This document shows positions 1-64,000 of a stretch of 64,000 nucleotides of DNA, piece after piece (position 1 is the first letter of the stretch; every line of letters starts with the position of its first letter). The notes beneath the pieces are model-generated. The model made no database searches and was not told the DNA's origin. It saw only the letters and a list, made by a program, of their open reading frames with translations. The DNA comes from Siphonodentalium dalli (lineage: Eukaryota > Mollusca > Scaphopoda > Gadilida > Siphonodentaliidae). The position numbers and the translations under genes were made by a program. The stretch lies in the NCBI GenBank assembly GCA_032622095.1, contig CP136066.1, positions 170,758,664-170,822,663 on the forward strand. The letters run 5' to 3'.

Positions 1-403
1 ATTCTCATTATCATAATCGTGACGATTTATCTCTTATTAAGTATTGTGTAGGTCTCATTGATTCTCATTATCATAATTGTGATGAGTTATCTCTTAATAA
101 GTATTGTGTAGGTCTCATTGATTCTCATTATCATAATTGTGATGAGTTATCTCTTAATAAGTATTGTGTAGGTCTCATTGATTCTCATTATCATAATTGT
201 GATGAGTTATCTCTTAATAAGTATTGTGTAGGTCTCATTGATTCTCATTATCATAATTGTGATGAGTTATCTCTTAGTAAGTATTGTGTGGGTCTCATTG
301 ATTCTCATTATCATAATTGTGATGAGTTATCTCTTAATAAGTATTGTGTAGGTCTCATTGATTCTCATTATCATAATCGTGACGATTTATCTCTTATTAA
401 GTA

Positions 404-3400
404 TTGTGTTTGTCTCATTATCATCATTGTGACGAGTTATCTCTTATTAAGTATTGTGTAGGTCTCATTGATTCTCATTATCATAATTGTGATGAGTTAT
501 CTCTTATTAAGTATTGTGTTGGTCTCATTGATTCTCATTATCATAAGTGTGATGAGTTATCTCTTATTAAGTATTGTGCATGTCTCATTGATTCCCATTA
601 TCATAATTGTGATGAGTTATCTCTTATTAAGTATTGTTTAGGTTGCATTGATTCTCATTATCATAATCGTGACGATTTATCTCTTATTAAGTATTGTGTA
701 GGTCTCATTGATTCTCATTATCATAATTGTGATGAGTTATCTCTTAATAAGTATTGTGTAGGTCTCATTGATTCTCATTATCATAATTGTGATGAGTTAT
801 CTCTTAATAAGTATTGTGTAGGTCTCATTGATTCTCATTATCATAATTGTGATGAGTTATCTCTTAATAAGTATTGTGTAGGTCTCATTGATTCTCATTA
901 TCATAATTGTGATGAGTTATCTCTCAATAAGTATTGTGTGGGTCTCATTGATTCTCATTATCATAATTGTGATGAGTTATCTCTTAATAAGTATTGTGTA
1001 GGTCTCATTGATTCTCATTATCATAATCGTGACGATTTATCTCTTATTAAGTATTGTGTTGGTCTCATTATCATCATTGTGACGAGTTATCTCTTATTAA
1101 GTATTGTGTAGGTCTCATTGATTCTCATTATCATAATTGTGATGAGTTATCTCTTATTAAGTATTGTGTTGGTCTCATTGATTCTCATTATCATAAGTGT
1201 GATGAGTTATCTCTTATTAAGTATTGTGCATGTCTCATTGATTCCCATTATCATAATTGTGATGAGTTATCTCTTAATAAGTATTGTGTAGGTCTCATTG
1301 ATTCTCATTATCATAATTGTGATGAGTTATCTCTTAATAAGTATTGTGTAGGTCTCATTGATTCTCATTATCATAATTGTGATGAGTTATCTCTTAATAA
1401 GTATTGTGTAGGTCTCATTGATTCTCATTATCATAATTGTGATGAGTTATCTCTTGATAAGTATTGTGTAGGTCTCATTGATTCTCATTATCATAATTGT
1501 GATGAGTTATCTCTTAATAAGTATTGTGTAGGTCTCATTGATTCTCATTATCATAATCGTGACGATTTATCTCTTATTAAGTATTGTGTTGGTCTCATTA
1601 TCATCATTGTGACGAGTTATCTCTTATTAAGTATTGTGTAGGTCTCATTGATTCTCATTATCATAATTGTGATGAGTTATCTCTTATTAAGTATTGTGTT
1701 GGTCTCATTGATTCTCATTATCATAATTGTGATGAGTTATCTCTTATTAAGTATTGTGCATGTCTCATTGATTCCCATTATCATAATTGTGATGAGTTAT
1801 CTCTTATTAAGTATTGTGTTGGTCTCATTGATTCCCGTTACCATAATTGTGATGAGTTATCTCTTATTAAGTATTGTGTATGTCTCATTGATTCTCATTA
1901 TCATAATTGTGATGAGTTATCTCTTATTAAGTATTGTGTGCGTCTCATTGATTCTCATTATCATAATTGTGATGAGTTATCTCTTAATAAGTATTGTGTA
2001 GGTCTCATTGATTCTCATTATCATAATTGTGATGAGTTATCTCTCAATAAGTATTGTGTGGGTCTCATTGATTCTCATTATCATAATTGTGATGAGTTAT
2101 CTCTTAATAAGTATTGTGTAGGTCTCATTGATTCTCATTATCATAATCGTGACGATTTATCTCTTATTAAGTATTGTGTTGGTCTCATTATCATCATTGT
2201 GACGAGTTATCTCTTATTAAGTATTGTGTAGGTATCATTGATTCTCATTATCATAATTGTGATGAGTTATCTCTTATTAAGTATTGTGTTGGTCTCATTG
2301 ATTCTCATTATCATAAGTGTGATGAGTTATCTCTTATTAAGTATTGTGCATGTCTCATTGATTCCCATTATCATAATTGTGATGAGTTATCTCTTAATAA
2401 GTATTGTGTAGGTCTCATTGATTCTCATTATCATAATTGTGATGAGTTATCTCTTAATAAGTATTGTGTTTGTCTCATTGATTCTCATTATCATAATTGT
2501 GATGAGTTATCTCTTAATAAGTATTGTGTAGGTCTCATTGATTCTCATTATCATAATTGTGATGAGTTATCTCTTAATAAGTATTGTGTGGGTCTCATTG
2601 ATTCTCATTATCATAATTGTGATGAGTTATCTCTTAATAAGTATTGTGTAGGTCTCATTGATTCTCATTATCATAATCGTGACGATTTATCTCTTATTAA
2701 GTATTGTGTTGGTCTCATTATCATCATTGTGACGAGTTATCTCTTATTAAGTATTGTGTAGGTCTCATTGATTCTCATTATCATAATTGTGATGAGTTAT
2801 CTCTTATTAAGTATTGTGTTGGTCTCATTGATTCTCATTATCATAAGTGTGATGAGTTATCTCTTATTAAGTATTGTGCATGTCTCATTGATTCTCATTA
2901 TCATAATTGTGATGAGTTATCTCTTATTAAGTATTGTTTAGGTTGCATTGATTCTCATTATCATAATCGTGACGATTTATCTCTTATTAAGTATTGTGTA
3001 GGTCTCATTGATTCTCATTATCATAATTGTGATGAGTTATCTCTTAATAAGTATTGTGTAGGTCTCATTGATTCTCATTATCATAATTGTGATGAGTTAT
3101 CTCTTAATAAGTATTGTGTAGGTCTCATTGATTCTCATTATCATAATTGTGATGAGTTATCTCTTAATAAGTATTGTGTAGGTCTCATTGATTCTCATTA
3201 TCATAATTGTGATGAGTTATCTCTCAATAAGTATTGTGTGGGTCTCATTGATTCTCATTATCATAATTGTGATGAGTTATCTCTTAATAAGTATTGTGTA
3301 GGTCTCATTGATTCTCATTATCATAATCGTGACGATTTATCTCTTATTAAGTATTGTGTTGGTCTCATTATCATCATTGTGACGAGTTATCTCTTATTAA

Positions 3401-5549
3401 GTATTGTGTAGGTCTCATTGATTCTCATTATCATAATTGTGATGAGTTATCTCTTATTAAGTATTGTGTTGGTCTCATTGATTCTCATTATCATAAGTGT
3501 GATGAGTTATCTCTTATTAAGTATTGTGCATGTCTCATTGATTCCCATTATCATAATTGTGATGAGTTATCTCTTAATAAGTATTGTGTAGGTCTCATTG
3601 ATTCTCATTATCATAATTGTGATGAGTTATCTCTTAATAAGTATTGTGTAGGTCTCATTGATTCTCATTATCATAATTGTGATGAGTTATCTCTTAATAA
3701 GTATTGTGTAGGTCTCATTGATTCTCATTATCATAATTGTGATGAGTTATCTCTTGATATGTATTGTGTAGGTCTCATTGATTCTCATTATCATAATTGT
3801 GATGAGTTATCTCTTAATAAGTATTGTGTAGGTCTCATTGATTCTCATTATCATAATCGTGACGATTTATCTCTTATTAAGTATTGTGTTGGTCTCATTA
3901 TCATCATTGTGACGAGTTATCTCTTATTAAGTATTGTGTAGGTCTCATTGATTCTCATTATCATAATTGTGATGAGTTATCTCTTATTAAGTATTGTGTT
4001 GGTCTCATTGATTCTCATTATCATAATTGTGATGAGTTATCTCTTATTAAGTATTGTGCATGTCTCATTGATTCCCATTATCATAATTGTGATGAGTTAT
4101 CTCTTATTAAGTATTGTGTTGGTCTCATTGATTCCCGTTACCATAATTGTGATGAGTTATCTCTTATTAAGTATTGTGTATGTCTCATTGATTCTCATTA
4201 TCATAATTGTGATGAGTTATCTCTTATTAAGTATTGTGTGCGTCTCATTGATTCTCATTATCATAATTGTGATGAGTTATCTCTTATTAAGTATTGTGTA
4301 GGTCTCATTGATTCTCATTATCATAATAGTGATGAGTTATCTCTTATTAAGTATTGTGTAGGTCTCATTGATTCTCATTATCATAATTGCGATGCGTTAT
4401 CTCTTATTAATTATTGTATATGTCTCATTGATTCCCATTATCATAATTGTGATGAGTTATCTCTTATTAAGTATTGTGTAGGTCTCATTGATTCCCGTTA
4501 TCATAATCTTGACGATTTATATCTTATTAAGTATTGTGTAGGTCTCATTGATTCTCATTATCATAATTGTGATGAGTTATCTCTTATTAAGTATTGTGTA
4601 GATCTCATTGATTCTCATTATCATAACTGTGATGAGTTATCTCTTATTAATTGTTGTGTTGGTCTAATTGATTCTCTTTATCATAATTGTGACGAGTTAT
4701 CTCTTATTAAGTATTGTTTAGGTTGCATTGATTCTCATTATCATAATTGTGTTGAGTTATCTCTTATTAAGTATTGTGTAGGCCTCATTGATTCTCATTA
4801 TCATAATTGTGACGAGTTATCTCTTAATAAGTATTGTGTAGGCCTAATTGATTCTCATTATCATAATTGTGACGAGTTATCACTTAATAAGTATTGTGTA
4901 GGTCTAATTGATTCTCATTATCATAATTGTGACAAGTTATCTCTTAATAAGTATTGTGTAGGTCTAATTGATTCTCATTATCATAATTGTGACGAGTTAT
5001 CTCTTAATAAGTATTGTGTAGGTCTAATTGATTCTCATTATCATAACTGTGATGAGTTATCTCTTATTAAGTATTGTGTGGGTCTCATTGATTCTCATTA
5101 TCATAATTGTGACGAGTTATCTCTTAATAAGTATTGTGTAGGTCTAATTGATTCTCATTATCATAATCGTGTTGAGTTATCTCTTATTAAGTATTGTGTA
5201 GGTCTCATTGATTCTCGTTGTCATAATTGTGACGAGTTATCTCTTAATAAGTATTGTGTAGGTCTAATTGATTCTCATTATCATAATTGTGATGAGTTAT
5301 CTCTTAATAAGTATTGTGTAGGTCTCATTGATTCTCATTATCATAATTGTGATGAGTTATCTCTTGATATGTATTGTGTAGGTCTCATTGATTCTCATTA
5401 TCATAATTGTGATGAGTTATCTCTTAATAAGTATTGTGTAGGTCTCATTGATTCTCATTATCATAATCGTGACGATTTATCTCTTATTAAGTATTGTGTT
5501 GGTCTCATTATCATCATTGTGACGAGTTATCTCTTATTAAGTATTGTGT
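404..5549 (+). repeat. Higher-order repeat structure of array 1, marked by 50-bp monomers
   Basis: Eight monomers lack the same 10 bp (GGTCTCATTATCATC in place of the full junction), at about 410, 1060, 1590, 2180, 2710, 3360, 3890 and 5500. Their spacing is 650, 530, 590, 530, 650, 530 and 1610 bp, each a multiple of 60 plus 50. The 650+530 pair recurs 2300 bp apart, with shared private variants, so a block of about 2.3 kb has been duplicated. The 590-bp block begins like the 1610-bp blocks and looks like a shortened version of them. Confidence 0.9.
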
Positions 5550-6899
5550 AGGTCTCATTGATTCTCATTATCATAATTGTGATGAGTTATCTCTTATTAA
5601 GTATTGTGTTGGTCTCATTGATTCTCATTATCATAATTGTGATGAGTTATCTCTTATTAAGTATTGTGCATGTCTCATTGATTCCCATTATCATAATTGT
5701 GATGAGTTATCTCTTATTAAGTATTGTGTTGGTCTCATTGATTCCCGTTACCATAATTGTGATGAGTTATCTCTTATTAAGTATTGTGTATGTCTCATTG
5801 ATTCTCATTATCATAATTGTGATGAGTTATCTCTTATTAAGTATTGTGTGCGTCTCATTGATTCTCATTATCATAATTGTGATGAGTTATCTCTTATTAA
5901 GTATTGTGTAGGTCTCATTGATTCTCATTATCATAATAGTGATGAGTTATCTCTTATTAAGTATTGTGTAGGTCTCATTGATTCTCATTATCATAATTGC
6001 GATGCGTTATCTCTTATTAATTATTGTATATGTCTCATTGATTCCCATTATCATAATTGTGATGAGTTATCTCTTATTAAGTATTGTGTAGGTCTCATTG
6101 ATTCCCGTTATCATAATCTTGACGATTTATATCTTATTAAGTATTGTGTAGGTCTCATTGATTCTCATTATCATAATTGTGATGAGTTATCTCTTATTAA
6201 GTATTGTGTAGATCTCATTGATTCTCATTATCATAACTGTGATGAGTTATCTCTTATTAATTGTTGTGTTGGTCTAATTGATTCTCTTTATCATAATTGT
6301 GACGAGTTATCTCTTATTAAGTATTGTTTAGGTTGCATTGATTCTCATTATCATAATTGTGTTGAGTTATCTCTTATTAAGTATTGTGTAGGTCTCATTG
6401 ATTCTCATTATCATAATTGTGACGAGTTATCTCTTAATAAGTATTGTGTAGGCCTAATTGATTCTCATTATCATAATTGTGACGAGTTATCACTTAATAA
6501 GTATTGTGTAGGTCTAATTGATTCTCATTATCATAATTGTGACAAGTTATCTCTTAATAAGTATTGTGTAGGTCTAATTGATTCTCATTATCATAATTGT
6601 GACGAGTTATCTCTTAATAAGTATTGTGTAGGTCTAATTGATTCTCATTATCATAACTGTGATGAGTTATCTCTTATTAAGTATTGTGTGGGTCTCATTG
6701 ATTCTCATTATCATAATTGTGACGAGTTATCTCTTAATAAGTATTGTGTAGGTCTAATTGATTCTCATTATCATAATCGTGTTGAGTTATCTCTTATTAA
6801 GTATTGTGTAGGTCTCATTGATTCTCGTTGTCATAATTGTGACGAGTTATCTCTTAATAAGTATTGTGTAGGTCTAATTGATTCTCATTATCATAATTG
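3890..6899 (+). repeat. 1.6-kb tandem segmental duplication inside array 1
   Basis: Positions 3890-5499 are repeated from 5500, and about 1400 bp match almost base for base, including rare monomer variants such as CTTGACGATTTATATC, ATTGCGATGCGTTAT and TTGTTGTGTTGG. One difference I can see is GGCCTC near 4781 against GGTCTC near 6391. The copies diverge from about 6900. The near identity implies a recent unequal exchange or conversion event. Confidence 0.9.
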
Positions 6900-7931
6900 T
6901 GATGAGTTATCTCTTATTAAGTATTGTGTGGGTCTCATTGATTCTCATTATCATAATTGTGACGAGTTATCTCTTAATAAGTATTGTGTAGGTCTAATTG
7001 ATTCTCATTATCATAATTGTGTTGAGTTATCTCTTATTAAGTATTGTGTATGTCTCATTGATTCTCATTATCATAATTGTGATTCGTTATCTCTTATTAA
7101 TTATTGTATATGTCTCATTGATTCCCATTATCATAATTGTGATGGGTTATCTCTTATTAAGTATTGTGTAGGTCTCGTTGATTCCCGTTATCATAATTGT
7201 GATGAGTTATATCTTATTAAGTATTGTGTAGGTCTCATTGATTCTCATTATCATAATTGTGATAAGCTATCTCTTATTAAGTATTGTGCATGTCTCATTG
7301 ATTCCCATTATCATAATTGTGATGAGTTATCTCTTATTAAGTATTGTGTAGGTCTCATTGATTCTCATTATCATAATTGTGATGCGTTATCTCTTATTAA
7401 TTATTGTATATGTCTCATTGATTCTCATTATCATAATTGTGATGAGCTATCTCTTATTAAGTATTGTGCATGTCTCATTGATTCCCATTATCATAATTGT
7501 GATCAGTTATCTCTTATTAAGTATTGTGTAGGTCTCATTGATTCTCATTATGATAATTGTGATGCGTTATCTCTTATTAATTATTGTATATGTCTCATTG
7601 ATTCCCATTATCATAATTGTGACGAGTTATCTCTTATTAAGTATTGTGTAGGTCTCATTGATTCTCATTATCATAATTGTGATGAGTTATCTCTTAATAA
7701 GTATTGTGTAGGTCTAAAAGAATCTCATTATCATAATTGTGATGAGTTATATCTCATTAAGTATTGTGTTGGTGTCATTGATTCTCATTGTTATAATTGT
7801 GATTAGTTATCTCTTAATAGGTATTGTGTAGGTCTCATTGATTCTCATTATCATACCTGTGATGAGTTATCTCTTATTAAGTATTGTGTAGGTCTCATTG
7901 ATTCTCATTGTTATAATTGTGATGAGTTATT

Positions 7932-8086
7932 TAAGGAATAATCTCGGTTTCCTAATGTAATTACACAGTCTAAAGGCATATGCCGAATCACAAACCTATA
8001 AATCGCCAAGCGATTTATAAGAGTTTGTGATTCGGCATATGCCTTTAGACTGTGTAATTACATTAGGAAACCGAGATTATTCCTTA
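7932..8086. repeat. Near-perfect 155-bp hairpin A
   Basis: TAAGGAATAATCTCGG at the left edge pairs with CCGAGATTATTCCTTA at the right edge. The arms are about 73 bp with very few mismatches around a tiny loop near 8007-8012. The hairpin starts exactly where the satellite stops. A second copy lies at 10167-10321. Its role is unknown; it may be a transposon terminus or a fixed hairpin end. Confidence 0.93.
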
Positions 8087-8654
8087 TAATTATGCCATCG
8101 ATTGTTAAATATTGATTTTAAGGACATATTCGCCCTTAAAATACGATTGAAACAAGGAACTATATGTTCTCAAATAACAGACAAGACTTGAGCCGAAAAC
8201 AACTCGCTGCATTCCCGCCCGAATAATATCGATCGATCTGCAGATCTGCAGATCGAGTGGGTTTTTCCCGAACGTATGTCAAGGACGAAACAAAACATTA
8301 ATAAACTTTTGATCAAAATTAAACATTATTAGCAGAATTTTGGAAGAGGAAAATATACAGTTAGTCTCCATGTCAACTGGGAATCATGAACATGCGATAA
8401 TCAAAAAGTTTAGTGAGAATTTTCTTACAGGAATCCTCCTATCTATCGGCAGTGAGCCAAATACTTTTCAATGTTCGATTTTTCGCACAGTCATTTTGTG
8501 TCATTGTGATTTTACCGAGAAACAAGTTTTCAGAAGAATTAAATCATCATGGCATTTAAGGAATTTTAAGATGATTTATTTTTCAAAAACTTATATATTT
8601 GGTAAAATTTAAAGTGATTATTAAATCGCTTTTGTCCAGATAATGCAGACACGT

Positions 8655-9490
8655 AAACCTTTGTAACACTTTTTAACATATTATCGGTACACTGAGACGA
8701 GTAGAAGAAATATCCTGCGGTTTTCCCACAGGGACGTTACATTATTTGTCACACCAATCAACGAGTGGTTTCTGTGGATCTCAGAAATCATGTGTATAGC
8801 GGTCGCGTTGTAAATATAGAAGGCCGATGACTTCTCTGATCGATAGGGCACGGTCGTTACACGCTTTGTGTGATAACCGAAGTTAAGCAACGTCGGGCGC
8901 GGTTATTCCATGGATGTGTGACCGGCTTGGGATTCCGGGTGCTACCAACTTTCGGTGCGACTCCCACACTTCTCTCTAACTCTCTCTCTCTCTCTCGTTC
9001 TGTTGCACATGTAACGTAATGCTTCGTAACAATTTATCGCTACACTGAGACGAGTTGAAACAATATACTGCAGTTTTCTCACAGGGACTTTATATCATTT
9101 GTAACACAGTCCTGTCTACGAGCGGTCACTGTGGATCTCTGAAATCATATAACGATTCGTAACACTTTGTAACATATTTCGCTGCATTGAGATGAGTTTT
9201 AATAATATGCTGCGGTTTTTTTGGGGGGGGGGGACTTAATATCATTTGTAAAATGTACCGGTAACGCCTCATAACACTTTGCAACATATCGCTACAATAA
9301 AAGGAGGTGAAGAAACATTGAATGCTGCATTTTTTGTTATATATATATTTTTTACGGGGACTTTGTAAATTTCAGTTTGTAGGGCCAGTCTCTGTGGAAT
9401 CTCAGAAATCATGAAACGCTTTGTAACATATCGTTACACTGAGAGTCTGAGACGAAGGGAAACAAAATATGTTGCAGTTTTCTCACGGGA
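8655..9490 (+). repeat. Diverged ~110-150-bp subrepeats inside Y
   Basis: The phrase TTTGTAACATATCGCTACACTGAGACGAG recurs in diverged form at about 8661, 9022, 9153, 9266 and 9417. Each copy is followed by a phrase resembling ATGCTGCAGTTTTCTCACAGG and then CTGTGGATCTCAGAAATCATG. The first interval is longer because the 5S-like block and a CT-rich tract sit between the first and second units. Confidence 0.75.
8875..8943 (+). pseudogene. 5S rRNA-derived segment, copy 1
   Basis: The stretch contains AAGTTAAGCAACGTCGGGC, GGATGTGTGACCGGCTTGGGA and TTCCGGGTGCT in the order and spacing of the 3' two thirds of metazoan 5S rRNA. These cover the A-box/intermediate region and the C box of the pol III internal promoter. 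The part matching the 5' third of 5S rRNA is not recognisable. The segment sits inside the Y repeat, so it is a 5S-derived piece of a dispersed element rather than a functional rRNA gene. A CT-rich tract, (TC)n, follows at about 8971-8997. Confidence 0.8.
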
Positions 9491-10166
9491 CTGGTACAAT
9501 GTTTGGGGACATCTGTTAACAGTAATTAAAAATTTCATCCTATAATATAAATTGTAGACTAGTGCCCAGAATATATAACCACTAAATTTAAAACTCTTAC
9601 CGCAGGAACTTGGAACTTGATCAATAACTGCCTTAATTATGCTAATTAGCATTTTTTTTTTGGCCCAGCATTATGGCCAAAAAATGGTAATTAGGCTAAT
9701 TAATGCAATTATTAATCAAGTTCCACACTCCTCCTATGGTCTTACAAAATGACAAGTGGTGCCTGCTGGGAAAATGTAAATAAAATTATAAATGAAACGA
9801 AAACTAAAAAGTTGTGTATGTTTAGTCATGCATTTCGTAACCAAACGTCGCAAATACGACCAAATTACACTCTGTAAACAGCTTGGGAATGTTTATTATA
9901 TTGGGGCATTGTCTTTATTTGGATAGTTATTTATTATTCTTTTATTAGCTTTCATAGCGTTCGTGAAAAAAAAGGTGTACTGCGAATAAAATAGCGTCCT
10001 TAGTTACTATGCAACGGACTACAAATATCATTGCGCGCAAGTACTTTTGGGTCGTTTTTGTTGCACTGATAAAATCTCGACCTAATGTAATTATCCGATA
10101 TAATTACATTAGCTTTGATAAACTCAACGGCAATTTACTATAGAAAATGAAGTGGGTGTAATTATT

Positions 10167-10681
10167 TAAGGAATAATCTCGGTTTTCTAATGTAATTACA
10201 CAGTCTAAAGGCATATGCCGAATCACAAACCTATAAATCACGAAGCGATTTATAAGAGTTTGTGATTCGGCATATGCCTTTAGACTGTGTAATTACATTA
10301 GGAAACCGAGATTATTCCTTATAATTATGCCATCGATTGTTAAATATTGATTTTAAGGACATATTCGCCCTTAAAATACGATTGAAACAAGGAACTATAT
10401 GTTCTCAAATAACAGACAAGACTTGAGCCGAAAACAACTCGCTGCATTCCCGCCCGAATAATATCGATCGATCTGCAGATCTGCAGATCGAGTGGGTTTT
10501 TCCCGAACGTATGTCAAGGACGAAACAAAACATTAATAAACTTTTGATCAAAATTAAACATTATTAGCAGAATTTTGGAAGAGGAAAATATACAGTTAGT
10601 CTCCATGTCAACTGGGAATCATGAACATGCGATAATCAAAATGTTTAGTGAGAATTTTCTTACAGGAATCCTCCTATCTAT
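10167..10681 (+). repeat. X repeat, copy 2, with hairpin B (10167-10321)
   Basis: This is a nearly identical copy of 7932-8446, including the 155-bp hairpin (the loop differs slightly, ATCACGAAGCGAT against ATCGCCAAGCGAT). It stops at ...CTCCTATCTAT, exactly where copy 1 continues into CGGCAGTGAG. Here the 17-kb insertion begins instead, and CGGCAGTGAG resumes at 27712. Confidence 0.92.
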
Positions 10682-12629
10682 TAGTAGAGGCTCTTATGTA
10701 CTCCCGTGTGCACTTTGTGAAGAAATACAGCGACTATGCCAATCACTGTGTAGGAACTGTTACATCGGAAATCGTTCTATCGCCGGTAGTGTGATGGTTC
10801 TTGCCTGATTTGTTACGGTTCCTGATGATTGAAAATAATCATTTATGTGACAAAATCACGCATAATTATAGATATCTTGAATATATTAAACTTTCCTGAA
10901 CGAACAGAGGCTGCAGAAGTGCCGTGTTATCGAAACCTGAACTCTAGACCACAATTAACTCGGTATTAGCGAGTTAATGCGTAAATATCAACATGTTACC
11001 ACTGAAAATCAAGCCACGTGGACGCAATTTCTTTGTTTTTCGTGGCGTATAAAATATGAAACACTGACTATAAAGTGTACCCGTGTTATTCTTTTGTAAA
11101 ATAGCTGAGAAAGTATCCCGATAGGGGTTGATAATTGGGAGCTGTGACCTCGTAATCAACACGGGTGCGTGTTACGGTTCTATTTCAAACCCATCATGGC
11201 TGTGACGGTTCTGTCCATGAGATTTATTCGAACGATTTCTGCACTTGGGTCCGAAAATCGTCTTGTGTATCTGACATTTTAAACCAAATAATGACTGTAG
11301 CTTATGTAATTTGCATAATAGAACAGGTATATTAAGAAATAACACAATAAATACATAATACGGGAGATTAAGTGACATTAATAGGCAGAAATAAAATATT
11401 GAAAGTCCCGATGAGTAAAGTATCATAATCATGCCCGCCTATATAAATGACCAATGGTAATATAAATCTACCCTCAGGAGAATATGATATGTTATATTCA
11501 TTTACTTAATCTGGGCATTATTGAAAGATCCAGGTGTGACAATATTTCAATGCCATGCAGCGCCATCATATTTCCTCCTCTGAAGTCCGCCTGAGGGACA
11601 TTTACACATGTTTGTCGCCCAGACATGAATATAACTTATGAAATCACATTCAACTGTTCACTTATAGGTTATGACGTGATTGGGGTGGGGGGGGGGGGGG
11701 TCTTGGGAGGGGGTGCTTAATTGGTGTCTATCCCCAACTTTGGTCAAAATGTTCAACAGTTACAAATTTCTTATCTTACAATAGATTGGTTTGAAATTTA
11801 ACACCAACAATATGTTGAAATTGTTCTCTTAATTTGATTTGACAACAATTTAATAGTGGGGATTTTGTCGTTTTTAGACTAACATTTGCATACTTTCCTA
11901 CACTTTAAACATGTAATCAACCATATTTGACATATACAAATGGACACCTCTTCTTTAGACTTGATCCAAAACTCATGATGGGCGGACTTGAAGTAGGGAG
12001 CAGGTGTGATCTAGTTTTCTATATCACATTTACCCCCCCCCCAATTGGCAAGAAACTGGTTTAATGGACAAATAATCTAATTCCATTTAATTAGTATGCT
12101 TTGTATTAAATAATGTATGCTCTTTTGCAAAATAAATCATCTCTCTCTCCATCTGTTGGGAACATTTCCAATCTTGTGGGGTGGGGGCGCCAGGTTGGAA
12201 ACTTCCAACACTTGGGAATCTTGAAGCCAGTCTATATGTTTTTTGCAATTTTCAGGTTCAGATATCCACATTTTCTCACTGGGCCCATGTATCCTGAGTT
12301 TCTCCCCGGTTTGCATGGTGGCCAATCAAAGGCTACTGATCAATTCACTTCAGAATGGTATACAATCTAGAGCTATAATGTGTCATGCAGTTGGGGAAAA
12401 CCAAAGCCCAGGCCTTGTGCATGAGTTTGATCTGTTTCAAGGGGATGGTGAGGTTGGAAATTCCAAGGTGGACGCCCCAACATTGGATACCCTCCAGCCC
12501 ACGTCCCTGCTCACTTGACACGTTAGCAGCGAGGAATAATAATGTGACTTGTAATAGCCAGGTTCAGACACCCATAACACTAATTTTCAATGATTCATTT
12601 GTATGAATGTTTAGCTAATAATTCAAACA

Positions 12630-12934
12630 ATCTGTTACTGCATGTTGAATTTAATAGCTGAGCATTCCTACAAATGAATCAATAGGATTCAAGTCGCTGC
12701 TCTTTATAGCACATTTAGTCATCAAAGAATTAACATCCATATAATAATATTTGTAACTGCATGATTCTTTTCTCTTTTTTATATGTTACTGCTTGTTTAA
12801 CTTAATAGCTAAGAATTCCTACAAATTAATCAATATGATTCATGTCAATTCTCATTACAGCGCATTTAGTAACCAAAGGTTTAACATCCATATAATAATA
12901 TTTGTAACTGTAGGATTCTTTGCTTTTTTATATC
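12630..12934 (+). repeat. ~153-bp tandem duplication
   Basis: Two diverged copies (about 12630-12782 and 12783-12934) share TTAATAGCT..ATTCCTACAAAT and ACATCCATATAATAATATTTGTAACTG; a third, decayed copy may start near 13000. The repeat lies within the 5.9-kb TIR element. Confidence 0.75.
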
Positions 12935-13189
12935 TTCTATTAAAAAATCTGAGATCCCTAGTCAATCTAAAATATGATTGAATGGAAGATTACCGTGCTT
13001 GTATATGCTTTAATAGCTGCATATTCTAGAATTTAACCTAGATAATCAGCATCCAGCAAACGGATGCCCCACATAAACTTAATAAACTGCGTAATCAGAG
13101 CATTGTATGGGTGTCAACTAACTTTTAACGTCTTATTTTTGGCTTTTTGTTGAGTAAAATACGTCTACGAAAATAGACAACACTAGCCG

Positions 13190-13700
13190 ATGTGCCCGGT
13201 CCTATTCGTCCGGGCTACTTAGGGATTTTTTTGTGATCGTCTCCGCCTGGGCAAACTATTGTTCGATCGGCCCGGAAACATGCCTGTATGAGCGAATATG
13301 GTCAAGGTCAAGGACATGGTCGCACGTGAAATTGGACCCATCCATATTGTTCCCGGGATCAAAGTAGGCCTACATTATACCAAATTTGAGTCGGATTGGT
13401 CGAGGTCCAGAAACATGCCTATATGAGCGAGGTCAAGGTCAGGGACACGGTCGCAAGTGAAATTGGACCCGCCCATATTGTTCCCGTGATCAAAGTAGAA
13501 CCAGCTACCAAATTTGAGTGGGATCGGTCGAGGTCCAGAAACATGCCTATATTGGCGTATTTGAGCGAGATCAAGGTCAAGGACACGGACGCACGTGAAA
13601 TTGGACCCGCCCATAATGTTATCCGGATCAAAGTAGGCCTACACACCAAATTTGAGTCGGATCGGTCGAGCAGTTTTTCGAGTCTATAACACAAATACAT
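13190..13700 (+). repeat. ~131-138-bp tandem repeats with TCAAGGTCA motifs, and dispersed repeat
   Basis: Three units contain GTCAAGGTCAAGGACA (13301), GGTCAAGGTCAGGGACAC (13431) and TCAAGGTCAAGGACAC (13571), each followed by GTGAAATTGGACC..CCCATA and CCAAATTTGAGT..GGATCGGTCGAG. The array ends in CAGTTTTTCGAGTCTATAAC and short ACATACAT repeats, a retroelement-like tail. The upstream part (about 13195-13290, TAGGGATTTTTTTGTGATCG) recurs at 46573-46670, so this is a dispersed family. Confidence 0.8.
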
Positions 13701-13739
13701 ACATACAGACAGAAGTTCCAAAATATATAATAGATAAAA

Positions 13740-15996
13740 TACAAGACAGATACCTCATGACAATACCTCATATGACTTTTCTTTTTACCATCAAGCACTT
13801 GCTGCAATAAAAGCTTCTAGGACTGATAAGACAGCATTAGTGGTTGATATTCAGAAAGTGAAGCATTCAATTTCAACGCTAAATAAAGGGAAAGCCGAGG
13901 ATATTTTTGGACTTTCTGCCGAACACTTTCGATATGCTAGTGACAATTTTATATTCATATTAACTGAATTAATCAACGTGATACTTCAGCATAACACTAT
14001 TCCGACTGCATTGAAAACTGGTCTTCTCAACCCTATCTACAAGAACAAAGGCGAAAAAAATAATTCTGGAAATTACAGAGGAATAACTGCTACCTGTCCT
14101 ACTTAAAATTATTGAAGTTATCATTCGTGACGAGCTAAGGAAACACACTTTACCTGAACAATCACCTTTACAAAGAGGTTTCACAGCAAATGCTTCTCCT
14201 TTAAATGGTGCATTCCTGTTAGAGAAAGCAATCAGGGAGCAATATGACAACAAAACAGATGTATATATTGCCTTACTCGATGCCAAGTCGGCTTTTGACG
14301 TTGTTTGTAAAGAAATTCTTCTTCGGAAAACTTTTATTACATCAACTGACTACAACACATGGTGTACTGTTGATGATCTTCATTCTGACTGTTCTTCTGT
14401 CGTCAAATGGGCATCCAAGAAATCTGCAAGTTTCCAAATATTACAAGGGGTGCGGCAAGTTGAAATTTTTAGCGCCGATCTTTACAAACTTTATATTAAT
14501 GATCTCCTACAACGTTTATCTGATCAACACCTGGTGATATTGCCCTTGTGAGCTCAAACGTCACTGATCTACAAACTCTCATTAATGTGGCATACCAGTA
14601 TAGCAGAGAACACCGGTATTTGCTCCAACCTAAGAGTGTCATTATCAAAGTATCCCAACGTGGAAAGAAGAAGCATCCAGTTGAATCCTTCACTATTGAC
14701 AACATAAATATGCCCAATGTTGACTCATCCTCACATTTAGGAATTATTCGTGCAACATCTATCAATAAAACTCTCCTGGAAACAATAAACAACAATATCA
14801 AAAAGGCTCGTTGGACTGCTTATGTTCTTATGCCTCTTGGATTCCATGGTGAGAATGGCCTGGATCATCAAACATGTATATATCTATTTAATATTTATGT
14901 AGCGCCTGTTTTATCTTATGGATGTGAAGTTTTAATTCCATCTCCGAAGCATGTGAAATTATTGGAGTGCTTCCAAAATAAATTTATCAAACATATTTTA
15001 ATACTATCAAATGCAGTTGCAGACATATATATTTTATCGGGACTTTTACCTATTCAGGGACAAATCGACAAAAAAGTACTTGTTTTATTCAACAATGTTT
15101 GTAGACAACCTGACTCTGCCATTGAAAAAAACGCTCGCCCATCGTCAACTTCTACTTAAAGATGTCAACAGCAATAGTTGGTTCTCAGAGGTCAGAAAGC
15201 TATTTCTAAAATATGATTTATCGTGCATATATGAGGAACTAACATCACCACACAGCAAAGAGGAATGGAAATATCTAGTGAAGACAGCAGTTAAATTGTA
15301 CTGGAAAGATCGGATTGTCGCTGAAGCTGCTTTCTACAGTACTTTATTTTAATTCATATTCGTATAATCCTGGGATAGTCAACCAGCTTCTGAAGACCCG
15401 CAGGGAGCAACATCGATCCTGTTACAAACTATCAACCAAACTTCGACACGTGACAAACCTTACTACATACTCACTCGGTATACGCCAACAGCGATACAAT
15501 AAAAACTCAACTTCTGATATATGCTTGCTGTGTAATGAGGAATCTGAAACCATACAACACTTTCTACTGCACAGTACATATTTACAACCTGTCAGAGATC
15601 GGACACTCCCTCTAGTAGCTGAATGTTATCAGATTATATTCACTTCTGAATTCAAACTGTGTACAGATGAAATAAAAGTACAATTCCTGACAGATCCTTC
15701 ATCACTACCTGGCATAGAGACTGCTGATATCCACACTATTGAGGACCTGCATCATCATTCATCCGACCTCTGTTACTACCTTCGATGTGTACGACACAGA
15801 ACACTGTCTGCAAAAAAGTTACTTTTATAAATTAATACATCTGCGAATGCTGAATCTGCACGTCTCCACCAAATCTTTGTTTTATCTAAGTATTATTTTA
15901 GGCTGTACATATGTATATACCACAGTTAATTGCGGATTTTACTCGCAACACGAGGTTGTCCTAAACGGACGGTTAGATAGCTAAAAGAAGAAGATA
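13740..15996 (+). pseudogene. Dead non-LTR retrotransposon (LINE) reverse transcriptase
   Basis: The readable pieces lie in several forward frames and join into a LINE RT. From 13840 it reads KGKAEDIFGLSAEHF and NSGNYRGIT. After a frameshift near 14100 comes LLDAKSAFDVV (the first catalytic aspartate block), then QGVRQ and LYKLYINDLL near 14500. The YxDD catalytic box has been lost: the frame jumps to DIALVSSN near 14540. A thumb and C-terminal region follows (14548-15159), ending in a zinc-knuckle-like segment CLLCNEESETIQHFLLHS near 15500-15570. The 3' end is an AAGAAGAAG tract at about 15984-15994. No apurinic endonuclease domain is visible upstream, so the copy is 5'-truncated as well as frameshifted and catalytically dead. 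The clade is not determined. It is nested inside the 5.9-kb TIR element. Confidence 0.88.
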
Positions 15997-16644
15997 ACTC
16001 TATATATCCCGTCTACGCTCACGCTTTACGAAGTCCAGCGCAATGAAATTTCACTATTGTTAACCGGCTGTTGACTCATGGAAATGTCGGGCCTGCAAAA
16101 CGCGTTATTTTTCAAACTAGCTGGCGACTTTGTGAATTTTGATAGGCGTAACACAGCTTATTGGATAAGCATAGAAAGGCAGTGTAATTCGTTGAAATTA
16201 ATGACAAGTGGTGCAAATTTCAACTTAATGCATAGTTTGTTGTGTTTATCTTTGTATACTTTCACAAAATTGGCAGTTTGAACCATGTACCATGGCAAAT
16301 ATTAGCAATAGTTTTACCCGTATAGAACGATTAATGGGGATAGAACCGAATCGATCGGGAGAGAACCCAAACAATAATCAAAATTCGCGATTCTTGTCGT
16401 TGTTATGACTCGCACAATGAATGTTTCGTTATTAACCCGCTCATTTGTGCGACAGATTGTTATGGGATCGAAAATAACTAATCGAATTATCACCTAGATG
16501 CCTCAAAGTTGCGTTTTAACTGTTAAAAAGTCGTGAAAATGTATAATTTAGATCAGCAAGAACCGTCACAAATCAGGCAAGAACCATCACAGACCGGCGA
16601 TAGAACGATTTCCGATGTAACAGTTCCTACACAGTGATGCCAAT

Positions 16645-18060
16645 GACGTTGCTTGATATCTCAGGCACCAGAAAACAAATGTTAGACTCCTTGGGGTCGC
16701 GACTGGGTGGATTTATGACGTCATCAAGATGGCCGCCATACACTATTTCACAGTATGCACTGAGTCAGTTTGATTAATATCTACTTGTGAATTTATTATA
16801 GAAATTTGATTATCTCACCACTGACGTGAAACTCATACACCATACTTCCATTTGACAGAATAAGTGGCCACCATAAACCAAGATGGCCGCCAAAATGGCG
16901 ACCGAAATTCGGAAAATTGATGATTTTTCACACTTTCCTCTTGAATCATTAACCGATGTTTGAAATTTGTAACGAATAAAGACCTAAATTTGAATAAATA
17001 CTAGTATCCAACCATTTCTACAACATAATATGTCATACTTGTGATCTCATTCCTGTCAGCTATCTTTAAAATGTGAATTCAAAAATGTGCTATGAAAGTT
17101 AACCAAAATTCAATTATGTGATTCTAGCCAAGAGTTGAACAGAAAATAACTGAATTTGATGAAGATAATGTAAAAATGTTTTAAATATGTGAATTGCCAT
17201 GTAGTTACACTGAAAATAGTGCATTTTCGTTTAAGATGGCGGCCAAGATGGCTGCCAAAATGGATAAATCACCAAAATCTGTCTAATTTTTATTGATATC
17301 ACTCATTTGTTGGGGAAAAGTAAATATATGTGAATATGTGCTACTTTTTCGTGGAAATCCATGGACTTATGAAATAATTTGTAAATTTGGTGAACCATAT
17401 AGCTGCTTATACCAGAGAATTCAACAGAATTATACCACGAACATTAAGTCAAATCATATTAATGGCAGCCACACAAAATTGAAGAATGGGCACTGAGTGA
17501 GGAAGAAAATTTAACACAGAAAATGAAAAATATATCTACGGCAATGATAAAGTTGCACCAAGCTTCCTTTTGAAAGAACAAGATTGATAAAAAAACCAAG
17601 ATGGCTGTCAAAATGGCGACCGAAATATAGAAATGTCTTGAATTGTTACACATGCCCCTTACATCATTTTCGGTTATTCGTAAACTGTGGCAAGTAGGAC
17701 TTGTCTTTATTTTTATCAGTTATGACACCAAGTACTTTGGAAAACATAGTATGCTGTAATTTGTGTCTAATTGTTGTCCATACTCCGAAAAATGCAAATT
17801 AAATAATGCGCTATGCAATTTTACAAATAAACTTGCTTCTCGAAGTTCTAGATTAACATTGGACAGAAATAGGCATAATAAAATAAACAAACGTGTACAC
17901 AGTTTTAAATATCGTTAGTGTCATTCAATTACACTCGACATTGATCTATTTGACCCAAGATGGTCGCCAGAATGGCCGCCAAAACGCACAGTTATAAAAT
18001 GTCACAAATGCTTATATTCCCAAACGGCATTTAGCAAAGGAGGTGGATATATTCCCCCAA
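16645..18060. repeat. P1 left arm, outer part: ~359-bp units with AAGATGG motifs
   Basis: AAGATGGCNGCCAAAATGG-type sequences occur at 16726, 16880, 17233/17245, 17598 and 17957, giving a spacing of about 353-365 bp after the first. The region is the inverted homologue of about 26440-27640: for example the GGTCGCGACTGGGTGGATTT near 16695 pairs with AAATCCACCCAGTCGCGACC near 27568. Identity is high at the outer end and drops inward. No coding sequence is apparent. Confidence 0.85.
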
Positions 18061-21000
18061 TCTAAATTAGATACTATCATGTTAAGGTATATTGTGACTA
18101 TTTTTGACCAAAGATAGTTTGTTTATAATCGAGAATATATCATAATGGACTCTTAGACACCTAACATGAAATTGCCCAATATAATTTAAACGACCCTGCC
18201 CGTTTCCTGGGAAGGAAGTCAAACCGGATATGTGCTGACTGTATCATTATAAGAGCATAACGAGTACTCGAAAGAATCCATGCAGTCATAATACAGACCT
18301 AAATCCAACGTTATTGCTATATTATTTCGTTTGGGGCAGATCTACTTTATTCGTTGCCTATTCTTGATTAATTGTTGACCACGTTGATTTCGCCCGGCCA
18401 CAAAAATTATCACACATTGACTTTATCGAAGTCGAAGTTGCATTGCTATCATACTGCCACCGGGAAATATACTTGCTCAACTTTGAAATACACAGGCATT
18501 ACATGTTAGTGCAAACATTATTTCGTATCTAATTATGAAAGAGTTGTGTCTAATAAGATACAATAAGGGGAGATTGCATTGTACATTTTCTGTTTTTTTT
18601 GCATTTCTGTGTTTCATCACCGAAATTCGTTTGAATAGTTGAGACATTGTCACACTTCTCAAGACGTGAGTCAGCACATGTACCACTCTTGTAACTTCTT
18701 CCAATAGATGGTCACATTGATTGTAGTCTATCTACAACCAACTCACCTTAGCAACTACAGTTGAATTACAAACTCATATCGCAAGCTAACAGAGCTCACC
18801 ACAAAACTCTCCGACTGCATATCAGAGACTCCATATAGATTGTTTGCTTCGGTTGTGGAACGGAGAGTCCATAATACAGATTTAATAAATAAATTTCAAT
18901 ACGGTCGCTGACCTCATAGCAGATACATTGCATATTCGCTTCGATGTAGTCTAACAGAACTGTGCACATAACCGAGTTAATGCTTGTCAGTTTAGAATAT
19001 GTCAAAACATCCGTATCGGGAAAAAATAGCATATGGTTTGTCATTTTCCATGTCTAGTCCAGCAAGTGACAATAACGGCTCCTCAACTTCTTCCTGGTGT
19101 CAACGAAAATATATCGTGAAATCAAAATGCCTGGTGCCTAGATATTCAGTGATGAAATACCTCATCGAAACTACCAGAAACTCATCTTTGGTCCATGCCA
19201 TATGATGGTGCATCGAAGTACTGAATACAGTGACGGGTCATCAAGATCATTTAATGGAACGTTTATTAAGATTTCTTGCAAAACGTCCACATGGGGACAT
19301 TCGTTAGCATTATACACCAACTGTTATTTCGCAGAAAGTAAATATCTTCGAATCACAGAAACCCCGCAATCTCGAACGAACTCCTTTAATTGTCCATCGA
19401 ACAAATGTAGTTTATAGAATTTGCTGGCAAACCGTACAACCATAATAGTCGGATCCACAAGTAGTCCAATTACAAGCTTGGAATATAGATAGTGCGCAAA
19501 AGTTGGAAGTAATTGATAACAATGTTATGCTTGAATTGAGAGAAGATTGTGGATTGTTAGCTATTTGAAGATTCCATAACTGAAAGAAGGTATAAGATTT
19601 CAACGTTTTACGACCTGATTTTTCTGCAGACGTGATTTCATTGTAGTGGGATATAAAATGTTTCTGTATAAAACATCTGGAAAGAATACTAAAAACTTTC
19701 CACCCAATAATAATACATGTACCTCAATAGCCAAGTCGAACTGTGCATTGGTGCGAGAAATTATTATCAATTGTATCTGGAACATTACCGATAGCCGATA
19801 CAATTACAGAAATGCAGACATTTAAAGAATGTAGTTTATAGAATTTGCTGGCAAACCGTACAACCATAATAGTCGGATCCACAAGTAGGCCAACTACAAG
19901 CTTGGAATATAGATTCTGCGCAAACGTTGGAAGTAATAGATAATAATGTTACGCTTGAATTGAGAGAAGATTGTGGATTGTGAGCTATTTGAAGAGTCCA
20001 TAACTGAAGGAAGGTATAAGATTTCAAAGTTTAACGACCTGAGTGTTCTGCAGACCTGATTTCATTGTAGTGGGATATCAAATGTTTCTGTACAAAACAT
20101 CTGGAGAGAATACTACAAACTTTCCACCCAATAATAATACATGTACCTCAACAGCCAAGTCGAACTGTGCATTGGTGCGAGAAATTATTATCAATTGTAT
20201 CTGGAAGATTACCGATAGCCAATACAATTACAGAAATGCAGGCATTTAAAGAAAATTTGGTGTGAATTTGTTTCTTGTATGACATTTTGTTGAGACCGCA
20301 TATCGCAAGCAGGAAAGAACTTCGATAACACATGTGACAGATATGACATGGGTGTATCTAATATAAACTTGATGAGTGCATAAGTTCTGCACAGTAAGAT
20401 GGGGATCATACACGGAACGAACTTGCAGTATATGCGATGTCCAGAAAACTATATCTGTGGAACTCAAATACACATGTATACCAATTGAACTCATTATATG
20501 AGGCTATCTTCCTATCCTAGCTCAATTAAAATCAGCCACGCTTTCGCAAATCTTGTGTGTGGAGTCAGTGAGTTGACATATGAGCTGTCCAGAGCTCCAC
20601 AGCAGTTTCTGTTTTGGTACGAACCTGAACATTCATAATTTATCTCTAGTCGCTATAGATCGCATGTAATAAGCAGAGGTCTGGTGGAAAACCGCCAATA
20701 CAATTCTTTTTGGCAGAAGACACATAGGGCGCACATCTGAACGCTCTCGTTTTGGTAGTCTGCGATAAAGCAATTACTGTCATATAATCCCCTGATGCAC
20801 ACACAATTTGAACTAGATGTTATTCAAGGACGAGCAATTGTAAATTTTCTCAGTTTCACAAAAGTATACCCCCGTATTTGCGTACATTTATATTAATAAG
20901 AACGAATCACACAAATATTAGCTCCTATTCTTATATTTGGACTTAGTATACACTAATTATTAAGCTTGTTACCATGGAAAATGTCTGTAATGTCAACGTA

Positions 21001-21190
21001 TTATATGCCGCTACTATTTTTGGATACTGCATTGTGTGATGTCCATTCAATTAATTTCCGTGAGCAGCTGAATTTCGGTAGAATTGACTTAGTATGATGG
21101 CATTACATGAGCAATACAGGAGTCAAGTGAACAATTCGTATCCAAACCCCATAAGGGGGCCGATATCAAGGGGAAGTAAGTGCTCAATAC
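18060..21190. repeat. P1 left-arm asymmetric segment with 423-bp tandem duplication
   Basis: About 3 kb here has little counterpart in the right arm, where the matching place is only about 300 bp (26140-26440). It contains a clear tandem duplication: 19409-19826 and 19832-20250 share TAGTTTATAGAATTTGCTGG at the start and TTACCGATAGCC near the end, with roughly 5-8 percent differences by eye. I could not recognise any protein in either strand. It may be an insertion in the left arm or a segment deleted from the right arm. Confidence 0.7.
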
Positions 21191-21195
21191 CGACA

Positions 21196-24100
21196 TAGTC
21201 CAGGAGATATTGGTAGACCTCTGCACCCCTCCCCCAGGACTTAACTTCACCCCACTAATTTTCTTCCTTAAGGTCTCCTCTAATTTTTTTCACTTTTTAA
21301 CAAGAACAAAAAGTGGCCGCAGAGACTCCAGACAAGATGGCGTCCATCATGGCGGCCATTTTTTTTAAATGCACCAGGTCTCTTTGATCGCCATTATAGT
21401 AAAGATGATAGCACATGCGGTCTTGTTTTCCGCTCGATTCGTCATGCTAATTTATAACCCTTACAAATAGCCCAAAATCCGACACCATAATCCAATATGG
21501 CGGCCAAGATGGCCGCCGAAATGTGAAAATATGCTATTTTTCTGACATGTTACCACCTTTCGTTTGTCTCTGTGGGAAAATGTTGGCATCTTTGCGTCAT
21601 GTTATACATTTATCATATAGCGGAGTCATTGGTGAACACATGGGGACCATAATATGTATTCATTGCGGGATATTTTTGTCCGATATCACGTTTTCCCAAA
21701 TGCCGGTATCATAGGCCAAAGCCGAATCTCCGTTAATAACGCGATGTTATGTTTCGAATCAATGAATGTTATTGCTATTATAACAACACCCATGCATATA
21801 TATTTGCAGGAGATACTCGAGCTATGATTCCTCTTATACCTGAGTTGAGGAATATTTACCCAAATCCAAGATGGCGGCCAAAATGGCCACCAGAAATAAA
21901 AAATCGCCGAAAATCGCTGATTTTAACATCAGTGAACATTATTGTCATGACAACTCCACACCTGCTTACTATTGTAAGTTGGGAACACTTAGGCGAAGAA
22001 CTTTCCTTGTACCATATCCAAATAAAAGTCCCCCAAATCCAAAATGGCGCCCACAATGGCGGACAGATTTTGAAAAATCACCGAAATTCCCTCATATTCA
22101 CATCATTGGGCATTATTGTCGAGACAACTCCACCCATGCTTACAATTGAGTTGTAAATACTGAGGTGAAGTAATTACATTACATCTCATGCAATAAATTG
22201 TTTTCCAAATCGAAGATGGCGGCCAAAATGGCGACCGAAATTTGAAAACAAGTCTACATTACTTTACTTTCTTACGATGGGCGTTATTGTTTCGCGATTT
22301 CTATCCACCATTACATGTTGATATGGAATAGTGACATGAAGTATTCATTAGGGTTTGGCAATTGATACTCACAGCCAAGATCGCTGCTATATTGGCGGCT
22401 AGAAATTGAAAAGAAATCGATATTTTCACATATTAATTTCAACTTTTTGTCATAATATCGGTATGTATGGACGAAACTGTACATACACCATCTACTAGTT
22501 CAACTTAAAGGTATCAAAACGCATAGCATAGCTCGTATCCTTCTGGAAAGATGAAACACCACAATTAATATCGCGATGTGGCATTTCGAAATCCAGTCTC
22601 CACTTAGCGCCGATAATGGCCGTAAGCGTAGGTGCGCCGAATAGTTATATCAGAACAATTACATGATAACAGATTCTGATATGCCACGTCACGTCCATAA
22701 TTATCTGGACCAGCTTCCATTTCTTTGTCTGAAAAATCTAGGTCGCTCACACCGACAAAGTATTCACCACTTCCTGGGAGTAGGGTCCCTCTAATCATAA
22801 CGTTTCAAACAATTCATTTTCCGGTGTCTAGCTTACAGAAGGTCATCTCTATGTATGTGTCTCATACCCATGGGATAACGACATGTACACCTGGCGAACC
22901 AGTTAGCTAGTCACTTCTCAATAGATGGTTCGTCAACTCAGCGAACCCATTGGCATATGTGGACAACTTCGACAGTGTTTCGAAGGTTGCTAGCTGTCTC
23001 ATTCCAGATGTCTATCTGCTAAGGAGAAGACCCTAGTGTACAGACTACCCACACTTCTTGACCATTATCCGAAGCAAACTGTGTGACGCACCGCAGTTGT
23101 CTCGTCGAATATCTCCCAGCAGAGAAGAACAATGCTCGCGGTGCTAGTTTGTGGACATGCGCCATGATAGTGGGAATGAAATGGGCCACTGTATACACCA
23201 CCCCTACATCTGGTGCATGTTTAAGATATCGAATGTCGTGCGTGTCGGTTTTATTTGGTGTGGTAAGATTGTATTTCCACATCCGTTTCGAAGCCTTTCT
23301 GATTCAACTACGTACACTTTTGTCTGGATAATAATATGCTAGCCTCCCTCAAAACAGTCGGATGGACTAAAGGATAATGTCTTTATAGCATGAATGTATG
23401 CGTGTTTTGTTATCCTCTCTCGGGGTTAGTGTCAGTATGTGGGCGGTATTATTCAAGAAAATGTCAGGAACTGTGGTGCATTTATTTCACTATGTATTTA
23501 AAGAACAATTTACAGTCTCGATGGCAATGGCTGTGGCCGTTGGGGAACGCGACCTTTATGATCATATAGCTTTATATATATAACTTTAGAATGTAGTAGT
23601 TAATGTCTCATGCAGGAAAATGGTCGCATTGGTGATGTTACCAAGAAATCACTTGGTGTACCAACGTTTGTTGAACTGAATGCAAGAGCTCATCAACGTA
23701 ACATTCCTCTGGATATTCTTCGCGTTGAACATTTAACCCTTTTGTTGATGGCATTTGTACTTTCTTGAACCATACCACACAACGTGAGTATGACATATCA
23801 ACCAACTATCAAAGGTATCGCCTTTAAGACTACACCCCAGTCTTGGTGGGGCTTATACAGCAGTAGCCAATGGCATACTCCTGGTCCAGTTGTTTAAGAA
23901 CGGCTTCCAAACGGATGGGGACATACAATCTTAGCATACAAGGAAAGCAAAGCCACACATGAGATCCTGTCTGAATCTAAAACATAACAAAATAAGGGGC
24001 GGTGCAGTCATGGTCCAATTTCATTTCCACTATCATGACACATACCCACAAACTAGCACCGTGTGTATTGTTATCATCTGCTTGGATCTGTTCGGTGAGA

Positions 24101-26140
24101 CGTTTGCTGGACGCCAACAAGCTTGTTCTTATGATCATGTTCAAGGAGTTTGGGTATATTATGCATTATGGTCTTCTACGCCTTAGAAATGCATCCGTCA
24201 AATGTCGGGCTTTCAACATTCGAAGCCATATACATAAGTTGTCCGGGTACGTCAGTGCATTAGATGAGTATGTGAATTGATGAACCATATATTGAGATGT
24301 GGCTCTTTGGGAAGATCACCAGATGTACACGTTGTTAACCCCATTAGGTCACCAAAGCTGACAATACGCAGATAGATAGGTCCTTCTGAAAGCTAGTATA
24401 CGCATCGACCGAATACCTGTATAGTGTATCGCAAAAGATGACGCATATACCCCATATGTAGCATCTGAATTATACCATAAGCTATACCACGAATGAAGCT
24501 CGCTAATAATTCCAAGCTTTCGAAACCAACACGTGAGCTGGACACCGGCATATGTATTGTTTGAAACATTCCGATTAGTGGCACACTCCTACAAAGAAGA
24601 GTAGTGAACTGTTGTTATGAGTGAGATAGATTAATCTGACGAAGAGACGGAAACGAGTCTAGATAATGCTGAATGTGGCAATTCAAAATAAGCTCAGGTA
24701 CTGTTGTTTTGAATCTTGGAAGTCATAATATGACTATTCGGCGCACCTATATACGGTTACGGCCAGTATGAGCCCTTAGTGGAGAATGGATTTTGAAATG
24801 CCACATTGCGATTTTGGGTTTTCATCCTTCCAAAAGGCTACGACTTACATTGGAACTAATATATGGCTTATATTATGTACCGTTTCGTTTATACAAATCA
24901 ATATTATGACAAAAAGTTGAAATTAGTATGTGATAATATCGGCTTCTTTTCAGTTGGCCGCCATATTGACTGTGAGTATCACTTGCCAAACCCTAATGAA
25001 TAATTCATACATATCAACATGTAATGGTGGGTAGAAATCGCGATAATGCCCATCGTAAGAAAGTAAAGTAATGTAGACTTGTTTTCAAATTTCGGTCGCC
25101 ATTTTGGCCGCCATCTTCGATTTGGAAAACCATTTCTTGCATGAGATGTAAGGTAATTACTTCACCTCAGTATGTCCAACTCAACTGTACGCATGGATGG
25201 AGTTGTCTCGACAATAATGCCCAATGATGTGAATATGAGGGAATTTCGGTGATTTTTCAAAATCTGTCCGCTATTGTGGGCGCTATTTTGGATTTAGGGG
25301 AATTTTATTTGGATATGGTACAAGGAAAGTTCTTCGCCTAAGTGTTCCCAACTTACAATAGTAAGCAGGTGTGGAGTTGTCATGACAATAATGCTCACTG
25401 ATGTTAAAATCAGCGATTATCGGCGATTTTTTATTTCTGGTGGCCATTTTGGCCGCCATCTTGGATTTGGGTAAATATTCCTCAACTCAGGTATAAGAGG
25501 AATCCTAGCTCGAGTATCTCCTGCAAATATATATGCATGGGTGTTGTTATAATAGCAATAACATTCATTGATTCGAAACATAACATCGCGTTATTAACGG
25601 AGATTCGGCTTTGACCTATGATACCGGCATTTGGGAAAACGTGATATCGGACAAAAATATCCCGCAATGAATGCATATTATGGTCCCCATGTATTCGCCA
25701 ATGACTCCTCTATATGATAAATGTATAACATGACGCAAAAATTCTAACATTTTCCCACAGAGACAAACTAAAGGTGGTAACATGTCAGAAAAATAGCATA
25801 TTTTCACATTTCGGCGGCCATCTTGGCCGCCATATTGGATTCTGGGATCGGATTTTTGGCTAATTTGTAAGGGTTGTATATTAGCTTAACGAATCGAGCG
25901 GAAAACAAGACCGCATGTGCTATCATATTTACTATAATGGCGATCAAAGAGACCTGGTGCATTTAAAAAAAATGGCCGCTATGATGGACGCCATCTTGTC
26001 TGGAGTCTCTGCGGCCACTTTTTTTTCTTGTTAACAAGTGAAAAAAATTAGAGGAGACCTTAAGGAAGAAAATTAGTGGGGTGAAGTTAAGTCCTGGGGG
26101 GGTGCAGAGGTCTACCAATATCTCCTGGACTAACAGGGAT
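21196..26140. repeat. P1 inner palindrome with ~172-bp units, spacer 23250-23940
   Basis: Left arm 21196-23250 and right arm 23940-26140 are inverted homologues: TAGTCCAGGAGATATTGG near 21197 pairs with CCAATATCTCCTGGACTA near 26116. Left-arm AAGATGG motifs sit at 21333, 21505, 21868, 22041 (AAAATGG) and 22213, about 172 bp apart or double that. Identity falls toward the centre, where GTTTCAAACAAT (22801, and inverted near 24560) and CACAAACTAGCACCG (24043, inverted near 23141) still pair. The central 0.7 kb is single copy. It holds a 51-codon open stretch (23613-23765) just after a splice-acceptor-like TCTCATGCAG; I do not recognise it. Confidence 0.85.
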
Positions 26141-27711
26141 TTTTCTCCAGTCGAGTCACCCAATCAGGACATTTGCGATGTACATGTAATGATGGATGTA
26201 ATAAGCATATATTCAGATTTGGATATTTTCAAATAGGTCAACATCAGATGAATGTATCTACTTTTCATGGTTTCTGTTTCCATTCTCATGAAATCTCGGA
26301 TATAAGCAGCTACTGTTCGCAAAATATTCATATTGTATCAGATTGTATCAGCATTCCTAGCACTTTTGTCAACAGGGGAACAAATGTGTTTACCAGTAGT
26401 CACTGAAACCCACCTTAGGAGCGTTATCAATGAAAACTAGCACATTTGGATGATTTCTCCATTTTGGTAATCATCTGAGTCACCATCCTGAATTTAAATT
26501 CATATGGATAATAGTATGTTAATCTAACATATCATGTTTGTCGAATGATTAGATAGAATAATTGATTCAAAATAAGGTTGCTATTAGCCACCGATTTCAA
26601 ACCGCTGTGAATAATTTAAGAGGCGCGAGTGTGAAAAATAATCAATTATTAGAATTTCGGTCGCCGTTTTGGGAGCCATCTTGGATTTTGAGGTCCAAAT
26701 TGCACAGTCAAGAGGAAGTGTGGTCCAATGGTATTATTGGTCGCGAAACATAACCATTGCACTATCTAAATGTTCCCCCCAAACTCAATGCCAACTCTGA
26801 AATTGTTCATGGTTGCCAATTTGATGATTTCATCTCATTTTCGTCGTTTCATTCTCTCGATTTCTTGAGTATAAACATCAATTGTTCACAAACTATTCAT
26901 ATTGTTTCATATCTCCATGTTATTACGCCAACACGGAGCAAATATATTCACCTATATTCACTAAATCGCACATTAGGAGTGATATCAAAGAAAATTTGAC
27001 AAATTTTAGTGATTTATCAATTTTGGCAACCATTTTGGTCGCCATCTTGGATACAGATGCACTTTTTTGGTTGTAATTCTATGGCGATCTATATGTTTAA
27101 ACCTGTTGCAAATATTTGTCATCAAATTCAGCTATTTTCTGGCTAACACTTGGCTCGAATTACAAATTCTATATTTGGTAAAATTTCATAGCATATTAAT
27201 GAATTCACATTTTGACGACATTTTGTAGGAATAATACCCAAAGTATAACATATTATCATGTTCAAATGGTTAGGTATTCAAATGTATTTAAAATTAAGTT
27301 GCTGTTAGCCACCGATTTCAAACAACCGTGAATGTTTTAAGAGACATGTGTGAAAATTCATCATTTTCCCTCACTTCGGTCGACATTTTGGCGGCCATCT
27401 TGGTTATATGTGGTCAATTTTTATGTCAAAGTAAAGCCTGTTATCATAGTATCACAACAGTAGAGAAATATTATATTTCCTACCATAAATTCACTACTAG
27501 CTATTAATCAAACCGATTCAGTGCCTACTCTGAAATTTTGGATGGCGGCCATCTTGATGACGTCATAAATCCACCCAGTCGCGACCCCCAGGTGTCTAAC
27601 ATTTGTTTTCTGATGCCCGAGATATCAAGCAACATCATGAGCATAGTGGCTATATTTCTTCACAAAATGCACACGGGAGCCAAAAAATGGACATAAGAGC
27701 CTCTACCATAT

Positions 27712-28998
27712 CGGCAGTGAGCCAAATACTTTTCAATGTTCGATTTTTCGCACAGTCATTTTGTGTCATTGTGATTTTACCGAGAAACAAGTTTTCAGAA
27801 GAATTAAATCATCATGGCATTTAAGGAATTTTAAGATGATTTATTTTTCAAAAACTAATATATTAGGTAAAATTTAAAGTGATTATTAAATCGCTTGTGT
27901 CCAGATAATGCAGACACGTAAACCTTTGTAACACTTTTTAACATATTATCGGTACACTGAGACGAGTAGAAGAAATATCCTGCGGTTTTCCCACAGGGAC
28001 GTTACATTATTTGTAACACAAATCAACGAGTGGTCTCTGTGGATCTCAGAAATCATGTGTATAGCGGTCGCGTTGTAAATATTGAAGGCCGATGACTTCT
28101 CTGATCGATAGGTCACGGTCGTTACACGCTTTGTGTGATAACCACAGTTAAGCAACGTCGGGCGCGATTATTCCATGGATGTGTGACCGGCTTGGGATTC
28201 CGTATGCTTCGTAACAATTTATCGCTACACTGAGACGAGTTGAAAAAATATACTGCAGTTTTCTCACAGGGACTTTATATCATTTGTAACACAGTCCTGT
28301 CTACGAGCGGTCACTGTGGATCTCTGAAATCATATAACGATTCGTAACACTTTGTAACATATATCGCTGCATTGAGATGAGTTTTAATAATATGCTGCGT
28401 TTTTTTTTGGGGGGGGGGGACTTAATATCATTTGTAAAATGTACCGGTAACGCCTCATAACACTGTGCAACATATCGCTACAATAAAAGGAGGTGAAGAA
28501 AGATTGAATGCTGCTTTTTTTTTCTTTCTTTTTTTTACGGGGACTTTGTAAGTTTCAGTTTGTAGGGCCAGTCTCTGTGGAATCTCAGAAGTCATGAAAC
28601 GCTTTGTAACATATCGTTACACTGAGAGTCTGAGACGAAGGGAAAAAATATGTTGCAGTTTTCTCACGGGACTGGTACAATGTTTGGGGACATCTGTTAA
28701 CAGTAATTAAAAATTTCATCCTATAATATAAATTGTAGACTAGTGCTCAGAATATATAACCACTAAATTTAAAACTCTTACCACAGGAGCTTGGAACTTG
28801 ATCAATAACTGCCTTAATTATGCTAATTAGCATTTTTTTTTTGGCCCAGCATTATGGCCAAAAAATGGTAATTAGGCTAATTAATGCAATTATTAATCAA
28901 GTTCCACACTCCTGTTGTCTTACAAAATGACAAGTGGTGCCTGCTGGGAAAATGTAAATAAAATTATAAATGAAACGAAAACTAAAAAGTTGTGTATG
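27712..28998 (+). repeat. Y repeat, copy 2
   Basis: This matches 8447-9820 closely (CGGCAGTGAGCCAAATACTT through ACTAAAAAGTTGTGTATG). Compared with copy 1 it lacks about 80 bp after the 5S-like segment, so ...GGGATTCCG joins directly to TATGCTTCGTAAC, and the CT-rich tract is absent. It represents the right half of the XY unit that was interrupted by P1. Homology to copy 1 stops at 28998, where the half-site array begins. Confidence 0.9.
28138..28201 (+). pseudogene. 5S rRNA-derived segment, copy 2
   Basis: This is the second copy of the 5S-like block: AGTTAAGCAACGTCGGGCGC, GGATGTGTGACCGGCTTGGGA, then truncated after GATTCCG. It is slightly more decayed than copy 1 (ACCACAGTTAAG instead of ACCGAAGTTAAG) and has lost the GGGTGCT end. 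Confidence 0.75.
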
Positions 28999-29500
28999 TG
29001 GGGGAACTTTCGGCCGGGCAGTGCCATAGGCCTATTAATTTGCCCGTGCGACGTGACCTTGACCTTGAAATCGGGTCATTTCAAGGTCAAACGCACGAAT
29101 ATCACGGGATTTCGATGAAACTTGGTATGTGGGGTATTTTCGGCCGTGCAGTGCCATAGACATACTAACTTGCCGGTGCGACGTGACCTTGACCTTGAAA
29201 TCGGGTCAATTCAAGGTCAAATCGCGAATTTTGATGGGATTTCGACGATATTTGATACGTTGGGTTACTTTTGTCCACTGGGTGTTTTGGACGGATCGAG
29301 TCGTGATACCGACCTGACCTTGACCTTCAAAATGATCAATTCGTGGACAAATCGGGTAAAACCGGATGGATTTCGACGGTTACTTTTGTCGGGTACTTTT
29401 GTCCGGGCAGCGCTTTGGACGGGTCAAATCGTGACCCCACCTGACCTTGACCTTCAAAATGGACAATTCAAGGTCAAAGCCCGGACGAAGTCGGGTCACC
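28997..29500 (+). repeat. ~130-bp tandem array of TGACCTTGACCTT units
   Basis: Four units carry TGACCTTGACCTT at 29054, 29184, 29315 and 29442 (spacing 130, 131 and 127). The first, second and fourth also carry TTCAAGGTCAAA/G about 20 bp downstream in the opposite orientation; in the third this is decayed to TCGTGGACAAAT. The rest of each unit (GGGATTTCGATGAAACTTGG.., CGGGCAGTGCC..) drifts from copy to copy. The array separates Y2 from element P2. TGACCT direct repeats with no spacer are the form bound by some orphan nuclear receptors; function here is not shown. Confidence 0.88.
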
Positions 29501-29511
29501 TTCTAGTATAT

Positions 29512-32500
29512 TAGAGGAGCGGCCAAATCCAAAAAGGGCCTTAGTTTTCGAGATACCCCTACCATCGGTAGAACAAGTTGAAACCAACTTTTTCTGAAAG
29601 CTAAATATATATCATTTATGAAAATGATTCTTAGCCTTGCCGGAATTGGTGGCAGCTATGTATGGTAAGACTATTTGTGAAGGTACCTACCGAAAAATTA
29701 GCCTGTTTTCAGCGGTTGGCCAGCTATACACAATTGGTTAAAAGTTAAGCACATGACCAAAAACAGAATGTTCTATTTGTTATTATGGGGTACATGGTGA
29801 TACTACGTTGTTATTTTTTCTGGTTTGTTTGAGATTTCACGACGTCCTGGTGGAGAATGTAACGTTATGCGTTAAAACATAATGACGATTCAAAGAAACT
29901 GTCGCCCGCCAACTCTGTACAAAACTAGCACGCTGGATTGAGCTTATCTTATCATATATGTTTGGAAAGAATAGAGTATTTTCTACCCGGAGGTATTAAG
30001 TTTATTTTCCTGACCCTACAAATTTAGCAATAATAGGCAAAAACTTAACCCTCCCCCAAATGTCATAAAATGCTAAGTATAGCCATCGCCGGGGATTGGA
30101 TCCCAGAATGATAGAATAGTGCGTAGTATTTCCTTTTACTTAGTGTAGAACACACATAACAAGTGTAAAATGCTAATTTCCAACCATATTCACTATTAGA
30201 TAAGTATCAAAATCCAAGATGGCGTCCAATATGGCATTCAGTTTTTATTTTAAGTGAAGCGACATACGAAAAATCCTGAAAAGGCACGTCCCAAGTGGTA
30301 AAATGTATATTATTTTAATGACCATATAGAATAGTATTTCATATGAAACATTAGTTTCACCAATAGTACATCTTATCAATTGAAAAAATAAAAAATTTAT
30401 TCCGCCGTTCAATGTCATAAAATTCGAACTAAAGTTGTCGCTTGGGATTGGAACCACGAATGATCGCATAACGCGCAGTCACACATGCAAATTGGCCAGA
30501 TAAATTGCCATCCAAATTTGTTATTAAAAGAGTATCATAATCGAAGATGGCGTTCAATATGGTGGCCATTTTTAAATTAAAGACTTAGTGAACGGACATA
30601 CGACAAATTCAGAAAAGAAATGTCCCCAGTGGTATATTATATATAATTGTACTGACTACATAGAATATTTCATATCAAACATTAGATTCAGCATTGATCT
30701 TTATTATCAATTGATGAAATAATTAGACAAAAACTTGATCACCCCTACAGTCACAAACTTCCACACAAATGGGCCACTGTGGATTGTAGTACAGGCCAAA
30801 AAGAAATGAGCATACATTTTGGATTTCATTTGTGCTGAATACGATAAAGAAACAAAAAGTTTGAAGTCACACCCACTATTGCGCCATAATGGCAGCCAAT
30901 ATGGCATTTAAGTGTAATATATATGTTATCTTCATAAAGATGAGCAACATTTGCTTTTATCAATCATAAAAGTTACATGGCTCTGATGGCTTACCATTCA
31001 ATTGACGTTCAGTGACTAACGGTTAAACATGACTCCAGTGACGACATGTTTATAGAGACAGATGGATCTGAGAAATACAATTATTATTCCCATATGTTCA
31101 TTGAATATGAGTCATACAATGTGATTCTATGCATTCACAGCAATGGGCACTTGAACATGGCATGTCCAGGTTTTCTTGAGAAACAAAAATGAATATTCTG
31201 GGTGAACAAGAACACGACACTATACACCAGTGATTTTTAGTTGATTACATCACACTGACTTACACTCAGTTACTTGTATCCCCATAAAACACCAGATCGA
31301 CGACGAAGGTGTTATAAATTCCGATCAATAACACTGATATGAGGTCCATGTTAAGTGAAAATAACATTCGAATATCTGCCAGTTTTGGGGTAGGTGGCTT
31401 ATGTATGGACTGAGTATATTGCTTCCGCGGTACGATCGGCGCTGTCTTTCCGCCACCCATAAGAATACAATGTATGTTGTGATATGGCCTAGTCGCCATA
31501 GACCAAACCGTAAACACAATTTGGATATCTATATATCAAGACTAATGACTAGTGTCTATTGTGAATTGCCTTATGCCTGTCGCCATTTCAATTGTGTTAA
31601 TAGCCTACAAATTTTCATTACATACCATTTTATCCATTTCAAATGCCACCAGACTCAAAAGTACCGTGGATAAAACAAACGTTTTAGTGACATTCATGGT
31701 TTGCTTGTGAGTTGCGTGATTATGATTAGAATCTAACGGCAATCACAAATGAAACACCAATGTGCATGTTCAATGGAGATTATCGCACTATGACCTATCT
31801 ATCAATAAAATGTATTAGCATGAGATATTGCTATACATGTATAGTCAGGACCCACGTCCCTAAGAACTAATACAGATATGATATCCGCCGGAGATATAGA
31901 AGATTGAAGTTTAATTAGTCTTGCCCGGAAACTCAATATCTTCTGGTTGTAACATATATGAATCCGATTGCCATTCACAACCATTTAACTCACAAATTAG
32001 TCGGGACTAAAATATCAATGTACATGCACATGAAAAATATGCACATCAAGCAACATATGGCGAGAACAACTTATATTCATAGGTATGCGGTGTTGCTTTA
32101 TTGTTTGACGCTGAGCCGAAACTCGAACGATTATACAAAGCAGCAACCTCTCGATCACTATAACGCCTATTTATAAACCAGTGTACACTGATTGCATTAT
32201 ATGGACATTGTGGTCCCATTTTATGTCATTAAAGAGCATTTTGTGCGTGTGATGATGAATTTCGTGTATCGCTAATAGGTAGTTACTATGATGTGTGAAC
32301 TTTGATTGATCGTGGACTCATATCCAACTTTGGCAAAACCAGAGATCGAGAAGATATCTTATTTACTGGATTTCAAAATGTATGCCATTTAAGTTTTTTT
32401 GCGTTACTGCATAAAATAACAGATGGTGATTCTGTTATTTAATGTTTCATGTGGCCAAAACTGTTGCAAGGCTCTCTGAAAATGTTGGTGAAAATTCAAA

Positions 32501-34679
32501 AGGACATGTTAAGGTGGACTGCACATTCAAGACTATCACAATATATTAATGATAGCAATATGTTAGTATTGAACATTACAACATCACTTCGTACCACATA
32601 GAGTGCATGATTATTTGTAACGGTCAATGACCATCCTCTATTATTACCAGTTGTCTACATATTGTTAATTCTTTACTTACCTAACGTCCCAAAATGACAT
32701 CAAATGTGTCAAACAATAGTCAAATGTGCATTGGAGATCAATACACGATACACCATTAGGCAAATTAAACTATTTAAGTCATTCTCGGAATTTCACTAAG
32801 TGTTTTTTTTATTTTTGGTAGGTTTGTCTTTCTCCAAATATTTGATATAAAGTTCCTGATAATTATTAAACAAAACAACCTAAACATTCAACAAAATTCC
32901 AATTTCCATACAGTATTAATCCTGGCGTCACACCTGTGTCATAGCTAAGGGTGTGACATTTGGAACCTGATGTAGGATACCACCAAACCAATCGAAAGAC
33001 ACGACTTACCCGCCCTTACGGAGCAGATCGACAGTTTATGGAAATTAATTTGAGACAATCACGTCAAAGCTTTATCTGAAAAAAAATGTTGTCTTATCAC
33101 CATCACTCAAACACAACATATCGACGTCTAATATAAACACACAATCTAAACAATATATCGCTTCAAACTGCCGTATGATACATTTTGACCGACTTTCGTA
33201 TGCATTGTTTGCAGCGTGTTGGCATTAAAATTAGCCGTCATATTGGGCGTCATCTTGGATTTTGGTTGTCTACTAAGACCAGATGTGGATCCAAATTTTA
33301 CATTTTATGTTTCTTAGTTGTATTCAACAGAAAGTAATTCCGAACGATTTGCTTAATTCTTTGCATTCTGGACTATAGTCACAAGTGCCGCCATTATGTG
33401 GACGTTTGTGACTGGGTGTTGATTAAGTTTTTGTTTACTAATTCTCCAACTGATAAGATAGACTAACGGTGAAACTACTGTGCCATATGAGATATCGTCT
33501 ATGTAGTCACTTCAATGATATACAGTATGCCACAGGGGACGTTCCATTTTAGTTCGTTCGTATGTGCGTTCGCTAAGTGGTACAATTAAAATTGGACGCC
33601 ATATTGGACGCCATTTTTTGTATCGTACTCTTCTAATAGTGAATATGGATGGAAATTTATACCTGTCACTTCGTATGTGTGTTGTACGTTAAATAAAACA
33701 ACATACTGCGCATAATGCTATCACTCGTGGTTCCAATCCCAGTCGATAACTTTATTCGAATTTTATGACATTGGATGGGGGGATACAGTTCTACCTATTA
33801 GCTTACCAATTGAAAAGATGTATTAATGGTCAAATTAATGTTTGATATGAAATGTTATTCTGTGTGGTCACTACAATAATATAGATTTTACCACTGGGGA
33901 CATTCCTTTTCGGGATTTTTCGTATGTCGCTCCACAGAGTCTTAAAATAAAAACTGAATGCCATATTGGACGCCATCTTGGATTTTGATACTCTTCTAAT
34001 GGTGAATATGGTTGGAAATTCGAATTTTACATTTGTTATGTGTATTCTACACGAAATAAAAGGAAATACTACGCACTATTCTATCATTCTGGGATCCAAT
34101 CCCAGGCGATGGCTATACTCAGCATTTTATGACATTGGGGGAGGGGTAAGTTTTTTCCAATTAACTACAATATTTGTACGGATAGGGTAATAAAATTAAT
34201 ACCTTCGGGTAGAAAATACTTTCCAAACATATATGACACAATAAGCTCAATCCAGCGTGCTAGTTTTGTACAGAGTTGACGGACGACAGTTTCTCTGAAT
34301 CGTCATGATTTTTTGACGCATAACGTTACATTCTCTACCATGACGTCGTGAAATCTCAAACAAACCAGAAAAAAATAAGAACGTTCCAATCTAGTATCAC
34401 CATGTACCACATAATAACAAATAAAACGTTCTGTTTTTTGGTGATGTGCTTAACTTTTAACCAATTGTGTATAGCTGGCCAACCGCTGAAAACAGACTAA
34501 TTTTTCGGTAGGGTAGCTCCACAAATAGTCTTACCTTACATAGCTGCCACCAATTCCGGCAAGTCCAAGAATCATTTTCATAAATGATATATATTTACCT
34601 TCCAGAAAAAGGTTGGTTTCAACTTGTTATACCGATGGTAGGGGTATCCGACCACTTTTGGCGTTCGGCCGCTCCTCTA
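29512..34679. mobile_element. 5.2-kb foldback-type element P2
   Basis: The element begins TAGAGGAGCGGCC and ends GGCCGCTCCTCTA, flanked on both sides by TAT (29509-29511, 34680-34682; AT-rich, so the exact duplication is uncertain). The arms match inward: CTACCATCGGTAGAACAAGTTG near 29568 pairs with CAACTTGTTATACCGATGGTAG near 34640. AAGATGGCGTCCAATATGG-type motifs lie near 30222 and 30546 (degenerate near 30890), and in inverted form near 33251, 33605 and 33974. The centre is close to 32100. No coding sequence is recognised in the 5.2 kb. Confidence 0.85.
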
Positions 34680-34689
34680 TATTATATAG

Positions 34690-36885
34690 TTATATATGAC
34701 GATGTCTGTTTTTTTTCGTTAGAGCTTCTGCTATTTCTTCAGATCGAATTGCTGAGAGATCACTTTTATAGTCCCATGCATTAAAGGCATTATTCATTTC
34801 GGAGTAATCGGCTCGATTATAACCCAATATTCTTCTTTTTATGATTCCACTCGGCTTCTTAACTTTCAAATTCAAACGTAGTATAATTGGACCATGAAAC
34901 CGAGTTAAGTCTGAAAATCATTGATCTAAAATCTCTGTGTGGAGGTGCCTGTGATTGTTGGTAGTGAAATTCCATCCATCCTTGATGATCAATTGACAAA
35001 GAACAAAACCCGAAGAATTCAAACAGCACCCTTCCTAAAGCAAACAACGCCAAGTGACATCGATATTCTAGACTCTCCGGATGCATCGTTTCCATTATTC
35101 TTCCCGTCTGATCACCTGATCCACGAGATGCCTTGATCCGACCGCTCGTAATGAGAGCGTACTCGACGTTAAGGAACATTCTCTCGATAACATCTTTCAA
35201 TATGTGAATGTTTGCCCGAAAGTCGGCGACTGGCGCCGGCCTGAATAGGTTAGAGGATAGCTGAACATTTCAATATGATCGGCTGCAAATGTTATTAACT
35301 CTTTGGAAATTTTATAGAGAAGTTTGTCGATATTTTCCTCGCACCGATCGCTGCTTACTCGGTTGTCACCACGTGACAATTGGTCAGCAACAATGTTCCT
35401 GTATTATGTTAACTTGGTAATGATATCATCGACAAAAGCCAACCATTTATTCATTATTTTTTCTGATTTTCCCAATGCTCTTCTGATAGCACGATGGCCT
35501 CCTTTATTGTTACCAGTCGTTTTTATCACGAAGAACTCTTCTAAAGGGTCCTTATTTGAACCCACAATTATAGACATAAATTTAACAAAGTCGTAATATG
35601 GAAACTCTTCCTGTTTAAACTGCATCCAAAGATCAAGCGTCTTATTCTGAAGCAATGATTTAACCTTGTCTATATAAATGCATCTGACAACATCGCTTGA
35701 ACATATCACCGTTACAGATGTGGATACTCGTCGTTTCATGTCATGGGATACAATCCCGGTTCCATACGTGACCTCTGCTGCTTCTATGGTGTTCCTTATA
35801 TTAGACAAATTAACCGTCAGCTTGCTAGCCGGGATTGTATCATAGAATTGTCTTGATGTACTTAATGCATCAAATATATTAACAGCGAGACACTGCCTTG
35901 TTTGTGGTGTCATTCCCGCGATATCATCAGTGATGATAAACAACAAGAGAAGAGACCACAGACGTCTGCGGAGATATATCAGATCAGATTCCGAGACACC
36001 AGTCAACAAGTTCATTTCAGGAACAAAATAATGAGGCAGGAATCCTTTTTTTAAATCCTGATCAAGTCTCTTTAATATATCCATAACTGGCCAGTAATTT
36101 TCCAAGAATCTAGCGTCCGTCTGCTCGAAATGCCAGAGAGCTGACGTCTTCAGATGGTAGGACGTCAACACTCCCCGTCCATAATCGATGACATGTCCGA
36201 CTAACTTCAATTGTATTATAATCAGTTTCTGGTTAATTGACATTGTTCTCAACAGCACGACTTCCGCCTTGGCGAACGACAGACAGAAATCGTGTTCACT
36301 GTCCGGGTCTGGTGGAGCAGGTCGCGCCACAATGTGGAATTCCCCGGAGCTAATTAGCGATATAATGTCGTCTGATGGCCATGATCTGTCGCGTGTGGAA
36401 AATAAGCGTGCTGTCTGTGGTATTCTACTTATTCTTAGTTGTGGAACCACGTCGTTTGTGATAAGTCGACCATTGAGTATCTTACCAACCTTTGATTTTC
36501 CATCAGCATCTACAGTTCCACCGAAGATCTCCTCACACATGTCTCTGATGGGATCAGCCAGCGCGTATTTCCTGTCACCCAAGAGGACGCTTGGTATGAG
36601 CCCTGCTAACCCCTCCGTAGATATCCGGACATAACATGGGAGGTCATGTCGGTATCTCAAACTTGATTCATCTATTATTATGTTTCAAGGTTCCATCAGA
36701 AGATCTTGATCACTTGTTGAGGTTTCAAGACCGCTCGCCCTGCTCCCTACTGCCGTCACGATATAACGATCATTCGACTGACGTGCCGCACGTCTATTGT
36801 GATCACCTTGAAGTAGAATCCGTTTATAACGTGGAGATAGTTCATGTGAGCCCTCACTGGACCGACTTCTTGGCGAGGACGCCAT
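34690..36885 (-). pseudogene. Mab-21 / cGAS-like receptor (cGLR) family gene, broken
   Basis: The frame opens at an ATG (36885). The first 66 codons end in AVGSRASGLETSTSDQDLL, the nucleotidyltransferase signature of the Mab-21/cGAS fold (GS motif followed by an acidic D-x-D). A TGA at 36685-36687 interrupts the frame, which then continues unchanged for 426 codons to a TAA at 35404. This part carries Mab-21 C-terminal features: CYVRIS, LSFAKAEVVLL, LTSYHLKTSALWHFEQ and LPHYFVPEMNLL. In-frame protein-like sequence resumes after the TAA to 35197, then shifts frame (35200-34859) and again (34875-34690). The family makes nucleotide second messengers in innate immunity or is catalytically silent; molluscs have many copies. 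At least two stops and two shifts suggest a pseudogene, though the TAA at 35404 could be a natural end. The 3' end abuts element P2. No introns are visible. Confidence 0.82.
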
Positions 36886-37591
36886 GATTAATAAATGGAT
36901 ACCTTACTCAGATAACACTTGGTGTGTCAGTTTTAAGACGATGGTGTCGTTATTAATACTTCTGTCAATACTGGACATCCAAGATGAGTAGGAATTAAAT
37001 AACATGTCGTCTTTCTGAAAAAGAAAATAAACATAACAATTTAATTTGGATTTTATCATGTTTTGATATGACGGGTAGAATATATATATAGCGTACGTGA
37101 ATATAACGGAGATTACTTGAGGGGGTGTTAACGATGGTCTATTATAAATCGGGGTGGGATAATGAGTATATATAATATAAGTCTGTAATTTATTGTTTTT
37201 AATTTAGCACTATCGATTACTGTGACACGATATTGAAGAACCATCAACCTGTTGAAAATTATAACCCCATTTTCTAAACTTTGTTGACATGAAAATCATT
37301 TTTAACTTCACTGTTCTCAGGCACCAATAAGATCAGATTATGTAAAACAGACCTGTTTTTAAAAGTGGACTTATACGTAAACTTATTTTTTTCTTGATTC
37401 AAGAAATTAAACTGTTATTACGCCATCCATAACTAGTTGTTATATATGAGAATGTTCATGCCACGCATGTCGATCCAATGGAAAATTGGGCTGAGATGAG
37501 TTCAAGGTCATGTGACCGTATCCAATTATCAGCTGACCTTTATCTATAAACACCGTAGTCTATTTCCAGTTGATTGCTCCCTGATTGCATG
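36886..37591. other. Intergenic, nothing recognised
   Basis: This AT-rich stretch lies between the start of the cGLR-like gene and satellite array 2. It has no convincing reading frame, repeat or RNA gene. If the gene is expressed, its promoter would lie here; I see no distinctive element. Confidence 0.6.
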
Positions 37592-40500
37592 GTATTGTGT
37601 GGGTCTCATTGATTCTCATTATTATAATTGTGATGAGTTATCTCTTATCAGGTAGTATGTAGGTCGCATTGATCTCATTATTATAATTGTGACGAGTTGA
37701 TTCTCATTATAATTGTGATGAGTTATCTCTTATTAAGTATTGTGTAGGTCTCATTGATTCCCATTATCATAATTGTGATGAGTTATCTCTTATTGAGTAT
37801 TGTGTATGTCTCATTGATTCTCATTATCATAATTGTGATGAGTTATCTCTTATTAAGTATTGTGTGGGTCTCATTGATTCTCATTATCATAATTGTGACG
37901 AGTTATCTCTTATTAAGTATTGTGTGGGTGTCGTTGATTCTCATTATAATTGTGACGAGTTATCTCTTATTAAGTATTGTGTAGGTCTCATTGATTCTCA
38001 TTATAATTGTGACGAGTTATCTCTTATTAAGTATTGTGTGGGTCTCATTGATTCTCATTATAATTGTGACGAGATATCTCTTATTAAGTATTTTGTAGGT
38101 CTCATTGATTCTCATTATCATAATTGTGATGAGTTATCTCTTATCAAGTATTATGTAGGTCTCATTGATTCTCATTATCATAATTGTGATGAGTTATCTC
38201 TTATTAAGTATTGTTTTTGGGTCTCATTGATTCTCATTATTATAATTGTGATGAGTTATCTCTTATTAAGTATTGTGTAGGTCTCATTGATTCCCATTAT
38301 CATAATTGTGATGAGTTATCTCTTATTAAGTATTGTGTAGGTCTCATTGATTCTCGTTATCATAATTGTGATGAGTTATCTCTTATTAAGTATTGTGTAG
38401 GTCTCATTGATTCTCATTATCATAATTGTGATGAGTTATCTCTTAATAAGTATTGTGTAGGTCTCATTGATTCTCATTATCATAATTGTGATGAGTTATC
38501 TCTTATTAAGTATTGTGTATGTCTCATTGATTCTCATTATCATAATTGTGATGAGTTATCTCTTATTGAGTATTGTGTATGTATCATTGATTCTCATTAT
38601 CATAATTGTGATGAGTTATCTCTTATTAAGTATTGTGTGGGTCTCATTGATTCTCATTATCATAATTGTGATGAGTTATCTCTTATTAAGTATTGTATAT
38701 GTCTCGTTGATTCTCCTTATCATAATTGTGTTGAGTTATCTCTTGTTAATTATTGTGTGGGTCTCATTGATCCTCATTATCATAATTGTGACGAGTTATC
38801 TCTTATTAAGTATCATGTAGGTCTCATTGATTTTCATTATCATAATTGTGACGAGTTATCTCTTATTAAGTTTTGTGTAGTTCTCATTGATTCTCATTAT
38901 CATAATTGTGATGAGTTATCTCTTATTAAGTATTGTGTAGGTCTGGTTGATTCCCATTATCATAATTGTGATGAGTTATCTCTTATTAAGTATTGTGTAG
39001 GTCTCATTGGTTCTCGTTATCATAATTGTGACGAATTATCTCTTATTAAGTATTGTGTAGGTCTCATTGATTCTCATTATCATAATTGTGATGAGTTATA
39101 TCTTATTAAGTATTGTGTAGGTCTCATTGATTCTCATTATCAAAATTGTGATGAGTTATCTCTTATTAAGTATTGTGTAGGACTCATTGATTCTCATTAT
39201 CATAATTGTGATGAGTTATCTCTTATTAAGTATTGTGTAGGTCTCATTGATTCCCATTATCATAATTGTGATGAGTTATATCTTATTAAGTATTGTGTAG
39301 GTCTCATTGATTCTCATTATCATAATTGTGATGAGTTATCTCTTATTAAGTATTGTGTAGGTCTCATTGATTCTCATTATCATAATTGTGACGAGTTATC
39401 TCTTATTAAGTATTGTGTAGGTCTCATTGATTCTCATTATCATAATTGTGACGAGTTATCTCTTATTAAGTATTATGTAGGTCTCACTGATTCTCATTAT
39501 CATAATTGTGATGAGTTATCTCTTATTAAGTATTGTGTAGGTATCATTGATTCTCATTATCAAAATTGTGATGAGTTATCTCTTATTAAGTATTGTGCAG
39601 GTCTCATTGATTCTCATTATCATAATTGTGATGAGTTATCTCTTATTAAGTATTGTGTAGGTCTCATTGATTCTCATTATTATAATTGTGACGAGTTATC
39701 TCTTATTAAGTATTGTGTAGGTCTCACTGATTCCCATTATCATAATTGTGATGAGTTATCTCTTATTAAGTAATGTGTAGGTCTAATTGATTCTCACTGT
39801 CATAATTGTGATGAGCTATCTCTTATTAAGTATTGTGCAGGTTTCATTGATTATCATTATCATAATTGTGATGAGTTATCTCTTATTAAGTATTTTGTAA
39901 GTCTCATTGATTATCACTGTCATAATAGTGATGAGTTATTTCTTATTTCGTTTTGTATAGGTCTCATTGATTCTCATTATAATAATTGTGATGAGTTATC
40001 TCTTATTATGTATTGTGTAGGTCTCATTGATTCTCGTTATCATAATTGTGATGAGTTATCTCTTATTAAGTATTGTGTAGGTCTCATTGACTCTCATTAT
40101 CATAATTGTGATGAGTTATTTCGCATTAAGTATTGTGTAGGCTTCAATGATTCTCATTATCATAATTGTGATGAGTTATCTCTTATTAAGTAATGTGTAG
40201 GTCTCATTGATTTTCACTGGCATAATGGTGATGAGTTATCTCTTATAAAGTATTCTGTAGGTCTCATTGATTCTCATTATCATAATTGTGAAGAGCTATC
40301 TCTTATTAAGTATTGTGCAGGTCTCATTGATTCTCATTATCATAATTGTGATGAGTTATCTCTTATTAAGTATTGTGTAAGTCTCATTGATTATCACTGT
40401 CATAATGGTGATGAGTTATTTCTTATTTCGTTTTGTATAGGTCTCATTGATTCTCATTATAATAATTGTGATGAGTTATCACTTATTGAGTATTGTGTGG

Positions 40501-42163
40501 GTATCATTGATTCTCCGTTATCATACTGGTGATGAGTTATCTCTTATTAAGTATTGTGTAGGTCTCATTGATTCCCATTATCATAATTGTGATGAGTTAT
40601 CTCATATTAAGTATTGTGTAGGTCTCATTGATTCTCATTATCATAATTGTGATGAGTTATCACTTATTGAGTATTGTGTGGGTCTCATTGATTCTCCGTT
40701 ATCATACTGGTGATGAGTTATCTCTTATTGAGTATTGTGTAGGTCTCATTGATTCTCATTATCATAATTGTGATGAGTTATCTCTTATTAAGTATTGTGT
40801 AGGTCTTATTGATTCTCATTATCATAATTGTGAAGACTTATTTCTTATTGAGTATTGTGTAGGTCTCATTGATTCTCATTATCATAATTGTGATGAGTTA
40901 TTTCTTATTAAGTATTGTGTAGGTATCATTGATTCTCATTATAATAATTGTGACGAGTTATCTCTTATTAAGTATTGTGTAGGTCTCGTTGATTCTCATT
41001 ATAATAATTGTGATGAGTTATCTCTTATTAAGTATTGTGTAGGTCTCATTGATTCTCATTATAATACCTGTTATGAGTTATCTCTTATTAAGTATTGTGT
41101 ATGTTTCATTGATTCGTATACAAATAATTGTGATGAGTTATCTCTTATTAAGTATTGTGTAGGTCTCATTGATTCTCATCATCATACTTGTGATGAGTTA
41201 TCTCTTATTAAGTATTGTGTAGGTCTCATTGATTCTCATTATCATAATTGTGATGAGTTATCTCTTATTAAGTATTGTGTAGGTCTCATTGATTCTCATT
41301 ATAATAATTGTGACGAGTTATCTCTTATTAAGTATTGTGTAGGTCTCGTTGATTCTCATTATAATAATTGTGATGAGTTATCTCTTATTAAGTATTGTGT
41401 ATGTCTCATTGATTCTCATTATAATACCTGTTATGAGTTATCTCTTATTAAGTATTGTGTATGTTTCATTGATTCGTATACAAATAATTGTGATGAGTTA
41501 TCTCTTATTAAGTATTGTGTAGGTCTCATTGATTCTCATCATCATACTTGTGATGAGTTATCTCTTATTAAGTATTGTGTAGGTCTCATTGATTCTCATT
41601 ATCATAATTGTGATGAGTTATCTCTTATTAAGTATTGTGTAGGTCTCATTGATTCTCATTATAAATAATTGTGACGAGTTATCTCTTATTAAGTATTGTG
41701 TAGGTCTCATTGATTCTCATTATAATACCTGTTATGGGTTATATCTTATTGAGTATTGTGTATGTTTCATTGATTCGTATACAAATAATTGTGATAAGTT
41801 ATCTCTTATTAAGTATTGTGTAGGTCTCATTGATTCTTATTATCATACTTGTGATGAGTCATCTCTTATTAAGTATTGTTTAGGTTTCATTGATTCTCAT
41901 TATAATACCTGTTATGAGTTATCTCTTATTAAGTATTGTGTATGTTTCATTGATTCGTATACAAATAATTGTGATGAGTTATCTCCTACTAAGTATTGTG
42001 TAGGTCTCATTGATTCTCATTATCATACTTGGGATGAGTTATCTGTTATTAAGTAGTGTGTAGATTTCATTGATTATTATAACAATTATTGTGACGAGTT
42101 ATCTCTTATTAAGTATTGTGTAGGTCTCATTCATTCTCATTATTATAATTATGATGAGTTATT
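37592..42163 (+). repeat. 60-bp satellite array 2
   Basis: About 76 monomers of the same family and orientation as array 1, but more diverged and without its 50-bp monomers. Length variants differ: 54-bp monomers near 37930-38070 (CATTATAATTGTGACGAG), 61-bp monomers with TTCTCCGTTATCATACTGG near 40510 and 40690, and a 1-bp insertion near 41665. The array ends ...GATGAGTTATTTA, the same monomer phase at which array 1 ends. The long repetitive reading frames are a by-product of the 60-bp period. Confidence 0.97.
40921..41660 (+). repeat. 360-bp six-monomer higher-order repeat in array 2
   Basis: Six distinctive monomers (with TATAATAATTGTGACG, TCTCGTTGATTCTC, TATAATACCTGTTATG, GATTCGTATACAAATAATTG, TCATCATACTTG and a standard one) recur in order at 40921-41280 and 41281-41640. 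A partial, drifted third set continues to about 42050. A separate 181-bp two-copy duplication lies at about 40441-40800. Confidence 0.88.
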
Positions 42164-42417
42164 TATTGCATCATAAATATGAACTCTGTGTAGCAACACA
42201 TTTGCGAAAAAAACCGATTCACATTTGAAGAGAAATGACGAGAATGGTTATTTTTATCACTTTAATTTACGATTACTGCTTTATTCATAACATTTGTAAC
42301 TATGATTGTGATGGTAGCGGTGCTTTTTTCATGACATATATTTTGATGGTAGCGGTGCTGTTTTCATAACATATATTATCTCGATTGTGATGGTAACGGT
42401 TCATAACATATATTACC
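42164..42417 (+). repeat. Short GATGGTAGCGGT tandem repeat between satellite and X-box repeat
   Basis: After about 145 bp of unremarkable AT-rich sequence, three imperfect units of GATGGTAGCGGTGCT..TTCATAACATATATT occupy 42309-42410. A related GATTGTGATGGTAGTGGTT lies just outside the inverted partner at about 59130-59150. Confidence 0.7.
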
Positions 42418-45400
42418 ATGAGCCAGGAACGAAAATGGTACCAATTTGGTGGGCAAATTCTATCAACATATTTCTGAAAGCTTATAATCTGAAGTTTATC
42501 TCAGTGCTGTGGCGCACCGGGGCAGTGTAGCTTAGTGTCAAAATGTGTGTTTCCATGGCAACGGAGGGTGTTTTTGGTTGGTATAAAAAATATGCCTATG
42601 ATGGTTTATAACTAGAAACTTTAATGCCGCACGTCTACCTTTGCATCGATACGGGGTGCTACCCTTGGTGGGCTTTCTTTTAGCACTGGAGAAATCCCTT
42701 CAAGAGGTCAAGGTCATATATAAAGGTCAAGGTCATTGACCAAAATAATAGGATTTTTCATATCGAGTCATACATTTTCTACCCACTGAGTTTATGTATC
42801 ATTTCTGAATACGTTATCTTTACTCAGAAATAATCTATATCATATAGGCTACATGGAGAACTGCGTTGTTATTGAAACGGAGAAGTCTGTCATGAGATAT
42901 AGTCCTTTAAACTTGGTGACCATTTTCAAAAATGGGTCAAAATCAGTTATTTCACAAGCTATCGTGCTTCTGTGTATAGTATAGATTAGATACTTATAGT
43001 GGGATATTAGGGTTGAATCATGATTTTAGTGGCTAAAGCATGAGACTTCAAATATATGTTGCTCAGTTATAAGGAAAACATTTTTGGAAGGGTGCTCGGG
43101 TTGGGGGGTCATTTGTCATGATAAACTCAGGTTTCCATGGCAACGACATAAAATATATGAAGAAATATTTAAAACGCCACTTTTAAGATTCAATGAACCT
43201 GTGATTAAAGAAATGATGTTAACTCATATCTGACTCATTACTGGTCCACAAAACGGACTGGGCCACCAGGGCATATAGGTTCAGGGTCAATTATCAAGGT
43301 CAAGGTCATTGGAAAAAATGTATTATTTTGGTCTATTTTTTACTAATTGTCTCATATTTCGCTACCCCTAGTGCATTAGTCATAACAGTAATCCCCATAA
43401 CAATATAGAAAATTTAGGGTGCCATCACCACGTTCAATTTGATATATGGCACACTTGATATAAGACGATCGCTGTAAATATGTCACAACATATAGTTCAT
43501 ATATAATCACAGTTTTAAGTGTTACTTTTTATAGTATCTGTGGCAATACATAATTCACGATACATTGCCGTATAGAGATCATCAGACCAAAATTTTTACA
43601 ATACTTCACATATATTTTGCTCAGTTATAGTGGAAACTTCAGATGAGAGATCATGTGTCAGGAAAGACTACAATAGATGTTTCCATGGCAACGGCATCAA
43701 ATATTGTGAGAAAAGCTGACAAACGTCCACTGCTGGCAACCGGATGAGTCTTGTGTTAGAATAAATGAAGTGAACTCATAGTGCCATTCAATGGTCCATC
43801 AAACGGATTGGGTCATAGGACACATAGGGTCAAAGTCAACTGTTACGGTCAAGGTCAATCACTCTTATTAGTACCTCACAGTGTGCCAGTATCCTTTTCA
43901 CCAACTCATAGGGGCTTCAAGACAGCTGATACCCCCAGTCAATGCTGTCATATGCCACCATATTGCGTACGTCCTGATATCAGAGCAGATTTTCCACACC
44001 CTACTATTTTTTTTTTAGTGGCAGATCCCACATGTCCATGGTTTGGTTTGTTCGGGTTTCTGAATTGGACAAAAATCTTTTAAAACATGCAAAAATATGG
44101 TTGTTCAAGTTATTTGCCAGACGGGTTTTGTAACTGGTCCATGCTGTCTGCGTAGAAAGTTCAATATATCCCAGATTAAAATTATAAATGATCAAATGAT
44201 AAAAGTGTAAGGGGGTGCTGCCACTCTATCAGTATGCCAAGTTCCATACTTTAGATCCTAAAATCGAGATGCAATCCTTAATGGACCCCGCTATATGTAA
44301 GGAATAGGAATGTGCATAAATCCCAGATATGAGAATAGAATATACATGTAAGTGGCATGATCTCCGTAATATTGACTCTGCGTGGAGACATATATCCTAC
44401 GTTGGCTCCAAATAATGTGATCTCTTCATATATGGAATATGTTGATTGGCTGAAAAACTGCTTATTGTGACCCACATGCATGAGTAAACTTGATTCTACG
44501 ATGTATTCGATGGCTCCAGTCAAATGGTCACCAGACTGTCCGTATGGAGTTTGGTGACGATCGGAAGAAGAATGTGATATGTGGGGTGTGACAAATGATT
44601 TAGTCATAGAAAGAGTACAATCAAAGAGGGCTGCCGGTGGCGATGTTTTTCATCGAAAATCGTTAAAATATGATAGCTCCCATTTTAGTGGTGATCCTAA
44701 ACAAGACTGAATATTCAAAACAATTGTTCTCCAATGAGTTTATGTCATTCCCATGGAAACCATATTTTATCCGGATACATGACCCTTCTTCTAGGCATCC
44801 CCTTCTCAAATGTTTCGCTAAAACAATTGTCCTCCAATGAGTTTATGTCATTCCCATGGAAACCAATTTTTATCCGGATACATGACCCTTCTTCTAACAA
44901 TACATGATTAATCACATTCAGGGGTTTAGGTGAATGCCCAACTAGGCTCCACGTGTACATGTATTACGTATTTTGAATGGAAGTCCATTATAGAAGAGCA
45001 ACTGAGTGGGACTCGGTGTATTCTAGTTGGGCATTCATGTAAACCCCTGAATGTGATGATTAATCATCTGATATGTCTGCGATTAATATGTCTTCATGAT
45101 ATATCACTTATTGTGACAGACAAGGGTAAAGTGATGATACGATCGTTTAATGTATTGTTTACATGCGACAAATCAAAATTCTCTGGCTTTGTTTAGTTAT
45201 AAATTTAGTTGTTTTGTCATTTAACAAACCTCAGATTAATTCCATTTGCACCCCCCCCCCCCCCTGAATCAGAATCAAACCAAATAACATGTTTTTGCAT
45301 AATTCCATTTGCACCCCCTTGCACGTCAGTGCTCTGGCCTAATATCCTATATATTCATAAACCATGGTTCTATATATTCCCGGTATGAGACCATTCAGAT

Positions 45401-46480
45401 ATTTTTACCTGAAAAAAATCTAACACCTAGCGGTCTAACTCCAGACAAATGCACATGACTACGGACAAGAGACCAGGACACACCGGGCTGTCCATGGTTG
45501 TTCGGCCCGGGGTGAGAAAATTTTGAAAACTATACAAGAAAATCGCTAATCCTAGCATCTAGACTGGCCTCAACTGAAGCGTTCCTATTGTGTTGGAAAT
45601 TTCAATTGGGGGAGGGGTGCGTGAGAATTTTTTTGGGATTTACAGCTTGGAGTTACCGTTAAAATCTCGAGATTAACGGGGTCTTTACGTGGTGTTATAT
45701 GATGCTGACAAGTTCATTTAATGACAAAATCACGATTAGCCAATTAGGCTGGTTAAACAACACATGTGGGGCCCCACGTCAGTTTCATTTGCGGCCCAAC
45801 CACATATACCCCCCCCCCCACCACGGCCTCCGGCCCATCGGGAATTATCCTGGTCTCCCGATGGGCCAGTACGCCTCTGATCATGCTTGGTAAAGGCTGT
45901 CTATGTTCATATACACAAAGCTTCCATTTTACCTAATCTAAAGACATACAATAAAGATACCCCCACGATTCTGGACGTACAGTCCATTAAAGAAGAGAAA
46001 CGGGGTGTGACTCGGTCCAAACTAGCATAAATCCAACCAATATTTCAAGCTGTTGTGGACCAAGAAGTCTTGGTTTAGTGGTGAGGTGCTCTAATTATTA
46101 TGCATCATGATGGTGAGTGCTTGTATGACTAACATGCTAGGGGTAGTGGAATATGAGACAATTTATAGAAATAGATCAATATTACCATTTTCCAATAACC
46201 TTATACAGTATCAATTGGCCATGTCCCTATGTGTAATGTGGCTAATTCCGTTGATGGATCGTAATCGCAATAATTAGGGTCAACGGGTTGCCAGCAGTTT
46301 TCAGTTGGATTTTTCAACTTTTCTACAAATAGTTGATGCCGTTGCCATGGAAACCAGATTTATACTGACACATGACCTCTCACGTGGGTAACCCTCCAAA
46401 AAGTTTCCACTATTACTACACAACACGTATGTGAAGTTTCATGCTTTGGTTACTATAAAGTCACAAAATTGTAGTTATTT
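42418..46480. repeat. X-box/half-site repeat, left copy (mosaic of inverted blocks)
   Basis: The block starts CATGAGCCAGG and is the inverted homologue of 56865-59126. It carries GTTTCCATGGCAACG at 42549, 43131 and 43679 and AGGTCAAGGTCA at about 42704, 42724, 43298 and 43845. From about 44718 the orientation switches: CCATGGAAACC half-motifs lie at 44750 and 44855, and CCGTTGCCATGGAAAC at 46339. The part 46130-46480 duplicates 56890-57250 in the same direction. No coding sequence is convincing anywhere in this 4 kb. The repeat looks like part of another palindromic mobile element whose ends I could not fix. Confidence 0.75.
44718..45064. repeat. ~102-bp tandem pair followed by a 158-bp stem-loop
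   Basis: CTCCAATGAGTTTATGTCATTCCCATGG occurs twice (from 44728 and 44830). It is followed by an inverted repeat: ATTAATCACATTCAGGGGTT at 44907 pairs with AACCCCTGAATGTGATGATTAAT near 45042, with GGTGAATGCCCAACTAG pairing CTAGTTGGGCATTC inside it. The loop is about 75 bp. Confidence 0.8.
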
Positions 46481-47926
46481 TGGTCTTGATGGTAATGCAA
46501 CGTGGCTTATATTATACGGCTACAAATACAATAAACATATTACGATTATTTATAAACAAGCTGACCTGGCCGACCTCGTCCGTGCTAGTTAGGGATTTCT
46601 TTGTGATCGCCTCCGTCTGGGCAGAATATACAGCGTCTGGACAAACTATTGTTCGATCGGTTCAGAAACATATGTATGTAGATTAGCCACATGAAAATGC
46701 AGGGCAAGTTCGACATTGGATTCGGTCCGCCCATTCTTTTCTAAGTCCTTGTCGACTTAGAATTTGCTGATTATTTTGGTTTCCATGTGACAACTTTAGT
46801 TTTAGTTATCTGATTGTTTCAAATCTGGTATATGTATTACTCATGTGAAAAATACAGGTAAAGTTCGAACGTTATGGCCCTTGTTGTTTCAGGTGACAGC
46901 TTTTGTTATGGTTATCTGTTTGTTAAAAATTTGGCCAACATTACACAACTGTCCCCTGGTAAGGCTGCCGCGATAGGATATAGTATCATATAAGCAGATA
47001 GAGTTATTCCCATTGAGTAGCCTGCTGTCGCGGCCTCGCGGGTACCAGCCGTTGTTTGAATAAACATTGCGTAACATGACACGAGACTCTGGAGATTCCT
47101 AGTTAAAATGTTATCTTTTCAGTGTGCGCTCAAACTTCTAAATCAACTATGCATTGTTAAATATACAACAATTTCTGTATAGTTTGACTCTTCAGTTACA
47201 AAAATCGGACGGTAAACACTCAAATTATAATAATATTATATATTCGTATACTAGTATCGATCTGCCGGTCGAAAAATGTTAAGCAAGACAGAACAAGTGA
47301 ACTGCATTGCATCATAGCCGCATGGGCCGGGAGTGGGGCTTGGAGGGCTGCAGCCCCTCCCAACATTTTGAAAGCTCAATATTCAGGCAAATTGAATGGT
47401 ATTTCAGGTGCAAATTAATGTATATTACAGTATTTTTTCACATTTCTGCCCGAATTATACACACTTAAGGTTAACCGTACACATTTTTTAGCTTTAGCTA
47501 GCCGACCTTTTAAAATTCTATGAGACTTTATTAAGTATTCAATTTCAGCAGGATTTAATTTAAATTTGTAATTTGTATTTGTAAAATTTATATCCCAGTT
47601 TGTGGGAAGTGAGAACAATATATATTTATTATAATGATATAATCATCAGTTAATATAGAGTTCAGTTGGGGCGTATTTTCGTTAATAATTTACGGTTAAA
47701 ACTTTTGAAACGCTCTTTAAGGTTTCACGTTGTGCGTATTCTGGCGCATAACACCAATTAATTTCTGGTAAAACTGGCCACCAGGCTGAGATGGATGTCA
47801 GCATAAACTTATGAGATTGGTTATATCTCACAACTTAGGATTTAGATATAAAAAGTATGGATGGTGTTCACTTTCTGCAATGTTCTAATTCAGTGTCATT
47901 ATTAACTTGAACAACTGTTCAATGAC
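46481..47926. other. Mostly unrecognised; one dispersed repeat copy at 46573-46670
   Basis: The stretch TAGGGATTTCTTTGTGATCG..CAAACTATTGTTCGATCGG matches about 13195-13290 within the 5.9-kb TIR element. The rest of this 1.4 kb shows no supported gene. Confidence 0.65.
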
Positions 47927-49123
47927 TAGCGCTGGGACAGTTGGGTTTTTTTCCTAACCGGTTAACCACGGGCATTAACCTAACCATAACCGGTGAACCG
48001 TGACCAGTATTACCCTCAGTACGAGATTGAATACATACTATATACTACATACTATATCGGCAAAACAAATGTTTATTACGCGTCCCGGAAACGTTGATAT
48101 ACATGCGATCACAAACGATGTCTTGGACATACAATGCGTTCCCGTTACGGCGATCAAATAGTTGTAAATCGATGTTTACGGGAGTTTCGCACTGCATAAC
48201 GCTTGCTTGCAAAACCTTCAACGACGAAATATAGTCCCCCCCCTGTGTGTATCCCGGGGCCCCCGTCACGATTAGCCCAAACAATGTACTGAAGATACGC
48301 ATACTGTTGTTTAGTAATGTTAAGTGTTTGGGTATAGCCTATAGGCAGGTATGTATTAATCACAGTGGCTACACGATGTTACTTCAATTATTTAATAAAT
48401 AAATTCAAACAAAATTAAATCGTCGTGATTCATTACTCAAGCCCCAGCCAGTGTTTAGGAATTAACGTTATCACTAGATATCCTCTTATTTCCCACTCCC
48501 AGTAGGCCTGTGTTTTTTCTGGATGTGCGACTTCATATTGGATGTTGATCCAGAATAAACGAATCGCCTTCGGCAGGCCTTGCATACCGCCCATTTCTTC
48601 TTCCTTTTTTTTTTCGTCATCTTGAATTATATAACTAAATGTCCCGAAACGTTTGATTTCCGTTTGTGTAGGTCTTCTGTCATCGCTTTGAGACGAACTA
48701 ATGGTAATGACAAGGGGGGGGGGGGCAGTTTCAAGAAAACAGACATAATATTGATGACGTAGTAAAAGTCTAGACTTGATTGCTTTGATGTATGCCGCGG
48801 TGCGCGTGCGCGTGCAGCCGGAACGTCATGTAATGCCGCCAAAGGAAATTGGCATTGAATGTGTAGCAAGTTATTCACAGACTGACACAGATAAGAGTGT
48901 TGTTGTTGGTTTCACGTCTAGAAAAGCCACCGGTGATCAAACAGGCATGTGTTGTGGGGTATATGAATACACAATCAACTGTCCAAATCGCTTCTATAAG
49001 CGGCTACTACGTTGATAGTACGATCGTTATCAATATTACGGTGATCCGGCTGTGGCCTCCTCCAACCGGTTGACACGCATAACCGAACCGTAACCGGTTA
49101 TCCGGACAACCGCCCCAGCACTA
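47927..49123. mobile_element. hAT-like non-autonomous element, 1.2 kb
   Basis: The left end TAGCGCTGGGACAGTTGGG and the right end (reverse-complemented) TAGTGCTGGGGCGGTTGTCC are inverted, followed by GGTTAACC / CCGGTTA-rich subterminal sequence on both sides. The flanks TCAATGAC (47919-47926) and CCAATAAC (49124-49131) agree at 6 of 8 positions, consistent with an aged 8-bp duplication. TAGxGCTGGG ends with CCGGTTAAC subterminal motifs fit the hAT superfamily. No transposase is recognisable. A poly-G run lies at 48714-48724. Confidence 0.75.
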
Positions 49124-51125
49124 CCAATAACGAGATTTAACTTCACAAAACCATTGTTATGTGAACATTACTGGTACAGTCAGAATGGCATTACTGAGTA
49201 AATTAAATTAATCCAATAAGATACCAAACAAATGGCATTGGAAAAGCTCAAAGCATTGAGAAATATTCTAATAATATTTTCGACTAAAGTAATCGAACTT
49301 ATTTCACTACTAAGTTGTTGACAAATCACTGTAACAGTTCTGTTTACATAACAATAATTTCATTGTGCGGCATTTTTTTGTTGGAGAACTTTCAATAATT
49401 GTTATAGCAACAGTTATAGATTTAGTTCAGTTGCCTCCAATTCTGCCCCTAATAGAGGAAGAGTAATAGAAACTTCAAAGGGAGGCAAGATTGTTGTCCC
49501 ATCAAGGGTCAGATCTGCCACAAAGTGTGCAGTTTGTACTCAGGCATTATTTCATGCCGTGCATTTAATTTAATTGTGATATATATATATATAACAATTA
49601 AATTAAATGCACGACATGAAATAATGCCTGAGTACTTTTATGTCAAATTTTGCTTGACCAATTAGAAAAATGAAAGCAGGCCATCTGACATCGTCAACTA
49701 ATCAGAAAATAGCCTGTGCGATCAAAGGCTACTTTTGCCGCCCGGCAACGGATCCCATTCTGCGGATTGATAAGTTAGCTGAGTTTTGAATAGCAAATGA
49801 CATGAAAAACAGATGTCACATTTTTTTGTAACGAATTTAATATTGTTTTTTTGTACCGAATATTAAAAAATTATAACGCCAAAATTATGGTCTTTTATAG
49901 ACATCCCGCATTACAGTTTTATGCATGATGACTCCAACCGTTCCACCAGAGACGAGGGTTTTTACTCTATGTTGAGTAGATCCATGTGTCCTGGATTTCA
50001 TATTACACGAATTGCTACAATATTCAATTACCATTACACGGGCACAATTGTGAGCCATGTCATGTTTTAAATATCTCAGTTTGAATAACTTCTAAATGTT
50101 GGAAATTTCTTTACGCCCACAATCTATCCGAGTCTGGATTTATAAATTTATCTCGACCGTCACGGGGATCGCTCCCCCATATAAAACGTTGTGTTCGTAT
50201 TTGGAATTAAGTTGAATACAAGTTAATTGTATGGGTACATAACATTCAAATATGTTCACAAACATGCATGAGTTGGAAATAAGCAGAATGCTATGCATCT
50301 TTGCAATCACAGGAACCCGCCATTAAACTTCAAAGGTAATTAAGCTTTTACATTTTAAAAGCAATAGTTTATAGTGCTTCATAATGAGTTATTTTGTATT
50401 GTTTTAAAATAAAAAAGCTTACCTTTGATATATTGCATGGTTAGTCGTAAATGTGAAATCACTTATTCTTATTGCACAGTATATATCTAGATAATAGTTA
50501 ATTTATATATTTTGTTCTTTGTGTATAGTGTATATATTTGTTCGGCAAGCATGAAACGTTTATGTAAGAATGTTCAATCATATTATCTGAAGTATAAATA
50601 AATTATAAGACACATCTATGGTTCATGCATTATCCTTTCCCAATACAACAAAGTTATGGAGACACAGACTCAGTATGATTATTCATTGCCGCGGTGTCAT
50701 ATGCGCTTAATTTAGTGAGCGTGAACAAATACCCATTTCTTATCGAAATGTCCATTTATCGATCGGAATGGCTTTAAGTTGAATACAAGTTAATTGTATG
50801 GGTACATAACATTCAAATATGTATGGGTACATACATTGGGATATTCCTCAACAAATCAACTTGAAGCGCGGCATGAAAATCGATTCAGATTTTCGCCCAT
50901 GTCGGGGTTAGAACCCTTGCCAACCTGGTGTATTCCAGACTGTGATGATCGTATCCACAACCTAAGTAGCACAATATATAAATTATACTGTTCGGGTATT
51001 AGTGGCCTAATAAACATTTACAGCGCCGGAATCAACAAACGGCGAAAATTCGGGTACTGCCAGTAAACTCACCTAATAAACTAGACGCGTGATTCCGTCT
51101 GGTGTATAAGTGCCGACAATACAAA
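49124..51125. other. Intergenic, with hairpin and a 48-bp direct repeat
   Basis: Apart from the hairpin at 49536-49635, the only structure I see is a direct repeat: TAAGTTGAATACAAGTTAAT..TTCAAATATGT at 50208-50255 and again at 50775-50822. No supported gene. Confidence 0.65.
49536..49635. repeat. 100-bp near-perfect hairpin
   Basis: GTACTCAGGCATTATTTCAT pairs with ATGAAATAATGCCTGAGTAC. The arms of about 45 bp are nearly perfect (GCCGTGC against GCACGAC is the main mismatch) and close on a (TA)n loop at 49578-49592. Candidates are a small MITE or a structured RNA source. Confidence 0.9.
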
Positions 51126-51999
51126 TAGTGTAGGTAGTTAGCGTTTTGATCAATACATGTCGGATAAAAGCGCCATTTTTTCATATCTTGTAGGACAGCA
51201 TCTCTAGCCTAGGAATTTTCTCAAGAACCAACTTTTTGACCGACGTAGAGCCGAAAATTCAAGATGGCGTCCAAGATGGCCGCCGGTTTGACGATGGTAC
51301 ACCTAATAGTTTTGCTTCTCAATTAGATATGTTAAACATAACGAATTCCACCCTATTATCTAAGAATGGTGGTTACCGAATAACAGCCCACACTTTTATT
51401 TGAAAAATGGCCACAATTATTCAAGATGGATGCCAAAATGGCGGCCAAAACATGGAAATGTTTGGTTTCGTCCTTATTTTTGTTAAAATACTTTACAATT
51501 TTCGAGATAATATAAGAGAAGATATCAACAATGTGTTGATTATTCGATAGAATAACCTCTGTGAAAGAGTCTTGCACACTAAATGCGAAGTAGTATAGTT
51601 TGTTCTGGTACAAATGTGAGGTAGAATATGTGCTATGTAAAATGAGCAAAATTATTCTAAGACAGGGGTTCATTCTGTAAATGCTTGGAAACTAACCATG
51701 AATGGTTCTGATGTCTTCAATTCTATTTGTGACACTACTACATGGTTGGATCAATTGAATACAAATTTGAATATCGAGATCGTAACAAATAAAAAATCAA
51801 TTTAGTAGTGGATTTACCACGAAATTAGGAAACACCAAATGACAAAACCCATAATCGTCAAACTCAATTCGGTTCTCAAAATAGGAACATATGTATGGTA
51901 TTCTGCAACACATCTTCATCATCGGGCCTCGTATTCAAATTACCAATAATTTGAAATTTGAAAATACACTTTGTTTTTAATAAACTGTATTTAACAATT

Positions 52000-52560
52000 C
52001 ACTTCTCACAACCACATCTGCACAACTTCGTACATGGAAGTTTGCTTCTTGAACATTTGCACCTGGAACAAACCGATTTGCAAACACATTTAATCAACTC
52101 TGTGCACTCTCTAGCTGCTTCTGGGTTGTCATCCAAACAGTAACAAAAGATCCGCCAATCAATTTCCATCCAAAGACGTCAGGTGCTGGAAACTTTACAT
52201 GTGCTATGGGGCTTACTAGTACAGTCCAGATACCAGCCTGATATATATATATATATATATGTTGAACTGTGCTGAACATTTCATGTATTGCTTCATTAAC
52301 TAAAGTCAGGTTCACAGATTTGTCATAAACAATCACATCGAAATGCTAAATACTCTCAAACAGTGGCGATGAAACATCAAGAACCACACACGGATTCCTC
52401 GTATTGGCATCAAGCATTCTGTGAGCTAAGCTTTCCAAGCATCCCAAAATTGCGCTTACCCTTACCAAGGAAAAAGGGAGTTGAGTCGCATCCTGATATC
52501 GGGTGGAATATTGGAAGTACAGTTGAATTTTTGTTAGCCCATTGAATTGCACGTATCAAC
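52000..52560 (-). pseudogene. Same transposon-borne gene, left-arm copy (C-terminal part)
   Basis: Reading the minus strand from about 52520 outward: FHPISGCDSTPFFLGKGKR, then VIVYDKSVNLTLVNEAIHEM (near 52330-52270), YQAGIWTVLVSPIAH and PAPDVFGWKLIGG (to about 52150), then LIKCVCKSVCSRCKC followed by SKLPCTKLCRCGCE (to about 52025). The nine-cysteine C terminus is better preserved here than in the right arm. Frames shift between pieces and a (TA)n microsatellite at about 52242-52260 sits inside the gene. The N-terminal part present in the single-copy centre is absent from this arm. Confidence 0.7.
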
Positions 52561-53005
52561 TATGTTGTATGTAACATGGGGTTTAGATTTCTCGAAAGAC
52601 AAAGAGTTTCAAATGTTTGCATTGAAAAAGCATAGCATACAGATGTCCCAACATGACCACGATAATATATGTGTCAACAGTGTGAACAATAATCGAAGAA
52701 TTATCGGTTTGTAGCATATGAAATATATGTTCTTCTCACACGAAAACCAGCGGTTCCCCCATCTATATCGAAAGTGGGCGAAAGCAGGGGTGGTAATAAA
52801 TGTGACATCCTAAGCTGCATGAAGGTCCCATCCGATTCAAACTACATAGACACTGCAGAGCCAAATCCAAAGGTCGAGTGTAAGGTGTTCGACGGGGGGT
52901 GCTCTGATACACTTACTGAGACATGAGGTCGGGCATACCTTCTCAATGTATATCAGCACAACGTTTATACATATGTTATGATGCAGCTCCCAGATAGTAG
53001 AAGAA

Positions 53006-54799
53006 TTGACTTGGTTTTGGACAGGTAAATATAGGTTAGTATCAAAACAGGAACATGAGAGAAACGTGGTTGTGGCATTCGATGTAAGGTTGGGGCTTAC
53101 CACAAAAATTCCAACGAATTGGAATGACTTTCTAAGAAACACCACCAACAAGCAAGTATTGTTTGCATTGGTCAATGAATGTCTCTTTAAATTGGAAACC
53201 CTACCAAAGAAAACTATCTTCACAACGGAGGATGATAACGCGGTCCTAATTTGGAACCTATTCTCTTTGGATGCACATATGAAGAAGCTGACAGTAGATT
53301 AGTCGGACATATATCTCATATGCTGCAACTCATTATTTATCGATTATTGTTCAAGGATATTTACAAGGATATTATCGTGATTCTAGTGTGACATATGCAT
53401 GCTAAGCTACTACTCCAATGCAAAGATTTGGAACTGTGTCTTTCGACAAGTCTAAGTCCCATGTTATCCGCAACATAGTTGATATGTACAATTCAATTAG
53501 GCTCAGAAAATTCAACTGTGCTTTCAATATTCCATCATTTCCATGTGATATCAGGATGCGACTCAACTTCCTTTTTCTTTGGTAATGGTAAGCGCACATT
53601 TTGGGATGCTTGAAAAGCTTACCCAGAGCTAACAGAATGCTTGATGTCAATTACGAGGAATCCTTTTGTGGCACTTGATGGTCTATCACCACTATTTGAG
53701 TGTATTTAGCATTTCGTCGTGATTGTTTATGACAAATCTGCGAACCTGACCTCAGTTAATGAAGATAGACATGAAATGTTCAGCAAAGGCCGTGCACATG
53801 AACAGTTACCACCAAAGAAATTGTGCTACTAGTATACATCAGGCTGGTATATGGACTGTAAGCCCCATAATAGATGCAAAGTTTCCAGCACTAGACTCAC
53901 TGGGGGGAAACTGTTTCACAAGAGTCGATTCTATCGCCTTTTCGGTTTTGTCTCTATCGAACTAAGGCCCGACTCTTTCGCGATTAAACACAACTGTTTT
54001 CAAAAGTTTTGACCGCCATTTATACACTAAATATCAAAACAGAACTATTTTCTAAACAAATATCCGTAGATTAGGTCTTTGCTCGTGCTTATTGATGATA
54101 ATAATGCGAAATCAGCTATTTTTGTGCACACTTTGAGGCATAATGCGTTTTTGTGCATTTCCTATGTAAATTAAGCAGCAATTTGATGATAAGTTTATCG
54201 ACCTTGATACTTTTAGTTGGCTGGAACATGTCTCATTATGTGATCGAACACCAGGACATTATATTAACCTATAATGTTCGATCATAAAACCTAACAAGTT
54301 CAGCCCAATTTAAATGTGATGAGGCTGAAAAGCTGAGCATCAAACTGTTGCTCAATTCTCGTGGGAAATACACACAAATGCACGTCTCTAAATGTGCACC
54401 ACAAGCAGCTATTGCATTGCTATCATCAATAAGCACGTACAGAGACCTAATCTGTCGGTTGTTATTGAAGAATACTTTCTGTATTGATATTCAGTGTATA
54501 AACAGCCTATCAAAACTTTGAATATTTTTTAACAAACCGCGAAAGAGTCTGAACTTAATTGATAGAGACGAAACCGGAAGGGTGATAGAATCGATTCTGG
54601 TGAAACAGTTTTCCCCCCAGTGTGACTACTTCGGGTGAAAATTTATTGACGATTCTTTTGTTCTTGTATGGTTGACAACCCCAGACGTGGCTAGAGTGTG
54701 CACCGAATTGATTAAATTTGTATGAAATCGGTTTGTTCCAGGTGCAAATGTTCAAAAAGCAAACTTCCATGTACGGAGTTGTGCAGATGTGGTTGTGAG
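53006..54799 (+). pseudogene. Transposon-borne EEAD.R / GCDSTS / Cys-rich gene, right-arm copy
   Basis: Pieces follow in family order but in shifting frames. 53006-53302 contains IPTNWNDFLRNTTNKQVLF. About 53249-53390 reads CTYEEADSRLVGHISHML and ends at a TGA. About 53540-53650 reads FHVISGCDSTSFFFGNGKR with an in-frame TGA after FWDA. Near 53830-53870 there is a TSGWYMDCKPH-like trace of the YQAG..W segment. After the nested 725-bp insertion, 54734-54799 reads CSRCKCSKSKLPCTELCRCG, a dense cysteine knuckle. I recognise the motif set from repetitive, unnamed invertebrate proteins. The EEAD..R plus downstream acidic pattern resembles FEN/XPG-type nucleases, which leads me to suggest an Academ-type transposase; that assignment is inference. 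This copy is certainly dead. Confidence 0.7.
53898..54622. mobile_element. 725-bp inverted-repeat insertion nested in P3 right arm
   Basis: The left end CACTGGGGGGAAACTG and the right end CAGTTTTCCCCCCAGTG are inverted. The arms run on through CGATTCTATC and GACTCTTTCGCG to a centre near 54260. The corresponding place in the P3 left arm has no such sequence, so it is an insertion or MITE. The target duplication is not clear (AGACT on the left, TGACT on the right). Confidence 0.8.
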
Positions 54800-55943
54800 T
54801 AGTGAATTGTTCAATTCAGTTTATTAAAACAAAGTGTATTTTCAAATTTACTGATCCCATCTTCCCACCACATGGCACCCTGGAGTATATCTCAGCAACA
54901 ATATAACACTCAAAAGTATACAAATGCATATATATTATTGAATCTGCGCTATTCGCATGATTGTGTTTCATGTTCTGTTGCTGAAATAATTGAGGACACT
55001 ATATGATACAAGGAAATAATATTATTTCTTACTCCGAACTCAACTATACTTTCGGGTATACGCTTCAATCATTTTGTGCATAATTGGACATAAAACACTG
55101 AATTTAAGTATTGGTAATTTGAATACGAGGCCTGATGATGAAGATATGTTGCAGAATACCTTCCATATGGTCTTGTTTTTTAGAACTAAATTGAGTTTGA
55201 TGAGCATGGGGTCTGTCATTTAGTGTTTCCTAATTTCGTGGTAAATCCACTACTAAATTGATTTTTTATTTGTAAATATCTCGACATACAAATTTTTATT
55301 CAATTGATCCAATCATATAGTAGTGTCGCAAATAGAATTGATGACATCAGGGTCATTCACGGTTGGTTATTAAGCATTTACAGAATGAAACACAGTCTGA
55401 GAATAATTTCATTTATTTTATATAGCACATATTCTACCTCACATTTCTACCAGAACGAACAATACTACTTCACCTTTAATGTGCATAACTCTTCCACAGA
55501 AGTTATTCCATCGAATAATGAACACATAGTTGATATCTCTCTTATATTATCTCGAAATTGTAAAGTATTTATTTTTTAAATAAGGATAAAAAAACAATTT
55601 CTCATGTTTTGGCCGCCATTTTGGCATCCATCTTGAATAATTGTGGCCATTTTTCAACTAAAAGTCGCGGTTGTTATTCTATGAACACTAATATTAGATA
55701 GTGTTGAGGAATTCGTTATGTTTACCATATCAATCAAGAAGCAAATCTATTAGGTGTGCCACCGTCAAACCGGCGGCCATCTTGGACGCCATCTTGAATT
55801 TTCGGCTCTACGTCGGTCAAAAAGTTGGTTCTTGAGAAAATTCCTAGACTAGAGATGCTGTCCTACAAGATACTAAAAAATGGCGCTTTTATCCGACTTG
55901 TATCGATCGGAGCATTTTTTGTCACTAACTACCTACACTAAAA

Positions 55944-56864
55944 GGGATTACCGTTACGTAAGTAATTACTTTGTTGATGCACCGTCTGTCCTGACTCCTG
56001 ACAGCCGTTCAGAATTTGTGCAATTGTTAAACTAGTCGCATATTGTTGGTATATCTTTGAAGTTAGGAGCATAGATTTTGATTATCTTATCTGTTAATTA
56101 AAAAAAGAGTACCGTTTAACTTTTATTTATATCTGAGAAAGATCGGCAGAATTTGTATCAAAACTTGAACTAACGTTTTAAATAAGTTAGAAAGGGAGCT
56201 TAACATTAAAACAAAATCCATCGCAATACTGCCCCTGGAAACTCATAATTGCATGCAGTAGGACACATTACTTCAGTCGTCAAAATATCCACATTCGGAC
56301 TCGATTTCTGGAACGACCTTCTAGAATGGGGCGCACATTTCAGTCTATTATTGTAGATATGTCTTTTGCCAACAAGTCGGTACATAATATGATGGGGGAA
56401 AAATAATGGTTGTCAGTGAAATCATTGCTCAAAGTTACAGCGGTTCACTACCACTATCCGAGTCGGCGGACGGACATAATTATATATAAATTAAATTTGC
56501 TGCCGAAAAACTATGATATTTGGCGTCATTTATCGTAGCTGGTTTGTACAAATCAGCTGATGTTTTTACATATTCACGAAGGTCTGTCTTTTGCCAACAA
56601 GAATATATACGATATGATGGGGAAAAAATAATGTTTGTCAGTGAAATCATTGCTCAAAGTTACAGTGGTTCACTACCACTATCCGAGTCGGCGGACGGAC
56701 ATAATTATATAGAAATTAAATTTGCTGCCGAAAAACTATGATATTTGGCGTCTTTTATCGGAGCTGGTTTGTACAAATCAGCTGATGTTTTTACATATTC
56801 ACGAAGGTCTGTCTTTTGCCAAAATGCCATGCCCCATTGAAGCTCTTGTTGCACACTATGGCGG
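55944..56864. repeat. 227-bp tandem duplication (56360-56818) and plain flanks
   Basis: The unit TCTTTTGCCAACAAG..ATGATGGGG..GTCGGCGGACGGACATAATT..TTTACATATTCACGAAGG is present twice, starting at about 56360 and 56589, with a truncated third start at about 56812. The preceding 56 kb region (55944-56359) shows nothing else. Confidence 0.82.
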
Positions 56865-59126
56865 GGATCGCTTTTAGGACTAGGGCACTAGTGGTAGCAG
56901 AATATGAGACAATTAAAAACAAATAGACCAAAATATCACATTATTTTCCCAATGACATCGACCTTGGCAATTGATCTTGACCCGATACATGTATGTCCTA
57001 GTGGCCCAATCCGTTTGATGGACAATTAATGAGTTAGCTATGGGTTAACGCAATTTCTTTAAACACAAGGTTCGTTCATTCTAAAAATCAGCCATTTGAA
57101 ATTTTTCTTCAAATATGTTATGCCATTGCCATGGAAACCTGATTTAAGACATATGATCCGGCCAACCTGGGCACTCCCCTCGAAAACGTTTTCCCTATAA
57201 CTAAGATACATATATTTAACGTTTCATGCTTTAGTCAATAAATCACAATTCAACCATTAACTCATTCAGTGTCAGTATTTTTGTTCCAGATTTCCTGGGG
57301 GAAAGCCATTATTTACAGTAATTAGATACTTAGTTTGAATATTCAATATTGGATAGAATAAAAATTTACCGTTGGTATTGCTAGTATAGTCCCTACTCAT
57401 TAACTGCTTTGAAGAACCATGTCCCCGACGGGATAGTAATCGCCCTTTACGCAATCAAAATCGGTTTTCCAATTAACAGAGAGTTTGAACTCTGCAAGTC
57501 ACGCCCACAAAGCCCATTAATTTTCACTATGTATATTCAGACGGCTGCATCTGCTAGAAGCTTCAATGTGTGTAGCTTCCCGATACATCGTTTGAACGGA
57601 GACAACGTCCATCTAATACAGCGATTGCACGCTTATCAGATCCCCCCATGATAATTAAACAGACAAGTGTCTCAAAATGTAACTTGTAATCTGCAGTATT
57701 CTCGCATATGCACCAATATTGAAATTATATATATGTATATATCTGTCTCAGGCACTGAATGAATTAAAGGATCCTACTATAAATATATAACTATAATATA
57801 CACAAAAACACAAAAACACGATATCTTGGGAAATAACTGATTTTGACCCAGTTTTGAAAATGGCAACACAGTTTAAAGACCTATATCTCACGACTTGACG
57901 GTTGCAATAATAATGCAGTTCTCCATGTAGCATATATGTTGTAGATTATTTCTGAGCACAGATAATGTATTCAGAACTGATATATAAACTCAGTGGGTAG
58001 AAACTGTATGACCCGATATGAAAAAAGCTAATATTTGAGAAAGTCCTTGACATTTGTATATGACCTTGACCTCTGAATGTGAAATCTCCAGCGTCAAAAG
58101 AAAGTACACCAATGGGCAACACCCGATACCATTGCAAAGATAGACTTACTGCATTAAACGAAATATTAGACAATTAATAAAAAATATACCAAAATAATAC
58201 ATTTTCCCCAATGACCTTGACCCTGGTAATTGACCTTGACCCTATATGCCCTGGTGGCCATGTCCGCTTGATGGACCATTAATGAGTCAGCTATGAGTTA
58301 ACATAATTTGCTTAAACCCAAGGTTCGTTGAATCTTAAAAGTGGCTTTTTAAATATTTCTTTAAATATTTTATGCCGTTGCCATGGAAACCTGATTTTAT
58401 CATAATAGATGACCCCCCCCCCCCCCCAACCCGAGCACCCTTCCAAAAAAGTTTTCCTTATACATAAGCAACATATATTTGAAGTTTCATGCTTTAGCCA
58501 CTAAAATCACGATTCAACCCTTAAGGGATCCCACTATAAGTATCTAATTGATACTATACACAGAAGCACGATATCTTGGGAAATAACTGATTTTGACCCA
58601 TTTTGGAAAATGGTCACCAAGTTTAAAGAACTATATCTCATGACAGACTTCTCCGTTTCAACAACAACGCAGTTCTCCATGTAGCCTATATGCTATATAT
58701 TATTTATGAACACAGATAACGTATTCAGAACTGATATATAAACTCAGTGGGTAGAAAATGAATGATCCGTTATGAAAAATGCTATTATTTTGGTCAATGA
58801 CCTTGACCTTTATATATGACCTTGACCTCTTGAGGGGAAATTTCCAGTGCCAAAAAAAGCCCACCAATGGTAGCACCCCATAACGATGCAAAGGTAGACG
58901 TACTGCCTTAAACTTTCTAGTTATAAACTATTATAGGCATAATTTTTATACCGGCCAAAAACACCCTCCGTTGCCATGGAAACACACATTTTGACACTAA
59001 GCTACACTGCCCCAGTGTGCCCCAGCACTGAGATAAAGTTCAGGTTATAGGCTTTCAGAAAAATGTTGATAGAATTTGCCCAACAAATTGGTACCATTTT
59101 CCATTTTTGGGGAGCCTGGCTCATGG
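56865..59126. repeat. X-box/half-site repeat, right (inverted) copy
   Basis: This is the inverted homologue of 42418 onward and ends CCTGGCTCATG at 59126. X-box-like CCNTTGCCATGGAAAC is found near 57124, 58375 and 58968. TGACCTTGACC-type direct half-sites lie near 58066, 58211, 58234, 58798 and 58818. It includes an internal repeat of about 0.6 kb (TGAGTCAGCTATGAGTTAAC-type) and a poly-C run at 58413-58429. No gene. Confidence 0.8.
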
Positions 59127-60110
59127 ACTACATGATTGTGATGGTAGTGGTTGGGGAAATAAAACATTCACACGTCCACCATTGGTGTATCAGTCGTATA
59201 AATCAGGCAAAAATAAAAATATGCACCATTGTATGAAGACGTTGACCCGAAGAAGATGTACGTGTTGGAGGACAAAGCTTGTGAATTAATGTACGGTTAA
59301 TCACACATTTGCGAATGATGTTCTATGCGTTAAGACACAACGGCGGGAGACTGATCACTATACATCCGCGAATAAAATCGGAAATACTTGATCTACCTTG
59401 GGAATTGTCTGGTACATGTATAATCACCTGTCGTCAGGGACTTGTCGACAGACGGTAGGGGTAAAATGTCAACAATTGTAAATTTCATACCAGTGTTGCC
59501 AATATCATAAAACCAAACAATCTGGCTAGATGAAGGGGGAGGGAATTCGTGAGAGATATAGATGCGGGAAGGGAGAGTGAGGGGTGGAGATCGTGAGAGA
59601 GACAGTCGAATGAGAGGGAGGGAGATCACAAGAGAGATAGACTGACGGAGTTGAATGTAGGGAGATCGTGAGAGATAGATGAAGGGAGAGTGAGGGATGG
59701 AGATTGTGAGAGAGATATTCGGATAGGGATGGAGGGAGATCGTGATAAATAGAAGAATGGAGAGGGAGGGATGGAGACCGTGAGAGAGAGCGAGAGAGAG
59801 AGAGAGAGAGAGGAAGTGAGTGTGATGGAGGGAGATCACGAGAGAGAGACGAAGGGAGACGGAGGGAGTGGGGTCGTGTGGGAGATATTCGGATGGAGAG
59901 CGATGGAGGGAGATCGTGATAAATAGACGAATTAAGGGAGAGTGAGTTATAGGGGATGGTGAGAGAGATATTCGGATGGAGAGCGATGGAGGGAGATCGC
60001 GAAACATAGCTACATATAGACGAAGGATAGAGGGGGTGGAGACCGTGAGAGAGATAGACGAGGGGATAGGGATGGAGGGATATCGTGGGAAGCTAGCGAG
60101 TTTGGAGAAA
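59127..60110. repeat. Purine-rich low-complexity tract (59530-60110)
   Basis: 59127-59520 shows nothing recognisable. From about 59530 the plus strand is nearly all A/G for 580 bp, built from loosely repeated GGAGGGAGATCGTGAGAGAG and AGATATTCGGATGGAG phrases, including an uninterrupted (GA)n run at about 59785-59812. The long reading frame on the opposite strand is a by-product of this composition. Confidence 0.85.
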
Positions 60111-60169
60111 CACAATAGTTGAAAAAGCTTTAGAATATCCATGTATACAATGTATGCGTCAGGCGCCAT

Positions 60170-60458
60170 GGGAGGGAGTATAGTTACATGTATATAAACA
60201 TTTATGATACAAGATGATACAAGATGGCGTCGTAAACAAACAAAAAAAATTTTGGTGGAAAATAAAACTCAAATTTCTTCTCTTATCCAACGGGATCGGT
60301 AATAATTCTAGTGACAGATGATATACAACTGAATCGAGAAACCCTACAACTGAAATTCATTCTAACACAGTAAGGTTTAAAGCGTAATTTGACTGTAATT
60401 TGACTGTAAATTCCTAGCCGATTTCGGAACACCTATTCTCGTGATACGATATACTAAA
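60170..60458 (+). promoter_or_regulatory. Putative LINE 5' UTR with YY1-like motif
   Basis: A 290-bp leader precedes the ORF1-like frame. It contains ACAAGATGGCGTC at 60219-60231, about 230 bp before the ATG. Human L1 elements carry a functional YY1 site of the form CAAGATGGCC at the start of their 5' UTR, so a similar role is conceivable. The transcription start is not determined. Confidence 0.35.
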
Positions 60459-61406
60459 ATGCCCGGCGACAAACGACCCCCGGCAAGTTCCACGTCCAGT
60501 GTCAGTGGCGACGACAGCATGCAGGGAGACCCGCGGAATCCCACATCAAACAGAATGAAAGGCATGCCGCCAAAGAAATTAAAAACGTCCGAAATTAAAA
60601 AAAATCAACAGAAACTGAACTTTGTTACAGAAACCGAGGTAACACAAACGAGTTATTTAGAGACAGCTCTGGCACAGATTAACGCTAAACTTGACACAAT
60701 GGTGACGAAGGATTATCACGACCGAAGCATCGAACCCCTTGTAAAACTTGACAGCCTCAATGAAATAATCACTAAACTAAAAACTGATTTTGATGAAAAA
60801 ATTAAAGTAGTGAAAGATGAATGCAGAGGTAGAGTGTATAACACAGAGTTGAGGATGGATGAACTGGAGAAGCAAATGGGTGGTCTGAGAAAAGATGTAG
60901 AAAACAGAGATGATAAGGTGAAATCACTGGAAAGAGAACTGATAGTACAAAGGGAGAGAAATAACAAACTGGAACAGCAGACACGAAAGGACGGTATCAG
61001 GATTTTTGGTATAGCAGGGGATAGCAACACAGAAACATTGGATGAGTGTGAGAAAAAATGTGTTGCCTTACTGAATGATAAATTATCATTGAACATAATC
61101 CAGAATGACATCAGCATAGCACATAGAATAGGTAAATTCCTACCAAACAACCACAATTCCAGAAGCATAATCTGTCACTTTGTTTCTCGAAGAACAAACA
61201 ATGCTGCTGTGAGTAACAGAAGGCTTCTCAAGGGCTCAGGAATTGTAATCAAGGAGGACCTTACTGAACTCAACACTGATTTGATGAAGAAAGCAAAAGA
61301 GAGATCAGATGTAACAGACACTTGGTCAGTTGGAGGAAAGGTATATGTGAAATACAGTGATACATCAAAGAAAGTCAAGCAGATACAAAAATTATCTGAT
61401 GTGTAA
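60459..61406 (+). CDS. LINE ORF1p-like protein (coiled coil plus RNA-binding domain)
   Basis: This is an intact 315-codon frame starting at ATG 60459 (a GTG six codons earlier is in frame but not a plausible start). The N-terminal 60 residues are basic and proline/serine-rich, followed by a long heptad-rich coiled coil (about residues 85-185: LNEIITKLKTDFDEKI, ELRMDELEKQMGGLRKD). Next is an RRM-like segment starting RKDGIRIFGI (about 190), then SIAHRIGKFLPN and SIICHFVSRRTN, in the order seen in L1-type ORF1 proteins. Such proteins trimerise through the coiled coil and coat the retrotransposon RNA. No endonuclease/RT ORF2 follows: 61407 onward is AT-rich and microsatellite-laden. It is therefore a 3'-truncated LINE, or an isolated ORF1-derived gene. 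It is the only clean long frame in the window that is not satellite. Confidence 0.8.
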   Translation: MPGDKRPPASSTSSVSGDDSMQGDPRNPTSNRMKGMPPKKLKTSEIKKNQQKLNFVTETEVTQTSYLETALAQINAKLDTMVTKDYHDRSIEPLVKLDSLNEIITKLKTDFDEKIKVVKDECRGRVYNTELRMDELEKQMGGLRKDVENRDDKVKSLERELIVQRERNNKLEQQTRKDGIRIFGIAGDSNTETLDECEKKCVALLNDKLSLNIIQNDISIAHRIGKFLPNNHNSRSIICHFVSRRTNNAAVSNRRLLKGSGIVIKEDLTELNTDLMKKAKERSDVTDTWSVGGKVYVKYSDTSKKVKQIQKLSDV

Positions 61407-61649
61407 CTTGTATGTGTGCACTAACTAGTACACATGAACTTACAAAATAATAAACTGTTTAAATGGGCAAAATTGAGCTCATGAATATGCATCCATCATT
61501 TGTTTCTCATTAGAATGATGAATTTTGTAAATAATATTGACATTGTTACTTTGTTTACAAGCTTAACTCATATATGTAGTTATAGATGAAAAGTTTGTAT
61601 GTATGTATATGTGTGTATGTATGTGTATATGTGTGTATATATATGCATA

Positions 61650-61690
<41 letters not shown>

Positions 61691-62454
61691 ATATATGTAT
61701 ATGTGTGTATGTATATGTATGGGTATATATAAAAATTCCTAATTATGTGTACTTAGTTATCATTATAATATGAAATAACTATACATGTGTACTTAGTTAT
61801 CATTATAATATGAAATAACTATACATGTGTACTTAATTCATAGTAATAGCTCACAAATCATGTGGGTTTTTTTTCTGTAATTAAATAATTTTTCTGCATT
61901 TCCTGCGAGTACATGACATCAGTATTCAAACTAAGGTTATATGTATATCCAACCAAGGTAATATGTATATAAAGAGTAATATTTCCCTTGAAATCTGCAC
62001 ATACTGAAATAAATCTCCACAGAAATAGCCTATATCCTATACAGTAATATAACTATACATATGTACTTAATTCATGGTAATTGCTCACAAATCATGTGTT
62101 TTGTTTCTGCATTAGTTACTTTGTTTACAAGCTTAACTCATAATTGTTTCTGCATTAGTTACTTTGTTTACAAGCTTAACTCATATATGTAGTTATAGAT
62201 GAAAAGTTTAATATGCAGTTCTGCAAGAATACAGTTGTCCATCTGAATTCAAATGCAAAGTATAAAGCATAACAGTATTTCATAGCAAGTTATTTTAAAC
62301 ACAAAAGTGGCTAAACACCCACTTATTTATTTCCTATTCATATAACTATCAAAATATAAATGCTGCCATACTTCTATTCTATTTGCCATTCGTGCAATAA
62401 CATCATTGATGAAAAATGATGATTAATCATTTATCTTAATGCAGTATTGGCATG
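61407..62454. repeat. AT-rich sequence with TATG microsatellite and short duplications
   Basis: A (TATG/TA)n microsatellite spans about 61595-61727. A 45-bp tandem duplication (CTTAGTTATCATTATAATATG) lies at about 61750-61825. TTACTTTGTTTACAAGCTTAACTCATA occurs at about 61549, 62116 and 62159. No reading frame of note, and no ORF2. Confidence 0.8.
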
Positions 62455-62458
62455 ATAT

Positions 62459-62645
62459 ATATGTGTGTGTATGTATATGTATGTATATGTATGTATATGT
62501 ATGTATATGTATGTATATGTATGTATATGTATGTATATGTATGTATATGTATGTATATGTAAGTATATGTATGTATATGTATGTATATGTATGTATATGT
62601 ATGTATATGTATGTATATGTATGTATATGTATATGTATGTATGTT
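62459..62645 (+). repeat. 10-bp minisatellite ATGTATATGT
   Basis: About 17 nearly perfect tandem copies of ATGTATATGT; one copy has TAAG in place of TATG near 62562. The short repetitive reading frames across it are artefacts. Confidence 0.95.
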
Positions 62646-64000
62646 GTATATATAAGTATATATAAAATTACTAACTACATGTATGTGTACTTATTTAACA
62701 TTATAGTATGATAAAGGTATACATGTGTACTTAATTTATAGTAATAGCTCACAAATCATGTGTTTTTCTGCATTCATCTAAATTTTCTGAATTTCTTGCG
62801 AGTACATGACATCAGTGTTCCAACTAAGGTTATATATATATTGCACACTAAGACTGATATCTGATTTCAAAACAGCAAAACATGAAATTTTGAATATTGC
62901 AAAATGGTCATCCATTAATCAATCACCAAATATTCTTCGCCACAATAATACTTTATGAAGAAAATGTAATCTGCATGTGATAACAATCATAAATGATTCT
63001 ATTAATTACCAGGTCTGAAATAACAGAAGAAAAATATTTATATCATAATATTATTAATTATTATTATATCATATCATTATGATATGTTTGGAAATATTGT
63101 TGGATTTCGTGTTGAAATAGGTATTATAGTGTTTCTTAAAGATAACTAAAGATCACTAAAGTACCACCGAAACAGCACAAAGTCCATACTCTGGGTGCCT
63201 ATGTCATGCTATATTCCTGTCATATCATTGCCATGTATTGAGATCTAGAAATCTTTTGCAGGGCCCTTAGAGATGGCATTTATTTTTATCCAAAAAGGCT
63301 CTGAAGTTACTCAGGGCTATAAAATAATCTAGTTGATTATAATGGAGACAAGCCGGTTGGTATGAATTCTGTCAACAACAACAAAAATAAAATAAAATAA
63401 AAGAAAAAAAGAAAAAAAAATTCTCAGCTTACACAAACTTGGACAGGAAACATTACTATTTATAGTATACTACAACAGTTCTGATTGAAACACGACACAT
63501 AATATATATGGCAACAATTCTAATTTGTTATGAATTCTGTCACAATGGAAAAAAAATATATATATATACTGTTTCCAAATTTCACTTCAGCTTCCATAAC
63601 ACCTGGACAGGAATTGTTACTATTAATAAAAAGTTGATAACCGAAATGTTTATGATTTAAAAACTAAATCTATATATGTTTATATATATTATATGCATAT
63701 ATATGCATGTATGTATATGTATATATATGTATATATTAAAGTGATCAATTCTATCCGGTATGAATTATATTACATAAGAAAACTAAACTTCATCCTCTAG
63801 AAACATAGACATGAAATGTAACTCTCTGTAGAATATTTACAACATTTTGGATTTAATTATTGGAAAACAAACAATAAATATATATATAGACAAAAAAATA
63901 ATTAACAGACAAAATTTCCTCTTTCGTTAAATATTGTGTCAGCATAACAAATAAATATCCCGATTGTTATGGAAGTGCTGTATGAAATAAATAGATCATC
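62646..64000. other. AT-rich, nothing recognised
   Basis: 62690-62830 repeats parts of 61800-61930 (GTACTTAATT..ATAGTAATAGCTCACAAATCATGTG and TTTCTTGCGAGTACATGACATCAG). Small TA and TATG microsatellites lie near 63550 and 63675-63735. I see no gene, RNA or complete mobile element to the end of the window. Confidence 0.7.

Follow-up and report, generated by a model that had tools for sequence, protein, structure and literature searches.

Multicopy transposons with long inverted arms and a repeated YY1-type motif in a genomic window of Siphonodentalium dalli

The window (a stretch of 64,000 nucleotides from contig CP136066.1 of the scaphopod Siphonodentalium dalli) contains four insertions with TAG...CTA ends and a 3-bp target duplication, none of which is assigned to a strand. 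P1 (10682..27708; duplication TAT) spans 17,027 bp including two nested insertions and 6,186 bp without them, P1b (21196..26132; ACA) is a palindromic element of 4,937 bp lying in P1, and P2 (29512..34679; TAT) and P3 (51126..55940; AAA) are palindromic elements of 5,168 and 4,815 bp, respectively. On inspection of the sequence, the ends, palindromes and flanks of P1, P2 and P3 (TAT/TAT, TAT/TAT and AAA/AAA) were as described in the original prediction, which had counted three elements; these are real, but a fourth member, P1b, had been missed. All four are insertions of multicopy transposons with long inverted arms in which a 12-bp YY1-type motif, AARATGGCNNCC, frequently twinned, is repeated. 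As in foldback elements, the arms consist of repeated units, with direct module repeats inside those of P1, P1b and P2, and the coding middle is small or absent. Nine open reading frames from the cores of P1, P1b and P2 gave no credible match in Pfam (best E 0.1). First-look candidates, which are not confirmed copies, numbered 418 to 1,882 per family in one genome (four families).

P1 had been described as a giant 17-kb palindrome. This was rejected, as 10.8 kb is due to the two nested insertions, and the remaining ~6.2 kb is an ordinary size for a foldback element. The nested element in the left arm (10744..16636; no strand; 5,893 bp) has tips CACTGTGTAGGA and an 8-bp target duplication, ATGCCAAT, and encloses a LINE reverse-transcriptase relic. 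The left arm and its motif array (16645..17900, + strand) carry motifs at 144, 298/310, 651/663 and 1016/1028 bp from the tip, and the right arm (26654..27708, - strand) at 154, 308/320, 661/673 and 1027/1039 bp; the arms are 73.6% alike across ~1 kb. A copy of the flank without P1, either paralogous or allelic, was located at 7927..9821 (+ strand) with its TAT junction at 8444-8446. It matches the left flank at 99.2% over 520 bp and two right-flank stretches at 97.4% and 96.6%, and both P1 junctions are visible in the comparison. The TGG at the right tip of P1 looks private to this copy, judging from the sequences compared: among the 41 other matches listed for the family, 40 start at query base 3 and one at base 30, and TAG is the sequence at three family tips that were retrieved.

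The reading of these palindromes as mobile elements mostly holds, based on recurring boundaries, 3-bp duplications and the empty site of P1. The refuting conditions named in the original prediction were checked for two families, P1b and P3. In the source genome (2.23 Gb) both ends of P1b, with TAGTCCAGGA tips, were recovered at 31 of 33 places, and those of P3 at all six places fetched, each with the same 4.6-4.8-kb structure. The duplication was exactly 3 bp in 28 of the 31 two-ended P1b copies and in four of the six P3 copies; an exact 3-bp duplication was absent in genome copies L016, L026, L041, L053 and L057. None of six P1b copies checked has a stop-to-stop frame longer than 149 aa. The arms of copy L016 are 99.1% alike, and those of the other 17 compared copies 85-94%, while copy L043 has an additional 0.9-kb terminal duplicate which is 98% identical to its own left end.

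In a tblastn search of the window, P3 alone matched the coding relic described here. A relic of the C-terminal part of a transposon protein (52790..53930, + strand; segments EEADSRL, GCDSTSFFFGNGKR and SVNEDRHEMF) is broken by stops and frameshifts, and a relic of the Cys-rich tail of the same protein, KSVCSRCKCSKSKLPCTELCRCGC, lies at 54650..54800 (+ strand). An inverted second copy of this coding region occupies the left arm (52002..52730, - strand), and a palindromic insertion (53892..54628; no strand) is also present in the six fetched P3 copies. The arms of P3 contain the 3' end of this broken transposon gene in inverted copies, and because the broken coding sequence stands in both arms, P3 is suggested to have arisen through inverted duplication of the end of a coding element. 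A scan of viral contigs with the P3 protein gave no match.

A fifth element, P4 (42414..59130; no strand), encloses P3 between inverted arms which are 90% alike. Its tips are TACCATGAGCC and TAGTCCATGAGCC, and its arms repeat TTTCCATGGCAA, which we take to be X-box-like, with the first CCATGG 140 and 152 bp from the tips. It was not accepted as a full member and is kept tentative because its flanks are TAT/CAT and its motif is unlike that of the other elements.

The motif is concentrated in the arms, mostly as direct repeats. The window contains 14 copies of AAGATGGCG, of which P1, P2 and P3 account for 13, against a mean of 0.3 per sequence in 10 first-order Markov sequences. Distances from the tip of ~140, 298/310 and 651-673 bp are found in P1, P1b and a relative of P1b (in genome copy L044), and the first two of these in P3; in these four the first site lies at 136-144 and the second at 298-299 bp. 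The left arm of P1b has motifs at 139/151, 299/311, 673/685, 846/858 and 1018/1030 bp, and that of P3 at 136/148 and 298/310 bp. None of 20,000 random placements matched both spreads, a result which overstates independence, as the P1b relative was counted as a separate type though related to P1b. The spacing has a period of ~176 bp, for which one of 5000 permutations was as good; both tests used left arms and hand-picked sites, with random placements at a minimum spacing of 140 bp. The original prediction had allowed that the arms might be unrelated repeats sharing no more than a motif; the sharing is not incidental, since the motif recurs at fixed distances in P1, P1b, P3 and one more family. 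P2 has no motif scoring at least 8 in its first 700 bp, and its motifs begin only ~700 bp inward. The proposed single foldback group is supported for P1 and P3 (tip, duplication length, motif and register), but P2, which shares tip, duplication length and motif and is missing the first two positions, is not supported as an equal member.

Between the motifs the sequence is barely alike across element types. With motifs masked, nine of 10 local alignments between types fell inside the shuffle range and one was just over the shuffle maximum (60 shuffles each), so the sequence appears to have been mostly lost while motif and spacing were retained. In-register identity was 0.357 between the P1 and P3 arms (mean 0.274, motifs included) and 0.307 between P1 and P1b (mean 0.269), an excess by which plain descent may account for part of the register. 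Among 36 arms of 18 P1b copies, motif columns were 99.1% conserved and other columns 97.8%, with shifted masks equally high in 19 of 1139 cases. P1b and its relative are 71-77% alike over the first 200 bp; 71-72 of 96 motif columns match between them, against 59% elsewhere.

The P3 relic may represent a C-terminal protein part of AcademX type, and with the length of the duplications this tentatively places the gene in Academ (AcademX), although all sequence tests of the placement were negative. No match to the relic was found in Pfam or a protein database, and matches in PDB were only spurious ones to recA fusions. Homology of the relic to XPG/FEN1 nucleases was rejected, as 853 of 2000 shuffled sequences matched or exceeded the alignment with FEN1. 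CACTA/EnSpm tips start CACTA or CACTG, and this group was ruled out by the TAG...CTA tips. The target of PIF/Harbinger is of the TWA type; here the duplications are AT-rich, not fixed in sequence and include TGG, GAT, GGA, CCT, CTG and CGA, by which that group was also ruled out. AcademX elements are described as having 3-4-bp duplications and encoding a nuclease (PMC10045372). The duplications found here (28 of 31 P1b copies, four of six P3 copies and exactly 3 bp for all four window elements) fall in that range; no intact transposase was seen, and P3 holds only C-terminal relics of a transposon protein. The 3-bp duplication reported for Zator (PMC10045372) also agrees with these elements. 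Listings of open-licence papers showed no foldback derivatives of Academ.

Tetris and Galileo of Drosophila resemble these elements in their long repeat-bearing inverted arms, mostly non-coding middle and likely mobilisation in trans. Tetris has arms of up to 1,735 bp with units of ~220 bp, duplicates 8-10 bp and was placed in Mutator by its authors, while Galileo has extra transposase sites within its repeated arms (PMC4079207). A Mutator-type foldback was ruled out by the 3-bp duplications; the TAG tips and the YY1-type motif in cross-family register likewise differ from Tetris and Galileo. A precedent for the motif is published: the TIRs of lancelet ProtoRAG contain a functional YY1 site, GCCATCTTG, the reverse of CAAGATGGC, which is bound by YY1 with effects on transcription and joining (PMC7481187). 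ProtoRAG is a RAG-type transposon, whereas here phased arrays of sites extend over ~1 kb in elements with TAG tips and 3-bp duplications. A scan of viral contigs for the twin motif gave nothing.

Taken together, we consider it probable that these are non-autonomous foldback elements mobilised in trans by a single transposase group, most likely AcademX. The arms would go back to a single element end that was duplicated in inverted orientation, and would later have been enlarged or homogenised as duplication and conversion continued. Either a host YY1-like protein or a transposase reading the same sequence would bind the phased motifs, which may aid recognition, pairing or transcription of both ends. 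That the motif lies at near-equal distances from the tip in almost unrelated families hints at a host DNA-binding protein aiding movement.

The motif could possibly be the transposase's own binding site, a subterminal repeat whose likeness to YY1 is coincidental. Its concentration in the arms, mostly direct orientation, tip-fixed register and conservation above its surroundings, and the additional transposase sites in Galileo arms (PMC4079207), agree with this, but the motif equals the YY1 consensus which functions in ProtoRAG TIRs (PMC7481187). That P4 has a different motif where the others have theirs, 140 bp from the tip, would be in keeping with a host factor that can be exchanged, yet the ATGGC core common to both motifs would suit a transposase too. 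Somewhat less likely is a register purely inherited, without function, from one repeat-armed ancestor with few indels; the direct module repeats, the in-register excess of P1-P3 and P1-P1b and the similarity of P1b to its relative speak for it, and the masked alignments, nearly all within the shuffle range, and the extra conservation of motifs within P1b and against its relative speak against it. Convergence of unrelated foldback families on TAG ends and 3-bp duplications is improbable: the arms of P1, P2 and P3 are little alike beyond the motifs and only P3 gives a tblastn match to the coding relic in the window, but tip, duplication length, motif and register are all common to P1, P1b and P3. 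Palindromes may originate as library artefacts, an origin hardly credible for arms which differ by 10-26% when aligned and for P1b and P3 structures which recur at many loci, each with its own flanks and duplications.

What is new here is a motif at conserved distances from the tip across families that are barely alike between motifs; a YY1 site in transposon inverted repeats has its precedent in ProtoRAG (PMC7481187). A testable reason why foldback arms are built of repeats would be that they keep sites of regulation or architecture at defined distances, and P3 captures the origin of a foldback element via inverted copies of the end of a transposon gene. It is possible, though less likely than not, that a cut-and-paste group employs a host YY1-like protein as structural partner of its ends, with sites spaced by roughly a nucleosome repeat and kept at fixed distances from the tip in families whose remaining sequence has diverged, and with arms acting as phased protein-DNA scaffolds, a second capture of YY1 beside ProtoRAG. 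If YY1 has the role here that it has in ProtoRAG, the capture of host proteins by the ends of transposons may be a recurring strategy. With the candidate numbers per family given above, thousands of YY1-type sites may be seeded.

Self-comparison of the window revealed the three palindromes P1 (10682-27708), P2 (29512-34679) and P3 (51126-55940). Based on reading of their tips and flanks, the original prediction of shared TAG ends (TAG...CTA) and 3-bp flank repeats (TAT/TAT, TAT/TAT and AAA/AAA, respectively) was confirmed. A fourth element of this type, P1b (21196-26132; TAGTCCAGGAGA tips, flanks ACA/ACA), was identified inside P1. An element of 5,893 bp (10744-16636), with CACTGTGTAGGA tips and an exact 8-bp duplication, is nested in the arm of P1 and encloses a LINE reverse-transcriptase relic. 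Once these two insertions are subtracted P1 measures 6,186 bp; thus the group has normal foldback size, and the giant size first ascribed to P1 was not upheld. Stretches related to the 5,893-bp element are present at two fetched loci (L007 and L011), and a 424-bp tandem duplication (94%) lies in the middle of P1 (19404-20253).

Other features of the window include a 60-bp satellite (ATTCTCATTATCATAATTGTGATGAGTTATC...) in two arrays, 1-7930 (~133 copies) and 37697-42162 (~75 copies), and a 426-aa open frame on the minus strand (35404-36684) with Mab-21 domains (Pfam E 1.4e-11). Tandem repeats at 28986-29478 and 13258-13670 are rich in TGACCTTGACC / TCAAGGTCA, which we take to be a nuclear-receptor-like motif.

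The empty site of P1 was found within the window. Positions 7927-8446 match the left flank of P1 (99.2%), and the right flank is matched by 8444-8943 (97.4%) and 9019-9821 (96.6%); the intervening 75 bp (8944-9018) of the empty-site copy are absent from the occupied copy. The empty site reads CCTATC-TAT-CGGCAG and the occupied one CCTATC-TAT-P1-TAT-CGGCAG, which is proof of the insertion of P1. The two flank copies may reflect either duplication in tandem or an assembly in which two haplotypes were put together. Since they diverge by 0.8-3.4% and the aligned arms of P1 by ~26%, arm divergence is no clock for the insertion.

The genome search and duplication table proposed originally were carried out for P1b and P3 in the source genome (2.23 Gb, 9 contigs), of which the window is part. 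With the P1b end, 40 matches were scored out of 1,837 first-look candidates, representing 33 places besides the window copy, six of which were matched in both arms. All 33 were fetched and both ends were recovered at 31, with lengths of 4.86-5.07 kb in 29 cases and of 2.36 and 5.77 kb in one each. Exact 3-bp duplications flanked 28 of these 31 copies (15/17 and 13/14 in two batches), the exceptions being L016 (AAG/GAC), L026 (GTA/ATG, where a 5-bp ATGTA repeat would fit the flanks) and L041 (TTT/TCT). The P3 end gave 41 rows from 418 candidates, 35 of them, window copy included, 98-100% identical. The same palindromic structure, inner insertion and broken gene were present in all six fetched places, one copy (L054) lacking ~215 bp; duplications were exact in four, and L053 (GAG/TAG) and L057 (GTA/TAA) were the misses. 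The boundaries of these two families recurred, and five copies were without an exact 3-bp duplication. The 36 exact duplications listed, including those of the window, were AT-rich yet varied. Searches with the P2 end returned 40 rows (97-100%) among 1,882 candidates, and those with the P1 right end 42 among 1,416 (40 at 97-100%, two at 81-83%). The right tip of the window P1 reads TGG instead of TAG; 40 of the 41 other rows start at query base 3 and one at base 30, and TAG was the tip in three fetched tips of this family.

The sequence AAGATGGCG occurred 14 times in the 64 kb, 13 times within these elements, against a mean of 0.3 in 10 Markov sequences. The motif unit, AARATGGCNNCC, is often doubled at a 12-bp distance. 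Counted from the tip in left arms, and with some second members of twins scoring low, motifs were located at 144, 298/310, 651/663, 1016/1028 and 1375/1387 bp in P1, at 139/151, 299/311, 673/685, 846/858 and 1018/1030 bp in P1b, and at 136/148 and 298/310 bp in P3. The predicted internal YY1-type units were recovered as arrays in P1 and P3; P2 has sites at 705 and 1033/1045 bp. A P1b relative at L044 carries them at 136, 299/311 and 653/665 bp; in a 1.2-kb global alignment with P1b, made without an unrelated-sequence baseline, it showed 59% identity outside motifs and agreed at 71-72 of 96 motif columns. The observed spread of the first and second sites was reached by none of 20,000 random placements, P1b and its relative not being independent, and the intervals fit a 176-bp period (1/5000 permutations as good). 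At the positions compared, a short A/T-rich insert close to the tip moves the right-arm sites of P1 and P3 inward by 9-11 bp. An A/T tract (CCATTTTTTGG, ACAAAAAATGC, CCAAAAATGG) was observed ~17-30 bp into the right, and not the left, tips of P1, P3 and P4, a possible further TAG-ended foldback enclosing P3 (42414-59130), and accompanies a 9-12-bp inward shift of right-arm sites in these three; P1b is without it and P2 has a similar one at both tips.

With motifs masked, alignments between types fell inside the range of 60 shuffles for 9 of 10 pairs, the left arms of P1 and P3 scoring slightly over (34 vs a maximum of 32); unmasked, 9 of 10 pairs were above the shuffle range. In-register identity, motifs counted, was in excess for P1-P3 (0.357 vs a mean of 0.274) and P1-P1b (0.307 vs 0.269). 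Among P1b copies (first 1,140 bp; 36 arms from 18 of 32 known copies) motif columns were 99.1% conserved vs 97.8% elsewhere, and 19 of 1139 shifted masks gave at least as high a motif value.

The right half of P3 contains a broken C-terminal gene on the plus strand (52790-53930 and 54650-54800), and the left arm an inverted copy of this region (52002-52730) that runs on into the terminal arm. Based on this arrangement, P3 probably derives from a coding element whose 3' part was copied in inverted orientation and whose remainder was lost. Later steps of arm formation are shown by P1b copies: that of 5.77 kb (L043:3986-9757) has in one arm an extra 0.9-kb terminal duplicate, 98% identical to the left end, and the arms of L016 are 99.1% alike vs 85-94% in 17 other copies compared. 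Three P1-family tips of like orientation, spaced by 5.85 and 5.88 kb, form a single array (G000:C2:55532536-55544322, at 55.53-55.55 Mb; L059-L061). Both junctions between its three copies read CTCTACTAGTAGAGG or TTCTACTAGTAGAGG, tip to tip with TA shared and without target duplication, as would be expected if a tip-joined circle or dimer had inserted and unequal exchange had then taken place.

Duplications of 3 bp are also made by CACTA and Harbinger; the TAG...CTA tips exclude CACTA, whose tips begin CACTA/CACTG, and the variety of targets excludes Harbinger, which uses a TWA-type target. The protein segments of the P3 relic are presumably typical of the Academ group, and all sequence tests of Academ identity of this relic were negative. 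The 3-bp duplication matches AcademX, described with duplications of 3-4 bp, and Zator, and the two Academ lineages are described as encoding a helicase and a nuclease (PMC10045372). An amplification of Academ specific to bivalves has been reported (PMC10294476). An Academ transposase behind the elements is a lead; among the titles and abstracts listed from the open-licence literature, none described Academ-type foldback elements, a weak negative.

The inverted repeats of lancelet ProtoRAG are reported to hold GCCATCTTG, the reverse of CAAGATGGC; this site is bound by YY1, and the lancelet YY1 is a repressor of transcription and of transposition that stimulates joining (PMC7481187). The elements described here resemble ProtoRAG in having a YY1-type site inside inverted repeats. 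By analogy, YY1 might be drawn to the motif arrays and there bring the element ends together or silence them; alternatively, the motif is a transposase site. Phased YY1 arrays in transposon ends were likewise absent from the titles and abstracts listed from that literature, again a weak negative. The P4 arms are inverted, 90% alike, and carry repeated TTTCCATGGCAA, presumably X-box-like, and TCAAGGTCA motifs. In this tentative relative TTTCCATGGCAA stands in place of the YY1-type motif, with its CCATGG 140 bp from one tip and 152 bp from the other. A different motif at this place suggests that the position of the motif may be more important than its exact sequence.
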